Made by a program: the position numbers and the translations under genes. The notes beneath the pieces were generated by a model that was given only the letters and a program-made list of their open reading frames with translations, did no database searches and was not told where the DNA came from. From Nakazawaea peltata (lineage: Eukaryota > Ascomycota > Pichiomycetes > Alaninales > Pachysolenaceae), in the NCBI GenBank assembly GCA_001599355.1, contig BCGQ01000001.1, positions 809,135-873,134 of the forward strand: DNA of 64,000 bases, written 5' to 3'. This document shows, piece after piece, positions 1-64,000 of the stretch (position 1 is the stretch's first letter; each line of letters opens with the position of its first letter).

Positions 1-226
1 CGGCCGATCCGGTCAAAGCATGACAAATCACCATACAGTTGTTCAGCTCCAGATTCAATTTACCATATGTTTGGTACAGAACAGGAACATTGAATATCAC
101 ATCACCGCTCTCTAAAGTGACCTCTTCGATCTCGACAAATTTCTGGGAAGCCACCAATTTTGAGAAAGGGTTCTCAGGCTGGGGTTCATCCAGTGTAATT
201 TCTTTGAATTTCAATTCCTGAGACAT
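1..226 (-). CDS. MET2: Homoserine O-acetyltransferase, N-terminal part (runs off window start)
   Basis: Partial gene: the ATG lies at 224-226 on the minus strand and the frame stays open to base 1, giving about 75 residues. The end of the visible part, CMVICHALTGSA, matches the alpha/beta-hydrolase core of Met2, which acetylates homoserine in methionine synthesis. The preceding NVPVLYQTYGKLN is also typical of the family. Two CTG codons follow, giving LNxExNN; reading them as Ala resembles the LNEAGDN-type segment I remember from yeast Met2. The catalytic Ser, Asp and His lie outside the window. The gene is divergent from the next one with about 240 bp between start codons. I saw no CACGTG (Cbf1) site in that gap. 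Confidence 0.88.
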   Translation of the reverse strand, partial: MSQELKFKEITLDEPQPENPFSKLVASQKFVEIEEVTLESGDVIFNVPVLYQTYGKLNLELNNCMVICHALTGSA

Positions 227-467
227 GTCGAATCGTACTAGTAACTCGTAGCCACCTGCCGATGATCTGTTTAAATATTTAAGTCCAACTCGATGATGTG
301 ACTAATCGGCCTCGAAGTTTTCAGACTTTTTCTTACCGCCCATTTCGGCGGAGAGGTGGAGGGGGATGAAGGGAAAATTTTGTAGCTGCGGGCTCAACCA
401 CAGTTTTTCAGGAGGAGATGAGAAGGTGTAAGAGGGCGCTTAGTAGAAGGAAGGTAAGGTATTGGAA

Positions 468-1544
468 ATGGGATATCCACAGGGGAACTGCCATGTTTAT
501 GGAGGAGAGGTGGATGATTTGAAGAAACCTTTGAGTTCGTTTGAGAGACATAACTTTGTGGATAAGGTGGACATTTTGATCTCCAAGAGTTACTATGAGC
601 TGAACAAAGAGGTGATGAATATTCCGTTTGAAAGTTATAATTTGAAGTCTACGTGTTTGGGGAATGTTTTATTGAATGATAGTGTGATTAGACTTGTTCA
701 GCATCCGCAATTCCATGTCAAGGCTGTGATGAAGTCAGAGTTGAGTAACAATGATTTGTTTGTACTGATCTTAAAAGACACACTTTTAATCACATTATCG
801 AAAGAGCTAAGTTGGCAAACAGGATTACAAATGAAACCGTCTTCATTCAAGAATTCCGATCAATATCAGTTCCGTTACAATTTGAATAAACCAGACTTGG
901 CTTCTGATACTACTTTTTTGAAGATACTAAGGTTTTTCCAACTGCAGATCTCTGGTGAATATGAGATTATCATGTCTATAAGTGATGTCAATGGAAGACC
1001 TATGGTACTTTCAGATGAGCAATTATCAAAGATTGATTTGGAGATGAGAATTGGATCCCATACAGGTTCAGCTTCTAGAAACTCAATAGTCCAACCATTG
1101 GTCTCATATTTCGACAACAAAATTGTCCCAGAGAAGATGATCGTAGAACTGAATGATTCAACTTCAGCTTTAGATATGTTAGAATACTTATCTTATCTTT
1201 CGATCGATGGCTCCCAATTAACTAGCCCAGTCGACTCATTTCTATCACTGTATACAGAATCAGTTGATATATTACACAATTCTACAAAGAGAGATGATAT
1301 AGTGAAGGTTTCATATCATGCTGGATTGGTGCCTAGTTTCTACATTCAGAAATCTGTAATCCAGAATATCCCAACCGGAGGGTCATGGATTGCAATCTTA
1401 GCTCACGGAATCGAGAACGTCAACTACGGCTTTGGATTCTCGGAACATTTTTTCCATGAATCGGGCGAAAACAATACTTGTTATCTCCAGAGTGGAAACA
1501 CTTTTGTTCTTTGGGAAACTGTAGGGGGAAGAGACAGTTACTAA
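468..1544 (+). CDS. Unrecognised protein, 358 aa
   Basis: A clean open frame of 358 codons from the ATG at 468. A TTG two codons upstream (462) also lies in frame but is not a likely start. I do not recognise the family. The protein is soluble-looking, without signal peptide, membrane segment or low-complexity run, and it ends in an aromatic and Gly-rich stretch (WIAILAHGIENVNYGFGF, later FVLWETVGGRDSY) that looks like a folded beta-rich C-terminus. Length, codon use like its neighbours and lack of repeats support a real gene. It is divergent from MET2 and is followed after about 100 bp by the PWI-domain gene on the same strand. A fast-evolving subunit of a conserved complex is possible, but I cannot name one. 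Confidence 0.8.
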   Translation: MGYPQGNCHVYGGEVDDLKKPLSSFERHNFVDKVDILISKSYYELNKEVMNIPFESYNLKSTCLGNVLLNDSVIRLVQHPQFHVKAVMKSELSNNDLFVLILKDTLLITLSKELSWQTGLQMKPSSFKNSDQYQFRYNLNKPDLASDTTFLKILRFFQLQISGEYEIIMSISDVNGRPMVLSDEQLSKIDLEMRIGSHTGSASRNSIVQPLVSYFDNKIVPEKMIVELNDSTSALDMLEYLSYLSIDGSQLTSPVDSFLSLYTESVDILHNSTKRDDIVKVSYHAGLVPSFYIQKSVIQNIPTGGSWIAILAHGIENVNYGFGFSEHFFHESGENNTCYLQSGNTFVLWETVGGRDSY

Positions 1545-1650
1545 GAAAAAATTTTCGGGTCATAAAAAATTCTCTGTATTTAAAGGGGTGAATAGATGGA
1601 GAAGGTGAAGTGAGGGGAAGTGAAAAGAAGATCAAATTGAAGATTTCAAG

Positions 1651-2232
1651 ATGGTGATAAAGTTTCCGAAAATATTTGATCAAGAGGTGGATTTGAAGAA
1701 AGTGAATAAAGGGGTGATTTCTTCATGGATGTCACAAGAGCTCGAGACTTTGATCCCAGGAGATGACATATTAGTATCGTTTGCAGAGAACTTGTTGTAT
1801 CAGAATGACCTACCAGATATCAAGGATATTTATAGACAATTGGAAAGTTTTTTAGAAAATGACACTTTGAAGTTTACACATAAGTTGTGGTGTTTATTAA
1901 TAGATGCCCAAACCGATACTGATGGGATCCCTAAAGAGCTTATTGAGATGAGGGAAAAACAGTTGAAGGAACAGGAACTGGCCCGAATAGCTGAACAGGA
2001 AAGGGAAAAGAAGGAAAATGATTTGAAAGAGCAGTATAGGAAGAGTGGGTATAGGGGAGGTAAGGGAGGTAGAGGAAGTAGGGGCGCCAGACATTCCAAG
2101 TCATCTCACACCAAATCTCACACTAGTTCTCACACTACATCTCACAATATACCCCATACCAAAGACAAACACCGCATCGAGAAATCAACCTCCGCCAAAC
2201 CTCACTCCTCCAATTCAAAATCCCACCCTTAA
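1651..2232 (+). CDS. PWI-domain protein with Lys/Arg/Ser/His-rich tail (SRm160-like)
   Basis: 193 residues from the ATG at 1651. Residues about 10-95 resemble a PWI domain: VNKGVISSWMSQELETLIPG corresponds to the motif after which the domain is named, and the acidic FAENLLYQND segment fits the helical bundle. PWI domains bind nucleic acid and occur in pre-mRNA processing proteins such as SRRM1/SRm160. A charged EKQLKEQELARIAEQERE helix follows, then a GGKGGRGSRG patch and a low-complexity tail with SHTxSHT repeats. That is the usual plan of splicing-associated PWI proteins. Specific orthology to a Saccharomyces gene is not clear. A role in splicing or mRNA export is inferred from the domain only. 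Confidence 0.75.
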   Translation: MVIKFPKIFDQEVDLKKVNKGVISSWMSQELETLIPGDDILVSFAENLLYQNDLPDIKDIYRQLESFLENDTLKFTHKLWCLLIDAQTDTDGIPKELIEMREKQLKEQELARIAEQEREKKENDLKEQYRKSGYRGGKGGRGSRGARHSKSSHTKSHTSSHTTSHNIPHTKDKHRIEKSTSAKPHSSNSKSHP

Positions 2233-2602
2233 ATAACCCCCATCTCAATCACTCCACAGCCCCAATCCCTCTATTTGCATACTATATAATTAATGTACTA
2301 TAGCTAAATTGTATGTAGATTTGAAGGCCCGCGACAGCCCCTGTTTCCCTTCTCCACAATTTCCCGCGCCCTCACAAAAGCCACCGCAAAGCGCAAAAAA
2401 AACTCGATGAAAATGTGTCATTCAATATCAACAAGGCAATATTGAGGATTAGCGCCGAGTCAGATAAGACCGAATAAGCGGCATCAATTCGCAAAACACG
2501 TCGATTATCGGTTGTAACCTTGATCCAAGTCAGAATTGGCTCGAAATCGTTACCCCTATCTACACAATTATCCCATATATCATTAACCGCTGAAGTAGCA
2601 AC
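2233..2602 (+). other. Intergenic region upstream of SNF1
   Basis: 370 bp between the PWI gene and SNF1. The first part is C-rich (CCCCCATC, CCCCAATCCC). The rest is mixed, with an A-run near 2396. No ORF, RNA gene or repeat was seen. It presumably holds the SNF1 promoter and leader. Confidence 0.5.
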
Positions 2603-4348
2603 ATGTCCGAGTCTCAAGAGGGTGGCCATCACCACCATCATCACCATCATGATAAGGGTGATCAACTGCAACAACCTGGTACCAGAATCGGGAAGTATCA
2701 GGTGGCAAAGACCCTTGGAGAAGGTTCCTTCGGTAAAGTCAAATTGGCCTACCATATGACTACAGGCCAGCGTGTCGCATTGAAAATTATCAATAGAAAG
2801 ACTCTTGCTAAGTCTGATATGCAAGGTAGAATAGAAAGAGAGATCTCGTACTTGAGATTGTTGAGACATCCACATATCATCAAGTTGTATGATGTGATAA
2901 AATCCAAAGATGAGATCATCATGGTTATGGAATTTGCCGGTCAAGAGTTGTTTGACTACATTGTTCACACTGGTAAGATGAAAGAGGAAGAGCTGAAGAG
3001 ATTTTTCCAACAAATTATTCTGGCTGTTGAATACTGTCATAGACATAAGATTGTTCATAGAGATTTGAAGCCGGAGAATTTATTGTTGGATGACCAATTG
3101 AATGTCAAGATTGCCGATTTCGGGTTGAGTAATATCATGACCGATGGAAATTTCTTGAAGACAAGTTGTGGTTCTCCAAACTATGCTGCTCCAGAAGTTA
3201 TCTCTGGTAAATTGTATGCTGGACCAGAGGTTGATGTCTGGTCTTGTGGTGTTATTTTGTATGTTATGCTCTGTGGAAGATTACCATTTGACGACGAGTT
3301 TATTCCTCTGTTATTCAAGAAGATTAGTAATGGTGTTTATACTCTTCCAAACTACTTATCTCCGGGTGCTAGAAACTTATTGACTCGTATGCTTGTTGTA
3401 AACCCATTGAACCGTATTTCAATCCATGAGATTATGGAAGATCCATGGTTCAAGGAAGGATTCCCTGATTATTTGACACCTCAAGAGATGAAGAATAACA
3501 AACTTGAGATCGATAATGATGTGGTTAATGCCTTATCATTCACTATGGGTTACGATAGAAATGACATTGTCGAGTCGTTAAAGGCTGGTAGAAACTCCGA
3601 GAACGCAGCTCTTATTGATGCCTATGAATTGATGAAAGAAAATAAAGTACTTGTTGAAGAAATTAAGAAAAACCCATCTCATATGGATCTGTTCTTACTG
3701 CAATCTCCACCTACCAGACTTTCAAATGATAATCAATTCAAGACAAAGGAACAAATCCAATTCCAACTGTTGAGTAACACCCCTTCAAACCCAGATAACT
3801 CCGAGTATCAAAGTACAATTGCTATTTTGCCTTCTTCATTACCTCAGATTCATAAACTGTACATGCAATCGAAGGCCGAGACTCAAAGTATCCTGAAGGT
3901 AACTCCTATGTCTACTAAAAAATCCAAGACCAAGTGGCATTTCGGTATCAGATCAAGATCGTATCCTTTGGATGTGATGGGAGAAATTTACAGAGCCTTA
4001 AAGAACTTAGGAGCCGAATGGGTTAAACCTTCTGAAGAAGATTTGTGGACAATCAGAGTAAGATGGAAATATGGACCAGCTGGATCTTCTGCTCTGCAAC
4101 AAGAATTTATGAAGATGGTGATACAATTATTCCAATTGGAGCCTAACAATTATTTGGTTGATTTCAAATTTGATGGATGGGAAGGAGGAGCCCAAGGATC
4201 ACAAAGTGCTTCTTCTAGTAGTAAAGATCCATCGAATAAAGAAGAAGATGAAGATGATTACGACGAACTGAGTTCGTTTAGTGCATATCCATTTTTGCAT
4301 CTTTCGACACAACTTATTTTGGAGTTGGCAGTAAATAGTCAAGGATGA
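2603..4348 (+). CDS. SNF1: SNF1 / AMP-activated protein kinase, catalytic alpha subunit
   Basis: 581 residues. An N-terminal His tract (residues 9-16) recalls the longer one in S. cerevisiae Snf1. The Ser/Thr kinase domain spans about 32-283, with glycine loop GEGSFG, lysine K61, HRD catalytic Asp154, DFG Asp172 and activation-loop Thr187 in FLKTSCGSPNYAAPE. The region after it (VVNALSFTMGYDRNDIVESL) is the UBA-like autoinhibitory domain. The C-terminal regulatory domain has WHFGIRSRSYP and ends with PFLHLSTQLILELAVN, as in the family. Snf1 acts with Snf4 and a beta subunit in glucose derepression. CTG codons at residues 131, 140 and 236 sit where relatives have Ala or, at 140, often Ser. Overall length is slightly below the 633 of S. 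cerevisiae. Confidence 0.97.
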   Translation: MSESQEGGHHHHHHHHDKGDQLQQPGTRIGKYQVAKTLGEGSFGKVKLAYHMTTGQRVALKIINRKTLAKSDMQGRIEREISYLRLLRHPHIIKLYDVIKSKDEIIMVMEFAGQELFDYIVHTGKMKEEELKRFFQQIILAVEYCHRHKIVHRDLKPENLLLDDQLNVKIADFGLSNIMTDGNFLKTSCGSPNYAAPEVISGKLYAGPEVDVWSCGVILYVMLCGRLPFDDEFIPLLFKKISNGVYTLPNYLSPGARNLLTRMLVVNPLNRISIHEIMEDPWFKEGFPDYLTPQEMKNNKLEIDNDVVNALSFTMGYDRNDIVESLKAGRNSENAALIDAYELMKENKVLVEEIKKNPSHMDLFLLQSPPTRLSNDNQFKTKEQIQFQLLSNTPSNPDNSEYQSTIAILPSSLPQIHKLYMQSKAETQSILKVTPMSTKKSKTKWHFGIRSRSYPLDVMGEIYRALKNLGAEWVKPSEEDLWTIRVRWKYGPAGSSALQQEFMKMVIQLFQLEPNNYLVDFKFDGWEGGAQGSQSASSSSKDPSNKEEDEDDYDELSSFSAYPFLHLSTQLILELAVNSQG

Positions 4349-5140
4349 TTTAAATTTTTTGTTAGAGCGAGTAGAGAAGTAGAGAAGTAGAGAAGTAGAG
4401 AAGTAGGGAAGTAGGGAAGTAGGGAAGTAGGGAAGTAGGGAAGTAGAGAAGTAGATCAGGAGTAAATCGGAAATAAAATAGAGGTATATTAGAAGTAAGC
4501 AGAAGTAACTACACGACAGATTTAAAGGCTAGAATTGCTGGGAAATCTCTGGTGCTGTGCTGAAGCAGGTGCGCTCACTCTCCTCACTCACTACCATCCT
4601 TGGCATCTCACCAGCCAAGCAATTTATCACCCCCTTCTACTCATCACACTACTGAAATATCTTGAGCATTATACGAAATATGCAGATGGAACCTACCAAT
4701 AAAGAGGAGTACAGGGAGGTGAGAACAGATTGAGTTGAATAGTGGTACTAAAAGAGCTTCATGAACATACATTTCTTAGTTAGGATAGTCGAAGTATCAT
4801 CTCCAGATCCCCTCCCCTCCCCCTTCTCAATCCCTTCTTCCCTCCTTCAATACCTCCCCTCTTCTTCTCCTTTCCTTCTTCCCCTTCCCCCTTCTTTCTC
4901 CCTCTTCTCCTCGGCAATTCTCCCTAATTTTCCTTCCATTCTTCTCCCCATTATGCGCTTGTTGCTGCAGCAAAAAACCCACTAAAACCTCCCGATTCCA
5001 AAATCGGCTCAGATAGTAAACGCCCACAAAAGAGTCTATTTGGCAACGTCCGGTCCTGGTGTTGGAAGTATTTTACTTGAATTGAGTCTCCAGGATCGAA
5101 ATTTCACTTTATTTATAATTTTTTTGTCGTTTTCATACTC
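4349..5140 (+). other. Intergenic region with tandem repeat and pyrimidine-rich tract
   Basis: 792 bp between SNF1 and the UspA-domain gene. It contains the 8-bp tandem array at 4371-4455 and a strongly C/T-rich tract at about 4800-4940, some 200-340 bp upstream of the next ATG. Short ORFs here (around 4761-5027 on both strands) are low-complexity and are not credible genes. Confidence 0.6.
4371..4455 (+). repeat. 8-bp tandem repeat (GTAGAGAA / GTAGGGAA)
   Basis: About ten head-to-tail copies of an 8-bp unit, GTAGAGAA alternating in blocks with GTAGGGAA. It starts 23 bp after the SNF1 stop codon, so it probably lies in the SNF1 3' untranslated region. Because 8 is not a multiple of 3 it would not keep a reading frame, which is consistent with non-coding sequence. 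Copy number is likely to vary between strains. Confidence 0.9.
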
Positions 5141-7435
5141 ATGTCAGACACCGCTACTGGCTTGAAGCCGATATTGAAGAAGACATCACATGGACTTCAT
5201 GGATACACACCACTGAATTCGATACTGGAAGACCTGATAGATACGTCTGGAAGTATTTCGGAGAGATTGGACTCGTTGAAATTGAGTAGCTCAAGTGTCA
5301 ATGGCATTAGTGCCAGTATGAGTTCTTCGGACGTTGCACGTGATCTTGACAGTCAGACCCATCCAGATGCCTTACCAACACTGGAAGAACTCGAGACAAA
5401 TTTCAAACTGATGTCTTCCAAGGGAGATCCCAAAGATCCTTTATATACCAAAGTACGTTGTCCATTACCTGAAGAATTCGATTTCTCTGATGAATCAGAC
5501 TCAGACCTAGATCTTCCTCCTGAAGAGTGGAAAAAATATCAGAAGATGGGTAGAAGAGCATATGATGGTATGAAACTGAGACTTCAACTGCAACATGAAT
5601 CAAGAAATGTGGTTAAAAGAGCAAGAATTTTGGATAGACTTAATCCTTCCTTCGCCAAACGAGTCGCTTTCAATACTGTCACCAAGGTAGTGGACCTGGA
5701 AGAGTCTGCAAATTTCCTCGAAGAAAGCATTAGACTGAATTTGTTGGAAGATGGAGGGATGGGAATGACTCATGGGATTGTTGACCCGCTGGATTTCGCA
5801 AGAGGAAGATCTTCACATTCTCCTTCTCGTTTCTATTCCCAAAGCTTGTCTCCCTCTCCAACAAGGGGTGCTACCTCTCCCGCAAGATATCATTCTCCTA
5901 ATCGTCTCTCATATGGAAAGAGTAAGATTGTGGACCTTGACTCGTTTGTGATAACAAGAGTCCATAAGAGGTTCGAGTCATTGTATGATAACACTCAGCT
6001 CACAGAAGGTGCTGCTCTTCCTGGAAGGACCATCCTCGTATATATCAGTGGTCGTCAACATACTTGGGTAGCTTTAGATTACATTTTCAGTGGGTTTTTA
6101 GAAAGAGGAGACACCGTTATCGTGATAGCGCTGGTAAATCCGTTCCATGCTCATTTCAGAAACAGATCTGTATCGAGAGGACCGCGTGGACGCCGTCACA
6201 AACAACACAAGAAGAATAGACCTGAGCATGTTAAAAGAGTAGCGGGTAATATCATGAAATATTGTCTTACTTTGGCCGATCCTGATGTTCCCGTCAAGAT
6301 CGTAGTTGAATTAGCCATTGGTACTACTAAAGAAGTGTTTAGGAATATGTATCATTTATACCAACCTATGTTAATTGTGACAGCTGCTAAACGTCGCATG
6401 GAAACTTTCCCCCTGGTGGCTTGGAGGTCTTCTAAAATAGGTGATAGATTGGTTAGCAGGTACTCTGTTCCTATCATTCTTGTGCCGGCTCCGAATATGA
6501 ACATATTCGAATTCTTATTCTTTCTGCAATTAAGGCTGAGGTTTTCAAAAGATGGTAAAGCGGGCGACAAAGTCAAAATGGACTACCTGACTATGAAATC
6601 AATGACCGACACGTTACGTCATCGGTCACATAAAATCTCCAAAATCATCGATCAAAAGATCGGATCACTGTCGGATAGTTCCAGTATAGAATCGGAAGAT
6701 TCCGATATTGAGTCAGAGGACTCCGATGATGATGACCCATTGAACAGAACAGTGTCTATGAGCAGCTCTATCCATGATTTGAAACGAACTTGTGAAAGGA
6801 TTGAGAATGATTTGGAACTGAAGTTGCTGGTGGAAGATATGTCGTCTGTCGATTACTTTAAGAATGTATTGATAAACGTCTCTGATGCCTCAAGAGAAAT
6901 AGGTGTTCGTATGGCCCGTATAGAGAAAGAGAACGGAGAGCTGGCCTCTTTTGTAAGAACTATTACCGGTGCACCTACTACATGGAGACCTAAATCGTTA
7001 CTTGACGTTGGTGATGCACCTCGAATCACCAAGAGTAAGTCTGCTATGAGTCTGAGTTCGAGTTTAAGTGCAAGTCCTACAAGATTTGGTGACCTGGCAG
7101 TTCCTGCCATAAATATCGACTCTGTCGCCTCATCTCAAGGTGAATTGAGTTCAATTAGACCAACTCAGTCCTCTTTAAGATTTGATATTCAACCACCAAG
7201 CAAAGACTCAAGTCGTTCTCGTCGCTCTTTTGCTGAGACTCCTAGAAGACATAGTAGTGGAGCTGGACATGGATCTGGTAAACGTCTCTCGTTCTCCGAG
7301 AGACCACAATTGACTCCACTGATATCCAGTCCTCAGATCAATGTGTCTAGTGGAGATAAGCTGGCCGATGCCGTACAAGATAAGATTAGGAAGCGGAAGT
7401 TGTCATCGTTCTTTAGATTTGGTCGTGGTAAATAG
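5141..7435 (+). CDS. Large protein with a UspA (universal stress protein) domain
   Basis: 764 residues. The N-terminal half is Ser-rich with acidic patches (SDESDSDLDLPPEEW) and SPSR/SPSPTR repeats, probable phosphorylation targets. A UspA-like domain occupies roughly residues 295-450: it starts at GRTILVYISGRQHTWVALDY, continues through TVIVIALVNP, and ends with a strand-rich segment (PMLIVTAAKR, then SRYSVPIILVPAP) matching the Usp nucleotide-binding fold. The C-terminal part is again Ser/Arg-rich and ends in basic residues (KIRKRKLSSFFRFGRGK). Multi-domain Usp proteins of this design occur in other ascomycetes; biochemical function is generally unknown. I do not assign a symbol. The ATG at 5141 follows an AT-rich leader. 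Confidence 0.85.
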   Translation: MSDTATGLKPILKKTSHGLHGYTPLNSILEDLIDTSGSISERLDSLKLSSSSVNGISASMSSSDVARDLDSQTHPDALPTLEELETNFKLMSSKGDPKDPLYTKVRCPLPEEFDFSDESDSDLDLPPEEWKKYQKMGRRAYDGMKLRLQLQHESRNVVKRARILDRLNPSFAKRVAFNTVTKVVDLEESANFLEESIRLNLLEDGGMGMTHGIVDPLDFARGRSSHSPSRFYSQSLSPSPTRGATSPARYHSPNRLSYGKSKIVDLDSFVITRVHKRFESLYDNTQLTEGAALPGRTILVYISGRQHTWVALDYIFSGFLERGDTVIVIALVNPFHAHFRNRSVSRGPRGRRHKQHKKNRPEHVKRVAGNIMKYCLTLADPDVPVKIVVELAIGTTKEVFRNMYHLYQPMLIVTAAKRRMETFPLVAWRSSKIGDRLVSRYSVPIILVPAPNMNIFEFLFFLQLRLRFSKDGKAGDKVKMDYLTMKSMTDTLRHRSHKISKIIDQKIGSLSDSSSIESEDSDIESEDSDDDDPLNRTVSMSSSIHDLKRTCERIENDLELKLLVEDMSSVDYFKNVLINVSDASREIGVRMARIEKENGELASFVRTITGAPTTWRPKSLLDVGDAPRITKSKSAMSLSSSLSASPTRFGDLAVPAINIDSVASSQGELSSIRPTQSSLRFDIQPPSKDSSRSRRSFAETPRRHSSGAGHGSGKRLSFSERPQLTPLISSPQINVSSGDKLADAVQDKIRKRKLSSFFRFGRGK

Positions 7436-7796
7436 TGAGTGATATGGATTAGGTGATAGGCAATGTGGCGATTCGCGTATAGACAGGGGCCGTATAGTTG
7501 CGTTAGGCTATGCGCCCTATATTCTCTGCTTCGTGTTTACCTTTCCGCAGCGCACTAACCTTATCAATTTTCGCACATTAAATATTATCAATTAGATAGC
7601 TTTATTTATTGTTATATGAAGGTGATGTCTACTGTTATACGTGATCTGTAGAGTTGTAGTAGGTATAGTCTTAGTTTGGTAGCATTAGAGTGTCAATATA
7701 TTGGTTATGATTGGTCTGCGATAGGAATTATTTCCGATTGTCTATATATTTCTCGTACTGGCATCTAGTACCACCCCTTCATTTAATGAGCAATCT

Positions 7797-7893
7797 TCAT
7801 TCTCACCCCTCTCCCACCCCCTTCAATTGCCCCTTCAATTGCCCCTCAATACCCCCTAATACCCCCTTAATTCTCCCTCAATTCCCCCTCAAT
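7797..7893 (+). repeat. C-rich imperfect tandem repeat (CCCCTTCAATTG-like)
   Basis: About seven degenerate copies of an 11-13 bp unit of the form CCCCYTYAATT. The block lies 94-190 bp upstream of the PFA5 ATG, with the C-rich strand being the coding strand. The complementary strand has regularly spaced G-runs and could form a long-loop G-quadruplex; this is speculation. Confidence 0.65.
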
Positions 7894-7913
7894 ATGATCG
7901 CGCAGTTGCGCAC

Positions 7914-7934
7914 AGCTCATCTCAGCGATGAGCT
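7914..7934. promoter_or_regulatory. Inverted repeat AGCTCATC-N5-GATGAGCT (paired PAC-like cores)
   Basis: Perfect 8-bp arms around a 5-bp spacer, 52 bp upstream of the PFA5 start. The right half reads GCGATGAGCT, the canonical PAC motif bound by Dot6/Tod6-type Myb factors in other yeasts, and the left arm repeats its core in inverse orientation. Just upstream lies a second small inverted repeat, GCGCA-GT-TGCGC. Sequence match only; occupancy is unknown. Confidence 0.5.
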
Positions 7935-7986
7935 TAACTAGTGAAAAAAAACAACTGAAATCCAATCCATTCAATGAATCAAAGCA

Positions 7987-9153
7987 ATGAGTGACAAGAC
8001 TGCGGACTCAGACAAAAGCTCATTTAGAGTCCCAGAAATGTCCTCTAACAATAAACCTCCCCTACAGACTCGCCTCCGTAGGTATTGGGCATTGCTGGTT
8101 CCCTTCCTTATCTTGATTGGATACGGGTACCTACAATATTGCTATAACTACAGACTCTGTTGGGTTGAACTTTATAAGAGGAAAGGCGAGAAGCTGCAAT
8201 TCATTGCTTTTGTTGTTGTAGCCGATACATTGTTCTTGATAGCGATGATGGTGTGGTTCCAAATCGTGGTAGTGGGCCCAGGTCGTTTACAATGCTCGAT
8301 CCCACCATATAATCTTGCCAAATATCAACATGCACCAATAGAACACACTCTGGAATTGATAGACCCTCCAGAATCAATGGACTCTCCAGGACCGATGAAC
8401 CCTCCAGGTTTGATAGATCCCCCAGATTGGTTCTTATGTGGCTCAAATGGTCTACCATTCTGGTGTACTCACTGCCAAAGTATCAAGATTTTACGATCTC
8501 ATCACTCCTCTAACTCTTCATATTGCATCCCCAGATTCGATCATTATTGTTTCTATATAGGAGTAGTGATTGGACAGAAAAATTATCGTTTATTCCTCAT
8601 ATTCGTGGTGAATATGTTCTTATGGTTCATATTCATGTTTACCACCACATTGGCTCATGTTCCATCGATATTGGACTACGGGCCAGTAAACGGGTCCTAT
8701 ATTTTGAACCCCCATCTCATATTACTTCTTATTGTATCTTTATTTTGGCTCACAATGACAGGAGCATTGTTTATAAGTCATATCTTATTGATGAAAAAGA
8801 ATCTCACAACGGTTGAGAGTATGCAAATTTCAACCATCAGGAGAAAGAGACAGCATTTAGACGTCACAAGATATATCAATTTTAAAGATCCTAAAGATGA
8901 TGGTAGAAGGATCATCATGGATATAGGCCCCTCTGAGAAGGTGTTTGATTTGGGTTTTGTGAATAATGTACTTCAACTCTGTGGTACTCATTCTATTCGT
9001 GAATTGGTATTCCCCTTCTATATACCTCAGCCTATCTTCAAAGAAGACAGTATTGAATTGTTGATTGAACAAGAATCAGAGAGTTACAGTGACAGTTTTA
9101 AAAAGAAAGTCCTCCAGAGATACGATCAAGGAGAAGGTTGGGTGTTTAAATAG
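7987..9153 (+). CDS. PFA5: Palmitoyltransferase with DHYC active site (Pfa5-like)
   Basis: 388 residues, multi-pass membrane protein. Two hydrophobic segments occur near residues 35-55 and 75-95, and two more follow the catalytic domain (LFLIFVVNMFLWFIFMF and ILLLIVSLFWLTMTGALF). The Cys-rich domain has WCTHCQSIKILRSHHS, then FDHYCFYIGVVIGQKNYRLF. The DHHC motif is therefore DHYC, as in yeast Pfa5 and Akr1, and the flanking pattern fits Pfa5 best. The enzyme transfers palmitate from CoA to cysteines of membrane proteins; in S. cerevisiae Pfa5 is vacuolar. An unusual Pro-rich insert with four degenerate repeats (SMDSPGPMNPPGLIDPPDW) precedes the zinc-binding region. The start at 7987 is the first ATG. 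Confidence 0.88.
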   Translation: MSDKTADSDKSSFRVPEMSSNNKPPLQTRLRRYWALLVPFLILIGYGYLQYCYNYRLCWVELYKRKGEKLQFIAFVVVADTLFLIAMMVWFQIVVVGPGRLQCSIPPYNLAKYQHAPIEHTLELIDPPESMDSPGPMNPPGLIDPPDWFLCGSNGLPFWCTHCQSIKILRSHHSSNSSYCIPRFDHYCFYIGVVIGQKNYRLFLIFVVNMFLWFIFMFTTTLAHVPSILDYGPVNGSYILNPHLILLLIVSLFWLTMTGALFISHILLMKKNLTTVESMQISTIRRKRQHLDVTRYINFKDPKDDGRRIIMDIGPSEKVFDLGFVNNVLQLCGTHSIRELVFPFYIPQPIFKEDSIELLIEQESESYSDSFKKKVLQRYDQGEGWVFK

Positions 9154-9180
9154 TGTATATTAAAATGTATTAGACATGTA

Positions 9181-11523
9181 TCATTTAGAAGCATATGTAT
9201 CGATCAACTCTTGTTCAACCTTCAATGTCTCATATCTATAGTTTAATCTAATATCTGGGACATTGGTCTTCTCTATATCGTTTCCATCAGGTCCCTCTAA
9301 GATGAAATTCTCACCTAACCAATGTCTCTTCAACTCGTATTCGAAACCACTTTGTAAGACCGAGTTTCTTGCCAATTCACTTAAATCCACATTACTCAAC
9401 TTGTAGATTTGAGCAGCTACAGAGTACTCTTCGATCAACGGTTCTCTCGTGTACGAAAATTGTAAAGGATCATCAGTAGACAACGAGACATTCAAACCTC
9501 TTCTGAAGTATCCAGGGAACGGATTCTTATCGTACGTCAAGAACAAAGCATTGTTGGAAAGTGGAGACATTGCAACTGGGACTTGGTCCAAGTAGTACAA
9601 GTATTGAACAAATGGTAACTTTCTCAACAAAATACCATGGGAAATACCTTCGGCGACCAAATATGAGTTGATCAAATGTTCTGGATCACCAGCTTCTCCG
9701 GAATGTGGTCTTAAGACAAAGGTATTGAACCCTCTCTTTTGTCTCCAATTGTTCAATGAACAAATATTACAGTAAAGATAATACAAATAATACGAGTATG
9801 GTGGGTTAGTAGCAGCATCCCAGTACCTTGGAGTCGGATACTTCTTCTGGAATCTTCTATCAGCCTTGGACTCATCATCCACGGAGTCAAATCCAATAAC
9901 TCTTTGTAAAAAGACATGTAATTTAGGATGAGATTTAGGATTCTTAGTAACTTCATAAAGAGGCTCAAAGATATTCTTGACAATGTCTTGGAAATTACTG
10001 ACCAACTCTCCCTTCTTGTAGATACTATATAAACGAGGGATCTGGATCAACCATCTAACATTATGACTGAATAATTTGTTGTCTACAACCCAAGCCAGTA
10101 ACTTATCCCATTCATCGGTGGATCTTCCATAGATAGAAATTCTATACTCGGTCATTTGGTACTTGGATTGTTCTAAATCATCGAATACTTCTCTTGTGAT
10201 TTCGGCAAGATATCTACCTTGGATAAAGTTATCGGTCTTCAAAAAGATTTCTCTCAAACGAGATTCTCCTACGGGATTATATTTCAAATTGAACTTATCG
10301 AATCTGTGGAAAGTGTCTTTATGAGCATGCATATCCAAGGTATCGATACTCAAATCATAAGCTGTCAAATTCAACGATTTGAATACCTCTGAAAGTGTCA
10401 AGACTTTCCCATCTCTGAAGATCACCTTCTCATCCAGACATTTTCTGATCTTATACTTGATAAATCTTAACAAATGCTTTTGGTTCATACAAGCAGAGTG
10501 GTGGACGTGGGTATCGACTTTTCTAACGTTATAGAAATCTCTATGTGGGTTCCTCTTTGACTCTGCAATCTCTTGATACTCATTAAGTAAACTGTAAAGA
10601 TTCCATTTAGCCTCCAAATACTCCAATCTTTTGAAGGCAAATGACTTTGTAGGGCCATCTGACGCAAACGCAATGATCTTATCAAGATCCATATAATAAT
10701 CTCTAATAGTAGGGACGTTAAGTAACTTCTCTTTAGTATGGGAGTCTACAATTTGATAACAATCTTCATCATCGAGATAAAAATCGATATCTGGATCTTC
10801 ACCCGGGATTTCACACTTGTCAAACTCAAACTCAGACTCCTTCAGCTGGTTCCCATTCACATCAAACTCCTTGTTATTATCCTCAATCTTCCATTTAGGT
10901 CTAGGAGGATCAGGATAGATTCTCCATTCTCCATTTGGGTTATTCTTTGGGTTATCTGAGAATCTTTGTAAAGAGATCTTCTGGTATTTGGCTCTCAAAT
11001 CACGGCAGATCTTGATCTGTTTGTAAATCAGAAGTACTTCATCCGATGGTGTCTCAGTAATAGCATTATGGTCATTCTCGGTGATAGAACCCAACTTGAA
11101 ATGGATATCTCTGTTAGTAACCGGGTGTTTTTCGATGACTGGCAGGTGAGAAGGACCTGGAATTCTCGATTTACTCAATGGGGATGGTGCTGGTGCTGGT
11201 TCCACAAGTGAATATCTTCTAGAAGAAGTACTAGGAGAAGAACCCTGCAGATTAACAGCCTCCAACGCCTTCAATTTCAAGTGATGTTCGTATATTTGAC
11301 GATCCTCAGCAACTGAATAATGAGTAGAAGCACTTCTATTCATAGCATCTTCATGAATATCATCAACGTCATCATCATCCCCACCACCATTCCTCTCGGC
11401 GCTTAAATATTGAGGAGCATATGGATGATGATCATCATGAAGCAATAAATTATCTTTAGTCAACTGTGAAGACGAGTCGTCTAAATTCATCTCTGAGAGT
11501 TTCCTAGCTGTATTTTGCGGCAT
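9181..11523 (-). CDS. AMD1: AMP deaminase
   Basis: 780 residues on the minus strand with ATG at 11521-11523. It converts AMP to IMP plus ammonia in purine salvage and adenylate control. The N-terminal about 140 residues are variable and low-complexity. The catalytic TIM barrel begins near VDTHVHHSACMNQKHLLRF, which holds metal-binding His residues, and includes SLSTDDPLQFSYTREPL, the signature with the metal-binding Asp pair, followed by LARNSVLQSGFE. Length is close to the 810 of S. cerevisiae. A CTG codon in DEWDKLxAWVVDNK is at a position I recall as Ala in the orthologue. The gene ends 28 bp from the PFA5 stop (convergent) and shares a 215-bp promoter with LTN1. Confidence 0.97.
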   Translation of the reverse strand: MPQNTARKLSEMNLDDSSSQLTKDNLLLHDDHHPYAPQYLSAERNGGGDDDDVDDIHEDAMNRSASTHYSVAEDRQIYEHHLKLKALEAVNLQGSSPSTSSRRYSLVEPAPAPSPLSKSRIPGPSHLPVIEKHPVTNRDIHFKLGSITENDHNAITETPSDEVLLIYKQIKICRDLRAKYQKISLQRFSDNPKNNPNGEWRIYPDPPRPKWKIEDNNKEFDVNGNQLKESEFEFDKCEIPGEDPDIDFYLDDEDCYQIVDSHTKEKLLNVPTIRDYYMDLDKIIAFASDGPTKSFAFKRLEYLEAKWNLYSLLNEYQEIAESKRNPHRDFYNVRKVDTHVHHSACMNQKHLLRFIKYKIRKCLDEKVIFRDGKVLTLSEVFKSLNLTAYDLSIDTLDMHAHKDTFHRFDKFNLKYNPVGESRLREIFLKTDNFIQGRYLAEITREVFDDLEQSKYQMTEYRISIYGRSTDEWDKLLAWVVDNKLFSHNVRWLIQIPRLYSIYKKGELVSNFQDIVKNIFEPLYEVTKNPKSHPKLHVFLQRVIGFDSVDDESKADRRFQKKYPTPRYWDAATNPPYSYYLYYLYCNICSLNNWRQKRGFNTFVLRPHSGEAGDPEHLINSYLVAEGISHGILLRKLPFVQYLYYLDQVPVAMSPLSNNALFLTYDKNPFPGYFRRGLNVSLSTDDPLQFSYTREPLIEEYSVAAQIYKLSNVDLSELARNSVLQSGFEYELKRHWLGENFILEGPDGNDIEKTNVPDIRLNYRYETLKVEQELIDTYASK

Positions 11524-11594
11524 TTCTTCTCTATCTACTCTACCTTTAGTTACCTCTTACTTTGGGCCTTCCTTCTGTCTCCAATCGACCCCTC

Positions 11595-11720
11595 TTTGCC
11601 TCGGAAAAATTGATTTTATTAATACTTTGCTTCGGAAAAATACGCGCTTTGCTCATGAAAAACGAAAGTACTTACAAATTTGCTCTGGAAAAATGAATTC
11701 CTCGAACTTTTCAACTGGAA
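11595..11720. promoter_or_regulatory. Phased direct repeats TTTGCYYCGGAAAAAT between AMD1 and LTN1
   Basis: Four copies of a 16-bp motif start at 11595, 11626, 11648 and 11679 (TTTGCCTCGGAAAAAT, TTTGCTTCGGAAAAAT, TTTGCTCATGAAAAAC, TTTGCTCTGGAAAAAT). A weaker fifth, sharing CTGGAAA, lies around 11709-11722. Start-to-start spacing is 31, 22, 31 and about 30 bp, near 3, 2, 3 and 3 helical turns. This places all sites on one face of the helix. They fill the divergent promoter of AMD1 (minus) and LTN1 (plus). The cognate factor is not known to me. Confidence 0.55.
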
Positions 11721-11738
11721 ATTTTGCCATCTTCAACG

Positions 11739-14700
11739 ATGGAGGGTAAGTCACAGCGTCAAACTGGTGGAATTGAAGGCAAAATGTCGTTCTTTCAAGG
11801 TTCTAACGAAACAGGTTTGGGTTATAATGGGTTTGAGGTGTCTTTGAACTACATTAGTGGAATTCCTGATGTGAATATTATATCGGCGCCAGAGTTGAAG
11901 ATCATCTTCAAGTCTTTGTTGAAGAAAGATGAGATCACTAAGGAGAGACTGTTACAAGATTTGGTCAAAATTATAGAAAATGGGAATTCTGTCATTGACG
12001 ATGATATTGTAATCATCTCTTGGGTTCAGTTGTACCTGAAGCTTGCTATTGACATTTCTAAAAATGTCCGTATTTCTGCTCATCAAGTCCAAGGGAAATT
12101 CGTCAAGGTTTTAGGTAAGAGATATGCCAAATATTTGAAGGATACTGCTCCTATATGGTTAGCGGGGACATTTGATTCGGAACGATTGGTGGCAAGGTCT
12201 GCTAATGCTTCTCTTTTAGAGGCATTCCAGTCCAATGAAAAGGTAGATCTTTTATGGAATCTGTTTGCTGAACATTGTTTGAATTTTTGTTACCAAACCA
12301 TTAAATATGAGTCTAAAGATACCTTATCTGATGAAAGAAATGTTTCCAAAGACGATTCAGAGGCAAAATATCATAGGGTTTTATTATCTGTACTAGAACT
12401 TTTCGTCAAATTATTGCAAGGGAAGGTTATAAAAGAGTCTAAATATGATGACCTAAGATTAAATTTCTTATCGTGTGACGAGTTATGGGAGCTCGCCAGT
12501 ACTAAAGATTTGAACTTGAAGAAATCTCTTTTGATGCTTATTGTTTGTTGTGTCAAGAATATACCTGAATCTATCGAAGGCTCCTTGCTCAAGACTATTT
12601 CTAAGGCAACAATCAAGTCTATCAAGTATAAGGCAGAGAGAAACAATATTGTATATTCGCCTATTGTATTACCTACTTTGAGTGCTCTTTTGAACTTGAA
12701 TAACTTCAGTTCAGAGTTCTGGTCTCTTGCTGGTAAGAAAAGTAAAGAGAAATTGATCTCCTTCTTACAATTGGGGTCATGTTCCTCTTCTGAGATTTAT
12801 TATGAATTATTAAAAAGACTCGTAGTTGGACTTCCATCCCATATTTTGGATATCTCGAAATCTGAAGATTATGAGACCATCTCTGACATTCTTTTAACCG
12901 ATATTTCTCAAGAAAGGTTATTAAAGTTTGTTTCTAGTGCTTGGAATTGCTTCTTTGAAGTACAGAAATTCGCTTATAAAGAGAACCCCGACGAAGTCAG
13001 TTCCAAATTGTCATCTATATTAAACGAGAAACTTCATCAATCCTTAAACAAGGACATCATCAGTGCTATAACTGACTTTTTCAGCTCGACCAAAGATCTT
13101 ACCCTCTTAAGCTCTTTATCCGATAACTTGGAGAAAGAGAACAAAGTTTATATAGAGAACGTATTACAAATTATTCATGGATCTGATAAAGACCATTTGA
13201 ATAAGATAATTCAGCATGGGTTTGATTCTCTTGAGGATTTAGATGACCAAGAATCACCAATCTCCCAACTCATTATCGTCAAGAATCTGATTCATTTCAA
13301 TTTGACACAATATAAGAGTTCTGTAGATAAGTTATTACTGGAAGATCTTCCATTATATGCCGAGAAGGAAACTATCGACGAATGCTTGCTGATTTTGACG
13401 GTGTACAATAACAATGCCGACTTCCTTGATGTTTCCGTGTTGAATGAAAGTTTTAACTCGGTATTTGTTAAGCTCTTAATGATTGAAGAGAAATCAGCCC
13501 AACTTGCTTTGAAATCCTTGCCAAAATTGACCAAAATCGACCTTGATTTGTGCAGTGACGTCAAGCAATTCGTAGTAAATCATTCTACTGAGGTTTCTCT
13601 TGACTCTCAAAACGACAAGAATGATGTTTTATTTGACTTGATGACCAAAGATGTGTTTATTAATCTTGTCAAGAATTCATTTGAGACAAGCTCCCAAGCA
13701 GTCTTTGTGCATCAATTTGTGAGCCGTTTCGATCTGGACGTTTTTGACGAGGTTTTATCTGGTGAAGACGAGGTCATTGTAGCTTTAGTAGAGTACCTTT
13801 TCGGATCGATCGAGGTTGACGATAGTCGTAAATTATTGAATCATGTCAAGCCTCAGCACAACAGTTTATTGATGCGAGTTTTAAAATCTCATGTCTCTTC
13901 ATATCCATTTGTTAATGTTGAGCACATTGTTGAATGGGTAAAAAACTCGAGATCGGAGTTGATACCGGAGTTATCTTCGCAAGAGTCTCTTTTATCATCT
14001 GTCATTGAATGTGTTGGTGATTCTGTAGATATAAGTTTGGCTGTAGCCAACTCTTTGGAGGGAAATGTCTTTTTAGTCACTAAAGATGGTAAGCCTCTCA
14101 ATGTAAATTCCACTCTCAGCTTGATTCTGTTCGTCAGATTCATTTACTACTTAGAGACTTCTTTGTCTCAATCTTTGATCGCTATTATGAGTATTGTGAC
14201 AGAAATAGCAAATGATATTTGCTTCTTATCAGATATTGAATATCCAGAGATCATTGATTTTACTTCTACGATTCAGAAATCACTCGCAAGTGAGGTGACC
14301 TCGAAGCAAGATTTAGAGGAATTTGTAGGCATTGTCTTCAATGAAGATTCTCCAACTGAATTCACTTCTATTCTTACTCAATTTATCGATAAAGATGATG
14401 CTATGTCATTTTATTGTAATAGAGTTGTTAAGAATGTTCTTGGATCCTTGGTTGAGGAAGCTTCTACTGCTCAGTTCGATAAATTGGAGATCAACATGAA
14501 CAAGTTACTTCGTACTCCATTGAAGTTTTCATCATTTGTTCTTAGTAGTAAAAAATTCATTGGGGCTCCACGTTTTGACCGCGTTCGTAATGCTGTTGCT
14601 GCTGAGTTGATTGGATTAAAAAGTAGTCAAATATGTTCTTCTGGTTTGAAAAACATCACTTTACTTCTGAATTTCCTCAATTTCGACTCCACCACCAGCG

Positions 14701-16325
14701 GTATTGAATCTTTTGAGCCTATTCCGGAGCAAAGATTTAACATGGTATTGAGAGAAGTTTCAAAATGGTTAGAGTCTGAGGTTGCTTATGATGAAGAGTT
14801 CATTCTGATCAGAATACAGTTGGCTTCGTTTATCTCGAAATATATATCTTTACTGGGTGTTTCTTTGAACCTTGATAAGGGAAAGTTATTGGATATTGGT
14901 TTTAATTTGTGTCGTGACTCGTTCAGTGTGATTTCTCTGGAAGCTGAAAATGCATCCCTTTCTTCAAGTATTTTACTGTTAAGATACTTTACATCGAGAC
15001 TTTTCACGGTGTTATACCAACATCATGATGAAATCGATCAATGGACTGAAGACATTGATGGAATTTATGAGGAAATCGTAGATAATCTTGTCTCTTTGAA
15101 CTCCTCACAAAAGACTCAACCTATTCAGTTGATTTACAGAATTTACTACCGCATATTTGATTCCATGATTCCTTTGAAATTGTTAGATATCGAGAAATTC
15201 TGGCCTTTATTACAGTCTAATAATGGAGAAAGCCAACGTTTGGCTACTAATGTTCTTCATAAATTGATTTGTGAGAAGCAAAAGGATTATGTGATTGAAT
15301 ATGAGTTGGCCAAGGCTAAGATCTCTCCAGAATCAGACAATGTTGGACCTGTAGCTACAATTCCTTCGTTATTGGTGGATAACCTCACTCAGATCCCTGA
15401 AGATTATTTAGAATATGAGAGACCAGAGAAGGTGAACAAATATCTCTGGAGTTGGTTATTGATATTCGATTACCTCAAAGATGCTACTCAAAGAATGAGA
15501 CAAGATTATATCAGACAATTAAGAGAAGACTTAAATAAGTTATTTGACTTTGTCTTTGATCAAGTTGATCTCTCTGCTGATTCTGATTTATTAAAGAGAA
15601 TCTCCGATCTGGAATTAATTGAGAATTACAATATGGCCAGCAGTTCAGACTTTGACTCCGTCACCGAGGAACAGAAGCTGTTGATAGTACATTTATATTT
15701 ATTATCAGTAGAATGTGTTGGATCTGTTGTTCAACTGTGGTTTAATGAACTTAGAGATCGTCAATTGAAGAGTCTGATCGAGAAATTCTCCGTCAACTAC
15801 GTTTCTTCAATTGTAGTTAACAAAGAATTAGATAAACTGCAACTGTTTGCTAAGAAAGGACCTTCTTCAATAGATTTGGAGAACTTTACTGTGAAAATCA
15901 ACAGACAGACTAACGAAATCAAGTCATTATACATGATAGACGACAAAACTATGGAAATGGTGATCAAAATTCCAAGCTCGTATCCATTACAAAGTGTTAC
16001 GGTAAATGGACCAGTAAGGTTGGGAGTCAAGGATGCGCAATGGAAAGCCTGGTTACTTGCGTCACAAAGAGTGATCACTTCTCAAAATTCCACTATAGTA
16101 GGAGCCATTGAGCTCTTTAGTAAAAATGTCTCATTGCATTTCTCGGGTTTCGAAGAATGTGCCATTTGTTATTCTATTTTACACTACCAAGACACTAGTT
16201 TACCTTCGAAGACATGTGCTACATGTAACAATAAGTTCCATGCAGCTTGTTTAAATAAATGGTTTAAGAGTTCGGGAGGAAGTACTTGTCCATTATGCAG
16301 ATCTTCTTTCAATTTTAGAAAGTGA
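11739..16325 (+). CDS. LTN1: E3 ubiquitin ligase of ribosome quality control (listerin, Ltn1/Rkr1)
   Basis: 1528 residues from the ATG at 11739; a second in-frame ATG at 11784 is a possible alternative start, and an upstream TTG at 11724 is not used here. Ltn1 binds stalled 60S subunits and ubiquitinates nascent chains. The N-terminus (NYISGIPDVNIISAPELKIIFKSLLKKDEITKE) matches the conserved listerin N-terminal domain. The middle is long HEAT-like helical repeats. The C-terminus carries a RING-type domain, CAICYSILHYQDTSLPSK then CATCNNKFHAACLNKWF and CPLCRSSF, of the RING-variant arrangement typical of listerin. Length agrees with the 1562 of S. cerevisiae. It is divergent from AMD1 across the phased-repeat promoter. 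Confidence 0.96.
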   Translation: MEGKSQRQTGGIEGKMSFFQGSNETGLGYNGFEVSLNYISGIPDVNIISAPELKIIFKSLLKKDEITKERLLQDLVKIIENGNSVIDDDIVIISWVQLYLKLAIDISKNVRISAHQVQGKFVKVLGKRYAKYLKDTAPIWLAGTFDSERLVARSANASLLEAFQSNEKVDLLWNLFAEHCLNFCYQTIKYESKDTLSDERNVSKDDSEAKYHRVLLSVLELFVKLLQGKVIKESKYDDLRLNFLSCDELWELASTKDLNLKKSLLMLIVCCVKNIPESIEGSLLKTISKATIKSIKYKAERNNIVYSPIVLPTLSALLNLNNFSSEFWSLAGKKSKEKLISFLQLGSCSSSEIYYELLKRLVVGLPSHILDISKSEDYETISDILLTDISQERLLKFVSSAWNCFFEVQKFAYKENPDEVSSKLSSILNEKLHQSLNKDIISAITDFFSSTKDLTLLSSLSDNLEKENKVYIENVLQIIHGSDKDHLNKIIQHGFDSLEDLDDQESPISQLIIVKNLIHFNLTQYKSSVDKLLLEDLPLYAEKETIDECLLILTVYNNNADFLDVSVLNESFNSVFVKLLMIEEKSAQLALKSLPKLTKIDLDLCSDVKQFVVNHSTEVSLDSQNDKNDVLFDLMTKDVFINLVKNSFETSSQAVFVHQFVSRFDLDVFDEVLSGEDEVIVALVEYLFGSIEVDDSRKLLNHVKPQHNSLLMRVLKSHVSSYPFVNVEHIVEWVKNSRSELIPELSSQESLLSSVIECVGDSVDISLAVANSLEGNVFLVTKDGKPLNVNSTLSLILFVRFIYYLETSLSQSLIAIMSIVTEIANDICFLSDIEYPEIIDFTSTIQKSLASEVTSKQDLEEFVGIVFNEDSPTEFTSILTQFIDKDDAMSFYCNRVVKNVLGSLVEEASTAQFDKLEINMNKLLRTPLKFSSFVLSSKKFIGAPRFDRVRNAVAAELIGLKSSQICSSGLKNITLLLNFLNFDSTTSGIESFEPIPEQRFNMVLREVSKWLESEVAYDEEFILIRIQLASFISKYISLLGVSLNLDKGKLLDIGFNLCRDSFSVISLEAENASLSSSILLLRYFTSRLFTVLYQHHDEIDQWTEDIDGIYEEIVDNLVSLNSSQKTQPIQLIYRIYYRIFDSMIPLKLLDIEKFWPLLQSNNGESQRLATNVLHKLICEKQKDYVIEYELAKAKISPESDNVGPVATIPSLLVDNLTQIPEDYLEYERPEKVNKYLWSWLLIFDYLKDATQRMRQDYIRQLREDLNKLFDFVFDQVDLSADSDLLKRISDLELIENYNMASSSDFDSVTEEQKLLIVHLYLLSVECVGSVVQLWFNELRDRQLKSLIEKFSVNYVSSIVVNKELDKLQLFAKKGPSSIDLENFTVKINRQTNEIKSLYMIDDKTMEMVIKIPSSYPLQSVTVNGPVRLGVKDAQWKAWLLASQRVITSQNSTIVGAIELFSKNVSLHFSGFEECAICYSILHYQDTSLPSKTCATCNNKFHAACLNKWFKSSGGSTCPLCRSSFNFRK

Positions 16326-16554
16326 GAGCTTGACTGTATCCCGACTGCCTCAACTGATAGCCTTTTTATAGCACCCCCGCACTTTTTCGCTGTGAGTAAA
16401 AGCCTTGCGCTATTTTTTCGCCTGCGCGTATCTCCAACAAAAAGTCTGGGGTAAATTTGCAGTATTAGTAATAAATATTTTAGGCGTGTCAAATATAAAA
16501 ACTGTAGGAAAAGAATGCTTAGTCAATGATAAGATATATTGGTTAGAAGACAAA

Positions 16555-18030
16555 ATGGAGATTTCAAAACCAACTAATGTATATACGACAAGTTCATCCA
16601 AAGGAGCCAAAAATGACATATATAATCATGATGAAAGCGATATTGTTACTTCTCGCGAGATCGAATTAGTGAACTTCGAGCGCTCCTCCACCATCCCTCC
16701 TATTATATCACATGTCCCGGATGTGGATGACACTGCGCGGAGTTTGTACTCGTCTGAAGTGGATGCTGAGGAGTTTTCAAGGTTAAAGTTTGAGAGTAGA
16801 AAAGATAAGTGGAGGTTGCTTGCATGTTGCATTTGGTTTTTTGGAGCTGGTTGGAATGATGCCACGGCGGGAACCATTTTAGTTAGGATCGAGTCTTACT
16901 ATAATATATCATATGCTATTGTGTCATTAATTTGGTTGGGAAATGCTGTCGGTTTCATCACAGTGGCTTTATCAAGTCATGAGGTCAATAATCGTTTGGG
17001 ATTTCATAAACTGGTGGTGGTGAGTTGTTTCCTCATGTCTCTTGCAGGGGCTATCATCTCTTCGGGGACCAAATTTCCTCTGATGGTTGTTGCATATTTC
17101 GTCTCGGGTGTAGGCTTTGCAATTGGTTTGTCTCAACTCAATGTCCATTGGGCCAGATTTGAAAAAGCTCCGGCTCTTCTTGGATGTTGTCACGGTAGTT
17201 ATGGAGTTGGAGCTACCATCTCACCTTTATTAGCTACTTCGATGACCAATCTGGGAATTGCTTGGCATTTCTTCTATTTATTAGTTTTCGGCATCTTATT
17301 TGCCAATATGATAAATATGTTCTTTGCATTCAAGGGAATTGATGATGAAATTGCTCGTATCTATGACAATAATAATTCACCAGATTCTCCTGAGGAAGAG
17401 GCCAAACCTCGTAGAGAAAAGGTCGAAATTGGACTGTCTCTCAGGGACTTTAATACTTGGTTGATCTGTTTTGTAATCTTATTCTACCAAGGAGCTGAGG
17501 TCTCTTTGGCTGGTTATATTGTCAGTTACTTATTGGATTACCGGTCTGGAAATGAAAATAGTGTCGGTTATGTAGCATCTGGATTCTGGGGAGGTTTAAC
17601 TTTGAGTAGATTCTTCCTTACAGATTGGACCGTCAAACATATAGGTGTAAGAAAGGGATTCATCGGTATGACATTGTTATCGATACTTTTCGTTTTACTT
17701 TCTTGGTTTGTTCCAAACTTAATTACAGAGGCAGTGATGGTATCGATTGCAGGAGTGTTCATCGGCCCGATGTACTCTATTACGGTTACTCTGCTGACTA
17801 AAATCTTGCCGAGAAAAATTGCATTTGTCTCGCTTAGTATGTCTTCACTGTTTGGAAGTACAGGAGGCTCATTATTCCCATTTATCGTAGGGTTGCTTTC
17901 TCAATTTAAGGGAACAGTGGTGGTACTTCCATTTAGTGTTGGTCTCTTCTCGGCTATGCTCGCTTGTTGGCTTATTCTCCCTAATGTTGACAGAACTAAT
18001 ATAAAAAATTGGTGGCAGAGAATTATTTAA
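16555..18030 (+). CDS. Major facilitator superfamily transporter (Bsc6/FHS-like)
   Basis: 491 residues from the ATG at 16555. Upstream in-frame sequence back to 16405 starts only with TTG, so I reject it. About 12 hydrophobic segments are visible, with an acidic cytosolic N-terminus of some 80 residues and a charged central loop (NNSPDSPEEEAKPRREK). The first helix region, ACCIWFFGAGWNDATAGTIL, and the GFAIGLSQLNVHW and GCCHGSYGVGATISP segments resemble the fucose-permease-like MFS group that includes the poorly known yeast protein Bsc6. Substrate is unknown. Its start lies about 230 bp after LTN1 on the same strand, and it precedes the CTT1 promoter. Confidence 0.8.
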   Translation: MEISKPTNVYTTSSSKGAKNDIYNHDESDIVTSREIELVNFERSSTIPPIISHVPDVDDTARSLYSSEVDAEEFSRLKFESRKDKWRLLACCIWFFGAGWNDATAGTILVRIESYYNISYAIVSLIWLGNAVGFITVALSSHEVNNRLGFHKLVVVSCFLMSLAGAIISSGTKFPLMVVAYFVSGVGFAIGLSQLNVHWARFEKAPALLGCCHGSYGVGATISPLLATSMTNLGIAWHFFYLLVFGILFANMINMFFAFKGIDDEIARIYDNNNSPDSPEEEAKPRREKVEIGLSLRDFNTWLICFVILFYQGAEVSLAGYIVSYLLDYRSGNENSVGYVASGFWGGLTLSRFFLTDWTVKHIGVRKGFIGMTLLSILFVLLSWFVPNLITEAVMVSIAGVFIGPMYSITVTLLTKILPRKIAFVSLSMSSLFGSTGGSLFPFIVGLLSQFKGTVVVLPFSVGLFSAMLACWLILPNVDRTNIKNWWQRII

Positions 18031-18636
18031 TGAATAAATTTATGAGTTTAAATTAATGTGGAGACAGTAACCCCCAAACTGGCCATTCGGCACCTACAGA
18101 GAGCTTAAGAAAACATACCCTTCCTAATTTATTTCTCCCACCACTTGATCAATGACACCCTAGTTACCCCCCACCCTAAACACAAAGAGGGGTCAATAAA
18201 GCACTCCCCTCTGATCAGTCCACCTTATTTTAACCTTAAATTATGCCAAAAATATGACCACCCAATAGTTTTTTTATAATTTCAAATCCAGATTTTCAAT
18301 CGTTTGTCATCACCCTCTCACAAACGAGGGCCCAAACGGATCCTCCACATCACCCCTACTCTGCGCCGATCATAAAAATCACACACTAAAAGAAGCATTT
18401 TCTTCCGTTTAGTTTGCGCTGCAGCTCGATAGTTGCTGTCGTGATGTGCCCTTTATTATGTTTGCGCGCGCATAATAACGCATCAAATCGAATTCTAGAT
18501 CTGTTTTTGGGGGTGTTTGGGGGAGTGTTGCTTAGAATATCAAATACGTCTAGATTGATTGCCGGGAATATATATAGTGGTAGGATTCCCCCCTAGTGTA
18601 TAATTGTAGTTGAGTAACAAAATAATCATTTCGAAA
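18031..18636 (+). promoter_or_regulatory. CTT1 promoter region with STRE sites and TATA box
   Basis: 606 bp upstream of catalase T. Stress response elements (core AGGGG/CCCCT, bound by Msn2/4-type factors) occur at 18188-18192, 18206-18210 and 18353-18357. A TATA-like TATATATAG lies at 18569-18577, 60 bp before the ATG. CTT1 in S. cerevisiae is the textbook STRE-controlled gene, so these sites are biologically sensible, though short motifs also occur by chance. A short ORF at 18414-18596 is not credible. Confidence 0.55.
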
Positions 18637-20286
18637 ATGAGTCCTTCTAGTACCAATACTATCTACGCCACATCAAATGGTGTACCTCAATTGAATCACC
18701 CCTATGGGGCACAGAGGTCGCAACCTGGTGGGCCTTTATTAATTCAAGATTTTAACTTGATGGACACTTTCGCTCATTTTGACAGAGAACGTATACCAGA
18801 AAGAGTCGTTCACGCAAAGGGTGGTGGTGCTCATGGAGTTTTTCAGTTGACAAAATCATTGGAAGATTTGACCTTCTGTCCAATGCTTACTACTGAAGGT
18901 TATGAATGTCCTTTGACAATCAGATTTTCTACTGTTGGTGGTGAGAGTGGAACTCCAGATCTTCTGAGAGATCCAAGAGGTTTTGCTATCAAATTGAGAA
19001 CCGACTGGGGTAATATGGACTGGGTCTTTAACAACACCCCTGTTTTCTTCATCAGAGACCTGTTAAAATTCCCTCATTTCATCCACACTCAAAAGAGAGA
19101 CCCAAAGACTCATATGGCCCAACTGGTTGAGTCCACTATGTTCTGGGATTATCTTACCCAAAATGTTGAGTCAATTCACCAGATCACTTACATGTTTGGT
19201 GACCGTGGAACTCCTAAGGATTGGGGAGCCATGCATGGTTACTCCGGTCACACTTTCAAGCTTTACAACCTGAAGAATGAGATGACATACATTCAAATCC
19301 ATGTTCTCGCAGATGATGGTTTCAAGACTTTTGAGTCTAATGAAGAGTATGCTGAACTGTCTGCAAACCCTGAGTATAACACCAAGGTCTTACAAGACCG
19401 TATCGCTGCCGGAGATTTCCCATCTTATACTTGTTATGTCCAGACCATGACTCCAGAGCAAGCTGAGAAATTCAGATATGATGTTAACGATTTGACTAAG
19501 ATTTGGTCTCATAAGGATTTCCCATTGAGAGAGTTTGGTAAGATCGTCTTGAATAAGAACCCAGACAATTATTTCCTGGATATTGAACAAGTTGCGTTCT
19601 CTCCTGCTCATCTTTTGCCAGGTATTGGTCCTTCTAATGATCCTGTCTTACAAGCTAGATTATTCTCATATAGTGATACTCACTACCACAGACTTGGTGC
19701 CAATTACCAGCAATTGCCTGTTAATAAGGCTCGTACTTTTGATAGAACTTCTGGTTGCCCATTCTTGGCTGGAAATTTCCAAAGAGATGGTCCTCAAACT
19801 ATCAGATCTCAAGGTGATGCTCCTAACTATATTTCTTCTGTAAGTCCTATCAGTGCTGCACAATTGGGACCTGATGGTAAGTTGAATTTCGATATGAACG
19901 ATAAATATCTCGGAGTTGTTTCTCTGGCTGCTGAAGAGAAGTCTACTCAAGAACAACTGAAAATCAATTTGCAAGAGCATGAATTGAAGATGTGGCACAA
20001 ATCATCGTACTTCTCCATCTCTGGTGTCTCTGAATTGGATCTCGAACAACCTAGAGCTTTGTATCAAAAGGTCTACAATGATGATCAGAAGCAAAGATTC
20101 ATCGAGAATGTCGTAGGTCATGCTAAGAACTGTTCTACTAAGGAAGTACAGCTGAAGATTCCACAATACTTTGGTTTGTTAGATAAGAACCTTGGTGAAC
20201 AAATTGCTAAGGGATTGGGAATTACATACAATTACGTTGATTTGGAGGGTTACCTTGATTCTGTTAAGCCAGCTGCTGCTATTTGA
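18637..20286 (+). CDS. CTT1: Catalase T (cytosolic heme catalase)
   Basis: 549 residues from the ATG at 18637; an in-frame TTG at 18610 is not the start. It breaks hydrogen peroxide into water and oxygen. FDRERIPERVVHAKGGGAHG holds the distal catalytic His, VFNNTPVFFIRD the catalytic Asn, and RLFSYSDTHYHRLGANYQQ the proximal heme-ligand Tyr and Arg. The N-terminal HPYGAQRSQPGGPLLIQDF and ESIHQITYMFGDRGTP match Ctt1 rather than peroxisomal Cta1, and the C-terminus (KPAAAI) lacks a PTS1 signal. So it is probably cytosolic. Two CTG codons (SGTPDLxRDPRG and FIRDxLKFPHF) correspond to Ala in the Ctt1 sequence I recall. Confidence 0.95.
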   Translation: MSPSSTNTIYATSNGVPQLNHPYGAQRSQPGGPLLIQDFNLMDTFAHFDRERIPERVVHAKGGGAHGVFQLTKSLEDLTFCPMLTTEGYECPLTIRFSTVGGESGTPDLLRDPRGFAIKLRTDWGNMDWVFNNTPVFFIRDLLKFPHFIHTQKRDPKTHMAQLVESTMFWDYLTQNVESIHQITYMFGDRGTPKDWGAMHGYSGHTFKLYNLKNEMTYIQIHVLADDGFKTFESNEEYAELSANPEYNTKVLQDRIAAGDFPSYTCYVQTMTPEQAEKFRYDVNDLTKIWSHKDFPLREFGKIVLNKNPDNYFLDIEQVAFSPAHLLPGIGPSNDPVLQARLFSYSDTHYHRLGANYQQLPVNKARTFDRTSGCPFLAGNFQRDGPQTIRSQGDAPNYISSVSPISAAQLGPDGKLNFDMNDKYLGVVSLAAEEKSTQEQLKINLQEHELKMWHKSSYFSISGVSELDLEQPRALYQKVYNDDQKQRFIENVVGHAKNCSTKEVQLKIPQYFGLLDKNLGEQIAKGLGITYNYVDLEGYLDSVKPAAAI

Positions 20287-20315
20287 GATATATTAATTTA
20301 TACTGAGTGAAATAA

Positions 20316-21870
20316 CTATAATTTGTAGACTTCTTTGATTTCTTCTATCTCCACTGTCCAACTACTTGGGTCCTTAACTGCAGTTTGGATGTCTTGTTGT
20401 TCCAAAATACATATTCTCAACAGAGCCTTGAATCCCAAGTACGTCCGGTTCAATTTGTCTACTATATTCTCTCTAAGACCACCACTTTTGGCAGCATAAA
20501 TCTTCAGATTCTTCAACATTGTCTTGACATTACCTTGTAAAACAGTTCTAGTCTTCTCTTCATCAGTCAACAAGCATCTTTGATATTCTATATCGGATCT
20601 GTTGATGAAGACAGAAGTCAATAAGGCGATTTTTTGAGAGTAAACAGCACTGTTCCCGTTCACCGTCTTCAATTGCAGCAATAAGATATCTTGAGATTTC
20701 TTGAAGAAACTTGATACAAGTGAATGTAACTCCCATGATTCGGGTTTAGTAATATTACTACTGTTACTAGAAATCAACGATACTACCAAGTCGTTGGCCG
20801 ATAAATAAAACTCCAAATTTCCCTCAAATTCAGGCAATGAGCTCAACAGTTTCAATTGGTCGATGACTTGTTGATAGCTGGAGCAATTGAAAATCTTTAC
20901 GAATTCATCCAACTTTTTAACCTCCGAGACACTCTCAATGAAAGAAGAAGAAGTCTTATCGTAATTTGGCAAGTTGAAATCTACAGCTAACTGTGCTCTG
21001 GATTGAAGATACTGCAAAAACAGATTAACCAGAGCATTCACCTCCATCAACTCTTCAGGTGACCCCGTAGCCTCATAAAGAGATTGAACTAGTCTGTATG
21101 CAGAAGCGATAGTTTCCAATACCACCTCTGGTGTGACAACCTCCGACTCATCCATTGCATTTTTGGAAGGCAGTTCCAGGACCTGAGAAACATCGCCATC
21201 GGCGCTCAGCTCTACATCACCCTCTTGCTCGATAGCAGCAATCTCATTCAACACCTCCAATTGATGATCAATATACTTTTGGTATAACTCCATGGAGAGA
21301 TGAGCCACCTGTAAAATAGCAGATAAGCTAGTATTCTCATCTTGCTCATCGATTACTTCCTGATAAATAAGCAGAGCATTATAGATCAAATCCCAAGAGG
21401 TGTGACCAGCAGAACTGAACTCCGATAAGACAAATTCATAATATCTAGTGATCTGACTCAAATCCTGGACAACACCACCTATACAATTCTCGATATTTTC
21501 CATCTTGTTCAACCTGACTTGATCTAGCTTAGTAAAGCTATTATAAACGTGGAAAAGTAACCGGGAAAGATTATAGTAGCAATCCAAGACCTCAGGGTCC
21601 ATCTCAATGCATTTAAGATATCCCTCATAAGATCTCTGGTAGAATCTCAAACTCTTCAGCAAATCACTCGAATACCATCTGTCCCCGCTCTCCTCCTCAT
21701 CGATGGCAAAGTCCAAATACTCATCAGCAGTTTGCGGGTCATTTGTGACCGTCTCCTTCCTATTGGCTACTCTATCTAAAAGGCTCTTTGGGAGCTTAGG
21801 TCCTCCTTCTTCATATCTGTTAGTAAATCGAGCTCAATTGCAAACAGTGTATCTACTTACTTCTACTCAT
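20316..21870 (-). CDS. Helical-repeat (TPR-like) protein, spliced, function unrecognised
   Basis: Spliced model, minus strand: exon 1 21861-21870 (ATGAGTAGAA), intron 21809-21860, exon 2 20316-21808, 500 residues. Without splicing the ATG frame stops after five codons, while the long frame has no nearby ATG. The 5' splice site is GTAAGT and the branch point TACTAAC; the first AG lies only 3 nt after the branch-point motif, and the next AG (GAAG) restores frame. The protein is mostly alpha-helical and TPR-like (GYLKCIEMDPEVLDCYYNLS), with an acidic N-terminal part and no membrane segment. I cannot name the family. A PAC motif in the shared 120-bp promoter hints at, but does not prove, a ribosome-biogenesis link. 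Confidence 0.75.
21809..21860 (-). other. 52-nt spliceosomal intron in the TPR-like gene
   Basis: Begins GTAAGT directly after ATGAGTAGAA. The branch site lies in CGATTTACTAAC and the intron ends GATATGAAG. The nearer CAG is only 3 nt after the TACTAAC motif and would put exon 2 out of frame. The AG 11 nt from the branch adenosine gives a continuous frame, matching the 10-12 nt distance in the APN1, FAD1 and RPL30 introns. Confidence 0.75.
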
Positions 21871-21975
21871 CTTGTCTTCGCAACTCTCTCTATCTGAAGC
21901 ATCAATTCTTAAAATAGCAATAAATTAAAGTTGGTGTGAAAAATTAAAGCGCGCCGAGGGAGGTTCGATAAGAAA

Positions 21976-21990
21976 CGCGATGAGCTGGAG
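21976..21990 (+). promoter_or_regulatory. PAC motif in the divergent promoter
   Basis: GCGATGAGCTGGAGA begins at about 21978 and contains the canonical PAC core (GCGATGAGCT). In other yeasts PAC marks ribosome-biogenesis genes. An A/T-rich GTGAAAAATTAAAG stretch at 21936-21949 is reminiscent of, but not identical to, the partner RRPE motif. The PAC lies about 110 bp upstream of the spliced TPR-like gene and only 13 bp before the next gene on the plus strand. Confidence 0.45.
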
Positions 21991-23193
21991 ATGAGAGAGG
22001 GGATGAGTAGTAATAAAGAGATGACTGGTGTTGCTAGTGACAATGGTCGAGTTTTCAATGTGAGTGAGTTTCCAGATATTTCTGAAATCCCGGAGAACAA
22101 GATCAAAAGCTCCAATATTGTAGAGGTATATGGATGGTTAGTACAGGCTTGTCTGGAGAGAGGGAAACCACTGCAGTTGGTGTTTACAGATGGGACAAAG
22201 TATGATGGGAAATTGGTTGATCCTTATAACAGGGCTTTGGGTGATGATTTCGATGATGAGATGAAAGATAAAGGTTTATTTTGTGTGAGAATCAATAACT
22301 CCCAAATGTTGAAATTGAAGAAGCTCATACATGAGGGGTTCAACTATAAAGAATTTGACTACAACGAGGTTAGTCCTCTTTATCAATTGGGGATTTTGAT
22401 AAGAATTCAATTCTACTTGAAGAATTATAGAGGTTTTTTAGAGGGATTGTGTATCAATTTTGAAAAGATTTCACGTATCGACGACTCTGATGAGAAAATG
22501 GTTCAATTACGGGATAGAATTGAGAAAGTTTACAATTTTGCGAAGTTCAGTGAGAGGAGTCCTTTGTATAAGAGTTTTAAGAAGAGGAGTCTGAATATTT
22601 TATTCGGAGCTGAGTCACAAGAGTCACAGCCCCTAAGGAAGAGACCTACTAATCAAGAACTGCTTGATACTCAACTGATTTTATTTAATCTGAATTTCGA
22701 CAGTGATGATGAAGATGATGATATAGTTGAAAGTGATACAGAAGAGCAGAATGATCTGTCTAAAAGTGCTTCTCAGGGGCTCCAGCTCCAAGTGCCCGAT
22801 CAGCTCCAAGAACCCCAGCCTGCATCTCCAGATAAATCTTCTCCTCCCCCTTCTATAGTCGACTCCAATTCCTTGGAAATCGACGGAATCGAAGAAGAAT
22901 CATTTATTTCTGTGATAACGCCACTACATCATCTCATCACCAAAGCTGAACTAGGTGTCGTCTACAAATTATGTGGCTATCTCATAAAGTACGATAGAGG
23001 ACAAGATGATCAACTTCTTTTCGTAGAGAAGCCCGATCTAAAACTTCTAAACGACTCAAACTCATTAATTTTGAAGATAAAACCTCCCTCGACGATTTCC
23101 TCCTTCAAATTGGGTAAAAAGCAAGAAATATCAGTCCGTAAATCTCAACTCCAACTAGGTAACCTCACCTTAGATCAATTCGAGATCACGTGA
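21991..23193 (+). CDS. Unrecognised acidic protein, 400 aa
   Basis: 400 residues from the ATG at 21991; a second ATG four codons later (22003) may be the true start. The N-terminal 100 residues (VEVYGWLVQACLERGKPLQL then VFTDGTKYDGKLVD) have the alternating pattern of an OB-fold, as in Stn1- or Rmi1-like proteins, but similarity is too weak to claim either. A helical section follows, then a long acidic and Pro/Ser/Gln-rich linker (about residues 225-300) and a conserved-looking beta-rich end. No membrane segment. If transcripts start far upstream, a four-codon uORF at 21980-21994 would overlap the ATG. It reads divergently from the spliced TPR-like gene. Confidence 0.78.
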   Translation: MREGMSSNKEMTGVASDNGRVFNVSEFPDISEIPENKIKSSNIVEVYGWLVQACLERGKPLQLVFTDGTKYDGKLVDPYNRALGDDFDDEMKDKGLFCVRINNSQMLKLKKLIHEGFNYKEFDYNEVSPLYQLGILIRIQFYLKNYRGFLEGLCINFEKISRIDDSDEKMVQLRDRIEKVYNFAKFSERSPLYKSFKKRSLNILFGAESQESQPLRKRPTNQELLDTQLILFNLNFDSDDEDDDIVESDTEEQNDLSKSASQGLQLQVPDQLQEPQPASPDKSSPPPSIVDSNSLEIDGIEEESFISVITPLHHLITKAELGVVYKLCGYLIKYDRGQDDQLLFVEKPDLKLLNDSNSLILKIKPPSTISSFKLGKKQEISVRKSQLQLGNLTLDQFEIT

Positions 23194-23335
23194 TATTTCA
23201 ATTCAGCACTTTACGAATTATCAATACTACGCGTCACTATTTCATGTTAGCATTTTACGAATAAATACAATTTGCCTTTATATTTTTCAGATCTCTTAGT
23301 TCTTAAGCCGAAGGCGACTAGAAGGGGACGTCACA

Positions 23336-24472
23336 ATGGCACCAAAAGTGTAAGTAAAGAGTATCTTTTAATTTGAATAATAGATCGACTAACCTTTTCT
23401 AAGAAATACTTCATCGTTTAAGTACACTCGAGTCGATGTTTCGACTCTCAATTCCATGAAATTTGGCGCCCATGTCAGCGGTTCAGGAGGGATCTCAAAT
23501 ACGGTATTGAATGGGATGAACATTGGAGCTAATAGTTTGGCCTTTTTCTTGAAAAGTCCACGTAAATGGGATTCTCCTCCTTTCTCTGATGAAGAGATCA
23601 AGAAATTCAAGAAATTCTGTGAAGAATACAAGTATAATCCTTTGACAGATATCCTTCCTCATGGACAATATTTCATCAACTTACTGAATCCAGAAGAGGA
23701 CAAGAATTTGAAAAGTTACAATTCATTTGTAGATGATTTGAAAAGATGTGAACAATTAGGTATTGGATTGTATAATTTCCATCCTGGGTCGGATCTTGGG
23801 TCGGATCATAAGGTTGCCTTAGCTAAATTGGCTGAGAATATCAATAAGCTGATCAAAGAGACCAAGTTTGTTAAGATTGTATTGGAGAATATGGCTGGGC
23901 ACGGTAATTTGATCGGCTCAGATTTGCAAGACATCAGAGATGTAATTGATATGGTGGAAGATAAGTCCAGAGTAGGCTGTTGTGTCGATACTTGTCATGC
24001 CTTTGCAGCCGGTTATGATATGAGAGATCTGAAAAGTTATGAAAAATTCTGGCAAGATTTTGATGACATCATCGGGTTGAAATATTTGAGTAGTATTCAT
24101 TTAAATGACTCTAAAAGTGTCATCGAGAGTAACAGAGATTTACATCAACTTCTTGGTTTAGGTTTCTTGGGATTGGAATGTTTCAGATTGATTGCTAACG
24201 ACGAAAGATTACAAAATATTCCTATTATCTTGGAGGTTCCTGTTGGTAAGGATGAGACTCTCTTCGGTGATGAAATCAAATTGTTGGAATGGCTTGTAGG
24301 GAAGTCCGAAGAAGACATTAAAGAGAAGGAAGAAGAATTACTGAACAAAGGTGCTAAGGAAAGAAGTGAATATTTGAAAAAATATGAAAAGAAACAAACT
24401 CTGAAGAGAAAAGCTGAAAGTGGTTCTCTGGATATCACCAAATTGCTCGGTACAAAGAAAGCTAAGAAATAG
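23336..24472 (+). CDS. APN1: AP endonuclease of the endonuclease IV family, spliced
   Basis: Exon 1 is 23336-23349 (ATGGCACCAAAAGT), intron 23350-23403, exon 2 23404-24472; 360 residues. The internal ATG at 23456 would drop the first 22 residues, which include a segment aligning with the Apn1 N-terminus. Apn1 cleaves abasic sites in nuclear and mitochondrial DNA. Endonuclease IV metal-site motifs are present: KFGAHVSGSGGISN, LPHGQYFINL, GIGLYNFHPGS, KIVLENMAGHGN, VGCCVDTCHAFAAGYD and SSIHLNDSK. The C-terminus is Lys-rich (KKQTLKRKAE, GTKKAKK), like the nuclear-localisation tail of yeast Apn1 (367 residues). The gene is convergent with the PWWP gene, with 20 bp between stops. Confidence 0.95.
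23350..23403 (+). other. 54-nt spliceosomal intron in APN1
   Basis: Starts GTAAGT, has branch sequence GACTAAC and ends TTTTCTAAG. Splicing joins ATGGCACCAAAAGT to AAATACTTC and yields one continuous frame into the endonuclease IV domain. Read unspliced, the frame ends at the TAAG just after the fifth codon. Confidence 0.85.
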
Positions 24473-24492
24473 TATATATTTATTTATAACAT

Positions 24493-25626
24493 CTAAACAT
24501 TGTTCCCGTTGGATTTGATTTCAACCACTTCTCCTTCGGCTTGTAATTTAGCCTTTTGTTTCAAATCTTTCTTCTCTTGGTAGTAATCAAAGTCACTATT
24601 CCAGTTTGGTTCTGGAGTCAGGTTGGAGACCAAATGTTGGTCAAATTTGGAGAGGAATTGGGTCAATTTTTTCTTTAATTCGGGGAAGGCATCAATCTCC
24701 GGTTTTACCAAGAGAAAGTAACAGATCTTGAACACTTTGAACTTCTTGAAGCTGAGGAAGTTTTCAGGATCACTACTTAACTGGATCAAAGAATTAACCA
24801 AAGACAATACTTTTTGCATGGTCTTCGAGTTAGATAAATGCTCTTTGAATTTGGTCTCTTTAGACTTGGAGTCATCTTCATCTACTGACTCGTAAAGTAC
24901 AAAATCTGGTAATAATTCCTGCTGTAATTCGACTCTGATGGACTCAATTTTTTGTTGACTCTTATTAACTGTTTGCAGTATCTTTTTATGGTCAAGAGTA
25001 GGAACGAAACTGTATTTCTTTGCTTCTTCATCCTCTTCATCATCGTCATCGTCATCATCTTCCTCTTCCTCTTCCTCTTCCTCCTCTTCCTCTTCTTCTT
25101 TTACTTCTTCCTTCTTTGGTTCCAGTTTCTTTGCTTTAGTCTTTGTTGCGGCAGCCTTTGATTTCGTGTTAGCCAGCAGCTTCAGCTTCTTCAGAGAAGC
25201 TGCCAGTTTCTTGGTGGGCAGTTTTCTTTTCCGACTTGACAGAGCCGAAACTTCTGGTTCTTCAGCTTCTTCCTCCTCATTTTCCAACTCTGGGACTTCT
25301 TCCTCAAATACTGGAACAACTTGATCCGAGGAAGGGTTAGTCAAAGCTAATTCAACACTCTTTTTATAGACACCTTTCAACTTCGGCAACATCTTCTCGA
25401 ACTTTTCCTTCTGTGCATCGTCGAATTTGGTCAATTGACCATCACTACACCAACTGAAAGTACCATCAGCCATAAAATATACAGGGTAATATGAGGTAGA
25501 TTTGAAGCTCGGCTTAATGTTCTTGATATTGGTCGGAAGCTTCAGCTCCGGGCATACAATGGATGGCCATGGCTTGTATCCTGAAATCTTCAGTAAGACG
25601 ATATCTTCTGGTTGATATTTCGACAT
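24493..25626 (-). CDS. PWWP-domain chromatin protein (Pdp3/Ioc4-like)
   Basis: 377 residues from the ATG at 25624-25626; a GTG two codons upstream is not the start. The N-terminal PWWP domain (residues about 5-95) begins YQPEDIVLLKISGYKPWPSI, where PWP is the family hallmark, and includes YPVYFMADGTFSWC. Such domains read methylated H3K36. The central region is highly charged: a KR-rich stretch and then unbroken Glu/Asp runs of about 30 residues. A C-terminal helical domain (about 210-345) resembles the LEDGF/TFIIS-like bundle. Yeast relatives are Pdp3 (NuA3b) and Ioc4 (Isw1b); I cannot decide which is the orthologue, though architecture looks closer to Pdp3. Confidence 0.8.
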   Translation of the reverse strand: MSKYQPEDIVLLKISGYKPWPSIVCPELKLPTNIKNIKPSFKSTSYYPVYFMADGTFSWCSDGQLTKFDDAQKEKFEKMLPKLKGVYKKSVELALTNPSSDQVVPVFEEEVPELENEEEEAEEPEVSALSSRKRKLPTKKLAASLKKLKLLANTKSKAAATKTKAKKLEPKKEEVKEEEEEEEEEEEEEDDDDDDDEEDEEAKKYSFVPTLDHKKILQTVNKSQQKIESIRVELQQELLPDFVLYESVDEDDSKSKETKFKEHLSNSKTMQKVLSLVNSLIQLSSDPENFLSFKKFKVFKICYFLLVKPEIDAFPELKKKLTQFLSKFDQHLVSNLTPEPNWNSDFDYYQEKKDLKQKAKLQAEGEVVEIKSNGNNV

Positions 25627-26084
25627 CTTCACTTAGCTTGTTCTTCCGTCTTCAACTTCAATGATCTGTCTGCTTAAGATTAGACAGGGAAAAATCTTAG
25701 GGGAAAATCTAAGGGAAAACCTAAGGGAAAATCTGAAGAAAAAGACGCGCTTTTTTTTAGAATTTGCTTTGGGCTGGGCAGGGCACGCTACTGGGCCATC
25801 GGTAAAGGGCCATCGCTACATGTCAATCGCTACTATGGCCCAAGAGACCAGAAATAAGACAGGCTCAACACACTGACTGTACTATTAAAATATATAGATA
25901 AAAAATAGGGGAAAAAAGGTAATGGAGTTGGTAAAACACTAGACTTCAGAGTATAACAAAGGTAAAAAAAGGGCAAAAAAAAGAGTATAGAATGGAAAAG
26001 TAACTAGTATACAAAATGGACATGAAGTCTAGTGGGGAGGTAAACAAGTGGGGATGAAGTTTTCAAAGTCCAGATTCAAAAAGA
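25627..26084. other. Intergenic region between the PWWP gene and MCM1
   Basis: 458 bp holding the promoter of the PWWP gene and the 3' region of MCM1. At 25691-25738 there are about four imperfect copies of a 12-bp unit AAAATCTAAGGG. The remainder (25880-26040) is A-rich with no ORF or RNA gene that I can see. Confidence 0.55.
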
Positions 26085-26603
26085 TTAGTTGAAGTAAGCT
26101 TCTGGCATGTAATTAGATGAATACTGTTGTGGGTGACCTGGGTGTTGGCCAGGGTGTGGTTGACCCATTGGAGCCAGTTGTTGTGGAGCCAGTTGAGGAG
26201 GCAGTTGCAGTTGCTCATCTTGTTCCCCGTTTTCTTCTGGGTCTTCCTCTGGAGCATTCAAACAAGCTTGAATCAAGTTCTTACCTTCTGGCTTGGTGAC
26301 CAAAGGTTGCAACTTTGGAGTGGTGAAAGTGTAAACCAAACCGGTCTCACTAACAACCAACAATAAGACTTGAGTACCGGTTAAAACACTTAATTCGTAC
26401 AGCTTCTTCATAATACCAGCCTTTCTCTTGGAGAAAGTGATATGTCTTCTAGACTTATCTTGGATAAATCTGATCTCGATCTTTCTTCTTTCTCTGGCCT
26501 TACCTCCAGCTCCTCCTTCGTCATCATCATCGACGGCCAATTGACTTTCGTCAACTGGATCTTCAGCACCCAAGGTTTGTTCTAATTTGACTTCGTCAGA
26601 CAT
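26085..26603 (-). CDS. MCM1: MADS-box transcription factor Mcm1
   Basis: 172 residues, minus strand, ATG 26601-26603. The MADS domain covers about residues 38-93 (RKIEIRFIQDKSRRHITFSK then TGTQVLLLVVSETGLVYTF), followed by the SAM-type extension ending NLIQACLNAP. Mcm1 recruits mating-type, cell-cycle and arginine cofactors to CC(A/T)6GG sites. The N-terminus is acidic and the C-terminus rich in Gln, Pro and His, shorter than the polyGln tail of S. cerevisiae. Residue 68, in IMKKxYELSVL, is encoded by CTG (26400-26402); MADS relatives have Ala here, strong support for CUG-Ala. A 3' splice-site-like sequence ends 7 nt before the ATG. Confidence 0.96.
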   Translation of the reverse strand: MSDEVKLEQTLGAEDPVDESQLAVDDDDEGGAGGKARERRKIEIRFIQDKSRRHITFSKRKAGIMKKLYELSVLTGTQVLLLVVSETGLVYTFTTPKLQPLVTKPEGKNLIQACLNAPEEDPEENGEQDEQLQLPPQLAPQQLAPMGQPHPGQHPGHPQQYSSNYMPEAYFN

Positions 26604-28107
26604 CGTTTATCTATAACCGTTAGTAAATCGTCAACTTTCTAAGTGAACTTCAACAGATGAACTCTTTAGCTAAAAAGAGAATATATAAATGGGAAAGGTT
26701 CTCTTTTTGTTTATTTATTTTTTTCTTTCCCAAAAGAAAATTAGAGACACGCTCAAACTTTTTTTTTTCCTCGGAAATTCCTTGCTAAAATATTTGGCTT
26801 GCTTCTTTATAATCTATTTGGTGTCTCAAACATGGTTGAGGATTCGAAGATTGAGACGTCGAAGATACGACAATTGGATTTGTCGTCAACGTCGAGTCAA
26901 TGCATCGAGTCTATGTTGATTCTCCATACACGTACATATATTCCATTGCTATCATTTCTGTCGGCTGCGTATGCCTATTTTTCCTACTGCTGCCCCCAGT
27001 TCTCCCCCACTGTTTAGCTCGTGTTCCTCCTCTTCTCCACCCCTTGTTAAAAATTAACTATGGTGTGTCTTTGCCGGGCAAAATTTTCCCTCTACTTTTC
27101 GTTGCGGGTTCCTATTTTTTTCTGAGGTTCTTGCCGATAACAAGGAACAAAACACGTCTTCAACTAGTCGGTGAAGAGCTAAGGGGACCCGAATGGCACA
27201 CGGCAGGACTCTTCAGGGTACCTATTATGTCACAATATGTGCCATCGTATGCCTACCAAATACAGTAGGATAAACAAATAGCAGAAAGCAGTAGGAAAAA
27301 ATCCATATAGAAAAAGGAAATAATGTGTGTAAAAACGATAGGATAAATCAACTCTCAAGTCCGTATTAGGAACTTTTAGCTCACATTACCCTTAATGCTT
27401 CAAATTCATCTGTGTGTGCGAATATTTCAATGAATACTTACCTTAAATGGATGGGGTTTTCTTTAATTGATTGATTGGATCGATCAATGTTCTAATTATT
27501 ATGCTAATCAGCTCTAATATTTGTCCGAGTAACAATTATTAGTTATGTTTTTTAGTTTCGTTTTGGTTTTTTTTAAAAAAAGTGCCGTTTTTGTAAATTT
27601 TTTTTTGTTTTTGTAAATTCTTACCTAAAACGAATAAATTCCCACTTCGGGATTGGTTGGTTTAAAATTCACTACTTTAAAGACACAAAAAGTTACCCTG
27701 CTTTAAATTGTCGCTTAATTGTTTCTAAAAGTGCTGTTTTCTTCCAAAAAGGGAAAGAAGTTTCACTTAAGGAAACCCCACCCCCCTAATTTGGCAACAG
27801 AGCAAGAGCAAGGGCATGGGGATGGGATGGCCTGTTCTGTTCCTGAAGTAGTTAATGAGATGACTAATCACATCAATAGATGTGTGGAGAAATGAGTATG
27901 AGCTACACTGATTAAACTTTCTAAGCAAATTCTAATATATTGGCATACTTTTGGTTCAGAGATCTAGTGGATGTCCACCGGACTTTTAAATTGATGTATC
28001 TCAATTCTAAGGTCTCAAATCTAAGTCCACAGTTCTCGAGATGGTATTAATTAACAATATATAGGATAATAATAATTAAACAAGCGTAAAGCTAATTGGA
28101 CCCATAC
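26604..28107. other. Long non-coding stretch upstream of MCM1
   Basis: 1.5 kb without a credible coding frame; short ORFs at 26689-27268 are low-complexity and compositionally unlike the genes around them. It holds a possible MCM1 leader intron (26611-27441), T-rich tracts at 27545-27620 with a duplicated GTTTTTGTAAATTT, and a GTGGATGTCCAC palindrome near 27970. It probably combines the MCM1 promoter and leader with the 3' region of the PMP1-like gene. Confidence 0.5.
26611..27441 (-). other. Candidate intron in the MCM1 5' leader
   Basis: On the minus strand, AAG|GTAAGTAT at 27444-27434 is a perfect 5' splice site. CGATTTACTAACGGTTATAG ending at 26611 is a perfect branch point plus acceptor, 10 nt from branch to AG. 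The branch context CGATTTACTAAC is identical to that of the TPR-like gene intron. Splicing would leave ATAAACG before the MCM1 ATG. The acceptor is convincing; pairing with this donor, giving 831 nt, is inferred because it is the best donor upstream. Confidence 0.5.
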
Positions 28108-28218
28108 TTATTTGGAGGACTTCTTTCCCTTAAGCTTCTTCGAGATGAGGATACCGAAGACACCACAACCGACAAGGAACAAGATACAGAAGACTAAGAT
28201 AACACCTGGTGGCAACAT
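28108..28218 (-). CDS. 36-aa single-span membrane proteolipid, Pmp1/Pmp2-like
   Basis: A small ORF with ATG at 28216-28218 and TAA at 28108-28110. The protein starts MLPPGVILVFCILFLVGCG, continues through a hydrophobic span to about residue 25, and ends with a basic tail KKLKGKKSSK. S. cerevisiae Pmp1 and Pmp2 are 38-43 residue proteolipids that start M(T/S)LPGGVILVFILV and have a basic cytosolic tail; they associate with and stimulate the plasma-membrane H+-ATPase Pma1. The shared start, size and topology make homology likely. Codons are those of highly expressed genes (TTG, GGT, GTC, AAG), with no CTG. It stands alone in a gene-poor region, with long flanks that may be its untranslated regions. 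Confidence 0.85.
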   Translation of the reverse strand: MLPPGVILVFCILFLVGCGVFGILISKKLKGKKSSK

Positions 28219-30264
28219 TTTGCTTGAATTAGATTAATTTGGTTGTCTATTAAGCATGCAAAGTCCATTTACTGTAATAATCATCTCTAGAACCTGTTTT
28301 TCCTCTATATTCATTTTCTGCTGGCCATTTTTGTACAGTTGTTACTGCATCTATTTTCGCTCTTGGCTAAAGGCGACAGAAGCAGCAGCATGATGCTGCA
28401 TCCTCTGCAGGGCGAACCCTTTCCTTCCACTTCCGCTTTTGAGTGACCCACTATTCAAAAATCATCATTTGGCCTGGATGAAAGAATAATGGACACAATT
28501 AGCATCATGAAAGAAACCATCCACAGTAGCTAATAGTCAACAGCCCCAACGACAAACACAGGACAACACAAAATTAGAGAAATCCCAACAGGAACTGTCA
28601 AAATGGTCATACATGGACAACATTGTTAGTAAGCTTGGCACTGTAATGACACATATCGTTGTCATATAAGATGAGATGAACATACATTATTTCAAAATTA
28701 ATTGAATTGTTATGAATAACAAACTATTAACTATTAATTGAAATATAATTGAAAGTTTTCAAAAACTAATTTAACCTACAAGGAAATTGTATTGTAAATA
28801 TATGTTTTCCACAAAGAGTGAGAGAATTAATAACTCGGTATCTTGCTGAAAATTCAGAACCCACAAATTACAAAACAATACTTTTTCAAAATTCTTACAT
28901 GAAAGAAGAGGGCCTGAAGAGGGGGCAACCCAGAAGAAAGCAGCCAAATAGAGTAACAACTGTCTCCGGAATAAGAAAAAGCGGGAAGTTCTGGTTTTTT
29001 TCTCCATAGTATTGTTTATCTTTATTAGTTTTAGTAGATGCAATGCGCATATTTTCTCCGTTCTGGAGAAGTTCCCCCTCTATCAATTAATACTTTGGGC
29101 GTTTTGGTTATCAGAGGGGGGGCTTCTGGCAAGCACTCTTTCGTCATTAGGAAACAAAAGCTCGCATCTTGCTCTTCATCCTGCCGCTTGCATCTCATGT
29201 GAGCGGTTGAAAAAAATTACGCTCAGTTATCAAAATCTTCTCCGGTTTTCCTGTCGGTCCGCTCTTTTTTTTTCACAACTCCTCGGACGGGAGCGGAAAG
29301 TATTCGAAGTTTATCACTTAAATTGGGCCGTTGGAAATATGGAGACAAATACTGAATATTCAGTTCCTCGAGAATGAAGTCCTCAACTGGAATCCCGTGT
29401 GAATTTGAAGAGAGGGCTGTTTTCATATTAGATTACGATTCTGTTAAATTGCAGTGAACCGACGACTTTGCTCATCGTCGGACTAATCTTCGAAAGATAG
29501 TATTAACTGGTTCCTGCGAGAATATTCCCGCAACTGGATTCAGAACATAATTTCCGATGTATAATCTCCGTGGCTTCCTCTTAGGCTTTAAGTTATAAGC
29601 CGAAGCGAGACCAGTTCTACGTTCTGACCCCTCTCACAAAAGTCAATCCTTGAGATTTCATAGGTTAATCTACTGCAGACAATAAGGACATACTACCTCT
29701 TATGGAAAGTTATGCATTCTCCGAACAACTTAAGCTTTTTGTCGCAAAAGAAACTCAAGCCCCTATTCTTCAACTTCTTTCAACATCAAGTTTAGGTGCC
29801 GATATTCAGCTTTGCAAATTTCTAGATTATTTTGTCCATCTATTATTTAAATCCCCATCGGTCATAAGATGATGCAGGTTAATTACGCAAGTTTTTAAAT
29901 GAGCTTCTCACCCCCCTCACTCTCTGCTCTCTCTCAGAGACAGAGTTCCTATTTTGGATTTTGGAACTCCACGACTTATTCAGTTCCGCTCTTCCAGCCT
30001 TCTGATAGCCTCAGTTTTCCCCTCAAGCGCTAAACGAGTCTTCGAAGTCCAGCCCTCGGAAATTGATCGTTTTCACACGACTATTTTGAAATGAGAAAAA
30101 GGTAGAGCGAAATATTTTTTCAATTTTCTTTATATTTTCTTTTTTTTAAGAGTTTTTTTTTTCACCTAACTGCTCTTACAGAAGGGATTGATTTCTATCG
30201 ATTGGAATATTTGCTGGACAATTAGTGTCGATAAGAAATTACGCGTGTTTATCGGTGATAAGAT
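28219..30264. other. 2-kb gene-poor region between PMP1-like gene and next ORF
   Basis: No credible protein frame; ORFs at 28771-29426 lack codon bias and recognisable motifs. Features seen: a GCAGCAT-G-ATGCTGC palindrome at 28385-28399, upstream of the PMP1-like gene; a cluster of inverted repeats at 29351-29601; and a polypyrimidine-branch-acceptor unit ending at 30181. It may be the long regulatory region and leader of the gene at 30265. No tRNA, snRNA or snoRNA signature was found. Confidence 0.45.
29351..29601. other. Cluster of inverted repeats, possible structured RNA
   Basis: Four stem-forming sequences in 250 bp: ACTGAATATTCAGT at 29351-29364 (perfect 14-bp palindrome), CCGACGA/TCGTCGG at 29459-29481, TGCG...CGCA at 29515-29532, and GGCTT/AAGCC at 29584-29601. 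CAACTGGA recurs at about 29384 and 29531. GC content is higher than in the surrounding DNA. No known RNA family was recognised; it may be a leader structure or an unannotated ncRNA. Confidence 0.3.
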
Positions 30265-30843
30265 ATGTTTGAACCAAACTCAAGCTCTAATATTTCTAAT
30301 TTCAGCTATGGGCTGCTGCTGCTGTCACAGGAACAACGCCAACAAGCTCTGTTCCAAGCTCAGGCTAACTCGTTTGCCGTGAGGTCGAAGAGAAGATTCT
30401 CTGATGATGAAGAATCTCACAAGAAAAATAGATACCAATCACCTTATAGCACACCAATGAAAGGTGAGGTGAGTCAGACTGAAGATTATCCAAAATTCCA
30501 CCACCCTGATGGTGGGTATATCCAATTTACCCCCAATGGAACGGTAAGAACTTATATTAGGGATAATATGGAGGTGTCGGAACTTATTCAAGATCCAGAA
30601 CAAGAAAAAAAGATGAACTTCAAGAATATCCAAACAGGTATCGATGGGTACAAGTTACATAACATAAACTTATCATCTCCATGTAACTCTGTTGAGAGTT
30701 ATATGCAGCAGGGGATGATGAATCAGGACATTAATAACAACGGTAACTCCAATCTCCATCACTCAGTTCATTATCTGAGTAATATGGATGAATTCTATGA
30801 TTGTGATTCTGATTTGGATGATGATGACTATCTGATGAACTAG
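30265..30843 (+). CDS. Unrecognised small acidic protein, 192 aa, with CTG4 tract
   Basis: ATG at 30265 with an in-frame stop two codons upstream, so the start is firm. I do not recognise the family. Residues 17-20 come from four consecutive CTG codons (30313-30324), so under CUG-Ala the N-terminus reads SYGAAAASQEQRQQALFQAQ, a typical Ala/Gln-rich segment. A basic patch (SKRRFSDDEESHKKNR) with SP and TP sites (YQSPYSTP) follows, then a conserved-looking DGGYIQFTPNGTVRTYI and an acidic C-terminus (DCDSDLDDDDYLMN). The layout suggests a phosphoregulated nuclear or signalling protein; that is inference. The very long upstream region suggests complex regulation. Confidence 0.75.
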   Translation: MFEPNSSSNISNFSYGLLLLSQEQRQQALFQAQANSFAVRSKRRFSDDEESHKKNRYQSPYSTPMKGEVSQTEDYPKFHHPDGGYIQFTPNGTVRTYIRDNMEVSELIQDPEQEKKMNFKNIQTGIDGYKLHNINLSSPCNSVESYMQQGMMNQDINNNGNSNLHHSVHYLSNMDEFYDCDSDLDDDDYLMN

Positions 30844-31617
30844 TTCCGCATGCTTAACGACATACCTTAATTGCTTTATGTATAATTTCATTTTCAATAA
30901 AAATTTAGATATTAATGACACTTAGCGTGAACGTAGATTGTAAAGAGTGGGTTGTGTAGTTAGGAACAGTGGATTAGAGTAAAGTGGGTTGGGTAATAGT
31001 GATTGAGTGATGGACTCAACCAGTAGCTTACTGAATTTCAAATTTCTAAACCCTTACCTCTTCTTTAATTAAAATAAAAGAGATATATGATATATTTTTG
31101 ATGAACTTATTGTATTTTCAATAATAAAGACACCTCAGATCTCTAGGACGAGTAATTCAACTTATATGCCCCCCCAAATCTAAGTATCCATCGATTTTCA
31201 CCAATTATCTATCAACTCATATTTAAATCTAACCCCCTTGTAGAACAGGGATACTAAAATTGATAAAATGCTCACATTAATATAGGTATATTAAGAGGTT
31301 CAGTCTATAGCATTCTACTGCTGATAAAAATCACTGAAGTACCTCCTATCACCTCAAATAGACACTGTAATGCATCCAAGCCTCCCCAAATCTCAAATCT
31401 GAAATCCCATCCCAAATTAACCTTCAACCCCCTTCAACCCCCTTCACCCCACCTCTTCCCCTACCACTTCCCTACCTTGGTGTAATGATGTTTCTCCCCG
31501 TCAAAATTTACTCTAAGCAAAAAATATCCAGAGTAATTCTTCGAACAACATTGGCGGTTAGCGAATTAAAGGTAAACGATACCCCTTGCCCATACCATCA
31601 AACCAACCCCTCCAACC
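30844..31617 (+). other. Intergenic region upstream of CEG1
   Basis: 774 bp, AT-rich in the first half, then a C-rich block at 31405-31475 with direct repeats CTTCAACCCC, 140-210 bp upstream of the CEG1 ATG. The palindromic-looking AAGAGATATATGATATATTTT near 31077 is AT-rich. No ORF or RNA gene seen. Confidence 0.5.
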
Positions 31618-33105
31618 ATGGATAGAGAAGTCCCTGAAATGCCCGGGTTCCTAGTGTCCCCCGAGGTCAGCGAAGCATTGAAGTACGAGGTGTCAAGAAT
31701 TTTACACACAAGGAAGAACGAGTTTCCCGGCTCCCAACCGGTTAGTTTTGAGAGGAACCATATCCATCAGAACTTGATGCACCGGGACTACTTTGTATGT
31801 GAGAAGAGTGATGGGTTAAGATGCTTGTTGTTACTGTTGGTGAATAGAGACACCGGCGAAGAGGGCTGTTTCTTGATCAATAGAGCTAACGAGTATTATA
31901 TGGTTCCTGACTTCCATTTCCCAGTGAGTGACAAGGATTTTGCCCAACCTCAAGATGGAACTATCTTGGACGGTGAGTTAGTATTGAGTAGAAATCCTGT
32001 GACCAAGTTAATGGAGACCAGATATTTGATTTTTGACTGTCTTCTGTACAATAGAGAGAGGGTAATGCAAAAGATTTTGACCAAGAGACTTTATTTTGCC
32101 GCGGAAAAGTTCCATAAACCATTCCAAAAGATGAGACAAGCTATGCCTCAACAGTGTCTGAATTTCCCATTCAAAGTTGATTTCAAGAATATGTCTCAAT
32201 CGTTCAAGCTTTCCAAGGTATTCAAAGAGATGAAGAACTTGACTTATGTTACCGATGGGTTAATTTTCACCTGCTGTGAGACTCCATATGTTGTGGGATC
32301 TGACCAGACATTATTGAAATGGAAACCTCTGGAAGAAAACACGATTGATTTCAAATTACGCTTGGAAATCCCTGAGTTTGTCGACGAGTCAATCGAAGAT
32401 CATCACCACCCTGACAGATCATATCCAAATTATGACGTTAAACCTGTCTTTAAATTGTATATTTGGGAGGGAGGAGATGAAGAACCAGAAGTGCCTGCAA
32501 ATATCGGCCCATATGAGTACAAAACTTCATTCGATAATTATGTGGAATTCTCTGAATTGTTTGTGACCGACGACGAGTTTGAAAAGCTCAAAAACCTCGA
32601 CCAACCTTTGAATGGACGTATTGTAGAAACTAGAAGAGATGAAGAAGGAAGATGGAGAATGCTTAGATTCAGAGATGACAAATTGAATGGAAATTACTCT
32701 ACAGTAGTGAAGAAAGTGTTGAACAGTATAAAAGATTCTGTGAAAAAAGAAGAGTTGATGGAAGTGGAAGAGCAACTCCTGACCAATTGGAAACGTCGTG
32801 AAGCTCAACATAGAGAAGAAGAGAAACGTAGGATAGAAGCCATGAAGAATTTGCATAAACTGAAAACTGTTGTGGACGAAAAAGGTATTCTGTTCAGACC
32901 ACCAGAAGGGTTGGTAAACGAGGAACTGTCCAATGGAGTCAGTTTCAAGCCACCTCCAAGACCAGAAAATCAAGATAATGGTAATAATTACAGCGATGAT
33001 TACGATGACGACGAGTTCGACGATTTACCAACTTATGACAAGCCAGTATCTCCTAAATATGGTGAGGAAGAAGACGGAGGAGATACCAAAAGAAGAAGAA
33101 CTTAA
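31618..33105 (+). CDS. CEG1: mRNA-capping enzyme guanylyltransferase subunit
   Basis: 495 residues. Ceg1 transfers GMP from GTP to the 5' diphosphate end of nascent Pol II transcripts, working with triphosphatase Cet1. The active-site motif I is CEKSDGLRCLLLL (KxDGxR, catalytic Lys). Further nucleotidyltransferase motifs are TILDGELVL (III), ETRYLIFDC (IIIa), YVTDGLIFTC (IV) and LKWKPLEENTIDFKLRL (V). An OB-fold with RMLRFRDDKLNGNY (VI) follows, and then a charged C-terminal extension ending in KRRRT, making it longer than the 459 residues of S. cerevisiae. A CTG codon in FDCLxYN corresponds to Ala in the yeast FDCLAING segment. ATG 31618 has no in-frame upstream rival. Confidence 0.97.
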   Translation: MDREVPEMPGFLVSPEVSEALKYEVSRILHTRKNEFPGSQPVSFERNHIHQNLMHRDYFVCEKSDGLRCLLLLLVNRDTGEEGCFLINRANEYYMVPDFHFPVSDKDFAQPQDGTILDGELVLSRNPVTKLMETRYLIFDCLLYNRERVMQKILTKRLYFAAEKFHKPFQKMRQAMPQQCLNFPFKVDFKNMSQSFKLSKVFKEMKNLTYVTDGLIFTCCETPYVVGSDQTLLKWKPLEENTIDFKLRLEIPEFVDESIEDHHHPDRSYPNYDVKPVFKLYIWEGGDEEPEVPANIGPYEYKTSFDNYVEFSELFVTDDEFEKLKNLDQPLNGRIVETRRDEEGRWRMLRFRDDKLNGNYSTVVKKVLNSIKDSVKKEELMEVEEQLLTNWKRREAQHREEEKRRIEAMKNLHKLKTVVDEKGILFRPPEGLVNEELSNGVSFKPPPRPENQDNGNNYSDDYDDDEFDDLPTYDKPVSPKYGEEEDGGDTKRRRT

Positions 33106-33186
33106 AGCTGTACTATACATTCTGTAATAATATAAAAAAAGTTGATATATTTTAATAGTAGAACTATATACAAAGAAGGTGTGGAG

Positions 33187-34509
33187 CTAATGGTAGTTCA
33201 AGATGCAAGCCCTGTAGAATTCACGAGGGTTACCATTTCCACTCAAGATGTATTTACCATCCAATAATTTGTCCTCGTTGGAAGTGTCATCGTTTTTCAA
33301 GACATCATTCTTGACTAATTGATCCAAGATCAGTTTTAATTCAACTTTAGAGAATCTTGGGATCGTGATATGTTGTAAACCTGGTTCGGAAAGGTAAGTG
33401 GCCAAAGTCTTATCGAAAGAAGTTGGTTTAGCATATGGATCAAATTCTTCCAAACCCAAAGCCACCGACAAAGTTTGCTTTTGTCTACCTCCAGTGGTAC
33501 CGACAATGACACCACCACCGATATTGTTCTCACCAAAGTTCAGTTTACCACTGATATGATCGATGATGAACTTGCCAAAAGTGAACTTGTCAAAGTAAAG
33601 GAACAGATTCTCGGCGTCTCTGTAGTGGGTATATGGTCTCTTGAGGATCAGAGAGAAGTTATCAACAGTTAAATATACAGGGTATGTTGATTGAGTCTTC
33701 AATTCTTCAATAAGCAGTTCCCAAACGGCGAATTTTTGACTACTCTTTAATCTTTTTCCGACATTGATCAAGTCGACAATGTTATTCTTCGAATTCAAAG
33801 TGAACTGTTGAAGTTTATAAGTCTTGGATAATTTCAAGTTGGTGAACTCGGTCAAGTTTCCCTTCTTCAACTTGTTGAATAATCTATTCAAGAACATTGG
33901 TTGGTGGTATAATTTAGTTTCTGGATCAAAAATGTAGTCATTAGTACCGTTGATCAACTTTTCACAATCGTTGAATGATATTATTATGGCGTTTTGAGAC
34001 TTGGCAATCGATTGGAATTGTGCTATCAGAGTGGTCTTACCAACACCAGCTTCACCAAGCAATACAAGACGGTTCTCATTTGAATTCAGTTTCAAACTCT
34101 TCTTATAAAACTCAAGTAATGGTAAAGTAGAGGCCTCTCTAACGACGGAAAATGGAGATTTCCAAAGCTCATTGAATTGATACTTGTTGAACGATCCAAG
34201 GTGGTGTAATTCTTTCAGATTTGAGAACAAAAATGGTTTGGAAACTTGTACTGATTCGGCAGTCAATTCTGGCAAATCCAACTCAGGTACATAGTTAGTG
34301 AAATCTAACTTGGTTGTCATCTCTTTAAAAGTCATATGTGTTCCCGGACCTCTTGAAGGTCTTCCTTTCTTCTTATTGGAAACGACTCTCACTCTGACTT
34401 TTCTGTTGTCTTTAGGGGCAGCATATTGGACGCTTGAAACCGAGGAAAATTGTCTGGAGACAGAACATCTCAGCATAAATTGCAATAATCCTCTGTTTTG
34501 CAACATCAT
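33187..34509 (-). CDS. RSM23: Mitochondrial small ribosomal subunit protein mS29 (DAP3 family)
   Basis: 440 residues on the minus strand; two adjacent ATG codons open the gene (34509 and 34506). The N-terminus (MLQNRGLLQFMLRCSVSRQF) is a basic amphipathic mitochondrial presequence. A P-loop GEAGVGKTT lies near residue 155, in keeping with DAP3/mS29, a GTP-binding protein of the mitoribosome. Later segments TYPVYLTVDNFSLILKRP and ILSGNGNPREFYRACI match the C-terminal half of Rsm23. S. cerevisiae Rsm23 has 450 residues. It reads divergently from SFT2 with 277 bp between starts, and its stop lies about 80 bp from the CEG1 stop (convergent). Confidence 0.92.
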   Translation of the reverse strand: MMLQNRGLLQFMLRCSVSRQFSSVSSVQYAAPKDNRKVRVRVVSNKKKGRPSRGPGTHMTFKEMTTKLDFTNYVPELDLPELTAESVQVSKPFLFSNLKELHHLGSFNKYQFNELWKSPFSVVREASTLPLLEFYKKSLKLNSNENRLVLLGEAGVGKTTLIAQFQSIAKSQNAIIISFNDCEKLINGTNDYIFDPETKLYHQPMFLNRLFNKLKKGNLTEFTNLKLSKTYKLQQFTLNSKNNIVDLINVGKRLKSSQKFAVWELLIEELKTQSTYPVYLTVDNFSLILKRPYTHYRDAENLFLYFDKFTFGKFIIDHISGKLNFGENNIGGGVIVGTTGGRQKQTLSVALGLEEFDPYAKPTSFDKTLATYLSEPGLQHITIPRFSKVELKLILDQLVKNDVLKNDDTSNEDKLLDGKYILSGNGNPREFYRACILNYH

Positions 34510-34786
34510 CTCTCCTTCTTTTGCCTTCCGCTGTTACTTTCTACTCTTCTACCCCTATCTGAGTTCTCGCCAAAATAGATGGAAAATCGAGGTTGAGAGG
34601 GAAAATTTTTTTGTTCGCTGAATTCCTGATTGGGAAATTGGAACCAAGTGCACTACTGTTCGTCGAGAGCGGTGCTGCGCCCAAGGCTTAGAGAGCAATT
34701 TACGAAGATCATCTCCTTGATACAAAAAGGCCAGCCTCGGCATTTCAAAAATGGACCTGTGATGCATTGATTAAGAGAAGAGTCAG

Positions 34787-35446
34787 ATGTCGTCATCGAA
34801 AAGTGAACCGGTGAAAAAGTTTTTTAATAAGATTCCGGGAGTAAATCTTCCTGTTTCAGAAAGTTTCCAGATCTTGCCAACTTCAGCTGCCGCCAATGTC
34901 AGTGTAACAATACCGCCGGAAGAAAGAGTTCGGGATAAAGTGGGAAAGAGGTTTAAAAAGATTTTCAGTTTAGGATCGGGAGATATCCTGTTAGAAGATG
35001 ATGCTCCAAGTTCGTACCAATTAAGTACATGGGATAGATATATCTTATTTGCGATTACTTTTGGAATTGCCGTTGCCTCCTTTTTGATATGTTTCTTCTT
35101 ATTCCCGATTTTATTCTTGAAGCCGAAGAAGTTCAGTATAATATGGACCACCGGATCGATCTTCTTTTTAACTTCTTTTTGCATTTTACAAGGGCTGAGA
35201 AAGTTCTTTAGTACGATGAGTGAGCCGAAAAACTTGGGTTTCACCATGATTTATATTGGGTCTATTCTTTTGACGATTATTTCTACGGTGTTTTTAAAGA
35301 TGACAATATTAGTTTTGGTAGGAGTGGTATTCCAAATGCTGTCAATGGTATGGTATTGTTTTGGATATTTCCCATTAAGTTTCCTGCAGTTACGTTTTGG
35401 AGGAAATATTGCATCTTCACAAGTTGAGAGTTGGATGAATTCGTGA
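34787..35446 (+). CDS. SFT2: Golgi/endosome membrane-traffic protein Sft2
   Basis: 219 residues, very close to the 215 of S. cerevisiae Sft2. A cytosolic N-terminal half of about 80 residues is followed by four closely spaced membrane spans (ILFAITFGIAVASFLICFFL, IIWTTGSIFFLTSFCILQGL, GFTMIYIGSILLTIISTVFL, ILVLVGVVFQMLSMVWYCF). GYFPLSF and the short tail fit the family. Sft2 is a tetra-spanning late-Golgi protein that helps endosome-to-Golgi transport together with the t-SNARE Sed5. The start at 34787 is the first ATG. A run of short tandem repeats separates its 3' end from NAT1, which converges on it. Confidence 0.92.
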   Translation: MSSSKSEPVKKFFNKIPGVNLPVSESFQILPTSAAANVSVTIPPEERVRDKVGKRFKKIFSLGSGDILLEDDAPSSYQLSTWDRYILFAITFGIAVASFLICFFLFPILFLKPKKFSIIWTTGSIFFLTSFCILQGLRKFFSTMSEPKNLGFTMIYIGSILLTIISTVFLKMTILVLVGVVFQMLSMVWYCFGYFPLSFLQLRFGGNIASSQVESWMNS

Positions 35447-35464
35447 GAGGACATGGGAGAATGT

Positions 35465-35550
35465 AAAGGGGCTAACTGTAAAGGGGCTAAACAAAAAGGG
35501 CTAAATTTAAAGGGCTAACTTTAAAGGGGCGAACCCTAAAGGGGCTAAAC
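35465..35550 (+). repeat. Imperfect tandem repeat AAAGGGGCTAAC
   Basis: Six copies of a core AAAGGGG(C)TAA with spacers of 2-7 bp, filling the gap between the convergent SFT2 and NAT1 genes. The first copy starts 19 bp after the SFT2 stop and the last ends 36 bp from the NAT1 stop. Presumably in overlapping 3' untranslated regions. Confidence 0.8.
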
Positions 35551-35585
35551 AATGATACATAATGTAATCAATTAACTTTATACAT

Positions 35586-37928
35586 CTAAATTTGAAGACG
35601 CTTCAACTCACAAACCTCAAAAGGTTCACTCTCACTGTAAATACTATCCAATTGAGCATTGACAACCTCAGATGAAGACTCAACACAATTGATATACTCA
35701 ATAAGTGCAATTGAATCTTGCAGTTTAGAGATCTCCTCCACACAAATGGCCTTAGATTCGTCAAACGTCTTGTCTTTGAAAGCGGGGAAACTTTTTCCGA
35801 TCGACATCTCCACCAATTTGGCGATCTTGTCATCCTTTTGAGCAGCCTTTAACTCCAAAATCAAAGGATACACAATTTTGTTACCGGATTCTTTCTTATG
35901 AATTTTGTTAACCTCCAGTAAAGCCAATACATATTTTTCAATCGCAATATAATACTTGAAATACATGTAGTAGACAGGGACGGATTCGGCACTAGATTTC
36001 TTCAAATACTCATAGAACTTAGCGATAGGATCGACATCCAAAAGTTCCAACCCGATAGGATCTTCATCCTTGTCGTAAGAGACAATCTGGCGAATAAATT
36101 CTTCTCTTTTCTTCATCTCTTGCTTTGTCAATTTCTTCTTCTTTTGTTTGAGTTTTTCGTCGGCTGGCTCCGCATTCTCAGCCTGGGGCTCCTTCAACAT
36201 ATAAAGTTTGTAGAACCCTTCCAAAGTCTTGGTATAATTGGAGTCGTTGAACAAATTATCAGCCCAGGACAACATATTGAGGTAATGACGAGGAGTCCCC
36301 TTACGCATACAATAAGAGTGGAAATCGACCTGATCATTGGAATATTCCTCATAAATCTTATCGATCGCATTGAATCTCTTTAAGGCCAACAGTTTATAAT
36401 TCTTCAGTAACTCCAGATCCTCGGTTTCCTTGTATAATCTGTAGTAGGCAGCAGCACTCTCGAGAATGAACCAACAACATTGCATGGTATGCAAATCCTT
36501 AATACCGTTAGCCAGTTCTTTATCGGATTTGGTGAACAAAGAAATCGTAGAAGCCAGTTCGTCAACCATATTGGCACGAAGTTGGTATTTAGTGGTTTTA
36601 GAATTGATGAATCTGTCTTGTAAATCCAACTCTCTTCCTTGATTCATGACATCGGCTGCCTCAGCCAATTTGTTTTCATGCTTCAAGATTCTGGCTTTAA
36701 GAATGTACAATTCAACTAAAGTTGGAGTATGTTCCAAAGCAGCATCAATATACTTAGTAGCAGTGACTAAATCCTTCTTATACAAATAGTTTTGGGAAAG
36801 GAAGTAGTTTGTCCAACACCAAGTCAAAGGACTATGTTCCTGAGCTGAGCCACTAGTCAAGAATTCCAATACGATTTTCTCCAATAATTCACTCTTGAGC
36901 TTGTTCTTATACAATGGCTTGACATTGACGAAAATGGAAGGGACTCCTCTCTTCAATTGACCGCAAACATACAGAGACAATCTGCTTTCCAATTCCCCAT
37001 CATCATTGTTTTTGAGGAATTGCAAAGGAATGAATTGGACAGGATCAGCCTTTGGATAGAATTTGGCCAATTTGTCGTACAATGCCAACCGTTTGGCGGT
37101 ATCGGATGGGTCAATTTCTAACGATTTTTCCAACAGATAGTAATACTCCTTGTTATCAGGATTACGTTTAATCAACTTTCTGTAAACGATACTGGCCTCT
37201 TTGGATCTGTTCAAGTTCATTAAATAGTTCAGTTTCATTTCAAGAACACTCTTTTGATCGTAAACTTTGGACTCGATATATTCGAGATTTTTCAAACCTT
37301 TCTCGAATTCACCACTCTCCAGAATGATCTGGTTCTTATAGATCAGACATTCGCTATGTTCGAACATATCCAGATCATTCAATTTATCCTCAATCAAGGA
37401 CTCGATTCTAGCTAAAACTTTTTCAGCCGCCTTATAATCTTTATTCAAATGATGAGCAACGGCAGTAGAGGTCCAGTTGGATCTATAACCTGGCTGATCA
37501 TCCAAGTATACTAATCTTGACTCAACTAAACCTTTGTAATCTCTGAGTTGAGATTGAACGATCGATAATTCTCTCAGAATGTTCTTGTTAGTGCTACCAT
37601 TATCCAAAGCTGCTTTGAACCATTTACTGGCATTGGTATAGTCATTGATGTTTCTATAGTAGATAGCGACGATATGGTTTGCGACTGGATTGGATTCGCT
37701 CTTAGCAATGGATTTCTCAACATATTGTTTAGCCTTGACCTTTTCTTCAAGGTAATACAATACTAAACCTTTCAAAGCCAAACTCTCGACATGGGCTGAA
37801 TTCTTCTTCAAATTCAGGTCTAAGATTTTGATGGATTTTTTGTATTGTTTGGATTCATATAACTTTAAGGCCTCTTTGAATTGCTGGTCCTCTTTAGTGG
37901 AGAACAAAGGAAGAGATTTTCTTGACAT
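35586..37928 (-). CDS. NAT1: N-terminal acetyltransferase A auxiliary subunit
   Basis: 780 residues, minus strand, ATG 37926-37928. Nat1/Naa15 is the large TPR scaffold that anchors the catalytic subunit Ard1/Naa10 to the ribosome for co-translational N-acetylation. The protein is helical throughout. The opening FSTKEDQQFKEALKLYESKQ followed by SIKILDLNL is the conserved Naa15 N-terminus, and TPR-type repeats such as HIVAIYYRNINDYTNASKWF and STAVAHHLNKDYKAAEKVL follow. A Lys-rich stretch (KLKQKKKKLTKQEMKKREEF) around residue 610 corresponds to the basic region of the family. S. cerevisiae Nat1 has 854 residues, so this one is slightly shorter. Confidence 0.94.
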   Translation of the reverse strand: MSRKSLPLFSTKEDQQFKEALKLYESKQYKKSIKILDLNLKKNSAHVESLALKGLVLYYLEEKVKAKQYVEKSIAKSESNPVANHIVAIYYRNINDYTNASKWFKAALDNGSTNKNILRELSIVQSQLRDYKGLVESRLVYLDDQPGYRSNWTSTAVAHHLNKDYKAAEKVLARIESLIEDKLNDLDMFEHSECLIYKNQIILESGEFEKGLKNLEYIESKVYDQKSVLEMKLNYLMNLNRSKEASIVYRKLIKRNPDNKEYYYLLEKSLEIDPSDTAKRLALYDKLAKFYPKADPVQFIPLQFLKNNDDGELESRLSLYVCGQLKRGVPSIFVNVKPLYKNKLKSELLEKIVLEFLTSGSAQEHSPLTWCWTNYFLSQNYLYKKDLVTATKYIDAALEHTPTLVELYILKARILKHENKLAEAADVMNQGRELDLQDRFINSKTTKYQLRANMVDELASTISLFTKSDKELANGIKDLHTMQCCWFILESAAAYYRLYKETEDLELLKNYKLLALKRFNAIDKIYEEYSNDQVDFHSYCMRKGTPRHYLNMLSWADNLFNDSNYTKTLEGFYKLYMLKEPQAENAEPADEKLKQKKKKLTKQEMKKREEFIRQIVSYDKDEDPIGLELLDVDPIAKFYEYLKKSSAESVPVYYMYFKYYIAIEKYVLALLEVNKIHKKESGNKIVYPLILELKAAQKDDKIAKLVEMSIGKSFPAFKDKTFDESKAICVEEISKLQDSIALIEYINCVESSSEVVNAQLDSIYSESEPFEVCELKRLQI

Positions 37929-38794
37929 TGTTCAACGGCGGTTGTGGATGAAGTAGGGGAGGTTTCGAGGAATCGTCGATGAAAAATGATGGAAAAATCT
38001 TTAAGAAGAGAGCGAAATATGAAAAGAAAGGGGGCGCTGAGGAGAGATAATCGGCTCAGTTTAGATTTGATAATTTATGAGCAAAATAAGGGAGGGATAA
38101 CAAAGGGGGTGAGGAGGAAACAATAGCAGATGATTAGTGGACTTTGAGAGATAAAGGAATATAAATATTTGATATGGGTGATGAGTGGAGACGAGTTAGG
38201 GGAATTGAGTAACGAGAGAGTAATAAAGTACTAGGAAATACTAGGAACTCCCACCTAGTGTTTCCGGTCTAGTGCACCGGCCTAGTCTTTACTATCAGCT
38301 TTAGTTCCACCCTGTAAGTTCTACCTATAAGTTCTCCCTCTTAGTTTTCCCTCATAATCATAATTTCCCCTTCTTTTCCTTGTTTTTCCTTGTCTTCCCT
38401 ACATTTCCTGCTCAGCACTCATTTTTCTACCAAACACTCACCCTTGGCTTTTTGCTACTTTTCCTTAAGTTTTCCCTCCTTTATTTCCCTACTTTTCCTA
38501 TTTTTCCTAGCATGTGTTCTCGTATAGAAAATCACAGCGACAAATAGACAAATAAAGACACTTTTTGATAGCAAAAGAAGAACATATCGAGGTGGCCAAT
38601 TCCAATTATCTGTGGGCGCGAATTTATTACCCACATTTGAACCCTGATAGACTCGAGTTATCATCAGTGAAGATTCCTTTCTGATCTGTCGTCATTTTAC
38701 CATCAGCGCGTCATCCCATCGCCATCGCCATCGCCTTGCCATCGCCTTGCAATCGCCATCACGATCAACGTCCACCTAATTCTTCTCATTTAAA
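37929..38794. other. Intergenic region between NAT1 and PAH1 (divergent)
   Basis: 866 bp shared by two divergent promoters. Near NAT1 the plus strand has G-runs (37945-38115), so the NAT1 coding strand is C-rich. At 38235-38350 there are imperfect repeats built on CTAGT and AAGTTCTCCCTC. Near PAH1 there is the CATCGC hexamer repeat (38718-38770). A short ORF at 38455-38664 has no support. Confidence 0.5.
38718..38770 (+). repeat. CATCGC/CTTGC hexamer-like repeat upstream of PAH1
   Basis: About seven imperfect copies of GCCATC / GCCTTG, located 25-77 bp before the PAH1 ATG and so probably in its leader. Simple-sequence expansion is the likely origin. Confidence 0.7.
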
Positions 38795-41095
38795 ATGCAA
38801 TATGTGGGACGAGCTTTGGACTCCGTTTCCAAAACATGGAGTTCAATTAACCCAGCAACTTTAAGTGGTGCCGTTGATGTCATCGTCGTCCAACAAGAGA
38901 ACGGAGATATGGCATGCTCTCCCTTCCACGTCCGTTTCGGAAAGTTCCAATTGCTTCGACCATCTCAAAAGAAAGTTGCTTTTATTGTGAATGGCCAGAA
39001 GACAAACTTACCAATGAAATTGGGTGATGGAGGAGAACTGTTCTTTGTTTTTGAGACCGCCTACGACCCTTCTATCCCAAGAGATTACCAGACATCTCCA
39101 GTGATATCACCTCTGTCATCACCGGATCCTCCATCACCTTTGAAGAACTCTGATGAACCAGATTTTTTGGATTTGGGTGAGAGTGTATCCGATTCAAGTA
39201 GTGCATTGGCTTCTGGAAGTGCTACAACTAGCTCTAATACAGCTGCTGCTCCAGCTACATCACCACCTCTGGCTCCACCAGGCCATTCCTTAGCAAAAAG
39301 ACTCTCTTATGAGCAAGCTCAAAAATTGTCCAAAAAATTAACCATTAAAAACATCCCTACGAGAGTAGACCAAGATGGTGGTTTATTCTTGGACATGCAA
39401 GGTTATAAAAGTGATAACAAACAAGTACATGACTCAGATGAACTCATCAAGACTTTACTCTTGGATGAATTCGGACAAAATATAGATATAGATAAGTTAA
39501 TCAAGGAGGATCAAGAGGGTAATATCTTGATTGGTGGTCCACATGATGATGAACTGGATACTCCAAATGGTATTCCAATGTCTCCTTCACCTCCCCTCTC
39601 CCCACTGGCATCTGATGTATCCTCTTTCAATATTCAATCAGATGAAGAATTAGAACCAACAGAAAATGGTACAATTTTCCTGAAATCGTTAAGATTAACT
39701 AACGAACAACTTCAGTGTCTCAATTTGAAAGAAGGTGCCAATGACATTCAGTTTTCCGTTAATGAAGGACGTGCTGTTATCAATGCCCGTTTATTTTTAT
39801 GGAAATGTAATGTTCCAGTGGTTATTTCTGATATAGATGGTACCATAACAAAGTCCGATGCTTTAGGGCATGTATTAACAATGATCGGAAAGGATTGGAC
39901 TCACGAAGGAGTTTCACGTTTATTCACCGATATATCTATGAACGGATACAATATAATGTATCTTACTGCCAGATCTGTGGGCCAACTGGATGCTACTAGA
40001 AATTATCTCGATAATATTTGCCAAGATGGTCAGGTACTTCCAAAAGGTCCAGTTATTTTAAGTCCCGATAGAACTTTTGCTCTGTTGAGAAGAGAAGTCA
40101 TCTTAAAGAAACCAGAGGTGTTTAAAATGTCGTGTTTGAATGATATCAAGTCTTTGTATAGGCTTGAAGGTAACTCTAAGACTCCATTCATTGCTGGTTT
40201 CGGTAATAGAATTACCGATGCTTTATCATATAGATCAGTGGGGATTCCATCTTCAAGGATTTTCACTATCAATCCAGATGGAGAAGTACATATGGAGTTA
40301 TTGGAATTAGCAGGGTACAAATCATCATACATTTTTATCACTGAGTTGGTTGATCATTTCTTCCCACCTGTCAAGATGGAGGCTATCAAATCATCTGGAA
40401 GCAATAGTCAGAAAAAGAAGTTGTATGTATCAAACGATGAAAGCTTTACCGATGTCAATTTTTGGAGAGAGCCTATTGGAGATTTGAGTGATTTGAGTGA
40501 TGATGATGTGACTCCACCACCTCCTTCTTCTACTAACAAATCACCACCTTCGTCACCATCTCTTTCTTTAAGACTGAATAGTTTCACATTACCCCTGTTA
40601 CCATCATCTCCGGTGTTGAATCCACTTGGAAAGGCTAAGGCTAGTGTTTCTGAGACCGATCTTAGTGATGTAAATGCTACAGGAATCATCAATTCTCCTA
40701 TATCTGCACTTAAAAGTGCATTGAACCTGCCTAATAGTGAGGTTGATGATGATTATAATGACCATGAAGATATTAGTTTTGTTGATGAAGATGAGGACGA
40801 GGATGATATTATTTATGAAGATGAAGAAGAGGATTATAGTGATGAGGATTATGTTCCGGATGAAGATGAAGATGAAGATGAAGACGAAGAAGATGAGTAT
40901 TATGTTGAAGAAGAATATGATGAAGATGAAGATTTGGATGGTGATTTATTAGAGAGTCCAGATCTGAGTCCAAGTCCTAGTTCGAATTTGAAGTCAAACT
41001 TAAGTATGGAGAAACCAAAAGTTTCAAAACTGAGTGATGTTTTAGCAGCTGATAAGGTAGCATCAGAGATTGAGAAATTGAAATTGAGTCGCTAA
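38795..41095 (+). CDS. PAH1: Lipin-type phosphatidate phosphatase
   Basis: 766 residues. It dephosphorylates phosphatidic acid to diacylglycerol for triacylglycerol synthesis and represses phospholipid genes. The N-LIP domain starts at the first residue (MQYVGRALDSVSKTWSSINP). The C-LIP/HAD catalytic domain lies at about 325-530 with SDIDGTITKSDALGH (DxDGT), TARSVGQ, and RREVILKKPEVFK. WREPIGDL contains the conserved Trp of Pah1. The last about 100 residues are extremely acidic, like the tail recognised by the Nem1-Spo7 phosphatase. CTG codons at residues 398 (VGQxDATRNYL) and 430 (FAxLRREVILKK) match Ala in yeast Pah1 as I recall it. S. cerevisiae Pah1 has 862 residues. Confidence 0.97.
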   Translation: MQYVGRALDSVSKTWSSINPATLSGAVDVIVVQQENGDMACSPFHVRFGKFQLLRPSQKKVAFIVNGQKTNLPMKLGDGGELFFVFETAYDPSIPRDYQTSPVISPLSSPDPPSPLKNSDEPDFLDLGESVSDSSSALASGSATTSSNTAAAPATSPPLAPPGHSLAKRLSYEQAQKLSKKLTIKNIPTRVDQDGGLFLDMQGYKSDNKQVHDSDELIKTLLLDEFGQNIDIDKLIKEDQEGNILIGGPHDDELDTPNGIPMSPSPPLSPLASDVSSFNIQSDEELEPTENGTIFLKSLRLTNEQLQCLNLKEGANDIQFSVNEGRAVINARLFLWKCNVPVVISDIDGTITKSDALGHVLTMIGKDWTHEGVSRLFTDISMNGYNIMYLTARSVGQLDATRNYLDNICQDGQVLPKGPVILSPDRTFALLRREVILKKPEVFKMSCLNDIKSLYRLEGNSKTPFIAGFGNRITDALSYRSVGIPSSRIFTINPDGEVHMELLELAGYKSSYIFITELVDHFFPPVKMEAIKSSGSNSQKKKLYVSNDESFTDVNFWREPIGDLSDLSDDDVTPPPPSSTNKSPPSSPSLSLRLNSFTLPLLPSSPVLNPLGKAKASVSETDLSDVNATGIINSPISALKSALNLPNSEVDDDYNDHEDISFVDEDEDEDDIIYEDEEEDYSDEDYVPDEDEDEDEDEEDEYYVEEEYDEDEDLDGDLLESPDLSPSPSSNLKSNLSMEKPKVSKLSDVLAADKVASEIEKLKLSR

Positions 41096-41196
41096 TAAAA
41101 CATATATTTAACTATTATACAGTAGAGTACAGCAGTAGCAGGAAATGGCATGCAATAGCAGGAGACAGCAGAGCAGTAGCTAGACCTGAGTAAACC

Positions 41197-43176
41197 TTAA
41201 TGAGTGATATACTCGGAAGAGCCATTAATAGGCAGTGAAACTTCGGTGGAATCAACAGTAGACAGGGGCAGAGCAGGCAGAGCAGGCAGAGCAGGCAGAG
41301 CAGGCAGAGCAGGCAGAGCAGGCAGAGCAGGCAGAGCAGGCAGAGCAGGTTCCGTTGCCTCCACAATCTCAACCTCTCCCTCCTTACTTCTCAACTCCTC
41401 ACGAAACTTCTTATCACTAACCTGATAAATCCCATTCTCCAGATCAATTAATTCACACTCTAATTCACTATCCAATATAGACTTGAAATCCTTATGATCA
41501 ATCTCCCATCCCAACCGTCCACATATATAACTAATAATAGGATCACAATAACCTAGAAGACTAACGTCAAACTCACAATGACTAACAGGATCTCTATTAA
41601 TAAGAATTTGTGGAACGTCTGTGGAAATTTGATTGACAATTTCCGAAACAGGGGCAACTTTTAACGAGGTCCCAATACAAACCAATAAATCACATTTTTT
41701 CGCATCTTCGGCAATCAAATCATGGTACCTTTTTGGCAACAGCTCACCGAAAAAAGTGATATCAGGCTTCATTACACCAAATGATCCATCCATCTCAGAT
41801 TTTTCTCTCTCTTTTTTACACCAAGGGCATAAGGGGAGCTCTTTAGCTCTGATTTCTTTGTATATGGTGGAGCCAGGAACTTTGAATCCGCAAGTAATAC
41901 ATGTCAGTGTGGCAAACGAGCCGTGACACTGGACCAACTTATCCAGATCGACTCCAGCATTCTCCTCCAAATTATCAATATTTTGAGTATAATTCCTCAA
42001 TAATTTTCCCTTGTCTTGTACAAGCTTTATAAACCCGTGTAAAGGGGTAAATGCGTCATCTGGGGGTAAAATCATGTGCGCTATAGAGTAAAATAATTCT
42101 GGTTCTTCGTGGAATTGGGGTAAACTAAACACTTCCTGAGGGTCGCTGAGTCCAAGGTTTGTGATCTGGGAATAAAAACCTTGTGAAGATCTGAAATCGG
42201 GGATTCCTAATGAGGTGGAAATCCCAGCCCCTGTTAAGATCAATATATTCTCACTTGTCTTCAATTTTTCTAAAACTTGCTCGATCGTCTTGAAATCTTC
42301 TAATCTGATACGGGTATCTAATACTTTGTTCATCAGCCTTTGGAGGAGATGAATGGAGTATCTTAATTTCAAGACGTCATCGTCAGAGTCAGGGATACGG
42401 GCACGGAATCCAAGTAATGAGATCACACGTTTAATTTCCTCCGCTCCCAGAGTTATTGGTAAATATTTATCGAGGAATACTTGGGATCCGGCTTGTTTTA
42501 AGAAATGTCTAGCGATGAATTTTTCACGGTCAGAAATCGAGTCGTCACTATCACCACTGTCATCACTATCATCACTATCACTATCACTATCATTAGAATC
42601 GAAACTGTGACTTTCAGATCTGTCTCCGGTTTCACCCAGCAGAAGTTGAGCTTGGGATTCGAATTCGGGACCCTCATCGGATGCAGAATCATCTTCAGAT
42701 CCTGTACCTGCAGACCCCAGATCTTCCTCGGCATTTGCAGACTTGATATCTGCAGACTTCATGTCTTCAGACCCCATATCCACACCATCTCCCTCTAATG
42801 GTTCACTTTTCACCCTCTTCGATTTAACTTCCCCCTCTAACCCTATCAGGTCATTCTTAGACCGTTTCCCACGTTGACTAAACTCCATCAGCTCTTCTTC
42901 ATCTGAAATATATATAGTTTCATGAGCAGCCAGAACACCCCGCCGCACTTCTTCTGATGACTCAGAGTCAAAATTCAGCTCATATCCACCATTATACCCA
43001 TTCACCACCTTTCCATCAATTCTCGGACTATCAACACCAACCTCTTTAAATACAGGCAGAGACGCAGTCAGTGAAACACCTGAATCTGTGGGTGTTTTGA
43101 GCGGCAACGACCGGATATCGTGATCAGATTCATCGTCCGAGTTCTTCAACTCGATAGCTGGCGAAATCCCACTCAT
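41197..43176 (-). CDS. Sir2-family NAD-dependent histone deacetylase (Sir2/Hst1)
   Basis: 659 residues from the ATG at 43174-43176; the frame continues upstream to a GTG at 43248 without another ATG. The first 230 residues are acidic and Ser-rich. A Sir2 N-terminal region (REKFIARHFLKQAGSQVFLD) precedes the catalytic core with GAGISTSLGIPDFRSSQGFY, TQNIDNLE, catalytic His in VQCHGSFA, two Zn-binding CxxC pairs (CITC and CPWC) and CIGTSLKVAPVSEI. This is the Sir2/Hst1 subtype; I cannot tell silencing Sir2 from Hst1. A CTG in FATxTCITC corresponds to Ala. The C-terminus carries nine PA-CTG repeats (PAA under CUG-Ala). Confidence 0.93.
   Translation of the reverse strand: MSGISPAIELKNSDDESDHDIRSLPLKTPTDSGVSLTASLPVFKEVGVDSPRIDGKVVNGYNGGYELNFDSESSEEVRRGVLAAHETIYISDEEELMEFSQRGKRSKNDLIGLEGEVKSKRVKSEPLEGDGVDMGSEDMKSADIKSANAEEDLGSAGTGSEDDSASDEGPEFESQAQLLLGETGDRSESHSFDSNDSDSDSDDSDDSGDSDDSISDREKFIARHFLKQAGSQVFLDKYLPITLGAEEIKRVISLLGFRARIPDSDDDVLKLRYSIHLLQRLMNKVLDTRIRLEDFKTIEQVLEKLKTSENILILTGAGISTSLGIPDFRSSQGFYSQITNLGLSDPQEVFSLPQFHEEPELFYSIAHMILPPDDAFTPLHGFIKLVQDKGKLLRNYTQNIDNLEENAGVDLDKLVQCHGSFATLTCITCGFKVPGSTIYKEIRAKELPLCPWCKKEREKSEMDGSFGVMKPDITFFGELLPKRYHDLIAEDAKKCDLLVCIGTSLKVAPVSEIVNQISTDVPQILINRDPVSHCEFDVSLLGYCDPIISYICGRLGWEIDHKDFKSILDSELECELIDLENGIYQVSDKKFREELRSKEGEVEIVEATEPALPALPALPALPALPALPALPALPALPLSTVDSTEVSLPINGSSEYITH
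41268..41348. repeat. 9-bp in-frame repeat, nine perfect copies, in the Sir2-family gene
   Basis: GCAGAGCAG is repeated nine times without a mismatch on the plus strand. On the coding (minus) strand the frame is CCT GCT CTG, giving Pro-Ala-CTG nine times, followed by CCC CTG. Standard code would give PAL repeats; CUG-Ala gives PAA repeats. Perfect identity suggests recent expansion by slippage. Confidence 0.95.
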
Positions 43177-43387
43177 TCTCCTTGGTATCTCCAACCAGCC
43201 AACTCCCACCGTTATCTTCCAGATGTTTTCATCAAGACACCAACTCACATGGAGAAAAGTAGTGCAAAATATTCCAAAACCCCAAGCTGGCTCATTTAAA
43301 AAATTTTCGTCACTTTTTGAAGAGGTTCAGTTGGGTTAAGTTTGAAGCAAGAGTCAGATCTACCTGTGTGTCCGGTTTAAAGCAAAG

Positions 43388-43663
43388 ATGTCAAGTAAAC
43401 CAGCTAGATTGCCTCATTTACCAAAGTTAAAGGTCTTAAGACCTACTATAAATAAGGAGAAGAACCCATGTCTTGTGACGATGTCTTTATTGATGAGTTG
43501 TTGGGCTTCGTCTGGAGAGGCTCATCTGTCATGTTTGAAATTAGAGCAGGAGTTGAAGGTATGCATGGATAAGCTTGGAAAGGCTCCACCTCCAGGTAAA
43601 TCCTCGGTTAATTATCATTTGAAGAGATTAAAGAACAAGGTCAACCCACCTCCACATGATTAA
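43388..43663 (+). CDS. MRP10: Mitochondrial small ribosomal subunit protein mS37 (twin CX9C type)
   Basis: 91 residues, close to the 95 of yeast Mrp10. The N-terminus RLPHLPKLKVLRPT and the C-terminus SSVNYHLKRLKNKVNPPPHD match Mrp10 (which ends in GKPHD). Four Cys residues (NPCLVTMSLLMSCWAS and HLSCLKLEQELKVCMD) form the CHCH helical hairpin with CX9C spacing. It is imported through the Mia40 pathway and is part of the mitoribosomal small subunit. The start at 43388 is the first ATG. It reads divergently from the Sir2-family gene, with 211 bp between starts. Confidence 0.94.
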   Translation: MSSKPARLPHLPKLKVLRPTINKEKNPCLVTMSLLMSCWASSGEAHLSCLKLEQELKVCMDKLGKAPPPGKSSVNYHLKRLKNKVNPPPHD

Positions 43664-44395
43664 AATGGATCAAGAGGGGATGTGATGTGGGTATTAATTA
43701 TATGTTTGATACATCAGATTGGTACGATAGTTCTTGGGAACGAACATATTCACGAGGAATACCCTGAATCTTTAGTCATTATGTATATAGATCAATATAG
43801 CGTTCGGTGAACATTAATGAATAATTGTAGGTAAGGTAGTGTATATTATCACAATTCCGTAAACGGATGTTCGATAATATAGAGCAAATTACGAAAATAG
43901 ACCTATAACTTGCTTTACCCCTATTATTCAGGCGTTAAAGCAGGGGATGTAGAGACATTTGTGTTATATGAAGTTGGGTCTCAAGTGAATATGACTATTC
44001 TATGACTACTCTGTACCTACTCTATACTTTCTAAATGTCCATCTTAATCAACTCAAAAATATTAACCATCTCCACAATTTTCATCCCCCAAATTCTTCCC
44101 CTTCCCCTGCCCAGCCCTACTTGTAGATGCACATCTCAAGCGAAGCAAGATGAAATTCGCCAATTTTTTCCTCTATTGACAGCAATATAAATGCACCTGC
44201 CGCCTTTATAAATATAAAAGAGATAAATAACAACAGTTGAATAACGTTACTGAATTGCTTAATTGAGTTGATTGACAAACTTTGAAGTCCCCTCTTTCGA
44301 CAATTTTCTTGACATTTTAGATAAAAGAGGCTTATACTGCTGCTTTTGACAGGAATTGAACCCCGTACTTTTTCCCATACTTTTTCCCCTTAGAT
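43664..44395 (+). other. Intergenic region upstream of the RCR-like gene
   Basis: 732 bp of AT-rich sequence. A TATA-like TATAAATATAAAAG is at 44207-44220, about 175 bp before the next ATG. A GGGGTTCAATTCC sequence on the minus strand near 44350 looked like a tRNA T-arm but has no cloverleaf around it. No gene seen. Confidence 0.45.
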
Positions 44396-44914
44396 ATGGC
44401 AGTCATCGACTTAACCGGTGAAGCACAAAAGTTGCTCCAAAAACGTTACTATAGTAACTCCACTAGCAGTTGGTACCGTTACAAATGGGCATTATTTCTG
44501 TTGATTTTACTCCCAATTTTATTTTTGGTGTTTTTCTGGTGGGGATGTGGTCGTTTAAGACGTAGAAACCAACAACGTATCAATGACGGAACTCTGCCGG
44601 TACAAACTTGGGAACCATATCCACAACAACAGCCAATGCAACAGCAACCAATGCAGCAACCGATGGAACAACTGCCAACCCAACAACAAGCTGGTTACGG
44701 TCAACAACCATACTCTAATACCAACTATGATAATTCTGGTTACAATAACACTGGCTATAACAACACTAGTTATGACAACACTGGCTATGACAATGGGAAC
44801 TCCAATTCTCTGTACTACAAAGATTCTCAAGCCAATGATTCTTCGAACTCGGGAGTTGAATACCCTGAACAAACTTATCAAAGACCAAGTGGTCCACCAC
44901 CATCAAAGTCCTAA
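44396..44914 (+). CDS. Single-span membrane protein resembling Rcr1/Rcr2
   Basis: 172 residues. A short lumenal N-terminus ends in YYSNSTSSWYRYKW, directly followed by one membrane span (ALFLLILLPILFLVFFWW) and a basic stop-transfer RLRRRNQQR. The cytosolic tail is Gln/Pro-rich (PMQQQPMQQPMEQ), then has seven to eight Asn/Tyr repeats (YNNTGYNNTSYDNTGYDN) and ends Pro-rich. The SSSW-span-RRRR order resembles yeast Rcr1 and Rcr2 (ER/vacuole proteins linked to chitin deposition and Congo red resistance), but the rest is low-complexity and similarity is limited. It is convergent with the bHLH gene, with under 50 bp between stops. Confidence 0.6.
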   Translation: MAVIDLTGEAQKLLQKRYYSNSTSSWYRYKWALFLLILLPILFLVFFWWGCGRLRRRNQQRINDGTLPVQTWEPYPQQQPMQQQPMQQPMEQLPTQQQAGYGQQPYSNTNYDNSGYNNTGYNNTSYDNTGYDNGNSNSLYYKDSQANDSSNSGVEYPEQTYQRPSGPPPSKS

Positions 44915-44962
44915 TCTACAAACATGTATGAAAAAAGCTATATTTAAAAAAGAATATATATA

Positions 44963-46072
44963 TCAGAAATTCAAGAAATCTGGGGTCGTTCCATTATCAG
45001 ACACCTTGGTAGTTGGACTTGTAGTATTGACGTGGAAATTGTTACCATCGTTGTGTTCATTATCATTATCATCATTATTAACTTGGGAATCGTCATTTTT
45101 ATCACCTTGTTGCCTGTTCTGTTGGGCTAACCATTTCAGTTTGGCATCTTCTGTTCTTAAATGAGCTAAAGGTCCAACACCTATCTTTCCCAAACCTATT
45201 TCCGCTGATGTATGCATATTCGATGTGTTGTAATTCAATTTTTTCAATTTATAAATATATTCCACCTCTTTTCTATTCTTGAAATCTACCTCATTCTGTA
45301 AAAATTGGATATATTCTACACTTTTTGAAAGGATTTGGCCCTTGTTAGGTTTACCATCCCTAGTCCCACTTGAACCACGATCATTTTCATAGAAGAAATT
45401 CTCTGGAATGATCGATAATAACTCTTGAATTTTATCATTAATATTATCTCTTCTTTTTCTTTCTATATTAGTGGCAGCACCAGACATTGAGCTATTACCG
45501 AGACTTGTTCCAAGACCTCCAAAGGATCCTGGCGTATCGACAATCGAAGATTTCCTGGATCTTGGAGACTTAATTGAATTACCAGTGTTGAATTCATCTT
45601 TTATTATTGAGTTTTTTCTCGAATTGGTCATCAGTTTCGATAATGAACGTCTTACACCACCAAAAGATGATGAAGGTTTGGCACCGCCAAATGAAGAAGG
45701 GGTCAGATGATATGATTGAGGTTGATAAGATGAAAATGATGTATTATCTTCATCATCATAAGTCTCCTCTTTAATATCTGGGGTCAACAGACTGCCATAA
45801 CTTCGCGAACCGCTTTGCATCGGCTGTGAGTGTAACTGACCAGGTTGCTCTGACTTCAAATGTGGCTGGTCCGAAAATCCCGACACGGAATCGACGTCAA
45901 GAAACCCTGTCTCCGCGATATTGTTGGCTTGTAAAAATTGGTCCAACCCGCTAAAGTCGAGTAAGTCCAGGTCATTGATAGTGGAAGAAGGCACATTACC
46001 GGTTCCTCCAGGGGTACTTCCCTCGTCATTACTGACGTGGCCAGCACCAGAAAAGTTCGTATAGTTATCCAT
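44963..46072 (-). CDS. RTG3: bHLH leucine-zipper transcription factor, Rtg3-like
   Basis: 369 residues, minus strand, ATG 46070-46072. The basic helix-loop-helix starts at about residue 200 (NIERKRRDNINDKIQELLSI), has a loop enlarged by a GSSGTRDG insert, and continues KPNKGQILSKSVEYIQFLQ, which is the Rtg3 signature as I remember it. Rtg3 pairs with Rtg1 in the mitochondrial retrograde response. The N-terminal half is Ser/Gly-rich with acidic activation-type stretches and SP sites, consistent with phosphoregulated nuclear entry. A C-terminal EDAKLKWLAQQ motif precedes an Asn/Asp-rich tail. Another bHLH of the Tye7/Hms1 group is less likely because of the conserved KPNKGQIL. Confidence 0.78.
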   Translation of the reverse strand: MDNYTNFSGAGHVSNDEGSTPGGTGNVPSSTINDLDLLDFSGLDQFLQANNIAETGFLDVDSVSGFSDQPHLKSEQPGQLHSQPMQSGSRSYGSLLTPDIKEETYDDEDNTSFSSYQPQSYHLTPSSFGGAKPSSSFGGVRRSLSKLMTNSRKNSIIKDEFNTGNSIKSPRSRKSSIVDTPGSFGGLGTSLGNSSMSGAATNIERKRRDNINDKIQELLSIIPENFFYENDRGSSGTRDGKPNKGQILSKSVEYIQFLQNEVDFKNRKEVEYIYKLKKLNYNTSNMHTSAEIGLGKIGVGPLAHLRTEDAKLKWLAQQNRQQGDKNDDSQVNNDDNDNEHNDGNNFHVNTTSPTTKVSDNGTTPDFLNF

Positions 46073-46367
46073 TTCGTTCGGTGTATCACCTCTCTACCTT
46101 ATCGATTATCTTCTTGTTTTACAAATAAAAAACACCCAAAGAAAAGAACACATTCTGCGTGCGACTGCACAAACGAGAGACCAAGTTGGGGATTGGGGAT
46201 TGGGAGTGCACGACCTTTTAAGGCTGGGGAAGCGAAAAAGGCACAAAGAGTAGAGAAAGGGCATAAGTGTGGGGCATAAAGTGTAGAGAAAGGGCATAGT
46301 AGATTATACGGTATTATAGGATATTATAGGGTAGACTACAAGTTATAAGATAACATCGCTTTGATCA

Positions 46368-46826
46368 CTATTTATGAAGCTCAGGCATTCTCAAAACTTC
46401 TCTCTCTCTATTTTCACTCATATCTTGAAGCATAGCTAAAATCTTGGAATCCTTCCATTTTTCTGGTAATGGAGTAACATCAAAATTCTTTGTAGCCCAA
46501 TAAAAAATGTCCCAATCAGCTTCATCCAATAAAGTATCATACTCGACTAACTCATCAAAAGTTAACTCATCCAAATATCTATTCAGGAATCTTGACAACA
46601 ACAAGTCAGTTTCCAAAATACCTCTCTTTCTTGATTGATATACTAATCTTTTTCTCTTTTTTTCCAAATCTTCATTATCTCTGGCAATTGGTTTAATAGT
46701 GATCTTAACCTTACCATCTCCATCTGGTTCGATATTACCAATATCTGCGGTAGTACCAACAGAATAAAGTCTGACAAATCTGGTTTCCAACCTCACTAAG
46801 CTTTTCAGACACTGTCTCAACATCAT
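46368..46826 (-). CDS. SDH5: Succinate dehydrogenase flavinylation factor (SDHAF2)
   Basis: 152 residues from the ATG at 46824-46826; the frame extends five codons to a GTG that I do not use. The N-terminus [20 protein letters not shown] is a mitochondrial presequence. The domain core [20 protein letters not shown] contains the RGxxExD motif of SDHAF2, followed by [21 protein letters not shown]. Sdh5 (Emi5) promotes covalent FAD attachment to Sdh1. Length matches the 162 residues of S. cerevisiae. Neighbouring FAD1 (FAD synthesis), about 3 kb away, is functionally related, but at this distance proximity is probably coincidence. Confidence 0.95.
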
Positions 46827-47101
46827 ACCAAAGTCACTCACTAATCACTCACTATAATCACTCACTATAATCACCTACTAGTAATCAGCCTTCCATCTCA
46901 TCTATAACTTTCAACCTCGGCCCCCTCAAGATCCGAGCGAAAAGTTTTTATTTCCCAATACAGAAATACAACGAAAATTCCCCAATCCAGTAACAACGCG
47001 CCACATCCAAAATAATACTCTGCTTTTTTGTTTACAAAAGCATTTTATTTAATCAATTTCGATTCAATTCAGTTCATAATACTTATAGGGCGATCCATAC
47101 C

Positions 47102-48466
47102 ATGTCACGTCCAAGTGCTGTCTTCAGAACTTCCAACTTGAACACGCCGTCAAGCGTGAGAACTTCAACCAGATTGATTCCAACCGACCCTTTCCCCCTC
47201 TTAGACGTAAAGGAGATCGTCGTCTGTTTGGAGAGCTGCTCCTTTACGTGTAGTGAAGAGTTGTTGTTGAAACCAACTCAACAATACATGTTGTCGTTGT
47301 TCCAACAGATCCTGGATACCTTTTTGAACGTGTCTGACAGAAAATTATACCATCTGATCAACAGCGCTAATGACGGTAACGATTATATCGACACGTTGAA
47401 TATCGTTGGTTTACAAAAAATCATGTACAGATTTTTGGATGAATGTGGGATCGATGATTTCAATATTATGGATATTATAAAGCCGGAACCTCTGCGTGTA
47501 CGGAGAATCTTGAGTTGTATAGTCAATTTTGCCCGTTTTAGAGAAGAACATAAAGAGATATTGAAACAATTACATTTGAAGAACGATGAAATAATATCGG
47601 TTTATAAAGATTTGAAATTGAAAGTTAATAATATTGAGAACGAGCTTCTGAATTTGAAGCTGGAGAATGAGAGGGCCGATTTACAAAAGATTCATGATTT
47701 GAATTCTAGTTTGGAAAATGAATTAAGACTGTTAAAGAGACAACAAGAATCTATTACCCTGGAACATGATGTATATAAGAGGGAAAAGTCTAGTTTGTTG
47801 AAGAATTATGAGGATATTTCGTATCTTTTGGCAGAAAGTCAGAAAGAATTGAATAAATTGAAGGTGATAACGACTGAATCTCCAGAATTGGTATTGAAAT
47901 TCAATCAAGAATTATCTACCACTTTGGAACAAGAACAACTGAAATTTAGTGCTTTGGAATCCAGATCAAGAAGCATATCACTGTCTATAGAGTCATTCAA
48001 TTTACTTGAGCAAGAATTTAATACGTATATACGAATTTTGGATGAGTTACAAGTGGAGATCAACAAAGGAGAATCTACAAACACCAAATTACTGAAGTAT
48101 AAGGAGTTATATGACAAGAAGAAAGATGAATCACAAGATTTGGATCGTAAAATTCAATTAACAACACGACAAATTGATACCAACGAGAATAAATTGGAAA
48201 GATTGATAGTGACAAGTAAAGAGAAAGAAGAAAAACATACTCAAATGCTTGAAGAAGTGCATTCGAAATTTGCAACCTTATTAACCGAGAGAGATTTGAA
48301 TGAGCAAGACTTATTAAGCAAGAAGAAACAAATCCTAAGCTTAGAAAATAAGATGAGCGAATTGAAATTCCAATATAATGACGAGATGAAAGAGTTGAAC
48401 CATGAGATGATGAAGTTGAATAGTCATGTTAAAATCTACCTTTCGGAAATCTCCAAACATTTATGA
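47102..48466 (+). CDS. NUF2: Kinetochore Ndc80-complex subunit Nuf2
   Basis: 454 residues, nearly the 451 of yeast Nuf2. The N-terminal calponin-homology domain (about 28-155) includes DPFPLLDVKEIVVCLESCSF, YIDTLNIVGLQKIMYRFLD and the conserved end SCIVNFARFREEH. From about residue 155 onward it is continuous coiled coil, rich in Leu, Lys and Glu. Nuf2 dimerises with Ndc80 to attach kinetochores to microtubules. The start at 47102 is the first ATG. SPC34, another kinetochore protein, lies 12 kb away without obvious linkage. Confidence 0.95.
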   Translation: MSRPSAVFRTSNLNTPSSVRTSTRLIPTDPFPLLDVKEIVVCLESCSFTCSEELLLKPTQQYMLSLFQQILDTFLNVSDRKLYHLINSANDGNDYIDTLNIVGLQKIMYRFLDECGIDDFNIMDIIKPEPLRVRRILSCIVNFARFREEHKEILKQLHLKNDEIISVYKDLKLKVNNIENELLNLKLENERADLQKIHDLNSSLENELRLLKRQQESITLEHDVYKREKSSLLKNYEDISYLLAESQKELNKLKVITTESPELVLKFNQELSTTLEQEQLKFSALESRSRSISLSIESFNLLEQEFNTYIRILDELQVEINKGESTNTKLLKYKELYDKKKDESQDLDRKIQLTTRQIDTNENKLERLIVTSKEKEEKHTQMLEEVHSKFATLLTERDLNEQDLLSKKKQILSLENKMSELKFQYNDEMKELNHEMMKLNSHVKIYLSEISKHL

Positions 48467-48495
48467 TTATATATTACATTATTTGATACCCATTA

Positions 48496-49149
48496 TTATA
48501 TATCTTTGTAGAAAAATTGTATGTAGAACTCCTTCATATCGATATCCCAATGAGTCCATAAGTTGGTCAACTCACCTTTTTGAATCTTGATGCATATGTT
48601 TTCGTATGGTTCTCCATGGAAAACCAAGTATTGGTACGTAGAATTGGTGACTTTATCTTCCTGAGTTTGTTCGAAAGATGACATGATTCTATAATGGGGC
48701 ACAGTACCTGGAGTCAACTTGGAGAATTTCACAACTATGAGTAATCCAAGTTTATAACTTATCGGGTCTCTTATCTTTGTAATTTTGAAACCAGGTTGAC
48801 CTATTTTCACATAACTTTTCTTTGGGATTTGAGAAATACTTCCTTCAGGTTGGGAGGGAGTACCGTTGAGCAGCAGATTCCTCTTATCATCCTGAAGTTT
48901 CCGTTCCAATAACTTCAAACTATGCTTCTTACCCTCTGTATGAGTTATGTATGACGTTTCACTGTAATGTAAAGTAAGACATAACTTGCACTCGTAGATT
49001 CCATTGGCGTTCTTGACAAGGTAGGGGTCATTTTCAAGAGAAGAGGAGAACAAGTTTCGGAGCATCCGACGCTGATGAGCTCTTGTTTCTTCGGCACCGG
49101 CGACACCACCGGATCCTTTCTTGGATCCTACTCTATTTTGGTAGTCCAT
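48496..49149 (-). CDS. PRP11: Splicing factor SF3a subunit Prp11 (SF3A2)
   Basis: 217 residues on the minus strand with ATG 49147-49149. The start MDYQNRVGSKKGSGGVA is nearly invariant from yeast to human SF3A2. A matrin-type C2H2 zinc finger follows at about residues 53-77 (YECKLCLTLHYSETSYITHT then EGKKHS). The C-terminal part contains IGQPGFKITKIRDP and LVFHGEPYENICIKI, conserved in the SF3a60-binding region. Prp11 is a U2 snRNP protein needed for prespliceosome assembly. S. cerevisiae Prp11 has 266 residues. Its presence fits the spliced genes in this window. Confidence 0.96.
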   Translation of the reverse strand: MDYQNRVGSKKGSGGVAGAEETRAHQRRMLRNLFSSSLENDPYLVKNANGIYECKLCLTLHYSETSYITHTEGKKHSLKLLERKLQDDKRNLLLNGTPSQPEGSISQIPKKSYVKIGQPGFKITKIRDPISYKLGLLIVVKFSKLTPGTVPHYRIMSSFEQTQEDKVTNSTYQYLVFHGEPYENICIKIQKGELTNLWTHWDIDMKEFYIQFFYKDI

Positions 49150-49336
49150 GACAATACAGTGAAGGGTAGTGTTATGGAGATGGTACTATTTGGTTGTGTA
49201 GTTAGTGCTCTTTCAGAGTGTGTTAAATCCATCTCTTTTTGTTCCTTCCAGATTGTTCTGGGGATCGGGGGAGAAAAATGAAAATGGGCGGAAAATTAGG
49301 CGGGAAGTACGTGGGAGGGAGAGAAAAGAGAGAAGT

Positions 49337-49419
49337 AGAGATAGAGGGTCAGAGATAGAGGGTCAGAGATAGAGGGTCAGAGATAGAGGAACAGAGATAG
49401 AGGAATAGAGATAGAGGAC
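49337..49419 (+). repeat. 14-bp tandem repeat AGAGATAGAGGGTC
   Basis: Six head-to-tail copies; the first three are identical and the last three differ at the final 2-3 bases (GGAAC, GGAAT, GGAC). It lies 24-106 bp upstream of the FAD1 ATG, within the PRP11/FAD1 divergent promoter, and so may be in the FAD1 leader. Confidence 0.9.
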
Positions 49420-49442
49420 AGACAAGGAATACATACAATACC

Positions 49443-50239
49443 ATGTCATTACTAGATCTGTGTCGTAGCGCCAGCAAAACCGTACATAACTTCCTCCAAC
49501 TAAACCTTCAAGATCAACTATACCTCGATACCAAACTTAAGGTGACAGAATCTTACAACGTTTTAGAAGAATCCTTACAGAAATACAGGTAAGTTTAAAC
49601 ATGGTATTAACTGGTGTATCACATCATATACTAACTTGTCGCAGCTTCAACGAGACCTCGGTATCATATAATGGTGGTAAAGACTGTTTGGTGTTACTAG
49701 TCATATTTTTGGCTGTGATTTTCGATAAGTATGAGGATTGTCTTAGAGATGACCCAGACTTGAAGTTGAATGCTGTGTTTATTAATACGGAACAGAGCTT
49801 CTCGGAGATGGATCTGTTCCTCCAAAAGTCTATAGAGGAGTATCATCTCTCCTTTGTTGAAATCAACGACAGTTTGAAGGAAGGATTCGAGACTTATTTG
49901 CTGTCGAACCCAGAGATCAAGCTGATCATAGTGGGAATGAGACGTATCGACCCATATGGGGCTAATTTACAATTCTTCGAGAAGACAGATCATAATTGGC
50001 CTAATTTCGTGAGGGTGAACCCGGTCTTGAATTGGGAATACACAGAGATCTGGTGCTTCTTGAAGAAGACAAATATAGAATATTGCTCTTTATATGATCA
50101 AGGATATACTTCTATAGGAGGAGTTCATAATACGATTCCTAACCCATGTCTTTTAGAACCTGGATCGACCAATAAATACTTACCTGCTTGGATGTTAGAG
50201 GCTAATGATAAAGAAAGGCTAAGCAGAAAGAAAATATAA
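49443..50239 (+). CDS. FAD1: FAD synthetase (FMN adenylyltransferase), spliced
   Basis: Exon 1 49443-49588, intron 49589-49644, exon 2 49645-50239; 246 residues. Fad1 makes FAD from FMN and ATP. The PAPS-reductase-like fold is recognised by SVSYNGGKDCLVLL (ATP-binding loop), VFINTEQSFSEMD, IIVGMRRIDPYGANL, WPNFVRVNPVLNWEYTEIW and QGYTSIGGVHNTIPNP. All match Fad1. Without splicing, the frame that carries this domain opens only at an ATG inside the intron, and the exon 1 frame would terminate. S. cerevisiae Fad1 has 306 residues; this shorter form lacks part of the C-terminal region. It reads divergently from PRP11. Confidence 0.94.
49589..49644 (+). other. 56-nt spliceosomal intron in FAD1
   Basis: Donor CAG|GTAAGT, branch site ATATACTAAC, acceptor TTGTCGCAG. 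Splicing makes an AG|C serine codon and a continuous frame through the Fad1 ATP-binding motif. Branch-to-AG distance is 10 nt, like the other introns here. Confidence 0.9.
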
Positions 50240-50291
50240 TCTTATTGCATATATAGAATGACACTTAAACGACACTTGAATAGACTAAAAG

Positions 50292-51998
50292 TTACTCTTT
50301 ATGACCCTTCTTCAGTAATCGTAAAGCTTCTTCGGCAAATCCAGGTATCAATATATAATTTATATTGTTTTTCTCCAACTTGTCTTTACCAATGTTCTTT
50401 GCAATGAACGTTGTTGGTTCCATAACACCGACGAAACAGGTCTTAATGTTACCGTCATTTAAGATCCGGTCACAACATGGTAAATTACCACTCAATCTCT
50501 CACTACAAGGTTCCATTGTGGTGTATATAATACTACCTTTAGGTACATTTTTCTCTCCAGTCTTCTCGTAATACTTATCTAACAGACATTGTTCAGCATG
50601 AGTGTTTCCAGGTAACTCTCTTGAGTAACCGGTAGATAAAACCTCGTTGTTATGTACTAAGAGCGCGCCTACACAGAAGGCAGTCTCTGTACCTTCACAT
50701 TTAGCGGCTTCTTTTAACAGAAGTTCCATAAAAGGTTTGTGATCTTCCAATGCCCAGTCGGGTAAATCTGTACTATAAGACCAAGAGCCATCGTCCAGTT
50801 CGTATTTGTAAGCATGTAACCACAAACCCAAATCATTAGGTCCTGGGTCCGTATATAATTCTACATCACATTCCGGGCAATGTTGACCACTCATCAATTC
50901 TCCTTCAGCCTCAGGAAAGTAGAATGAAGTTGCAGTCTTTGATTTTCCAACCTCATCTAACTTGGCCATTACAATGGAATCTTCTCCTTCTCCCAGTTTA
51001 CCCAAATTAGGTCCCCAGATATCAGGACTGGAATATATAGGATCGTTAGCAATTGGGAAACCTAAATATTGCAAATGAACTCTAATTTGGTGAGTTCTTC
51101 CCGTGAATGGTTTACATAATACAATACTAGTCTTACCGTTGTAGCTCACTCTTTTAAAACTGGTCTTGGCTTCTTTACCGTCAGCTGTAACTCTATTGAA
51201 ACACAATTTGGGATTTACAGTTTTTAAAGGTTCCTCACATAAGATATCTTCCACTGGGAACTCACCTACAACTTTTGCAATATAATATTTACTGACCTCA
51301 CGTTCTCGGATTTGTTGTGACATATTTTTGGCTCCCTCTGCTGTTTTACCTAAGAACATTAACCCACTTGTTAACCGGTCTAATCTGTTACATGTGTGAA
51401 CAACCTTTCCATACTCATGTTCAATGATCTTAGTTACAGTATTATATCTGTATCTTCCTGTAGGATGAGCTGGGATCCCAGAAGGCTTGTCGATCACCAT
51501 AATGTCATCATTTTCATATACGATTTTGATTGGCTTGGCTGATACAGGAGGTTCATGTCTATGGATTTTATGACTAATAAAATCACCATTTTTGATAACA
51601 CTATCAATATTAGCCACTTCTTTGTTCAAATAAACCTTCCCAGCTTTGATAGTCTGTTCATAATACTCTCTAGTTTTCAATCTGAATTCATCGGAGAACA
51701 CATCAATCAATTTGCGGTTTCTCCAACGTAATTTGCAATAAGTCAAGTATGTGAAGTAATAAGGGGCCACTCTACGATATTTTCCATCGATGATATAAGA
51801 GGCTCCCTCACTTTCCTCATCGTTAATTGTCTTCTTGAATATCATATTTCCTTCCAGAGCCAATTCTGAGATCATCGTCTTGGAGTCGATTACCGCCCTT
51901 TTCAAACGGAACCCATTTTCGTCTCTTTGAGGTAAACTCCTCTTTTTTCCAGATACAGGTGAAGGGGATCTCGACATTTTACTCAAGAACCTTCTCAT
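50292..51998 (-). CDS. RIB2: Bifunctional DRAP deaminase / tRNA pseudouridine synthase
   Basis: 568 residues (S. cerevisiae 591). ATG at 51996-51998; a second ATG seven codons later (51977) precedes MSRSPSPV and may also serve. The N-terminal two thirds is an RluA-type pseudouridine synthase with CNRLDRLTSGLMFL (catalytic Asp in the RLD motif) and CKPFTGRTHQIRVHL. The C-terminal cytidine-deaminase-like domain has GNTHAEQCL (HAE) and MEPCSERLSGNLPCCDRI (zinc-binding Cys). In yeast the fusion serves riboflavin synthesis (Rib2) and Psi32 formation in cytosolic tRNA (Pus8). It lies beside FAD1, another flavin gene, converging on it with 52 bp between stops; adjacency could be chance. Confidence 0.96.
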   Translation of the reverse strand: MRRFLSKMSRSPSPVSGKKRSLPQRDENGFRLKRAVIDSKTMISELALEGNMIFKKTINDEESEGASYIIDGKYRRVAPYYFTYLTYCKLRWRNRKLIDVFSDEFRLKTREYYEQTIKAGKVYLNKEVANIDSVIKNGDFISHKIHRHEPPVSAKPIKIVYENDDIMVIDKPSGIPAHPTGRYRYNTVTKIIEHEYGKVVHTCNRLDRLTSGLMFLGKTAEGAKNMSQQIREREVSKYYIAKVVGEFPVEDILCEEPLKTVNPKLCFNRVTADGKEAKTSFKRVSYNGKTSIVLCKPFTGRTHQIRVHLQYLGFPIANDPIYSSPDIWGPNLGKLGEGEDSIVMAKLDEVGKSKTATSFYFPEAEGELMSGQHCPECDVELYTDPGPNDLGLWLHAYKYELDDGSWSYSTDLPDWALEDHKPFMELLLKEAAKCEGTETAFCVGALLVHNNEVLSTGYSRELPGNTHAEQCLLDKYYEKTGEKNVPKGSIIYTTMEPCSERLSGNLPCCDRILNDGNIKTCFVGVMEPTTFIAKNIGKDKLEKNNINYILIPGFAEEALRLLKKGHKE

Positions 51999-52275
51999 TT
52001 ATCTTCTTACCTGTCACCTGTTCTCTCTTCAAACTCTTGATGATTCCTCGGTCGAGATATTTTTTCCGCCCATCGCTTGGCGCAAAATGAAAAATTTGGC
52101 CGAGATTGGGGGTGGGAGTGTGGAGGGGGGGGGGGNGCGCGAGTATCCCTTCTCTGGGGGGTTAGATGGAGGAAGGGAAGGTAGGGGAAGTAGAAGGTCG
52201 TAGATAGCTATACAGAACATGGACAGGTGGAAATATCGCATTGACTACAGCAAACTCATATCAATATCCTTAACA
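51999..52275. other. RIB2 promoter region with G-run and one ambiguous base
   Basis: 277 bp. The plus strand is G-rich at 52106-52196, with 11 consecutive G at 52125-52135 followed by an undetermined base (n) at 52136, the only ambiguous base I noticed in the window. The ambiguity most likely reflects sequencing or assembly difficulty in the homopolymer. Confidence 0.8.
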
Positions 52276-53394
52276 TTAAACAAAAAACTGAAATACGAAC
52301 AGAACAATAATCAACAAACTAATCAGTCTACCTCGAGGGGTTAAAGCAAGATAAAGTGAAGAGAATAAAGCGGTATCGGCAGCATAAGTAAGCCATAATT
52401 TCAGTCTTGAGCCCAGACTTGGCTTTAAATAAATGGACTTGTTTTCATTCAAGAAGCCATTGGAATCAAGGAGCAACTCGGTTGGTGGAACAGAAGGTAC
52501 TGAGAAATTCAGATAAACAGGATGATGATCTGAAGTGAGAATTCCTTCCACAGTATTATAACTATGTATTTTAATCGAGTCTGCCTTCAAATACAAAATT
52601 CTGTCACACCATGAAGGAGTTCTTTTCAAATTGTACTCAGTAGTGTTATTATAGAATTTATAGCTTGGTTTAAAAGTGATTGGCAGTTCCAGGAATCCCC
52701 AGAATGCTGATTTTCGATTCATCGAGATCAGAAGCTCATCAACAACAGCATTATATTCTGGCAGCAAAAGCAGCTCTGAAGAATCATCATCTGATCTCAA
52801 CAAAGATCTATCACTCTTCAAAACTCTGTAATTCAAATCACCCATAAAGAAAATGTGATTGTTAGGTTTGATAACTCCATACCCATCACCGAAATCCATA
52901 CCAGCCAAAATGGCTTGGCAATCCAGATCACGTTTCTTCCAATATCCAATTCCTTCATTAGCACTCAAATGAACAGTAACAATAGTGAACTCATTCCCAT
53001 CATATTTGAATCTGACACCACATCCTCCCTTCAAAGAAGAGAGCATCATCCCACAACTGAACCCCAGAAGGTTCACATTTGATACTTTGCTAAAGAAAGG
53101 TGTCAAAATAATCAGACCGATGGCCCCTAAGTGGGGCATCAGAATAGTATAAAATTCCACCTCATATTTCTCCTTCAATGCAGTCAACAACAAGTTATTC
53201 ACAGAGATCAAGTACTTGTTAACAGTCTCTGGGTCGGTACTATCAAAAATCGAACACAATTCCTGGAATCCAAACAGTAGCAAGGGTGGAATTTCCAGGG
53301 GAAAAGTCTTAGAAACCTCCTGAACATAGGCCAAATCCAATATTTTATTGCAATTGAACGTAGATAAGTATAATTGAGTGTCTGTAGTTGCCAT
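52276..53394 (-). CDS. INP54: Tail-anchored phosphoinositide 5-phosphatase (Inp54-like)
   Basis: 372 residues (yeast Inp54: 384). Catalytic motifs of the inositol-polyphosphate 5-phosphatase family appear in order: LFGFQELCSIF, FTIVTVHLSANEG, NNHIFFMGDLNYRV (GDLNYR), RTPSWCDRILY (PxWCDRIL) and LTSDHHPVYLNF (SDHxPV). The last about 18 residues (LISLLIIVLFVFQFFV) are a hydrophobic C-terminal anchor, as in Inp54, which sits in the ER membrane and hydrolyses PI(4,5)P2. There is no SacI domain. The start is the ATG at 53392-53394. It is divergent from HRQ1 with about 170 bp between starts. Confidence 0.93.
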   Translation of the reverse strand: MATTDTQLYLSTFNCNKILDLAYVQEVSKTFPLEIPPLLLFGFQELCSIFDSTDPETVNKYLISVNNLLLTALKEKYEVEFYTILMPHLGAIGLIILTPFFSKVSNVNLLGFSCGMMLSSLKGGCGVRFKYDGNEFTIVTVHLSANEGIGYWKKRDLDCQAILAGMDFGDGYGVIKPNNHIFFMGDLNYRVLKSDRSLLRSDDDSSELLLLPEYNAVVDELLISMNRKSAFWGFLELPITFKPSYKFYNNTTEYNLKRTPSWCDRILYLKADSIKIHSYNTVEGILTSDHHPVYLNFSVPSVPPTELLLDSNGFLNENKSIYLKPSLGSRLKLWLTYAADTALFSSLYLALTPRGRLISLLIIVLFVFQFFV

Positions 53395-53566
53395 TTCAAT
53401 CGAATCTCTTTTCCTCTGAACTGCCCTCCTTCCTGGGTATTATTAGTTCAAATTAAGGTTTCGGGTATTATTATCATTTTCCCATTTGCAGATATTAGTA
53501 AATGGCTCGAGGGCTCATCGGCGGCAAAATAAGTAGTATTAAGAGGTGAAGTTGGTAGGAGGGACA

Positions 53567-56500
53567 ATGAAACGGACAACGAACGAGTCAGATACGGCAT
53601 TGAAGAAGCGGAAGATTGAAGCTTTCCCTGAGTCCTTTCAAGAACTCGAGAAAATTCACTTCCGGTTGAATAGTTATTTCACGTTTCTCAGTAGTCGCAA
53701 GCATGTGATCACGACATTTGATATGATGAAAAGTTCGCTGGAGGCAAGCATTAAGAGACCATTGGAGTTGATAGACGTTGCAAAGCTTTGTTATTTACTT
53801 CCGCATGACATAGTTTTTGAGTACTGTGATGAGAACCAGTTCTTAGTAGAAGAGAAGAAGTTCACATATCGTAAGGGACATGAGCAGAAGGAAACTGATA
53901 TGTTTGAATTGAAAGATGATAATTATGATAATCACACTAAAGCTCTGCAGTTATTAGTGTTTGAATTTGTAGATGGGAATTTGAAGAAGTCAAAGACCAA
54001 GTTATATCACCGGTCTGAGATCAGACTTCCTGTGTATACTCCAGAGTCAATGAAGCTGTTAATTAAGAGAAGAGATGACAAATTTATTACCCTGGTGACG
54101 AACTTTCTAGAGAATTGTGAGAACCAGGGGATTCAGGACCCTATGTCAGAACTTAATAAACTCCTGGAACCACTCATACCTAAACCTAAAGAGTTCGTTG
54201 ACCTGATCGAAGAGATGATCAAAAATAGTGAGAAGAACAGACGTCAGAATCAAGATTTGCAAAGACCCCCAATTACCGATTTCATACAACATTTACAACA
54301 GACGAATTTCTATAGAAACCAAATTGTTCCAGATGGTGTGTTCACCATCCCAAGTAGAAAGGCAACTTATGAGGATCTTGAGTTCCCGTTATCACCTGAG
54401 ATCTGGCATGCTTTAGAGACTTCACAACACGTTGAAAACTTCTATTCTCATCAGCTGAAGGCATTGAACGAAATTCATAATGGTAAAAACGTAATTATTT
54501 CCACCTCAACTTCATCAGGTAAAACCTTAGTATATCAGGTACCTGTCATAAAAGCATTAGGTGATGATAATGAAGATATATCCTGTATGTACATTTTCCC
54601 CACAAAAGCATTGGCCCAGGATCAGAAACGTTCTTTGACAGAATTGTTATCTTACTTCCCCCAATTAGAGGACGTGGTAGTAGAGACTTTTGATGGAGAT
54701 ACAGAGAAGAATAAAAGAGATTATATTAAGAATAATGCTAAGGCTATCTTCACAAACCCAGACATGTTACATAACAGTATTTTACCTGCCCATCTGACCT
54801 GGAGAAAGTTCTTATCCAAGTTGAGGTACGTGGTGATTGACGAGATTCACATGTACAAAGGTTTATTTGGATCTCATGTGTCATTAATTATGAGAAGACT
54901 ACGTAGAATCTGTCATTGGTTGGGTAATACCAATTTACAGTTCATCTCTTGTTCTGCTACTTTAAAGAACCCAATGCAACACATGCATAATATCTTTGGT
55001 GTAGATGTTGAAGATATAGTACATATATCTGAAGATGGCTCACCATCTGGGGAGAAGCATTTGGTGGTTTGGAATCCTCCATATTTGAACCCAAGTGATC
55101 CTGCTAATGGTAGAGAGTCTCATATTGCTGAAACGTCCAAGATCTTAGTGGAACTGATGTTACAGAACATTAGACTCATCGCTTTCTGTGTAGTGAGGAA
55201 ACTGTGTGAGTTGCTTATGAAAGACGTTAGACTGAGACTTGAAAAAATAGGTAAGCCTGAGTTGATCAGTCAAGTCATGAGTTACAGAGGAGGATATTCT
55301 CCCTCAGATCGTCGTAAAATTGAGAAGGAGATGTTCAGTGGTAATTTAAAGGCAATCATTTCAACCAATGCTTTAGAATTAGGTATCGATATAGGTGTTT
55401 TGGATCTGGTGTTGATATGTGGGTTCCCCATTACGATGGCGAACTTCCACCAACAAAGTGGTAGAGCTGGTAGAAGAAATAAAGACTCGTTGACCTTAGT
55501 AATAGGAGGTAATAACCCAGCTGACCAACATTATATGAAACATCCGGATCTTATGATGCAGCATGACTATCAAGATTTACTTTTGGATTTTGACAATTTA
55601 CTTGTGCTTGAAGGACATGTTCAGTGTGCTGCATTTGAGCTACCTTTACTTGATTTAGCTGAAGAGTCTCATTGGTTTGGTGATCTACTGAAGCTCGAGA
55701 AGGTCTGCTCTGAGAGGTTATTGTTTGATCCAAATACTGGTAGATATCATGTTCATAATAGGTTTTTACCTTGGCCTGCAAGTAATGTCTCGATCAGAGC
55801 CATTGAGGAAGATTATTATGCGGTTGTAGATGTCACTAATGGTAGAAATGTAGTGATAGAAGAAGTTGAAGCATCAAGAACTTCTTTTACCTTGTACGAT
55901 GGTGGAATATTCATCCATCAAGGTTATCCCTATTTAGTTCGTGAGTTCAACTCCGATGAGAAGTATGCCAAGGTAGAAAGAACTAGCGTAGAATGGACGA
56001 CAAGTCAACGTGACTTCACAGATGTGGATCCCAAGGAGATCGAATTGATAAGATCGTTGAGAGGCACTTCTGACGTTCCTATCTATTTTGGAAAGATCGA
56101 GACTACGATTGTGGTGTTTGGATTTTTCAAAATGGATCCACAACAGAGAATTTTGGATGCTGTCGAAGTGAATAACCCCCCAATTACTATACATTCGAAA
56201 GGAATTTGGATTGATATACCCAACAAAGCATTGGAGTTGATCAAATTCAAGCATTTGAGCGTTCCTCTGGGTATTCATGCTCTGCAACATGCTATCATCT
56301 CTCTTTTACCTTTATTTATTGTTAGTGGATCCGATGAGATCCAATCTGAATGTAAGGCTCCAGAGAAAGAATTTGCTACTAGGCAAACTCAGAGGAAGAG
56401 ACCCCTGAGGTTGATTTTTTACGATGCCAAGGGGGGTCAATGGGGATCTGGATTACTGACTAAGCTGTTTGACAACATTGACCAGATTTTGGAGGACAGT

Positions 56501-56953
56501 CTCACTAGAATTATGGAATGTCCATGCGATTGGGGGTGTCCAGACTGTGTGGCAGGTCTGTTTTGTAAAGAGAACAATTTGGTTTTGTCAAAACCTGCCG
56601 CATTGATTATCTTGAGTGTTATATTAGGCAAGGAAGTCGATTTGGATACCATCTTGACAGGGCCTGAACCCAACATGCCGGATATTGTTGTGGAGACAAT
56701 TGTTCCCGTGACAACTCATGTCAAATTTTCTCCTGATTTGGAAATCATAGATGTCAAAGCACTGGAGAAACCTTTAAAAGAGATTCCAAAAGACGAGGTT
56801 GTCCAAATCATTAAAGAGAACACTGTACTGGGAGACACGATTATTAAACAAGAAGAGCCAGAGCTCAAGATTGAGAATTCTGGTGATGAGCAAAACATTG
56901 AAGATGAGTTTTCAGATGATCTCGATTCAGAAATAGCAAATTTACCAAAATAG
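53567..56953 (+). CDS. HRQ1: RecQ4-family DNA helicase Hrq1
   Basis: 1128 residues from the ATG at 53567; an in-frame GTG at 53546 is not used. Hrq1 is a 3'-5' helicase for crosslink repair and telomere maintenance. Helicase motifs: STSTSSGKTLVYQ (Walker A), FPTKALAQDQKR (Ia), VVIDEIHMYKG (DEIH box), FISCSATLKNP (III), STNALELGIDIG (V) and QQSGRAGRRNK (VI). The C-terminal DUF1998-type domain has the four-Cys cluster ECPCDWGCPDCVAGLFC. An acidic tail ends the protein. The CTG codon in YSHQxKALNEI corresponds to Ala in the yeast segment I recall (SHQADALN). S. cerevisiae Hrq1 has 1077 residues. Confidence 0.95.
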   Translation: MKRTTNESDTALKKRKIEAFPESFQELEKIHFRLNSYFTFLSSRKHVITTFDMMKSSLEASIKRPLELIDVAKLCYLLPHDIVFEYCDENQFLVEEKKFTYRKGHEQKETDMFELKDDNYDNHTKALQLLVFEFVDGNLKKSKTKLYHRSEIRLPVYTPESMKLLIKRRDDKFITLVTNFLENCENQGIQDPMSELNKLLEPLIPKPKEFVDLIEEMIKNSEKNRRQNQDLQRPPITDFIQHLQQTNFYRNQIVPDGVFTIPSRKATYEDLEFPLSPEIWHALETSQHVENFYSHQLKALNEIHNGKNVIISTSTSSGKTLVYQVPVIKALGDDNEDISCMYIFPTKALAQDQKRSLTELLSYFPQLEDVVVETFDGDTEKNKRDYIKNNAKAIFTNPDMLHNSILPAHLTWRKFLSKLRYVVIDEIHMYKGLFGSHVSLIMRRLRRICHWLGNTNLQFISCSATLKNPMQHMHNIFGVDVEDIVHISEDGSPSGEKHLVVWNPPYLNPSDPANGRESHIAETSKILVELMLQNIRLIAFCVVRKLCELLMKDVRLRLEKIGKPELISQVMSYRGGYSPSDRRKIEKEMFSGNLKAIISTNALELGIDIGVLDLVLICGFPITMANFHQQSGRAGRRNKDSLTLVIGGNNPADQHYMKHPDLMMQHDYQDLLLDFDNLLVLEGHVQCAAFELPLLDLAEESHWFGDLLKLEKVCSERLLFDPNTGRYHVHNRFLPWPASNVSIRAIEEDYYAVVDVTNGRNVVIEEVEASRTSFTLYDGGIFIHQGYPYLVREFNSDEKYAKVERTSVEWTTSQRDFTDVDPKEIELIRSLRGTSDVPIYFGKIETTIVVFGFFKMDPQQRILDAVEVNNPPITIHSKGIWIDIPNKALELIKFKHLSVPLGIHALQHAIISLLPLFIVSGSDEIQSECKAPEKEFATRQTQRKRPLRLIFYDAKGGQWGSGLLTKLFDNIDQILEDSLTRIMECPCDWGCPDCVAGLFCKENNLVLSKPAALIILSVILGKEVDLDTILTGPEPNMPDIVVETIVPVTTHVKFSPDLEIIDVKALEKPLKEIPKDEVVQIIKENTVLGDTIIKQEEPELKIENSGDEQNIEDEFSDDLDSEIANLPK

Positions 56954-57159
56954 CTACAATTTGAAATAGAAAGATGAGCAAAACTCGTTAATTATATACA
57001 TAATTAATATACGCATGAACTAACATACATACATGTTATATAAAGAATAAGCATTCTGTGATCTAAAAAAAGTGTTTTTTTGAATGTTGCTTGCCAGCCA
57101 TGGAAGCCCAATAGAGACTAATGTTAAATTAATAAATTCGAATACTAAAGGGAAACCAT

Positions 57160-57642
57160 TTACTCTTGAGAAACAGCAGTCAAGATGTCAGAGTCACCAG
57201 CATCGGTGATAGCCAAGACACCGACTCTGAATAATCTACCACAAGCGGTACCCAACTCGTTGTTACCACCTGGGAAGTAGTAAACTTGAGTCTTGGACAA
57301 CATGGCGTAGTACTCCAACTCGGACTTTCTCAAGGTTGGGGTGTTGGCAGCGATGATAATCAACTTAGCCTTACCTTGTCTAATAGACTTGACGGTAGAC
57401 TTGTAACCCAAGGTGTACTTACCAGACTTAATAGTCAAAGCCAACTTGGAGTTGATGTTATCAGCGTTCTTCTTAACTTTTGGGGCCTATAAAATTAGTT
57501 AGTATAAACATTCCCACTTTCTTTAGATCCGAAGCAGATGCTCTATTCTCTAAACACCATGTTCATATGTGCATATATCCATTATAACACAATCCACGAG
57601 TTCCAGTGACATCCATATGCTTCTTTAAAATATACTGACCAT
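57160..57642 (-). CDS. RPL30: 60S ribosomal protein eL30, spliced after the ATG
   Basis: Exon 1 is the ATG alone (57640-57642); intron 57487-57639; exon 2 57160-57486; 109 residues (S. cerevisiae 105). Exon 2 starts [20 protein letters not shown] and contains [39 protein letters not shown] and [20 protein letters not shown], an unmistakable eL30. The donor is the rare GTCAGT, as in S. cerevisiae RPL30; branch site TACTAAC at 57498-57504 and acceptor TTTTATAG. Splitting after the start codon is also the S. cerevisiae arrangement. The leader forms the L30-binding kink-turn, so autoregulated splicing is expected. No CTG codon is used. It is divergent from RPL24. Confidence 0.93.
57487..57639 (-). 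other. 153-nt RPL30 intron with GTCAGT donor
   Basis: Begins GTCAGTATAT immediately after the ATG and ends TACTAACTAATTTTATAG, with 12 nt from branch adenosine to AG. The non-consensus donor is shared with S. cerevisiae RPL30, where L30 protein bound to the leader blocks progress of U1-bound pre-mRNA to U2 recruitment. Confidence 0.85.
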
Positions 57643-57675
57643 CTCTGCGTTTGTATATTAAATTACACTCCGGTC
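57637..57675 (-). promoter_or_regulatory. L30-binding kink-turn in the RPL30 pre-mRNA
   Basis: On the minus strand GACCGGAGTGT (57675-57665) pairs with ACGCAGAGATGGTC (57650-57637). The helices are GACC/GGTC and GTGT/ACGC, and between them lies an asymmetric purine-rich internal loop GGA / AGAGAT. The start codon and the first intron bases (GTC) form part of the structure. Helices, loop and position match the L30 autoregulatory element known from S. cerevisiae, as I remember it. The apical loop here is longer (14 nt). Confidence 0.85.
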
Positions 57676-58124
57676 TTAACGATAATGTAGATACTAAAAT
57701 AAGATGAGAATAGTAAAGGGGCGAAAATATTTTTCTTTATATGAAAAATTTTTCCCTGTAAAACTGCACTAGAGTAGATGGAGCTAGTTTAGCATATTAC
57801 AATTATTAAAAGGAATCCAGCTCTTTCCTAATTCTGATTGTAGTCTGAGATTTACGCGCAAAATGATATTATCTACCATACAAAATCACTTTTTCACAGT
57901 CACAGTCACATCTCCCAGTTTAGTGCGCGGTAACCTGCTCTGTTATAGTTGAGACAGCCCCTATTCTTTAACTACTGAAAATTTTTTTTTTCGTGTGTGG
58001 GACTGGCCTCTCGAAAAGTTGGAAAAAACGAAGTTTTTTTCCCTTGTTCATATAGATTAATTTGTATTTGAAGTCTAAATTGATATTTATTTCAAACATC
58101 AATAAGTAAAGATTAAATTACGCA
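57643..58124. promoter_or_regulatory. Divergent RPL30-RPL24 promoter with paired HomolD boxes
   Basis: 482 bp between the two ATG codons. Two overlapping copies of CAGTCACA, the HomolD ribosomal-protein promoter element of S. pombe and many ascomycetes, occur at 57897-57904 and 57903-57910. They are about 215 bp from the RPL24 ATG and 255 bp from the RPL30 ATG. A T-run at 57983-57992 precedes RPL24. No Rap1-type ACACCCATACATT site was noticed. Confidence 0.55.
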
Positions 58125-58586
58125 ATGAAGGTTGAAGTTTGTTCATTCTCCGGTTCCAAGATCTACCCAGGTAGAGGTACCTTGTTTGTCCGTGGTGACT
58201 CCAAGATTTTCAGATTCCACTCTTCCAAGTCTGCTTCCTTGTTCCACCAAAGAAAGAACCCAAGAAGAATCTCTTGGACTGTTTTGTACAGAAGACACCA
58301 CAAGAAGGGTATTACCGAAGAGGTTGCCAAGAAGAGATCTAGAAAGACCGTCAAGCACCAAAGAGCTGTTGTCGGTGCTTCTTTGGAGTTGATCAAGGAG
58401 AGAAGATCCCAAAAGCCAGAACAAAGAAAGGCCGCCAGAGAGGCTGCTGTCAAGGCTGACAAGGAAAAGAAGAAGGCTTTGAAGGCTCAAAAGAAGGCTG
58501 ACAAGGCTGCTGGTATCGCTGGTTCCAAGTTCTCTAAGCAACAAGCTAAGGGTGCTTTCCAAAAGGTCCAAGCTACTTCCCGTTAA
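58125..58586 (+). CDS. RPL24: 60S ribosomal protein eL24
   Basis: 153 residues (S. cerevisiae 155). The N-terminal domain [20 protein letters not shown] then [20 protein letters not shown] is the conserved eL24 fold, followed by [20 protein letters not shown] and [20 protein letters not shown]. The C-terminal helix is Lys/Ala-rich and ends [17 protein letters not shown]. It forms bridge eB13 to the 40S subunit. Codon use is extreme: Leu only TTG, Ala only GCT/GCC, no CTG at all. Unlike S. cerevisiae RPL24A/B, no intron interrupts this copy. It shares its promoter with RPL30. Confidence 0.98.
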
Positions 58587-59353
58587 GTCTCCCCAACTGC
58601 AATTAGGTTTGTTTTCTAACTTATACTGAAAAAAAACATAATAAAGATTTTAATCAGAATATAATGAAGGAAGGATATGCTGACAAATGAGATCAGGTGA
58701 CTGATCATATATGTGATGTCATTTGGTTTTTGTTATCATGTCCGGTGTAGCATTAGAGTATATGATTTGGCGAATACAAGTATAGTTTCAGCAAATGGTT
58801 TCAAGAAAGAGGGTTTATAATCGAGAAAGAGTGGAATGACAGTGGTCTCAAGACTTGTCGTATTACTTGATTAATGATTAGTGATACTCTTTCTAGTCCA
58901 GTTGATACTGTCCTTGTGAAGTCAGTAATTATACCAAATAATTGTAAACTATCTATATATATGGTTCGTTGAATTGTATATAATTACTAACAAGTAGGAA
59001 AGAGGAAGGTTTCAGGCTGGGATTTCGGCTGGAGTTACGGCTGGGGCTGTCAGAGGTGGTTTAGTGGGTTAGAAGCTTCCTTTCCGGACCTAATTCCCTT
59101 ATATGTAGTCTCTAACATACTCTAACAAGGTTGTCAGGATCGTACTCCACCACCTTCAATAACCCTCCTAACCCACTCATCCGTAATCCTCACCCCTCCT
59201 CCCATAATAAGTGCCAATACAAATTTTCTCATAGTAATCTACAGGTAAAAGGCTAAAATTTTTTCTAAAGAGAAGCAGATCCAGGTGGAACATTAGGTGG
59301 AGTATCAGCTGGAGCATCAGACAGGCAACAGTATAGACCTGGAAAAGCTGAAG
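58587..59353 (+). other. Intergenic region between RPL24 and KAE1
   Basis: 767 bp. A perfect hairpin GATCAG-GTGA-CTGATC lies about 110 bp after the RPL24 stop. The rest is AT-rich with a C-rich stretch at 59148-59210, 145-205 bp upstream of KAE1. The in-frame GTG at 59297 upstream of KAE1 is not taken as a start. No RNA gene seen. Confidence 0.45.
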
Positions 59354-60472
59354 ATGGCACCAAACTTGGATAAATATGCCAAACCTGGCAAGAATTACTA
59401 CATTGCACTTGGTTTAGAAGGGTCTCTGAACAAGTTAGGAGTAGGAATAATACGACATGAATTAGGAGAGTTAACGCCTAGTAATAAAGCAACGATATTG
59501 AGTAATATCAGAGACACATATAATCCTCCTCCAGGAGAAGGATTCTTACCTAGAGATACTGCTAGACATCATAGAAACTGGGTTGTAAGATTGATAAAGA
59601 GATCATTGCTGGAGTCGGGATTGAAAGGATCTGATTTAGATGTGATTTGTTTCACCCAAGGTCCTGGAATGGGGGCTCCATTACAAAGTGTTGTCATTGC
59701 CGCAAGAACGTTATCTCAATTATGGGAAATCCCATTAGTAGGTGTTAATCATTGTATTGGTCATATTGAGATGGGTAGAGAAATCACCGATGCTCAAAAT
59801 CCCGTTGTCTTATATGTGAGTGGAGGTAATACTCAAATCATTCTGTATTCGAAACAATGTTATAGAATCTTTGGAGAAACATTGGATATTGCAATTGGTA
59901 ATTGTCTTGATAGGTTTGCTCGTGTCTTGAGAATCCCTAACGATCCAGCTCCAGGTTATAATATCGAACAATTACTGAAGAAAGGTAAACATCTTGTCGA
60001 ATTACCATACACCGTAAAGGGAATGGATATGAGTATGAGTGGAATCTTGGAGTATGTTGAGACTTTGGCAAGTGACTTGTTCAAGAAGAAGAAGAACAAA
60101 CTTCTTATCGCCGAGGAAGATGGTGAAGATATCACCGTTGAAGATTTATGTTTCTCCTTACAAGAATGTCTTTTTGCCATGTTGGTGGAAATCACCGAAA
60201 GAGCTATGGCTCACGTCAACTCTAACCAAGTATTAATTGTAGGTGGTGTGGGATGTAACTTAAGATTACAAGAGATGATGCTGATCATGGTTAAAGATAG
60301 AAACGGAAGTATCTATGCTACAGATGAAAGATTCTGTATCGATAATGGAATTATGATCGCGCATGCTGGTTTGTTGCAATACAGAATGGGTGATACTACA
60401 GAGATTTCCAATACTGTGTGCACACAAAAATTTAGAACTGATGAAGTGCATGTTAAATGGAGAGATGATTGA
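59354..60472 (+). CDS. KAE1: KEOPS complex tRNA t6A threonylcarbamoyltransferase
   Basis: 372 residues from the ATG at 59354 (S. cerevisiae 386). It transfers threonylcarbamoyl to A37 of ANN-decoding tRNAs. The ASKHA-fold motifs are clear: [42 protein letters not shown] (metal-binding His pair), [46 protein letters not shown] and [14 protein letters not shown]. Five CTG codons (GSxNKLGVG, SLxESG, QLxKKGK, QIIxYS, EMMxIM) sit where I recall Ala in yeast Kae1. GSANKLGVG in particular is near-invariant, making this gene one of the best witnesses for CUG-Ala. Confidence 0.97.
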
Positions 60473-60828
60473 TATATAGAATATAATGCATATATTAGGA
60501 TAAGTATAGGGTTAAGTAGGGATGAGGGTAAGAGAATAGAAGAAGCTCGGATATTTTCAGACAGATGAGTCTTCTCAATTATTGAATTCTCTACAATAAA
60601 GTCTCCTTCTCTCACATCCCCCCTTCCCCTCTCCTTTACTTCTACCCCTACCCTACCCCCATTACCCCCTTTATCACCCAATTAATTCCCTAATTAATTT
60701 CCTAATTGATCTTTTTCCTTTCCCCCCTTTACGCTGTAAAAGTAATTTTCTTAGCTTTTTATTTCCGCGCGTTTGTTTATTTATTTACCTTCCTCATCGA
60801 CTACACCAGATATCAACAACACCACGCC
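60473..60828 (+). other. Intergenic region upstream of SPC34
   Basis: 356 bp. C-rich runs at 60617-60680 (CCCCCCTTCCCCT, CCCCTACCCTACCCCC) lie about 150-210 bp before the SPC34 ATG. ATTAATTCCCTAATTAATTTCC is a small direct repeat at 60681-60702. No gene seen. Confidence 0.5.
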
Positions 60829-61605
60829 ATGTCCATAAGTGAGTCTCTTGACTCAATTAACAGATCATCCGAGTCCATAAAGAGCTTATACTTTGCGCCA
60901 TCCGGGATTTTTGCCAACGCCCTCACTTTAAAACCAGATATCACAAAGTTAATCAGAGATGCTCAAGATCACGAAGCGCTGCTTTATGTAGAGAATAAAG
61001 AATTAGAAGAGGCAAGAAGAGTCGATGGAACGAAAAGTTATATGGAATATGTGAGAGTCGACTCAGGGGACGCCGAGAATGAGGGTGAGAACGACGGTGA
61101 CGCCGATCAAAATAACAGAGAAAAGAACCCAAGACCGCCGGCCGTGAGGGTACCCGATGTAAAGATCGGAGCGGTAATCGAGAATGAGGATTATAAGATT
61201 CAGAAACAATTAGCACAGTTAAATAACAATTATCAGAATTACTCGGTGGATCTGCTTATTCTGGAAGTGAAAGAGTTGGTCACCTCGAATTTCTCCGTCT
61301 TAAACGGTAGATCTGATATATTGTTAGCTTTGGAGGAGAAGGCTCATAAATTCTCCCAGTTAAATCATGATATTGGAGAATTAGAAAAACTGGTCGAATC
61401 TAATAAGACAAAATTATCACTGATCAATAGGAGATACAATGGGAATGAAATGGAAGTGGATGAAGAAGAGCTGTCAACTGCTCCAAAACAACTTGCCAAA
61501 GATCTCATTCTGCAAGAAGAAGAAGAGATAAGGCAACTTGAACTGAAACTTAGTAACCGTAAGAAAGAAGATAAACAAATAAGTGATAGTATAGTTAATG
61601 AATAA
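60829..61605 (+). CDS. SPC34: DASH/Dam1 complex subunit Spc34
   Basis: 258 residues from the ATG at 60829; an in-frame stretch upstream to 60706 is hydrophobic, pyrimidine-rich sequence and not coding. The N-terminus SISESLDSINRSSESIKSLY followed by FAPSGIFANALTLKPDITKLIRD matches the conserved Spc34 domain (yeast: SLYFKPPGIFHNAI, then DITRLIKD). An acidic, variable middle leads to a coiled-coil C-terminus (LILQEEEEIRQLELKLSNRK) that resembles the Spc34 end. The Dam1 ring couples kinetochores to microtubule tips. S. cerevisiae Spc34 has 295 residues. It is convergent with CCT7, with 26 bp between stops. Confidence 0.92.
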   Translation: MSISESLDSINRSSESIKSLYFAPSGIFANALTLKPDITKLIRDAQDHEALLYVENKELEEARRVDGTKSYMEYVRVDSGDAENEGENDGDADQNNREKNPRPPAVRVPDVKIGAVIENEDYKIQKQLAQLNNNYQNYSVDLLILEVKELVTSNFSVLNGRSDILLALEEKAHKFSQLNHDIGELEKLVESNKTKLSLINRRYNGNEMEVDEEELSTAPKQLAKDLILQEEEEIRQLELKLSNRKKEDKQISDSIVNE

Positions 61606-61631
61606 TTGGTATTTATTTCTTTTTATATAAC

Positions 61632-63296
61632 TTAGGCTGGAATACCTCTACCTCTACCTGGAGCACCACCACCTTGAGCTATACTTTGATTTGGAGCGGA
61701 ACTTTCCTTATTTGTGATGGTTTCATCAACACTTAAGATCAAATTGGCCAGTTCACATGCACTTTGAATAGCATTGATCTTGACTAAACTTGGTTCCCAA
61801 ACAAAGCTCTCCATATTATCTCCGACAGACTCTTCTTCGAAGTCGATACCGAACCAAGTTTCACCCTTAGCATGAGCAGATCTCAATTTGTTCAACAAAT
61901 CGGTACCATCGAAACCAGAGTTCTCACACAATTGTCTTGGGATAACTTCTAACAGCTTAGCAAATGCAGATATTATTAATTGTTGTTTGCCTGGAATCTT
62001 TTTAGAGTAGTCTCTTAAGTATTTGGATAATTCCATCTCGATTGCACCACCACCGGCGACAACACTGTTGTTTTGGACGGCTCTCTTTACGATCATAATG
62101 GCATCATGTAAGGATCTTTCAACTTCAGCAATAACTTGCAGAGCTCCACCTCTTAAGATTAAGGTACATGTTTTCAGCTCAGGACAACCTTTGAATAAAT
62201 TGTAACGTTCATTACCGATTTGAACCTCTTCGAAAGAGCTACAAGTACCTAAATGTTCAGGCTTGATATCGGAGGTAGTCGATTGGATAGAACCTCCGAC
62301 AGCTTGGATGACTCTTTCAATATCTTCAGCTGCTACTCTACCGGCACAGAAGATATTTCTATCGGCAAAGTATTGAGTCAGTAAATCTCCAATTGGTAAT
62401 TTAGACAAGACAATATTAGCTCCAGTGTTAACTATCAGTTCCAATTTATCAAAGATGATTTGCCATTCAGCATCGACAATAGCTTGATAATCGTCGACTT
62501 GTTCTATTCTTACCTCGGCATTATCCTTCTCTGCTTTCAATTCTAATTCGACATTAAGTGTTAAGATCTTTGGGTCTGTGAATTTCTTTGGTTGTTGTTC
62601 GAATCCAGCGTAGGAGAAAGTCTTCTTAAAAGCGACACCATCAATGAACAAGGAATCTTCCATACCACCACCTGGAACCTTCTTAATACCGATCAAATCT
62701 TCATTCAAATCATCTTGATCAAGTGATAAAACTGCATCGACAACCATCTTGGTGAAAAATTCCGAATTATTATTAATCAATTTAGAAGACATCAGAGTTT
62801 TAGCACATCTTTCTAACAATTCTCTGAACTTGACTTCATTCAGTTTATCTTTGGAGATTTCAACGGCCAATTCTTTAATTCTTTGAACAGCTAATTGACA
62901 CAGTTTAGAATAACCTTTAGTAACGACATGAGAAGATATTCCTTCTTCGATAAAACTCTTGGATTCTTTCAAAAATTCACCAGCCAACAAAGTGACAGAG
63001 GTGGTACCATCACCAACTTCCAGATCTTGAGCACGTGAAATATCGACTAACACTTTAGCAGCAGGATGAACAACGTCGAGTAATTTCAAGATTGTAGCAC
63101 CATCATTGGAGATCGTAGTTCTGCCATTGCCATCGACAATCAATACATCGGATCCCAATGGGCCCAAAGTAGGTTTCAATGTGTCTTGGATAGCGATACA
63201 GGCATTGATATTGGAGATAATTTGTCCTCTTCCTTGAGAGGTGTCGGTTCCCTCTTTCAAGACGACAACTGTAGGTGTTTGACCTCCGAAATTCAT
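61632..63296 (-). CDS. CCT7: Cytosolic chaperonin TRiC/CCT subunit eta
   Basis: 554 residues (S. cerevisiae 550), minus strand. [18 protein letters not shown] is the eta-subunit start. The ATPase motifs are present: [39 protein letters not shown] and [13 protein letters not shown]. The apical segments [13 protein letters not shown] and [17 protein letters not shown] are specific to CCT7, and the tail is [11 protein letters not shown]. It folds actin, tubulin and WD proteins in a 16-mer. CTG codons in RAQDxEVGDGTT, CAKTxMSSKL, CPExKTCTL and ACExANLIL fall at positions that are Ala in yeast Cct7; the first is nearly universal among group II chaperonins. Confidence 0.98.
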
Positions 63297-63628
63297 CTCT
63301 TGATCTTTAGTGGTCTGGTTCTTTGAGGTTTAAAGGTAGCGATTAAACGCCCCCATTAAATCAGTGAGGAAAATTTTTTTTGTCGACGCGTTAAATTGGG
63401 AGGTACACGACGAAATGAGGGAGGTTTGGGGTGCGCGGGAATGGGGGTGCGCGGGAAGTGGGCGGAGAATGGGTGGGAGTAGGCGAAGGATAGGCGGAGG
63501 ATAGGCGGAGAGTAGGCGGAGAATGGGTGGGGAGGAGGTGGAGGAGAAAGAGGAACTAGACCGAGGGGCAGATGAGGACTAGCCCCAGCATAGATGCTAC
63601 AACATTCAAAATAATATTTACAGATTGA
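63297..63628. other. CCT7 promoter region with G-rich repeats
   Basis: 332 bp. On the plus strand a duplicated GGTGCGCGGGAA (around 63430-63458) is followed by four 11-bp units of the form AGGATAGGCGG (63486-63529). The CCT7 coding strand is thus C-rich here. No gene seen; the MDV1/CAF4 3' end lies at the far side. Confidence 0.6.
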
Positions 63629-64000
63629 TTATACAGCATAACTAATAACCTCACCAGATGATGTCCCACCAACAACATAACTGTCCTTGTACCTAACATA
63701 ATTAACAATAGACGAATCACCATTATCACAAGTCCAATGTCTTTCTTCAACTCTATCGTAGATTTTGACAGATGATTCTCCATTACTACTAACGATTCTT
63801 CTTGAATCAAATTGTAAAGAGGAAATAGGAGAATCGTAAGCAAAGGCATCTACAATTCCACCAGTACGTAAATCCCAAATTCTAATAGAACGATCAGTAG
63901 ATCCTGTAGTAAGATGTTTATCATCGAATTGTAATGAAGTAACTGGACCAGTATGACCAACGAGTTGTCTGATCACTTCTCCTGATCTCAAGTCCCATAA
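63629..64000 (-). CDS. MDV1: WD40 mitochondrial fission adaptor, C-terminal part (runs off window end)
   Basis: The last 123 residues of a larger protein; the frame is open through base 64000 and ends with TAA at 63629-63631. WD40 repeats are evident: [40 protein letters not shown] and the closing [37 protein letters not shown] and [14 protein letters not shown] closely match the C-terminal beta-propeller of yeast Mdv1 and its paralogue Caf4, which recruit dynamin Dnm1 through Fis1. In species without the duplication there is one MDV1/CAF4 gene; which applies here cannot be seen. The N-terminal and coiled-coil parts are outside the window. Confidence 0.85.

Follow-up and report, generated by a model that had tools for sequence, protein, structure and literature searches.

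CTG codons in the 64,000-nt stretch of DNA analyzed here (the window) tend to fall where conserved proteins have alanine. Judged from its sequence, the window is almost certainly ordinary nuclear DNA from a member of the budding-yeast CUG-Ala clade, with the other sense codons standard. The features of NCBI genetic code 26 were found in the alignment columns, in the fit of Pfam models and in the lack of reassignment of any other well-sampled sense codon. The CUG-Ala phenomenon is already known and not new, and the window leaves knowledge of the code itself unchanged. As the window very probably reads CUG as alanine, its proteins should be translated with table 26; for annotation, the standard table would mistranslate 298 codons in 34 ORFs.

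The original prediction had proposed tabulating the orthologue residues opposite CTG, and we did so for six genes, using two of the five alignments shown for CCT7, four of five for KAE1, two of five for SNF1, two of three for catalase, one of four for HRQ1 and two of five for NAT1. The alignments left out were mostly of near-identical chains, the exceptions being three for HRQ1 and one for catalase that involved other, more distant or lower-scoring proteins. Gene names were backed by Pfam and, for the eight proteins with tabulated residues, also by matches in the Protein Data Bank (PDB). We required at least 4 identical residues among the 8–10 flanking a site, and 32 of the 71 CTG codons of the six genes passed this filter. 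Alanine dominated the resulting columns, accounting for 34 of 62 residues, with serine found five times and leucine twice. As controls, these alignments showed alanine opposite GCN codons in 163 of 223 cases and leucine opposite the five other leucine codons in 264 of 369. Per site, all homologues used had alanine at 14 of the 32 positions, serine at one (with a single homologue) and leucine at none.

No other well-sampled sense codon departed from the standard code in the six-gene alignments. A nonstandard commonest residue was seen only for AGC (8 cells), TGC (6) and CGG (1), which, like CTA (1) and the unsampled CGA and CGC (zero cells each), have too few cells to be judged. ORF ends were set by TAA, TAG and TGA, and the result on codon reassignment covers sense codons.

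Table 1. Coordinates of the genes, sites and repeat considered, with CTG counts and Pfam bit scores under the alanine, serine and leucine readings
Feature	Position	Strand	CTG codons	Pfam score (Ala/Ser/Leu)	Remark
SNF1 kinase	2603..4348	+	11		
AMD1 AMP deaminase	9181..11523	-	6	1000.3/998.9/994.3	
Catalase CTT1	18637..20286	+	9		
MCM1-like MADS gene	26085..26603	-		SRF-TF 76.8/73.7/73.1	
CEG1 capping enzyme	31618..33105	+	8		
NAT1/NAA15	35586..37928	-	15	NatA_aux_su 415.8/411.0/401.2	
PAH1 (lipin)	38795..41095	+	13	LNS2 322.4/321.3/317.4	
Sir2 homologue	41197..43176	-	26	DUF592 77.4/72.6/73.2; SIR2 211.5/209.9/208.9	
Perfect 9-bp coding minisatellite (CCT GCT CTG)n	41267..41349	-			Pro-Ala-Ala repeats under table 26
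Inositol 5-phosphatase ORF	52276..53394		16	159.5/158.4/147.2	
HRQ1 helicase	53567..56953	+	21		
RPL30 open frame	57160..57486	-	0		11 GCN alanine codons; exon boundary not set
RPL24	58125..58586	+	0		18 GCN alanine codons
KAE1	59354..60472	+	5		
KAE1 codon 25 (EGSxNK)	59426..59428	+			CTG; PDB-homologue alignment
CCT7 (TCP-1 eta)	61632..63296	-	10	Cpn60_TCP1 542.1/536.0/520.6	
CCT7 codon 92 (RAQDxEVGDGTT)	63021..63023	-			CTG; Ala in five of five homologues among the matches listed

The eight positions for which the original prediction gave coordinates (63021, 59426, 26400, 2993, 3020, 3308, 39986 and 40082) are all in-frame CTG codons of the genes it named. Its claim that orthologues have alanine at nearly all of the named sites goes too far: of the 17 that were readable, alanine was the main residue at 10, 2 were mixed and 5 lacked alanine. 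The ten are codons 92, 168, 374 and 516 of CCT7, in which seven of the nine sites passing the filter have alanine in both homologues used; codons 25 and 208 of KAE1 (alanine in four of four homologues) and 164 (three of four); MCM1 68 at 26400–26402, where Mcm1 and SRF both have alanine; CEG1 143, with alanine in three homologues; and CTT1 110. Residues were mixed at KAE1 310 (A/R/S/K) and, within the aligned kinase domain of SNF1 and its three CTG codons, at codon 131 (A/G). Alanine was absent from KAE1 86 (T, in the one homologue past the filter), SNF1 140 (S/C) and 236 (V/N), CTT1 142 (proline in the two homologues used) and HRQ1 297 (Y). The four HRQ1 sites passing the filter were compared with the distant MrfA/YprA and faced Y, T, V and A. 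For the named sites in AMD1, PAH1 and the Sir2 homologue, the comparison came from Pfam scores only, and alanine was best in each.

At further sites, the two catalase homologues used show alanine at codon 314 and K/S at codon 212; two sites failing the filter were read by eye in three of three chains as alanine (241) and aspartate (506). CCT7 152, which also failed the filter, faces serine and alanine. The counts take in just the first aligned stretch of the best NAT1 chain. In the second, reading by eye gave Q opposite codon 505, V opposite 508, G opposite 513 and A opposite 671, so that three of these four count against alanine. Leucine fits better than alanine at CEG1 73 (I/L/M) and NAT1 195 (L/M).

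To the 32 filtered sites we added five from CEG1 and one from MCM1 (two of three alignments used), read by eye and with the site filter not applied, and scored the 38 sites in eight genes against each amino acid. Alanine was the best of the 20 at +28.3 log2 units, followed by serine at +8.9; threonine had +0.6 and leucine –20.1. Among the 15 sites with an identical residue in at least two homologues, 13 had alanine, one glutamate and one proline, with leucine and serine both absent.

We scanned 30 proteins with Pfam under table 26 and scored the 24 having a family with a CTG inside it under the three genetic codes, after cutting overlapping families to one per stretch. Among 39 domain stretches, 35 were informative, with alanine best in 27 and the remaining 8 favoring serine (6) or leucine (2). 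Two overlapping families left out of the sums differed in direction: dCMP_cyt_deam_1 scored 5.3 bits higher with alanine than with serine, and TPR_2 ranked leucine (44.5) over serine (43.4) and alanine (43.0). The inositol 5-phosphatase ORF was kept out of the column counts because its PDB matches are distant (best 78 bits), and its Pfam score was retained.

These data bear on the two other readings of the codon, and they agree with the original prediction that leucine is wrong and serine poorer than alanine: columns and Pfam scores rank alanine first, serine a distant second and leucine far behind. A serine reading, as in the Ser1 or Ser2 clade (NCBI table 12), would involve reassignment of the same codon and is the second-best residue in the scoring above; its six favorable stretches include parts of SNF1 and HRQ1, and one of the two homologues used has serine at SNF1 codon 140. 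We nevertheless give it hardly any credence. Alanine was ahead in 28 of the 34 stretches in which the two differed (Wilcoxon P = 1e-5), by a summed 60.1 bits, and serine did not dominate the CTG columns. Serine codons (TCN and AGY) in the same alignments face serine 125 times and alanine 34 times among 229 residues; for CTG the figures are 5 and 34 among 62. Moreover, CTG is frequent in the window, whereas two papers describe the Ser clades as under-using or avoiding CUG (PMC6701816, PMC11540330). The standard leucine reading, with alanine matches arising by chance, has a practically negligible probability. The two stretches best explained by leucine are Got1 and Helicase_C, and the residues opposite CEG1 73 and NAT1 195 are hydrophobic, but leucine falls 152.9 bits below alanine over the 35 stretches, stands opposite CTG in 2 of 62 cases compared with 264 of 369 for the other five leucine codons, and is contradicted by columns, Pfam scores and residue scoring.

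CUG-Ala decoding has been published for the genera Nakazawaea, Peterozyma and Pachysolen (PMC5951914), in line with the statement of the original prediction that it is established for the Pachysolen/Nakazawaea group. The three genera now form the order Alaninales in the NCBI taxonomy. The prediction also held that the code fixes the lineage; it does point to the Alaninales clade but does not single out a genus. The window resembles that clade in having CTG at alanine positions, the standard meaning of the other adequately sampled sense codons and budding-yeast gene content, and it showed no difference in kind; membership is read solely from the code and the yeast gene content. A yeast outside the Pachysolen-Nakazawaea-Peterozyma clade, with CUG-Ala of independent origin and CUG as a leading alanine codon, is a very improbable source. 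For Ascoidea rubescens, a review lists CUG-Ala (PMC5499181) and mass spectrometry gave serine (PMC5951914); we followed the latter. Our tblastn searches for relatives, with CCT7 against viral contigs and KAE1 against genome contigs, returned none.

A yeast of the CUG-Ala clade would be expected to carry a tRNA-Ala with anticodon CAG and a G3:U70 pair and to lack tRNA-Leu(CAG). As the literature suggests, CUG would be read by a tRNA-Ala whose anticodon turned into CAG, the alanyl-tRNA synthetase probably not requiring any given base in the anticodon; the tRNA-Leu(CAG) of the ancestor would have been lost. No tRNA was found in the 64,000 nt by ARAGORN with bacterial settings, which may miss some intron-bearing eukaryotic tRNAs, or at Rfam gathering scores. 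The lone match of a loose A-box/B-box pattern, a tRNA(CAG) candidate at 41946, lies inside the Sir2 ORF and was taken as chance.

Codon counts directly show CUG to be a common alanine codon outside ribosomal-protein genes. In the 34 ORFs, CTG makes up 298 of 15,913 codons and, at 298 of 976, is the second most used of the five alanine codons. As predicted originally, it is missing from RPL24 and from the open frame at 57160..57486, which we take to be RPL30 from a reading of the sequence. The window is one data point on the spread of a reassigned codon, found at alanine positions common to distant homologues and missing from two ribosomal-protein frames. The literature searched gave no species-by-species figure for how often the Ala clade uses CUG, and five CUG-Ala genomes were omitted from one codon-usage study (PMC6701816).

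CTG columns are less purely alanine than GCN columns. Within the 31 of 34 ORFs taken into the comparison (286 of 298 CTG), CTG had a larger share of the alanine codons outside Pfam stretches (168 of 498) than within them (118 of 451; Fisher P = 0.013). Both facts would fit an ambiguous decoding in which CUG usually gives alanine and, in a small proportion of cases, a different amino acid, but they are also expected if most CUG codons arose at positions under loose constraint, which is described as a tendency of clades with a changed code (PMC5951914). Minor misincorporation lies beyond what a DNA window can measure, and we consider ambiguous decoding very unlikely in comparison with plain decoding as alanine. 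Within the Sir2 homologue, CTG also forms part of the perfect coding minisatellite listed in Table 1.

In the 34 plausible ORFs of the window (38.9% GC and one N in 64 kb), CTG occurs 298 times among 15,913 codons, stops counted (18.7 per thousand), and every coordinate given in the original prediction falls on an in-frame CTG. Counted as alanine, it comes second among the Ala codons: GCT (348) is more frequent, whereas GCC (164), GCA (130), and GCG (36) are less so. Pfam families were obtained for 28 of the 31 scanned ORFs, including SNF1, AMP deaminase, listerin, catalase, AP endonuclease, a MADS factor, capping enzyme, DAP3, the NatA auxiliary subunit, lipin, sirtuin, Nuf2, HRQ1, KAE1, Spc34, and CCT7, and we take the gene set to be an ordinary budding-yeast one. 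CTA is very scarce across the whole window (29 of 15,913 codons); two papers describe it as under-used in the CUG-Ser clades (PMC6701816) and unpreferred throughout the subphylum (PMC11540330).

We aligned six proteins to solved homologues in the PDB, rendering CTG as X to avoid favoring any amino acid. After realignment, 32 of 71 CTG sites were well supported (at least 4 identical residues among 8 to 10 flanking) and faced 62 residues: Ala 34, Ser 5, Glu 3, Lys 3, Leu 2, and 15 others of ten kinds. As a control, the same alignments placed Ala opposite GCN in 163 of 223 cells, Ser opposite Ser codons in 125 of 229, and Leu opposite the five non-CTG Leu codons in 264 of 369. For non-CTG codons with more than eight cells, the commonest facing residue was without exception the standard one; it was nonstandard at AGC (8 cells), TGC (6), and CGG (1), numbers too small to judge, and the single CTA cell held Leu. 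Together with five sites from CEG1 and one from MCM1 the total came to 38, and these were scored with BLOSUM62 for all 20 amino acids, one vote per site, in log2 units over background. Ala reached +28.3, Ser +8.9, and Thr +0.6, while every other residue was negative (Leu –20.1). At 15 sites covered by two or more homologues, all of these carried one and the same residue, and this was Ala at 13, the exceptions being Glu (CCT7 codon 386) and Pro (catalase codon 142).

The three readings, Ala, Ser, and Leu (NCBI tables 26, 12, and 1), were also compared by Pfam score in the 24 of 30 first-scanned proteins with CTG within a Pfam stretch. Among 39 nonoverlapping stretches, 35 were informative (more than 0.1 bit difference), with Ala best in 27, Ser in 6, and Leu in 2. 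The eight against Ala were the SNF1 adenylate sensor, MFS_1, Catalase-rel, Got1, DEAD, WHD_HRQ1, Helicase_C, and Ribonuc_P_40. In summed score, Ala led Ser by 60.1 bits (Wilcoxon p 1e-5, 34 pairs) and Leu by 152.9 (p 4e-9, 35 pairs).

Both aggregates put Ala first, as the original prediction had it, although its expectation of Ala at nearly all named sites was too generous: of 17 readable sites, 10 are mainly Ala, 2 are mixed, and 5 (KAE1 86, SNF1 140, SNF1 236, catalase 142, and HRQ1 297) have no Ala opposite. Because the aggregate is decisive, the CUG-Ala conclusion stands despite these sites; the phenomenon is real, the interpretation correct in the main, and the case already known in kind.

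CTG occupies positions where every homologue used has Ala (KAE1 25 and 208, CCT7 92). Its share of Ala codons is lower inside Pfam stretches (118/451) than outside (168/498; Fisher p 0.013, counted over 31 of the 34 ORFs with the minisatellite included), and two ribosomal-protein frames contain 29 GCN codons and no CTG (probability 2.6e-5 at a 30.5% CTG share). CTG, though frequent, thus behaves here as a common yet unpreferred Ala codon. No per-species CUG frequency for the Ala clade was found in the portions of the literature examined. In the RPL30 frame and RPL24, TTG makes up 16 of 17 Leu codons and all 29 Ala codons are GCT or GCC, a strong bias in genes that are presumably highly expressed.

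No decoding tRNA was found within the 64-kb window (ARAGORN with bacterial settings; Rfam). PMC5951914 reports that AlaRS and SerRS require no particular anticodon bases, that the three CUG changes were accompanied by losses of tRNA-Leu(CAG), and that four of five species of Ser2, a CUG-Ser clade, still keep that gene; the same mechanism probably applies to this yeast. Its Ala clade comprises Nakazawaea, Peterozyma, and Pachysolen, which NCBI taxonomy places in Alaninales. The phenomenon is already well covered, since a Codetta study selected all Saccharomycetes genomes, including the CUG-Ala clade, for CUG inference (PMC8629427).

The 9-bp repeat lies in frame close to the C-terminal end of the Sir2 homologue, contributing nine CTG codons, and reads as Pro-Ala-Ala repeats under table 26. 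The frame at the left edge has a CTG in NVPVxYQTYG, a position presumably Ala in relatives.

Coordinates of features in the window
Feature	Position	Strand	Remarks
Open frame truncated by window edge	1-301	-	from its reading, taken to be N-terminal part of homoserine O-acetyltransferase (MET2)
Perfect 9-bp tandem repeat	41267-41349	-	9.2 copies, 100% identity
Single N	52136		end of G run, between RIB2-like gene and inositol 5-phosphatase ORF; probably a sequencing problem
RPL30 open frame	57160-57486		
RPL24	58125-58586		
Open frame with WD40-like repeats	about 63629-64000 (window edge)	-	from reading of the sequence
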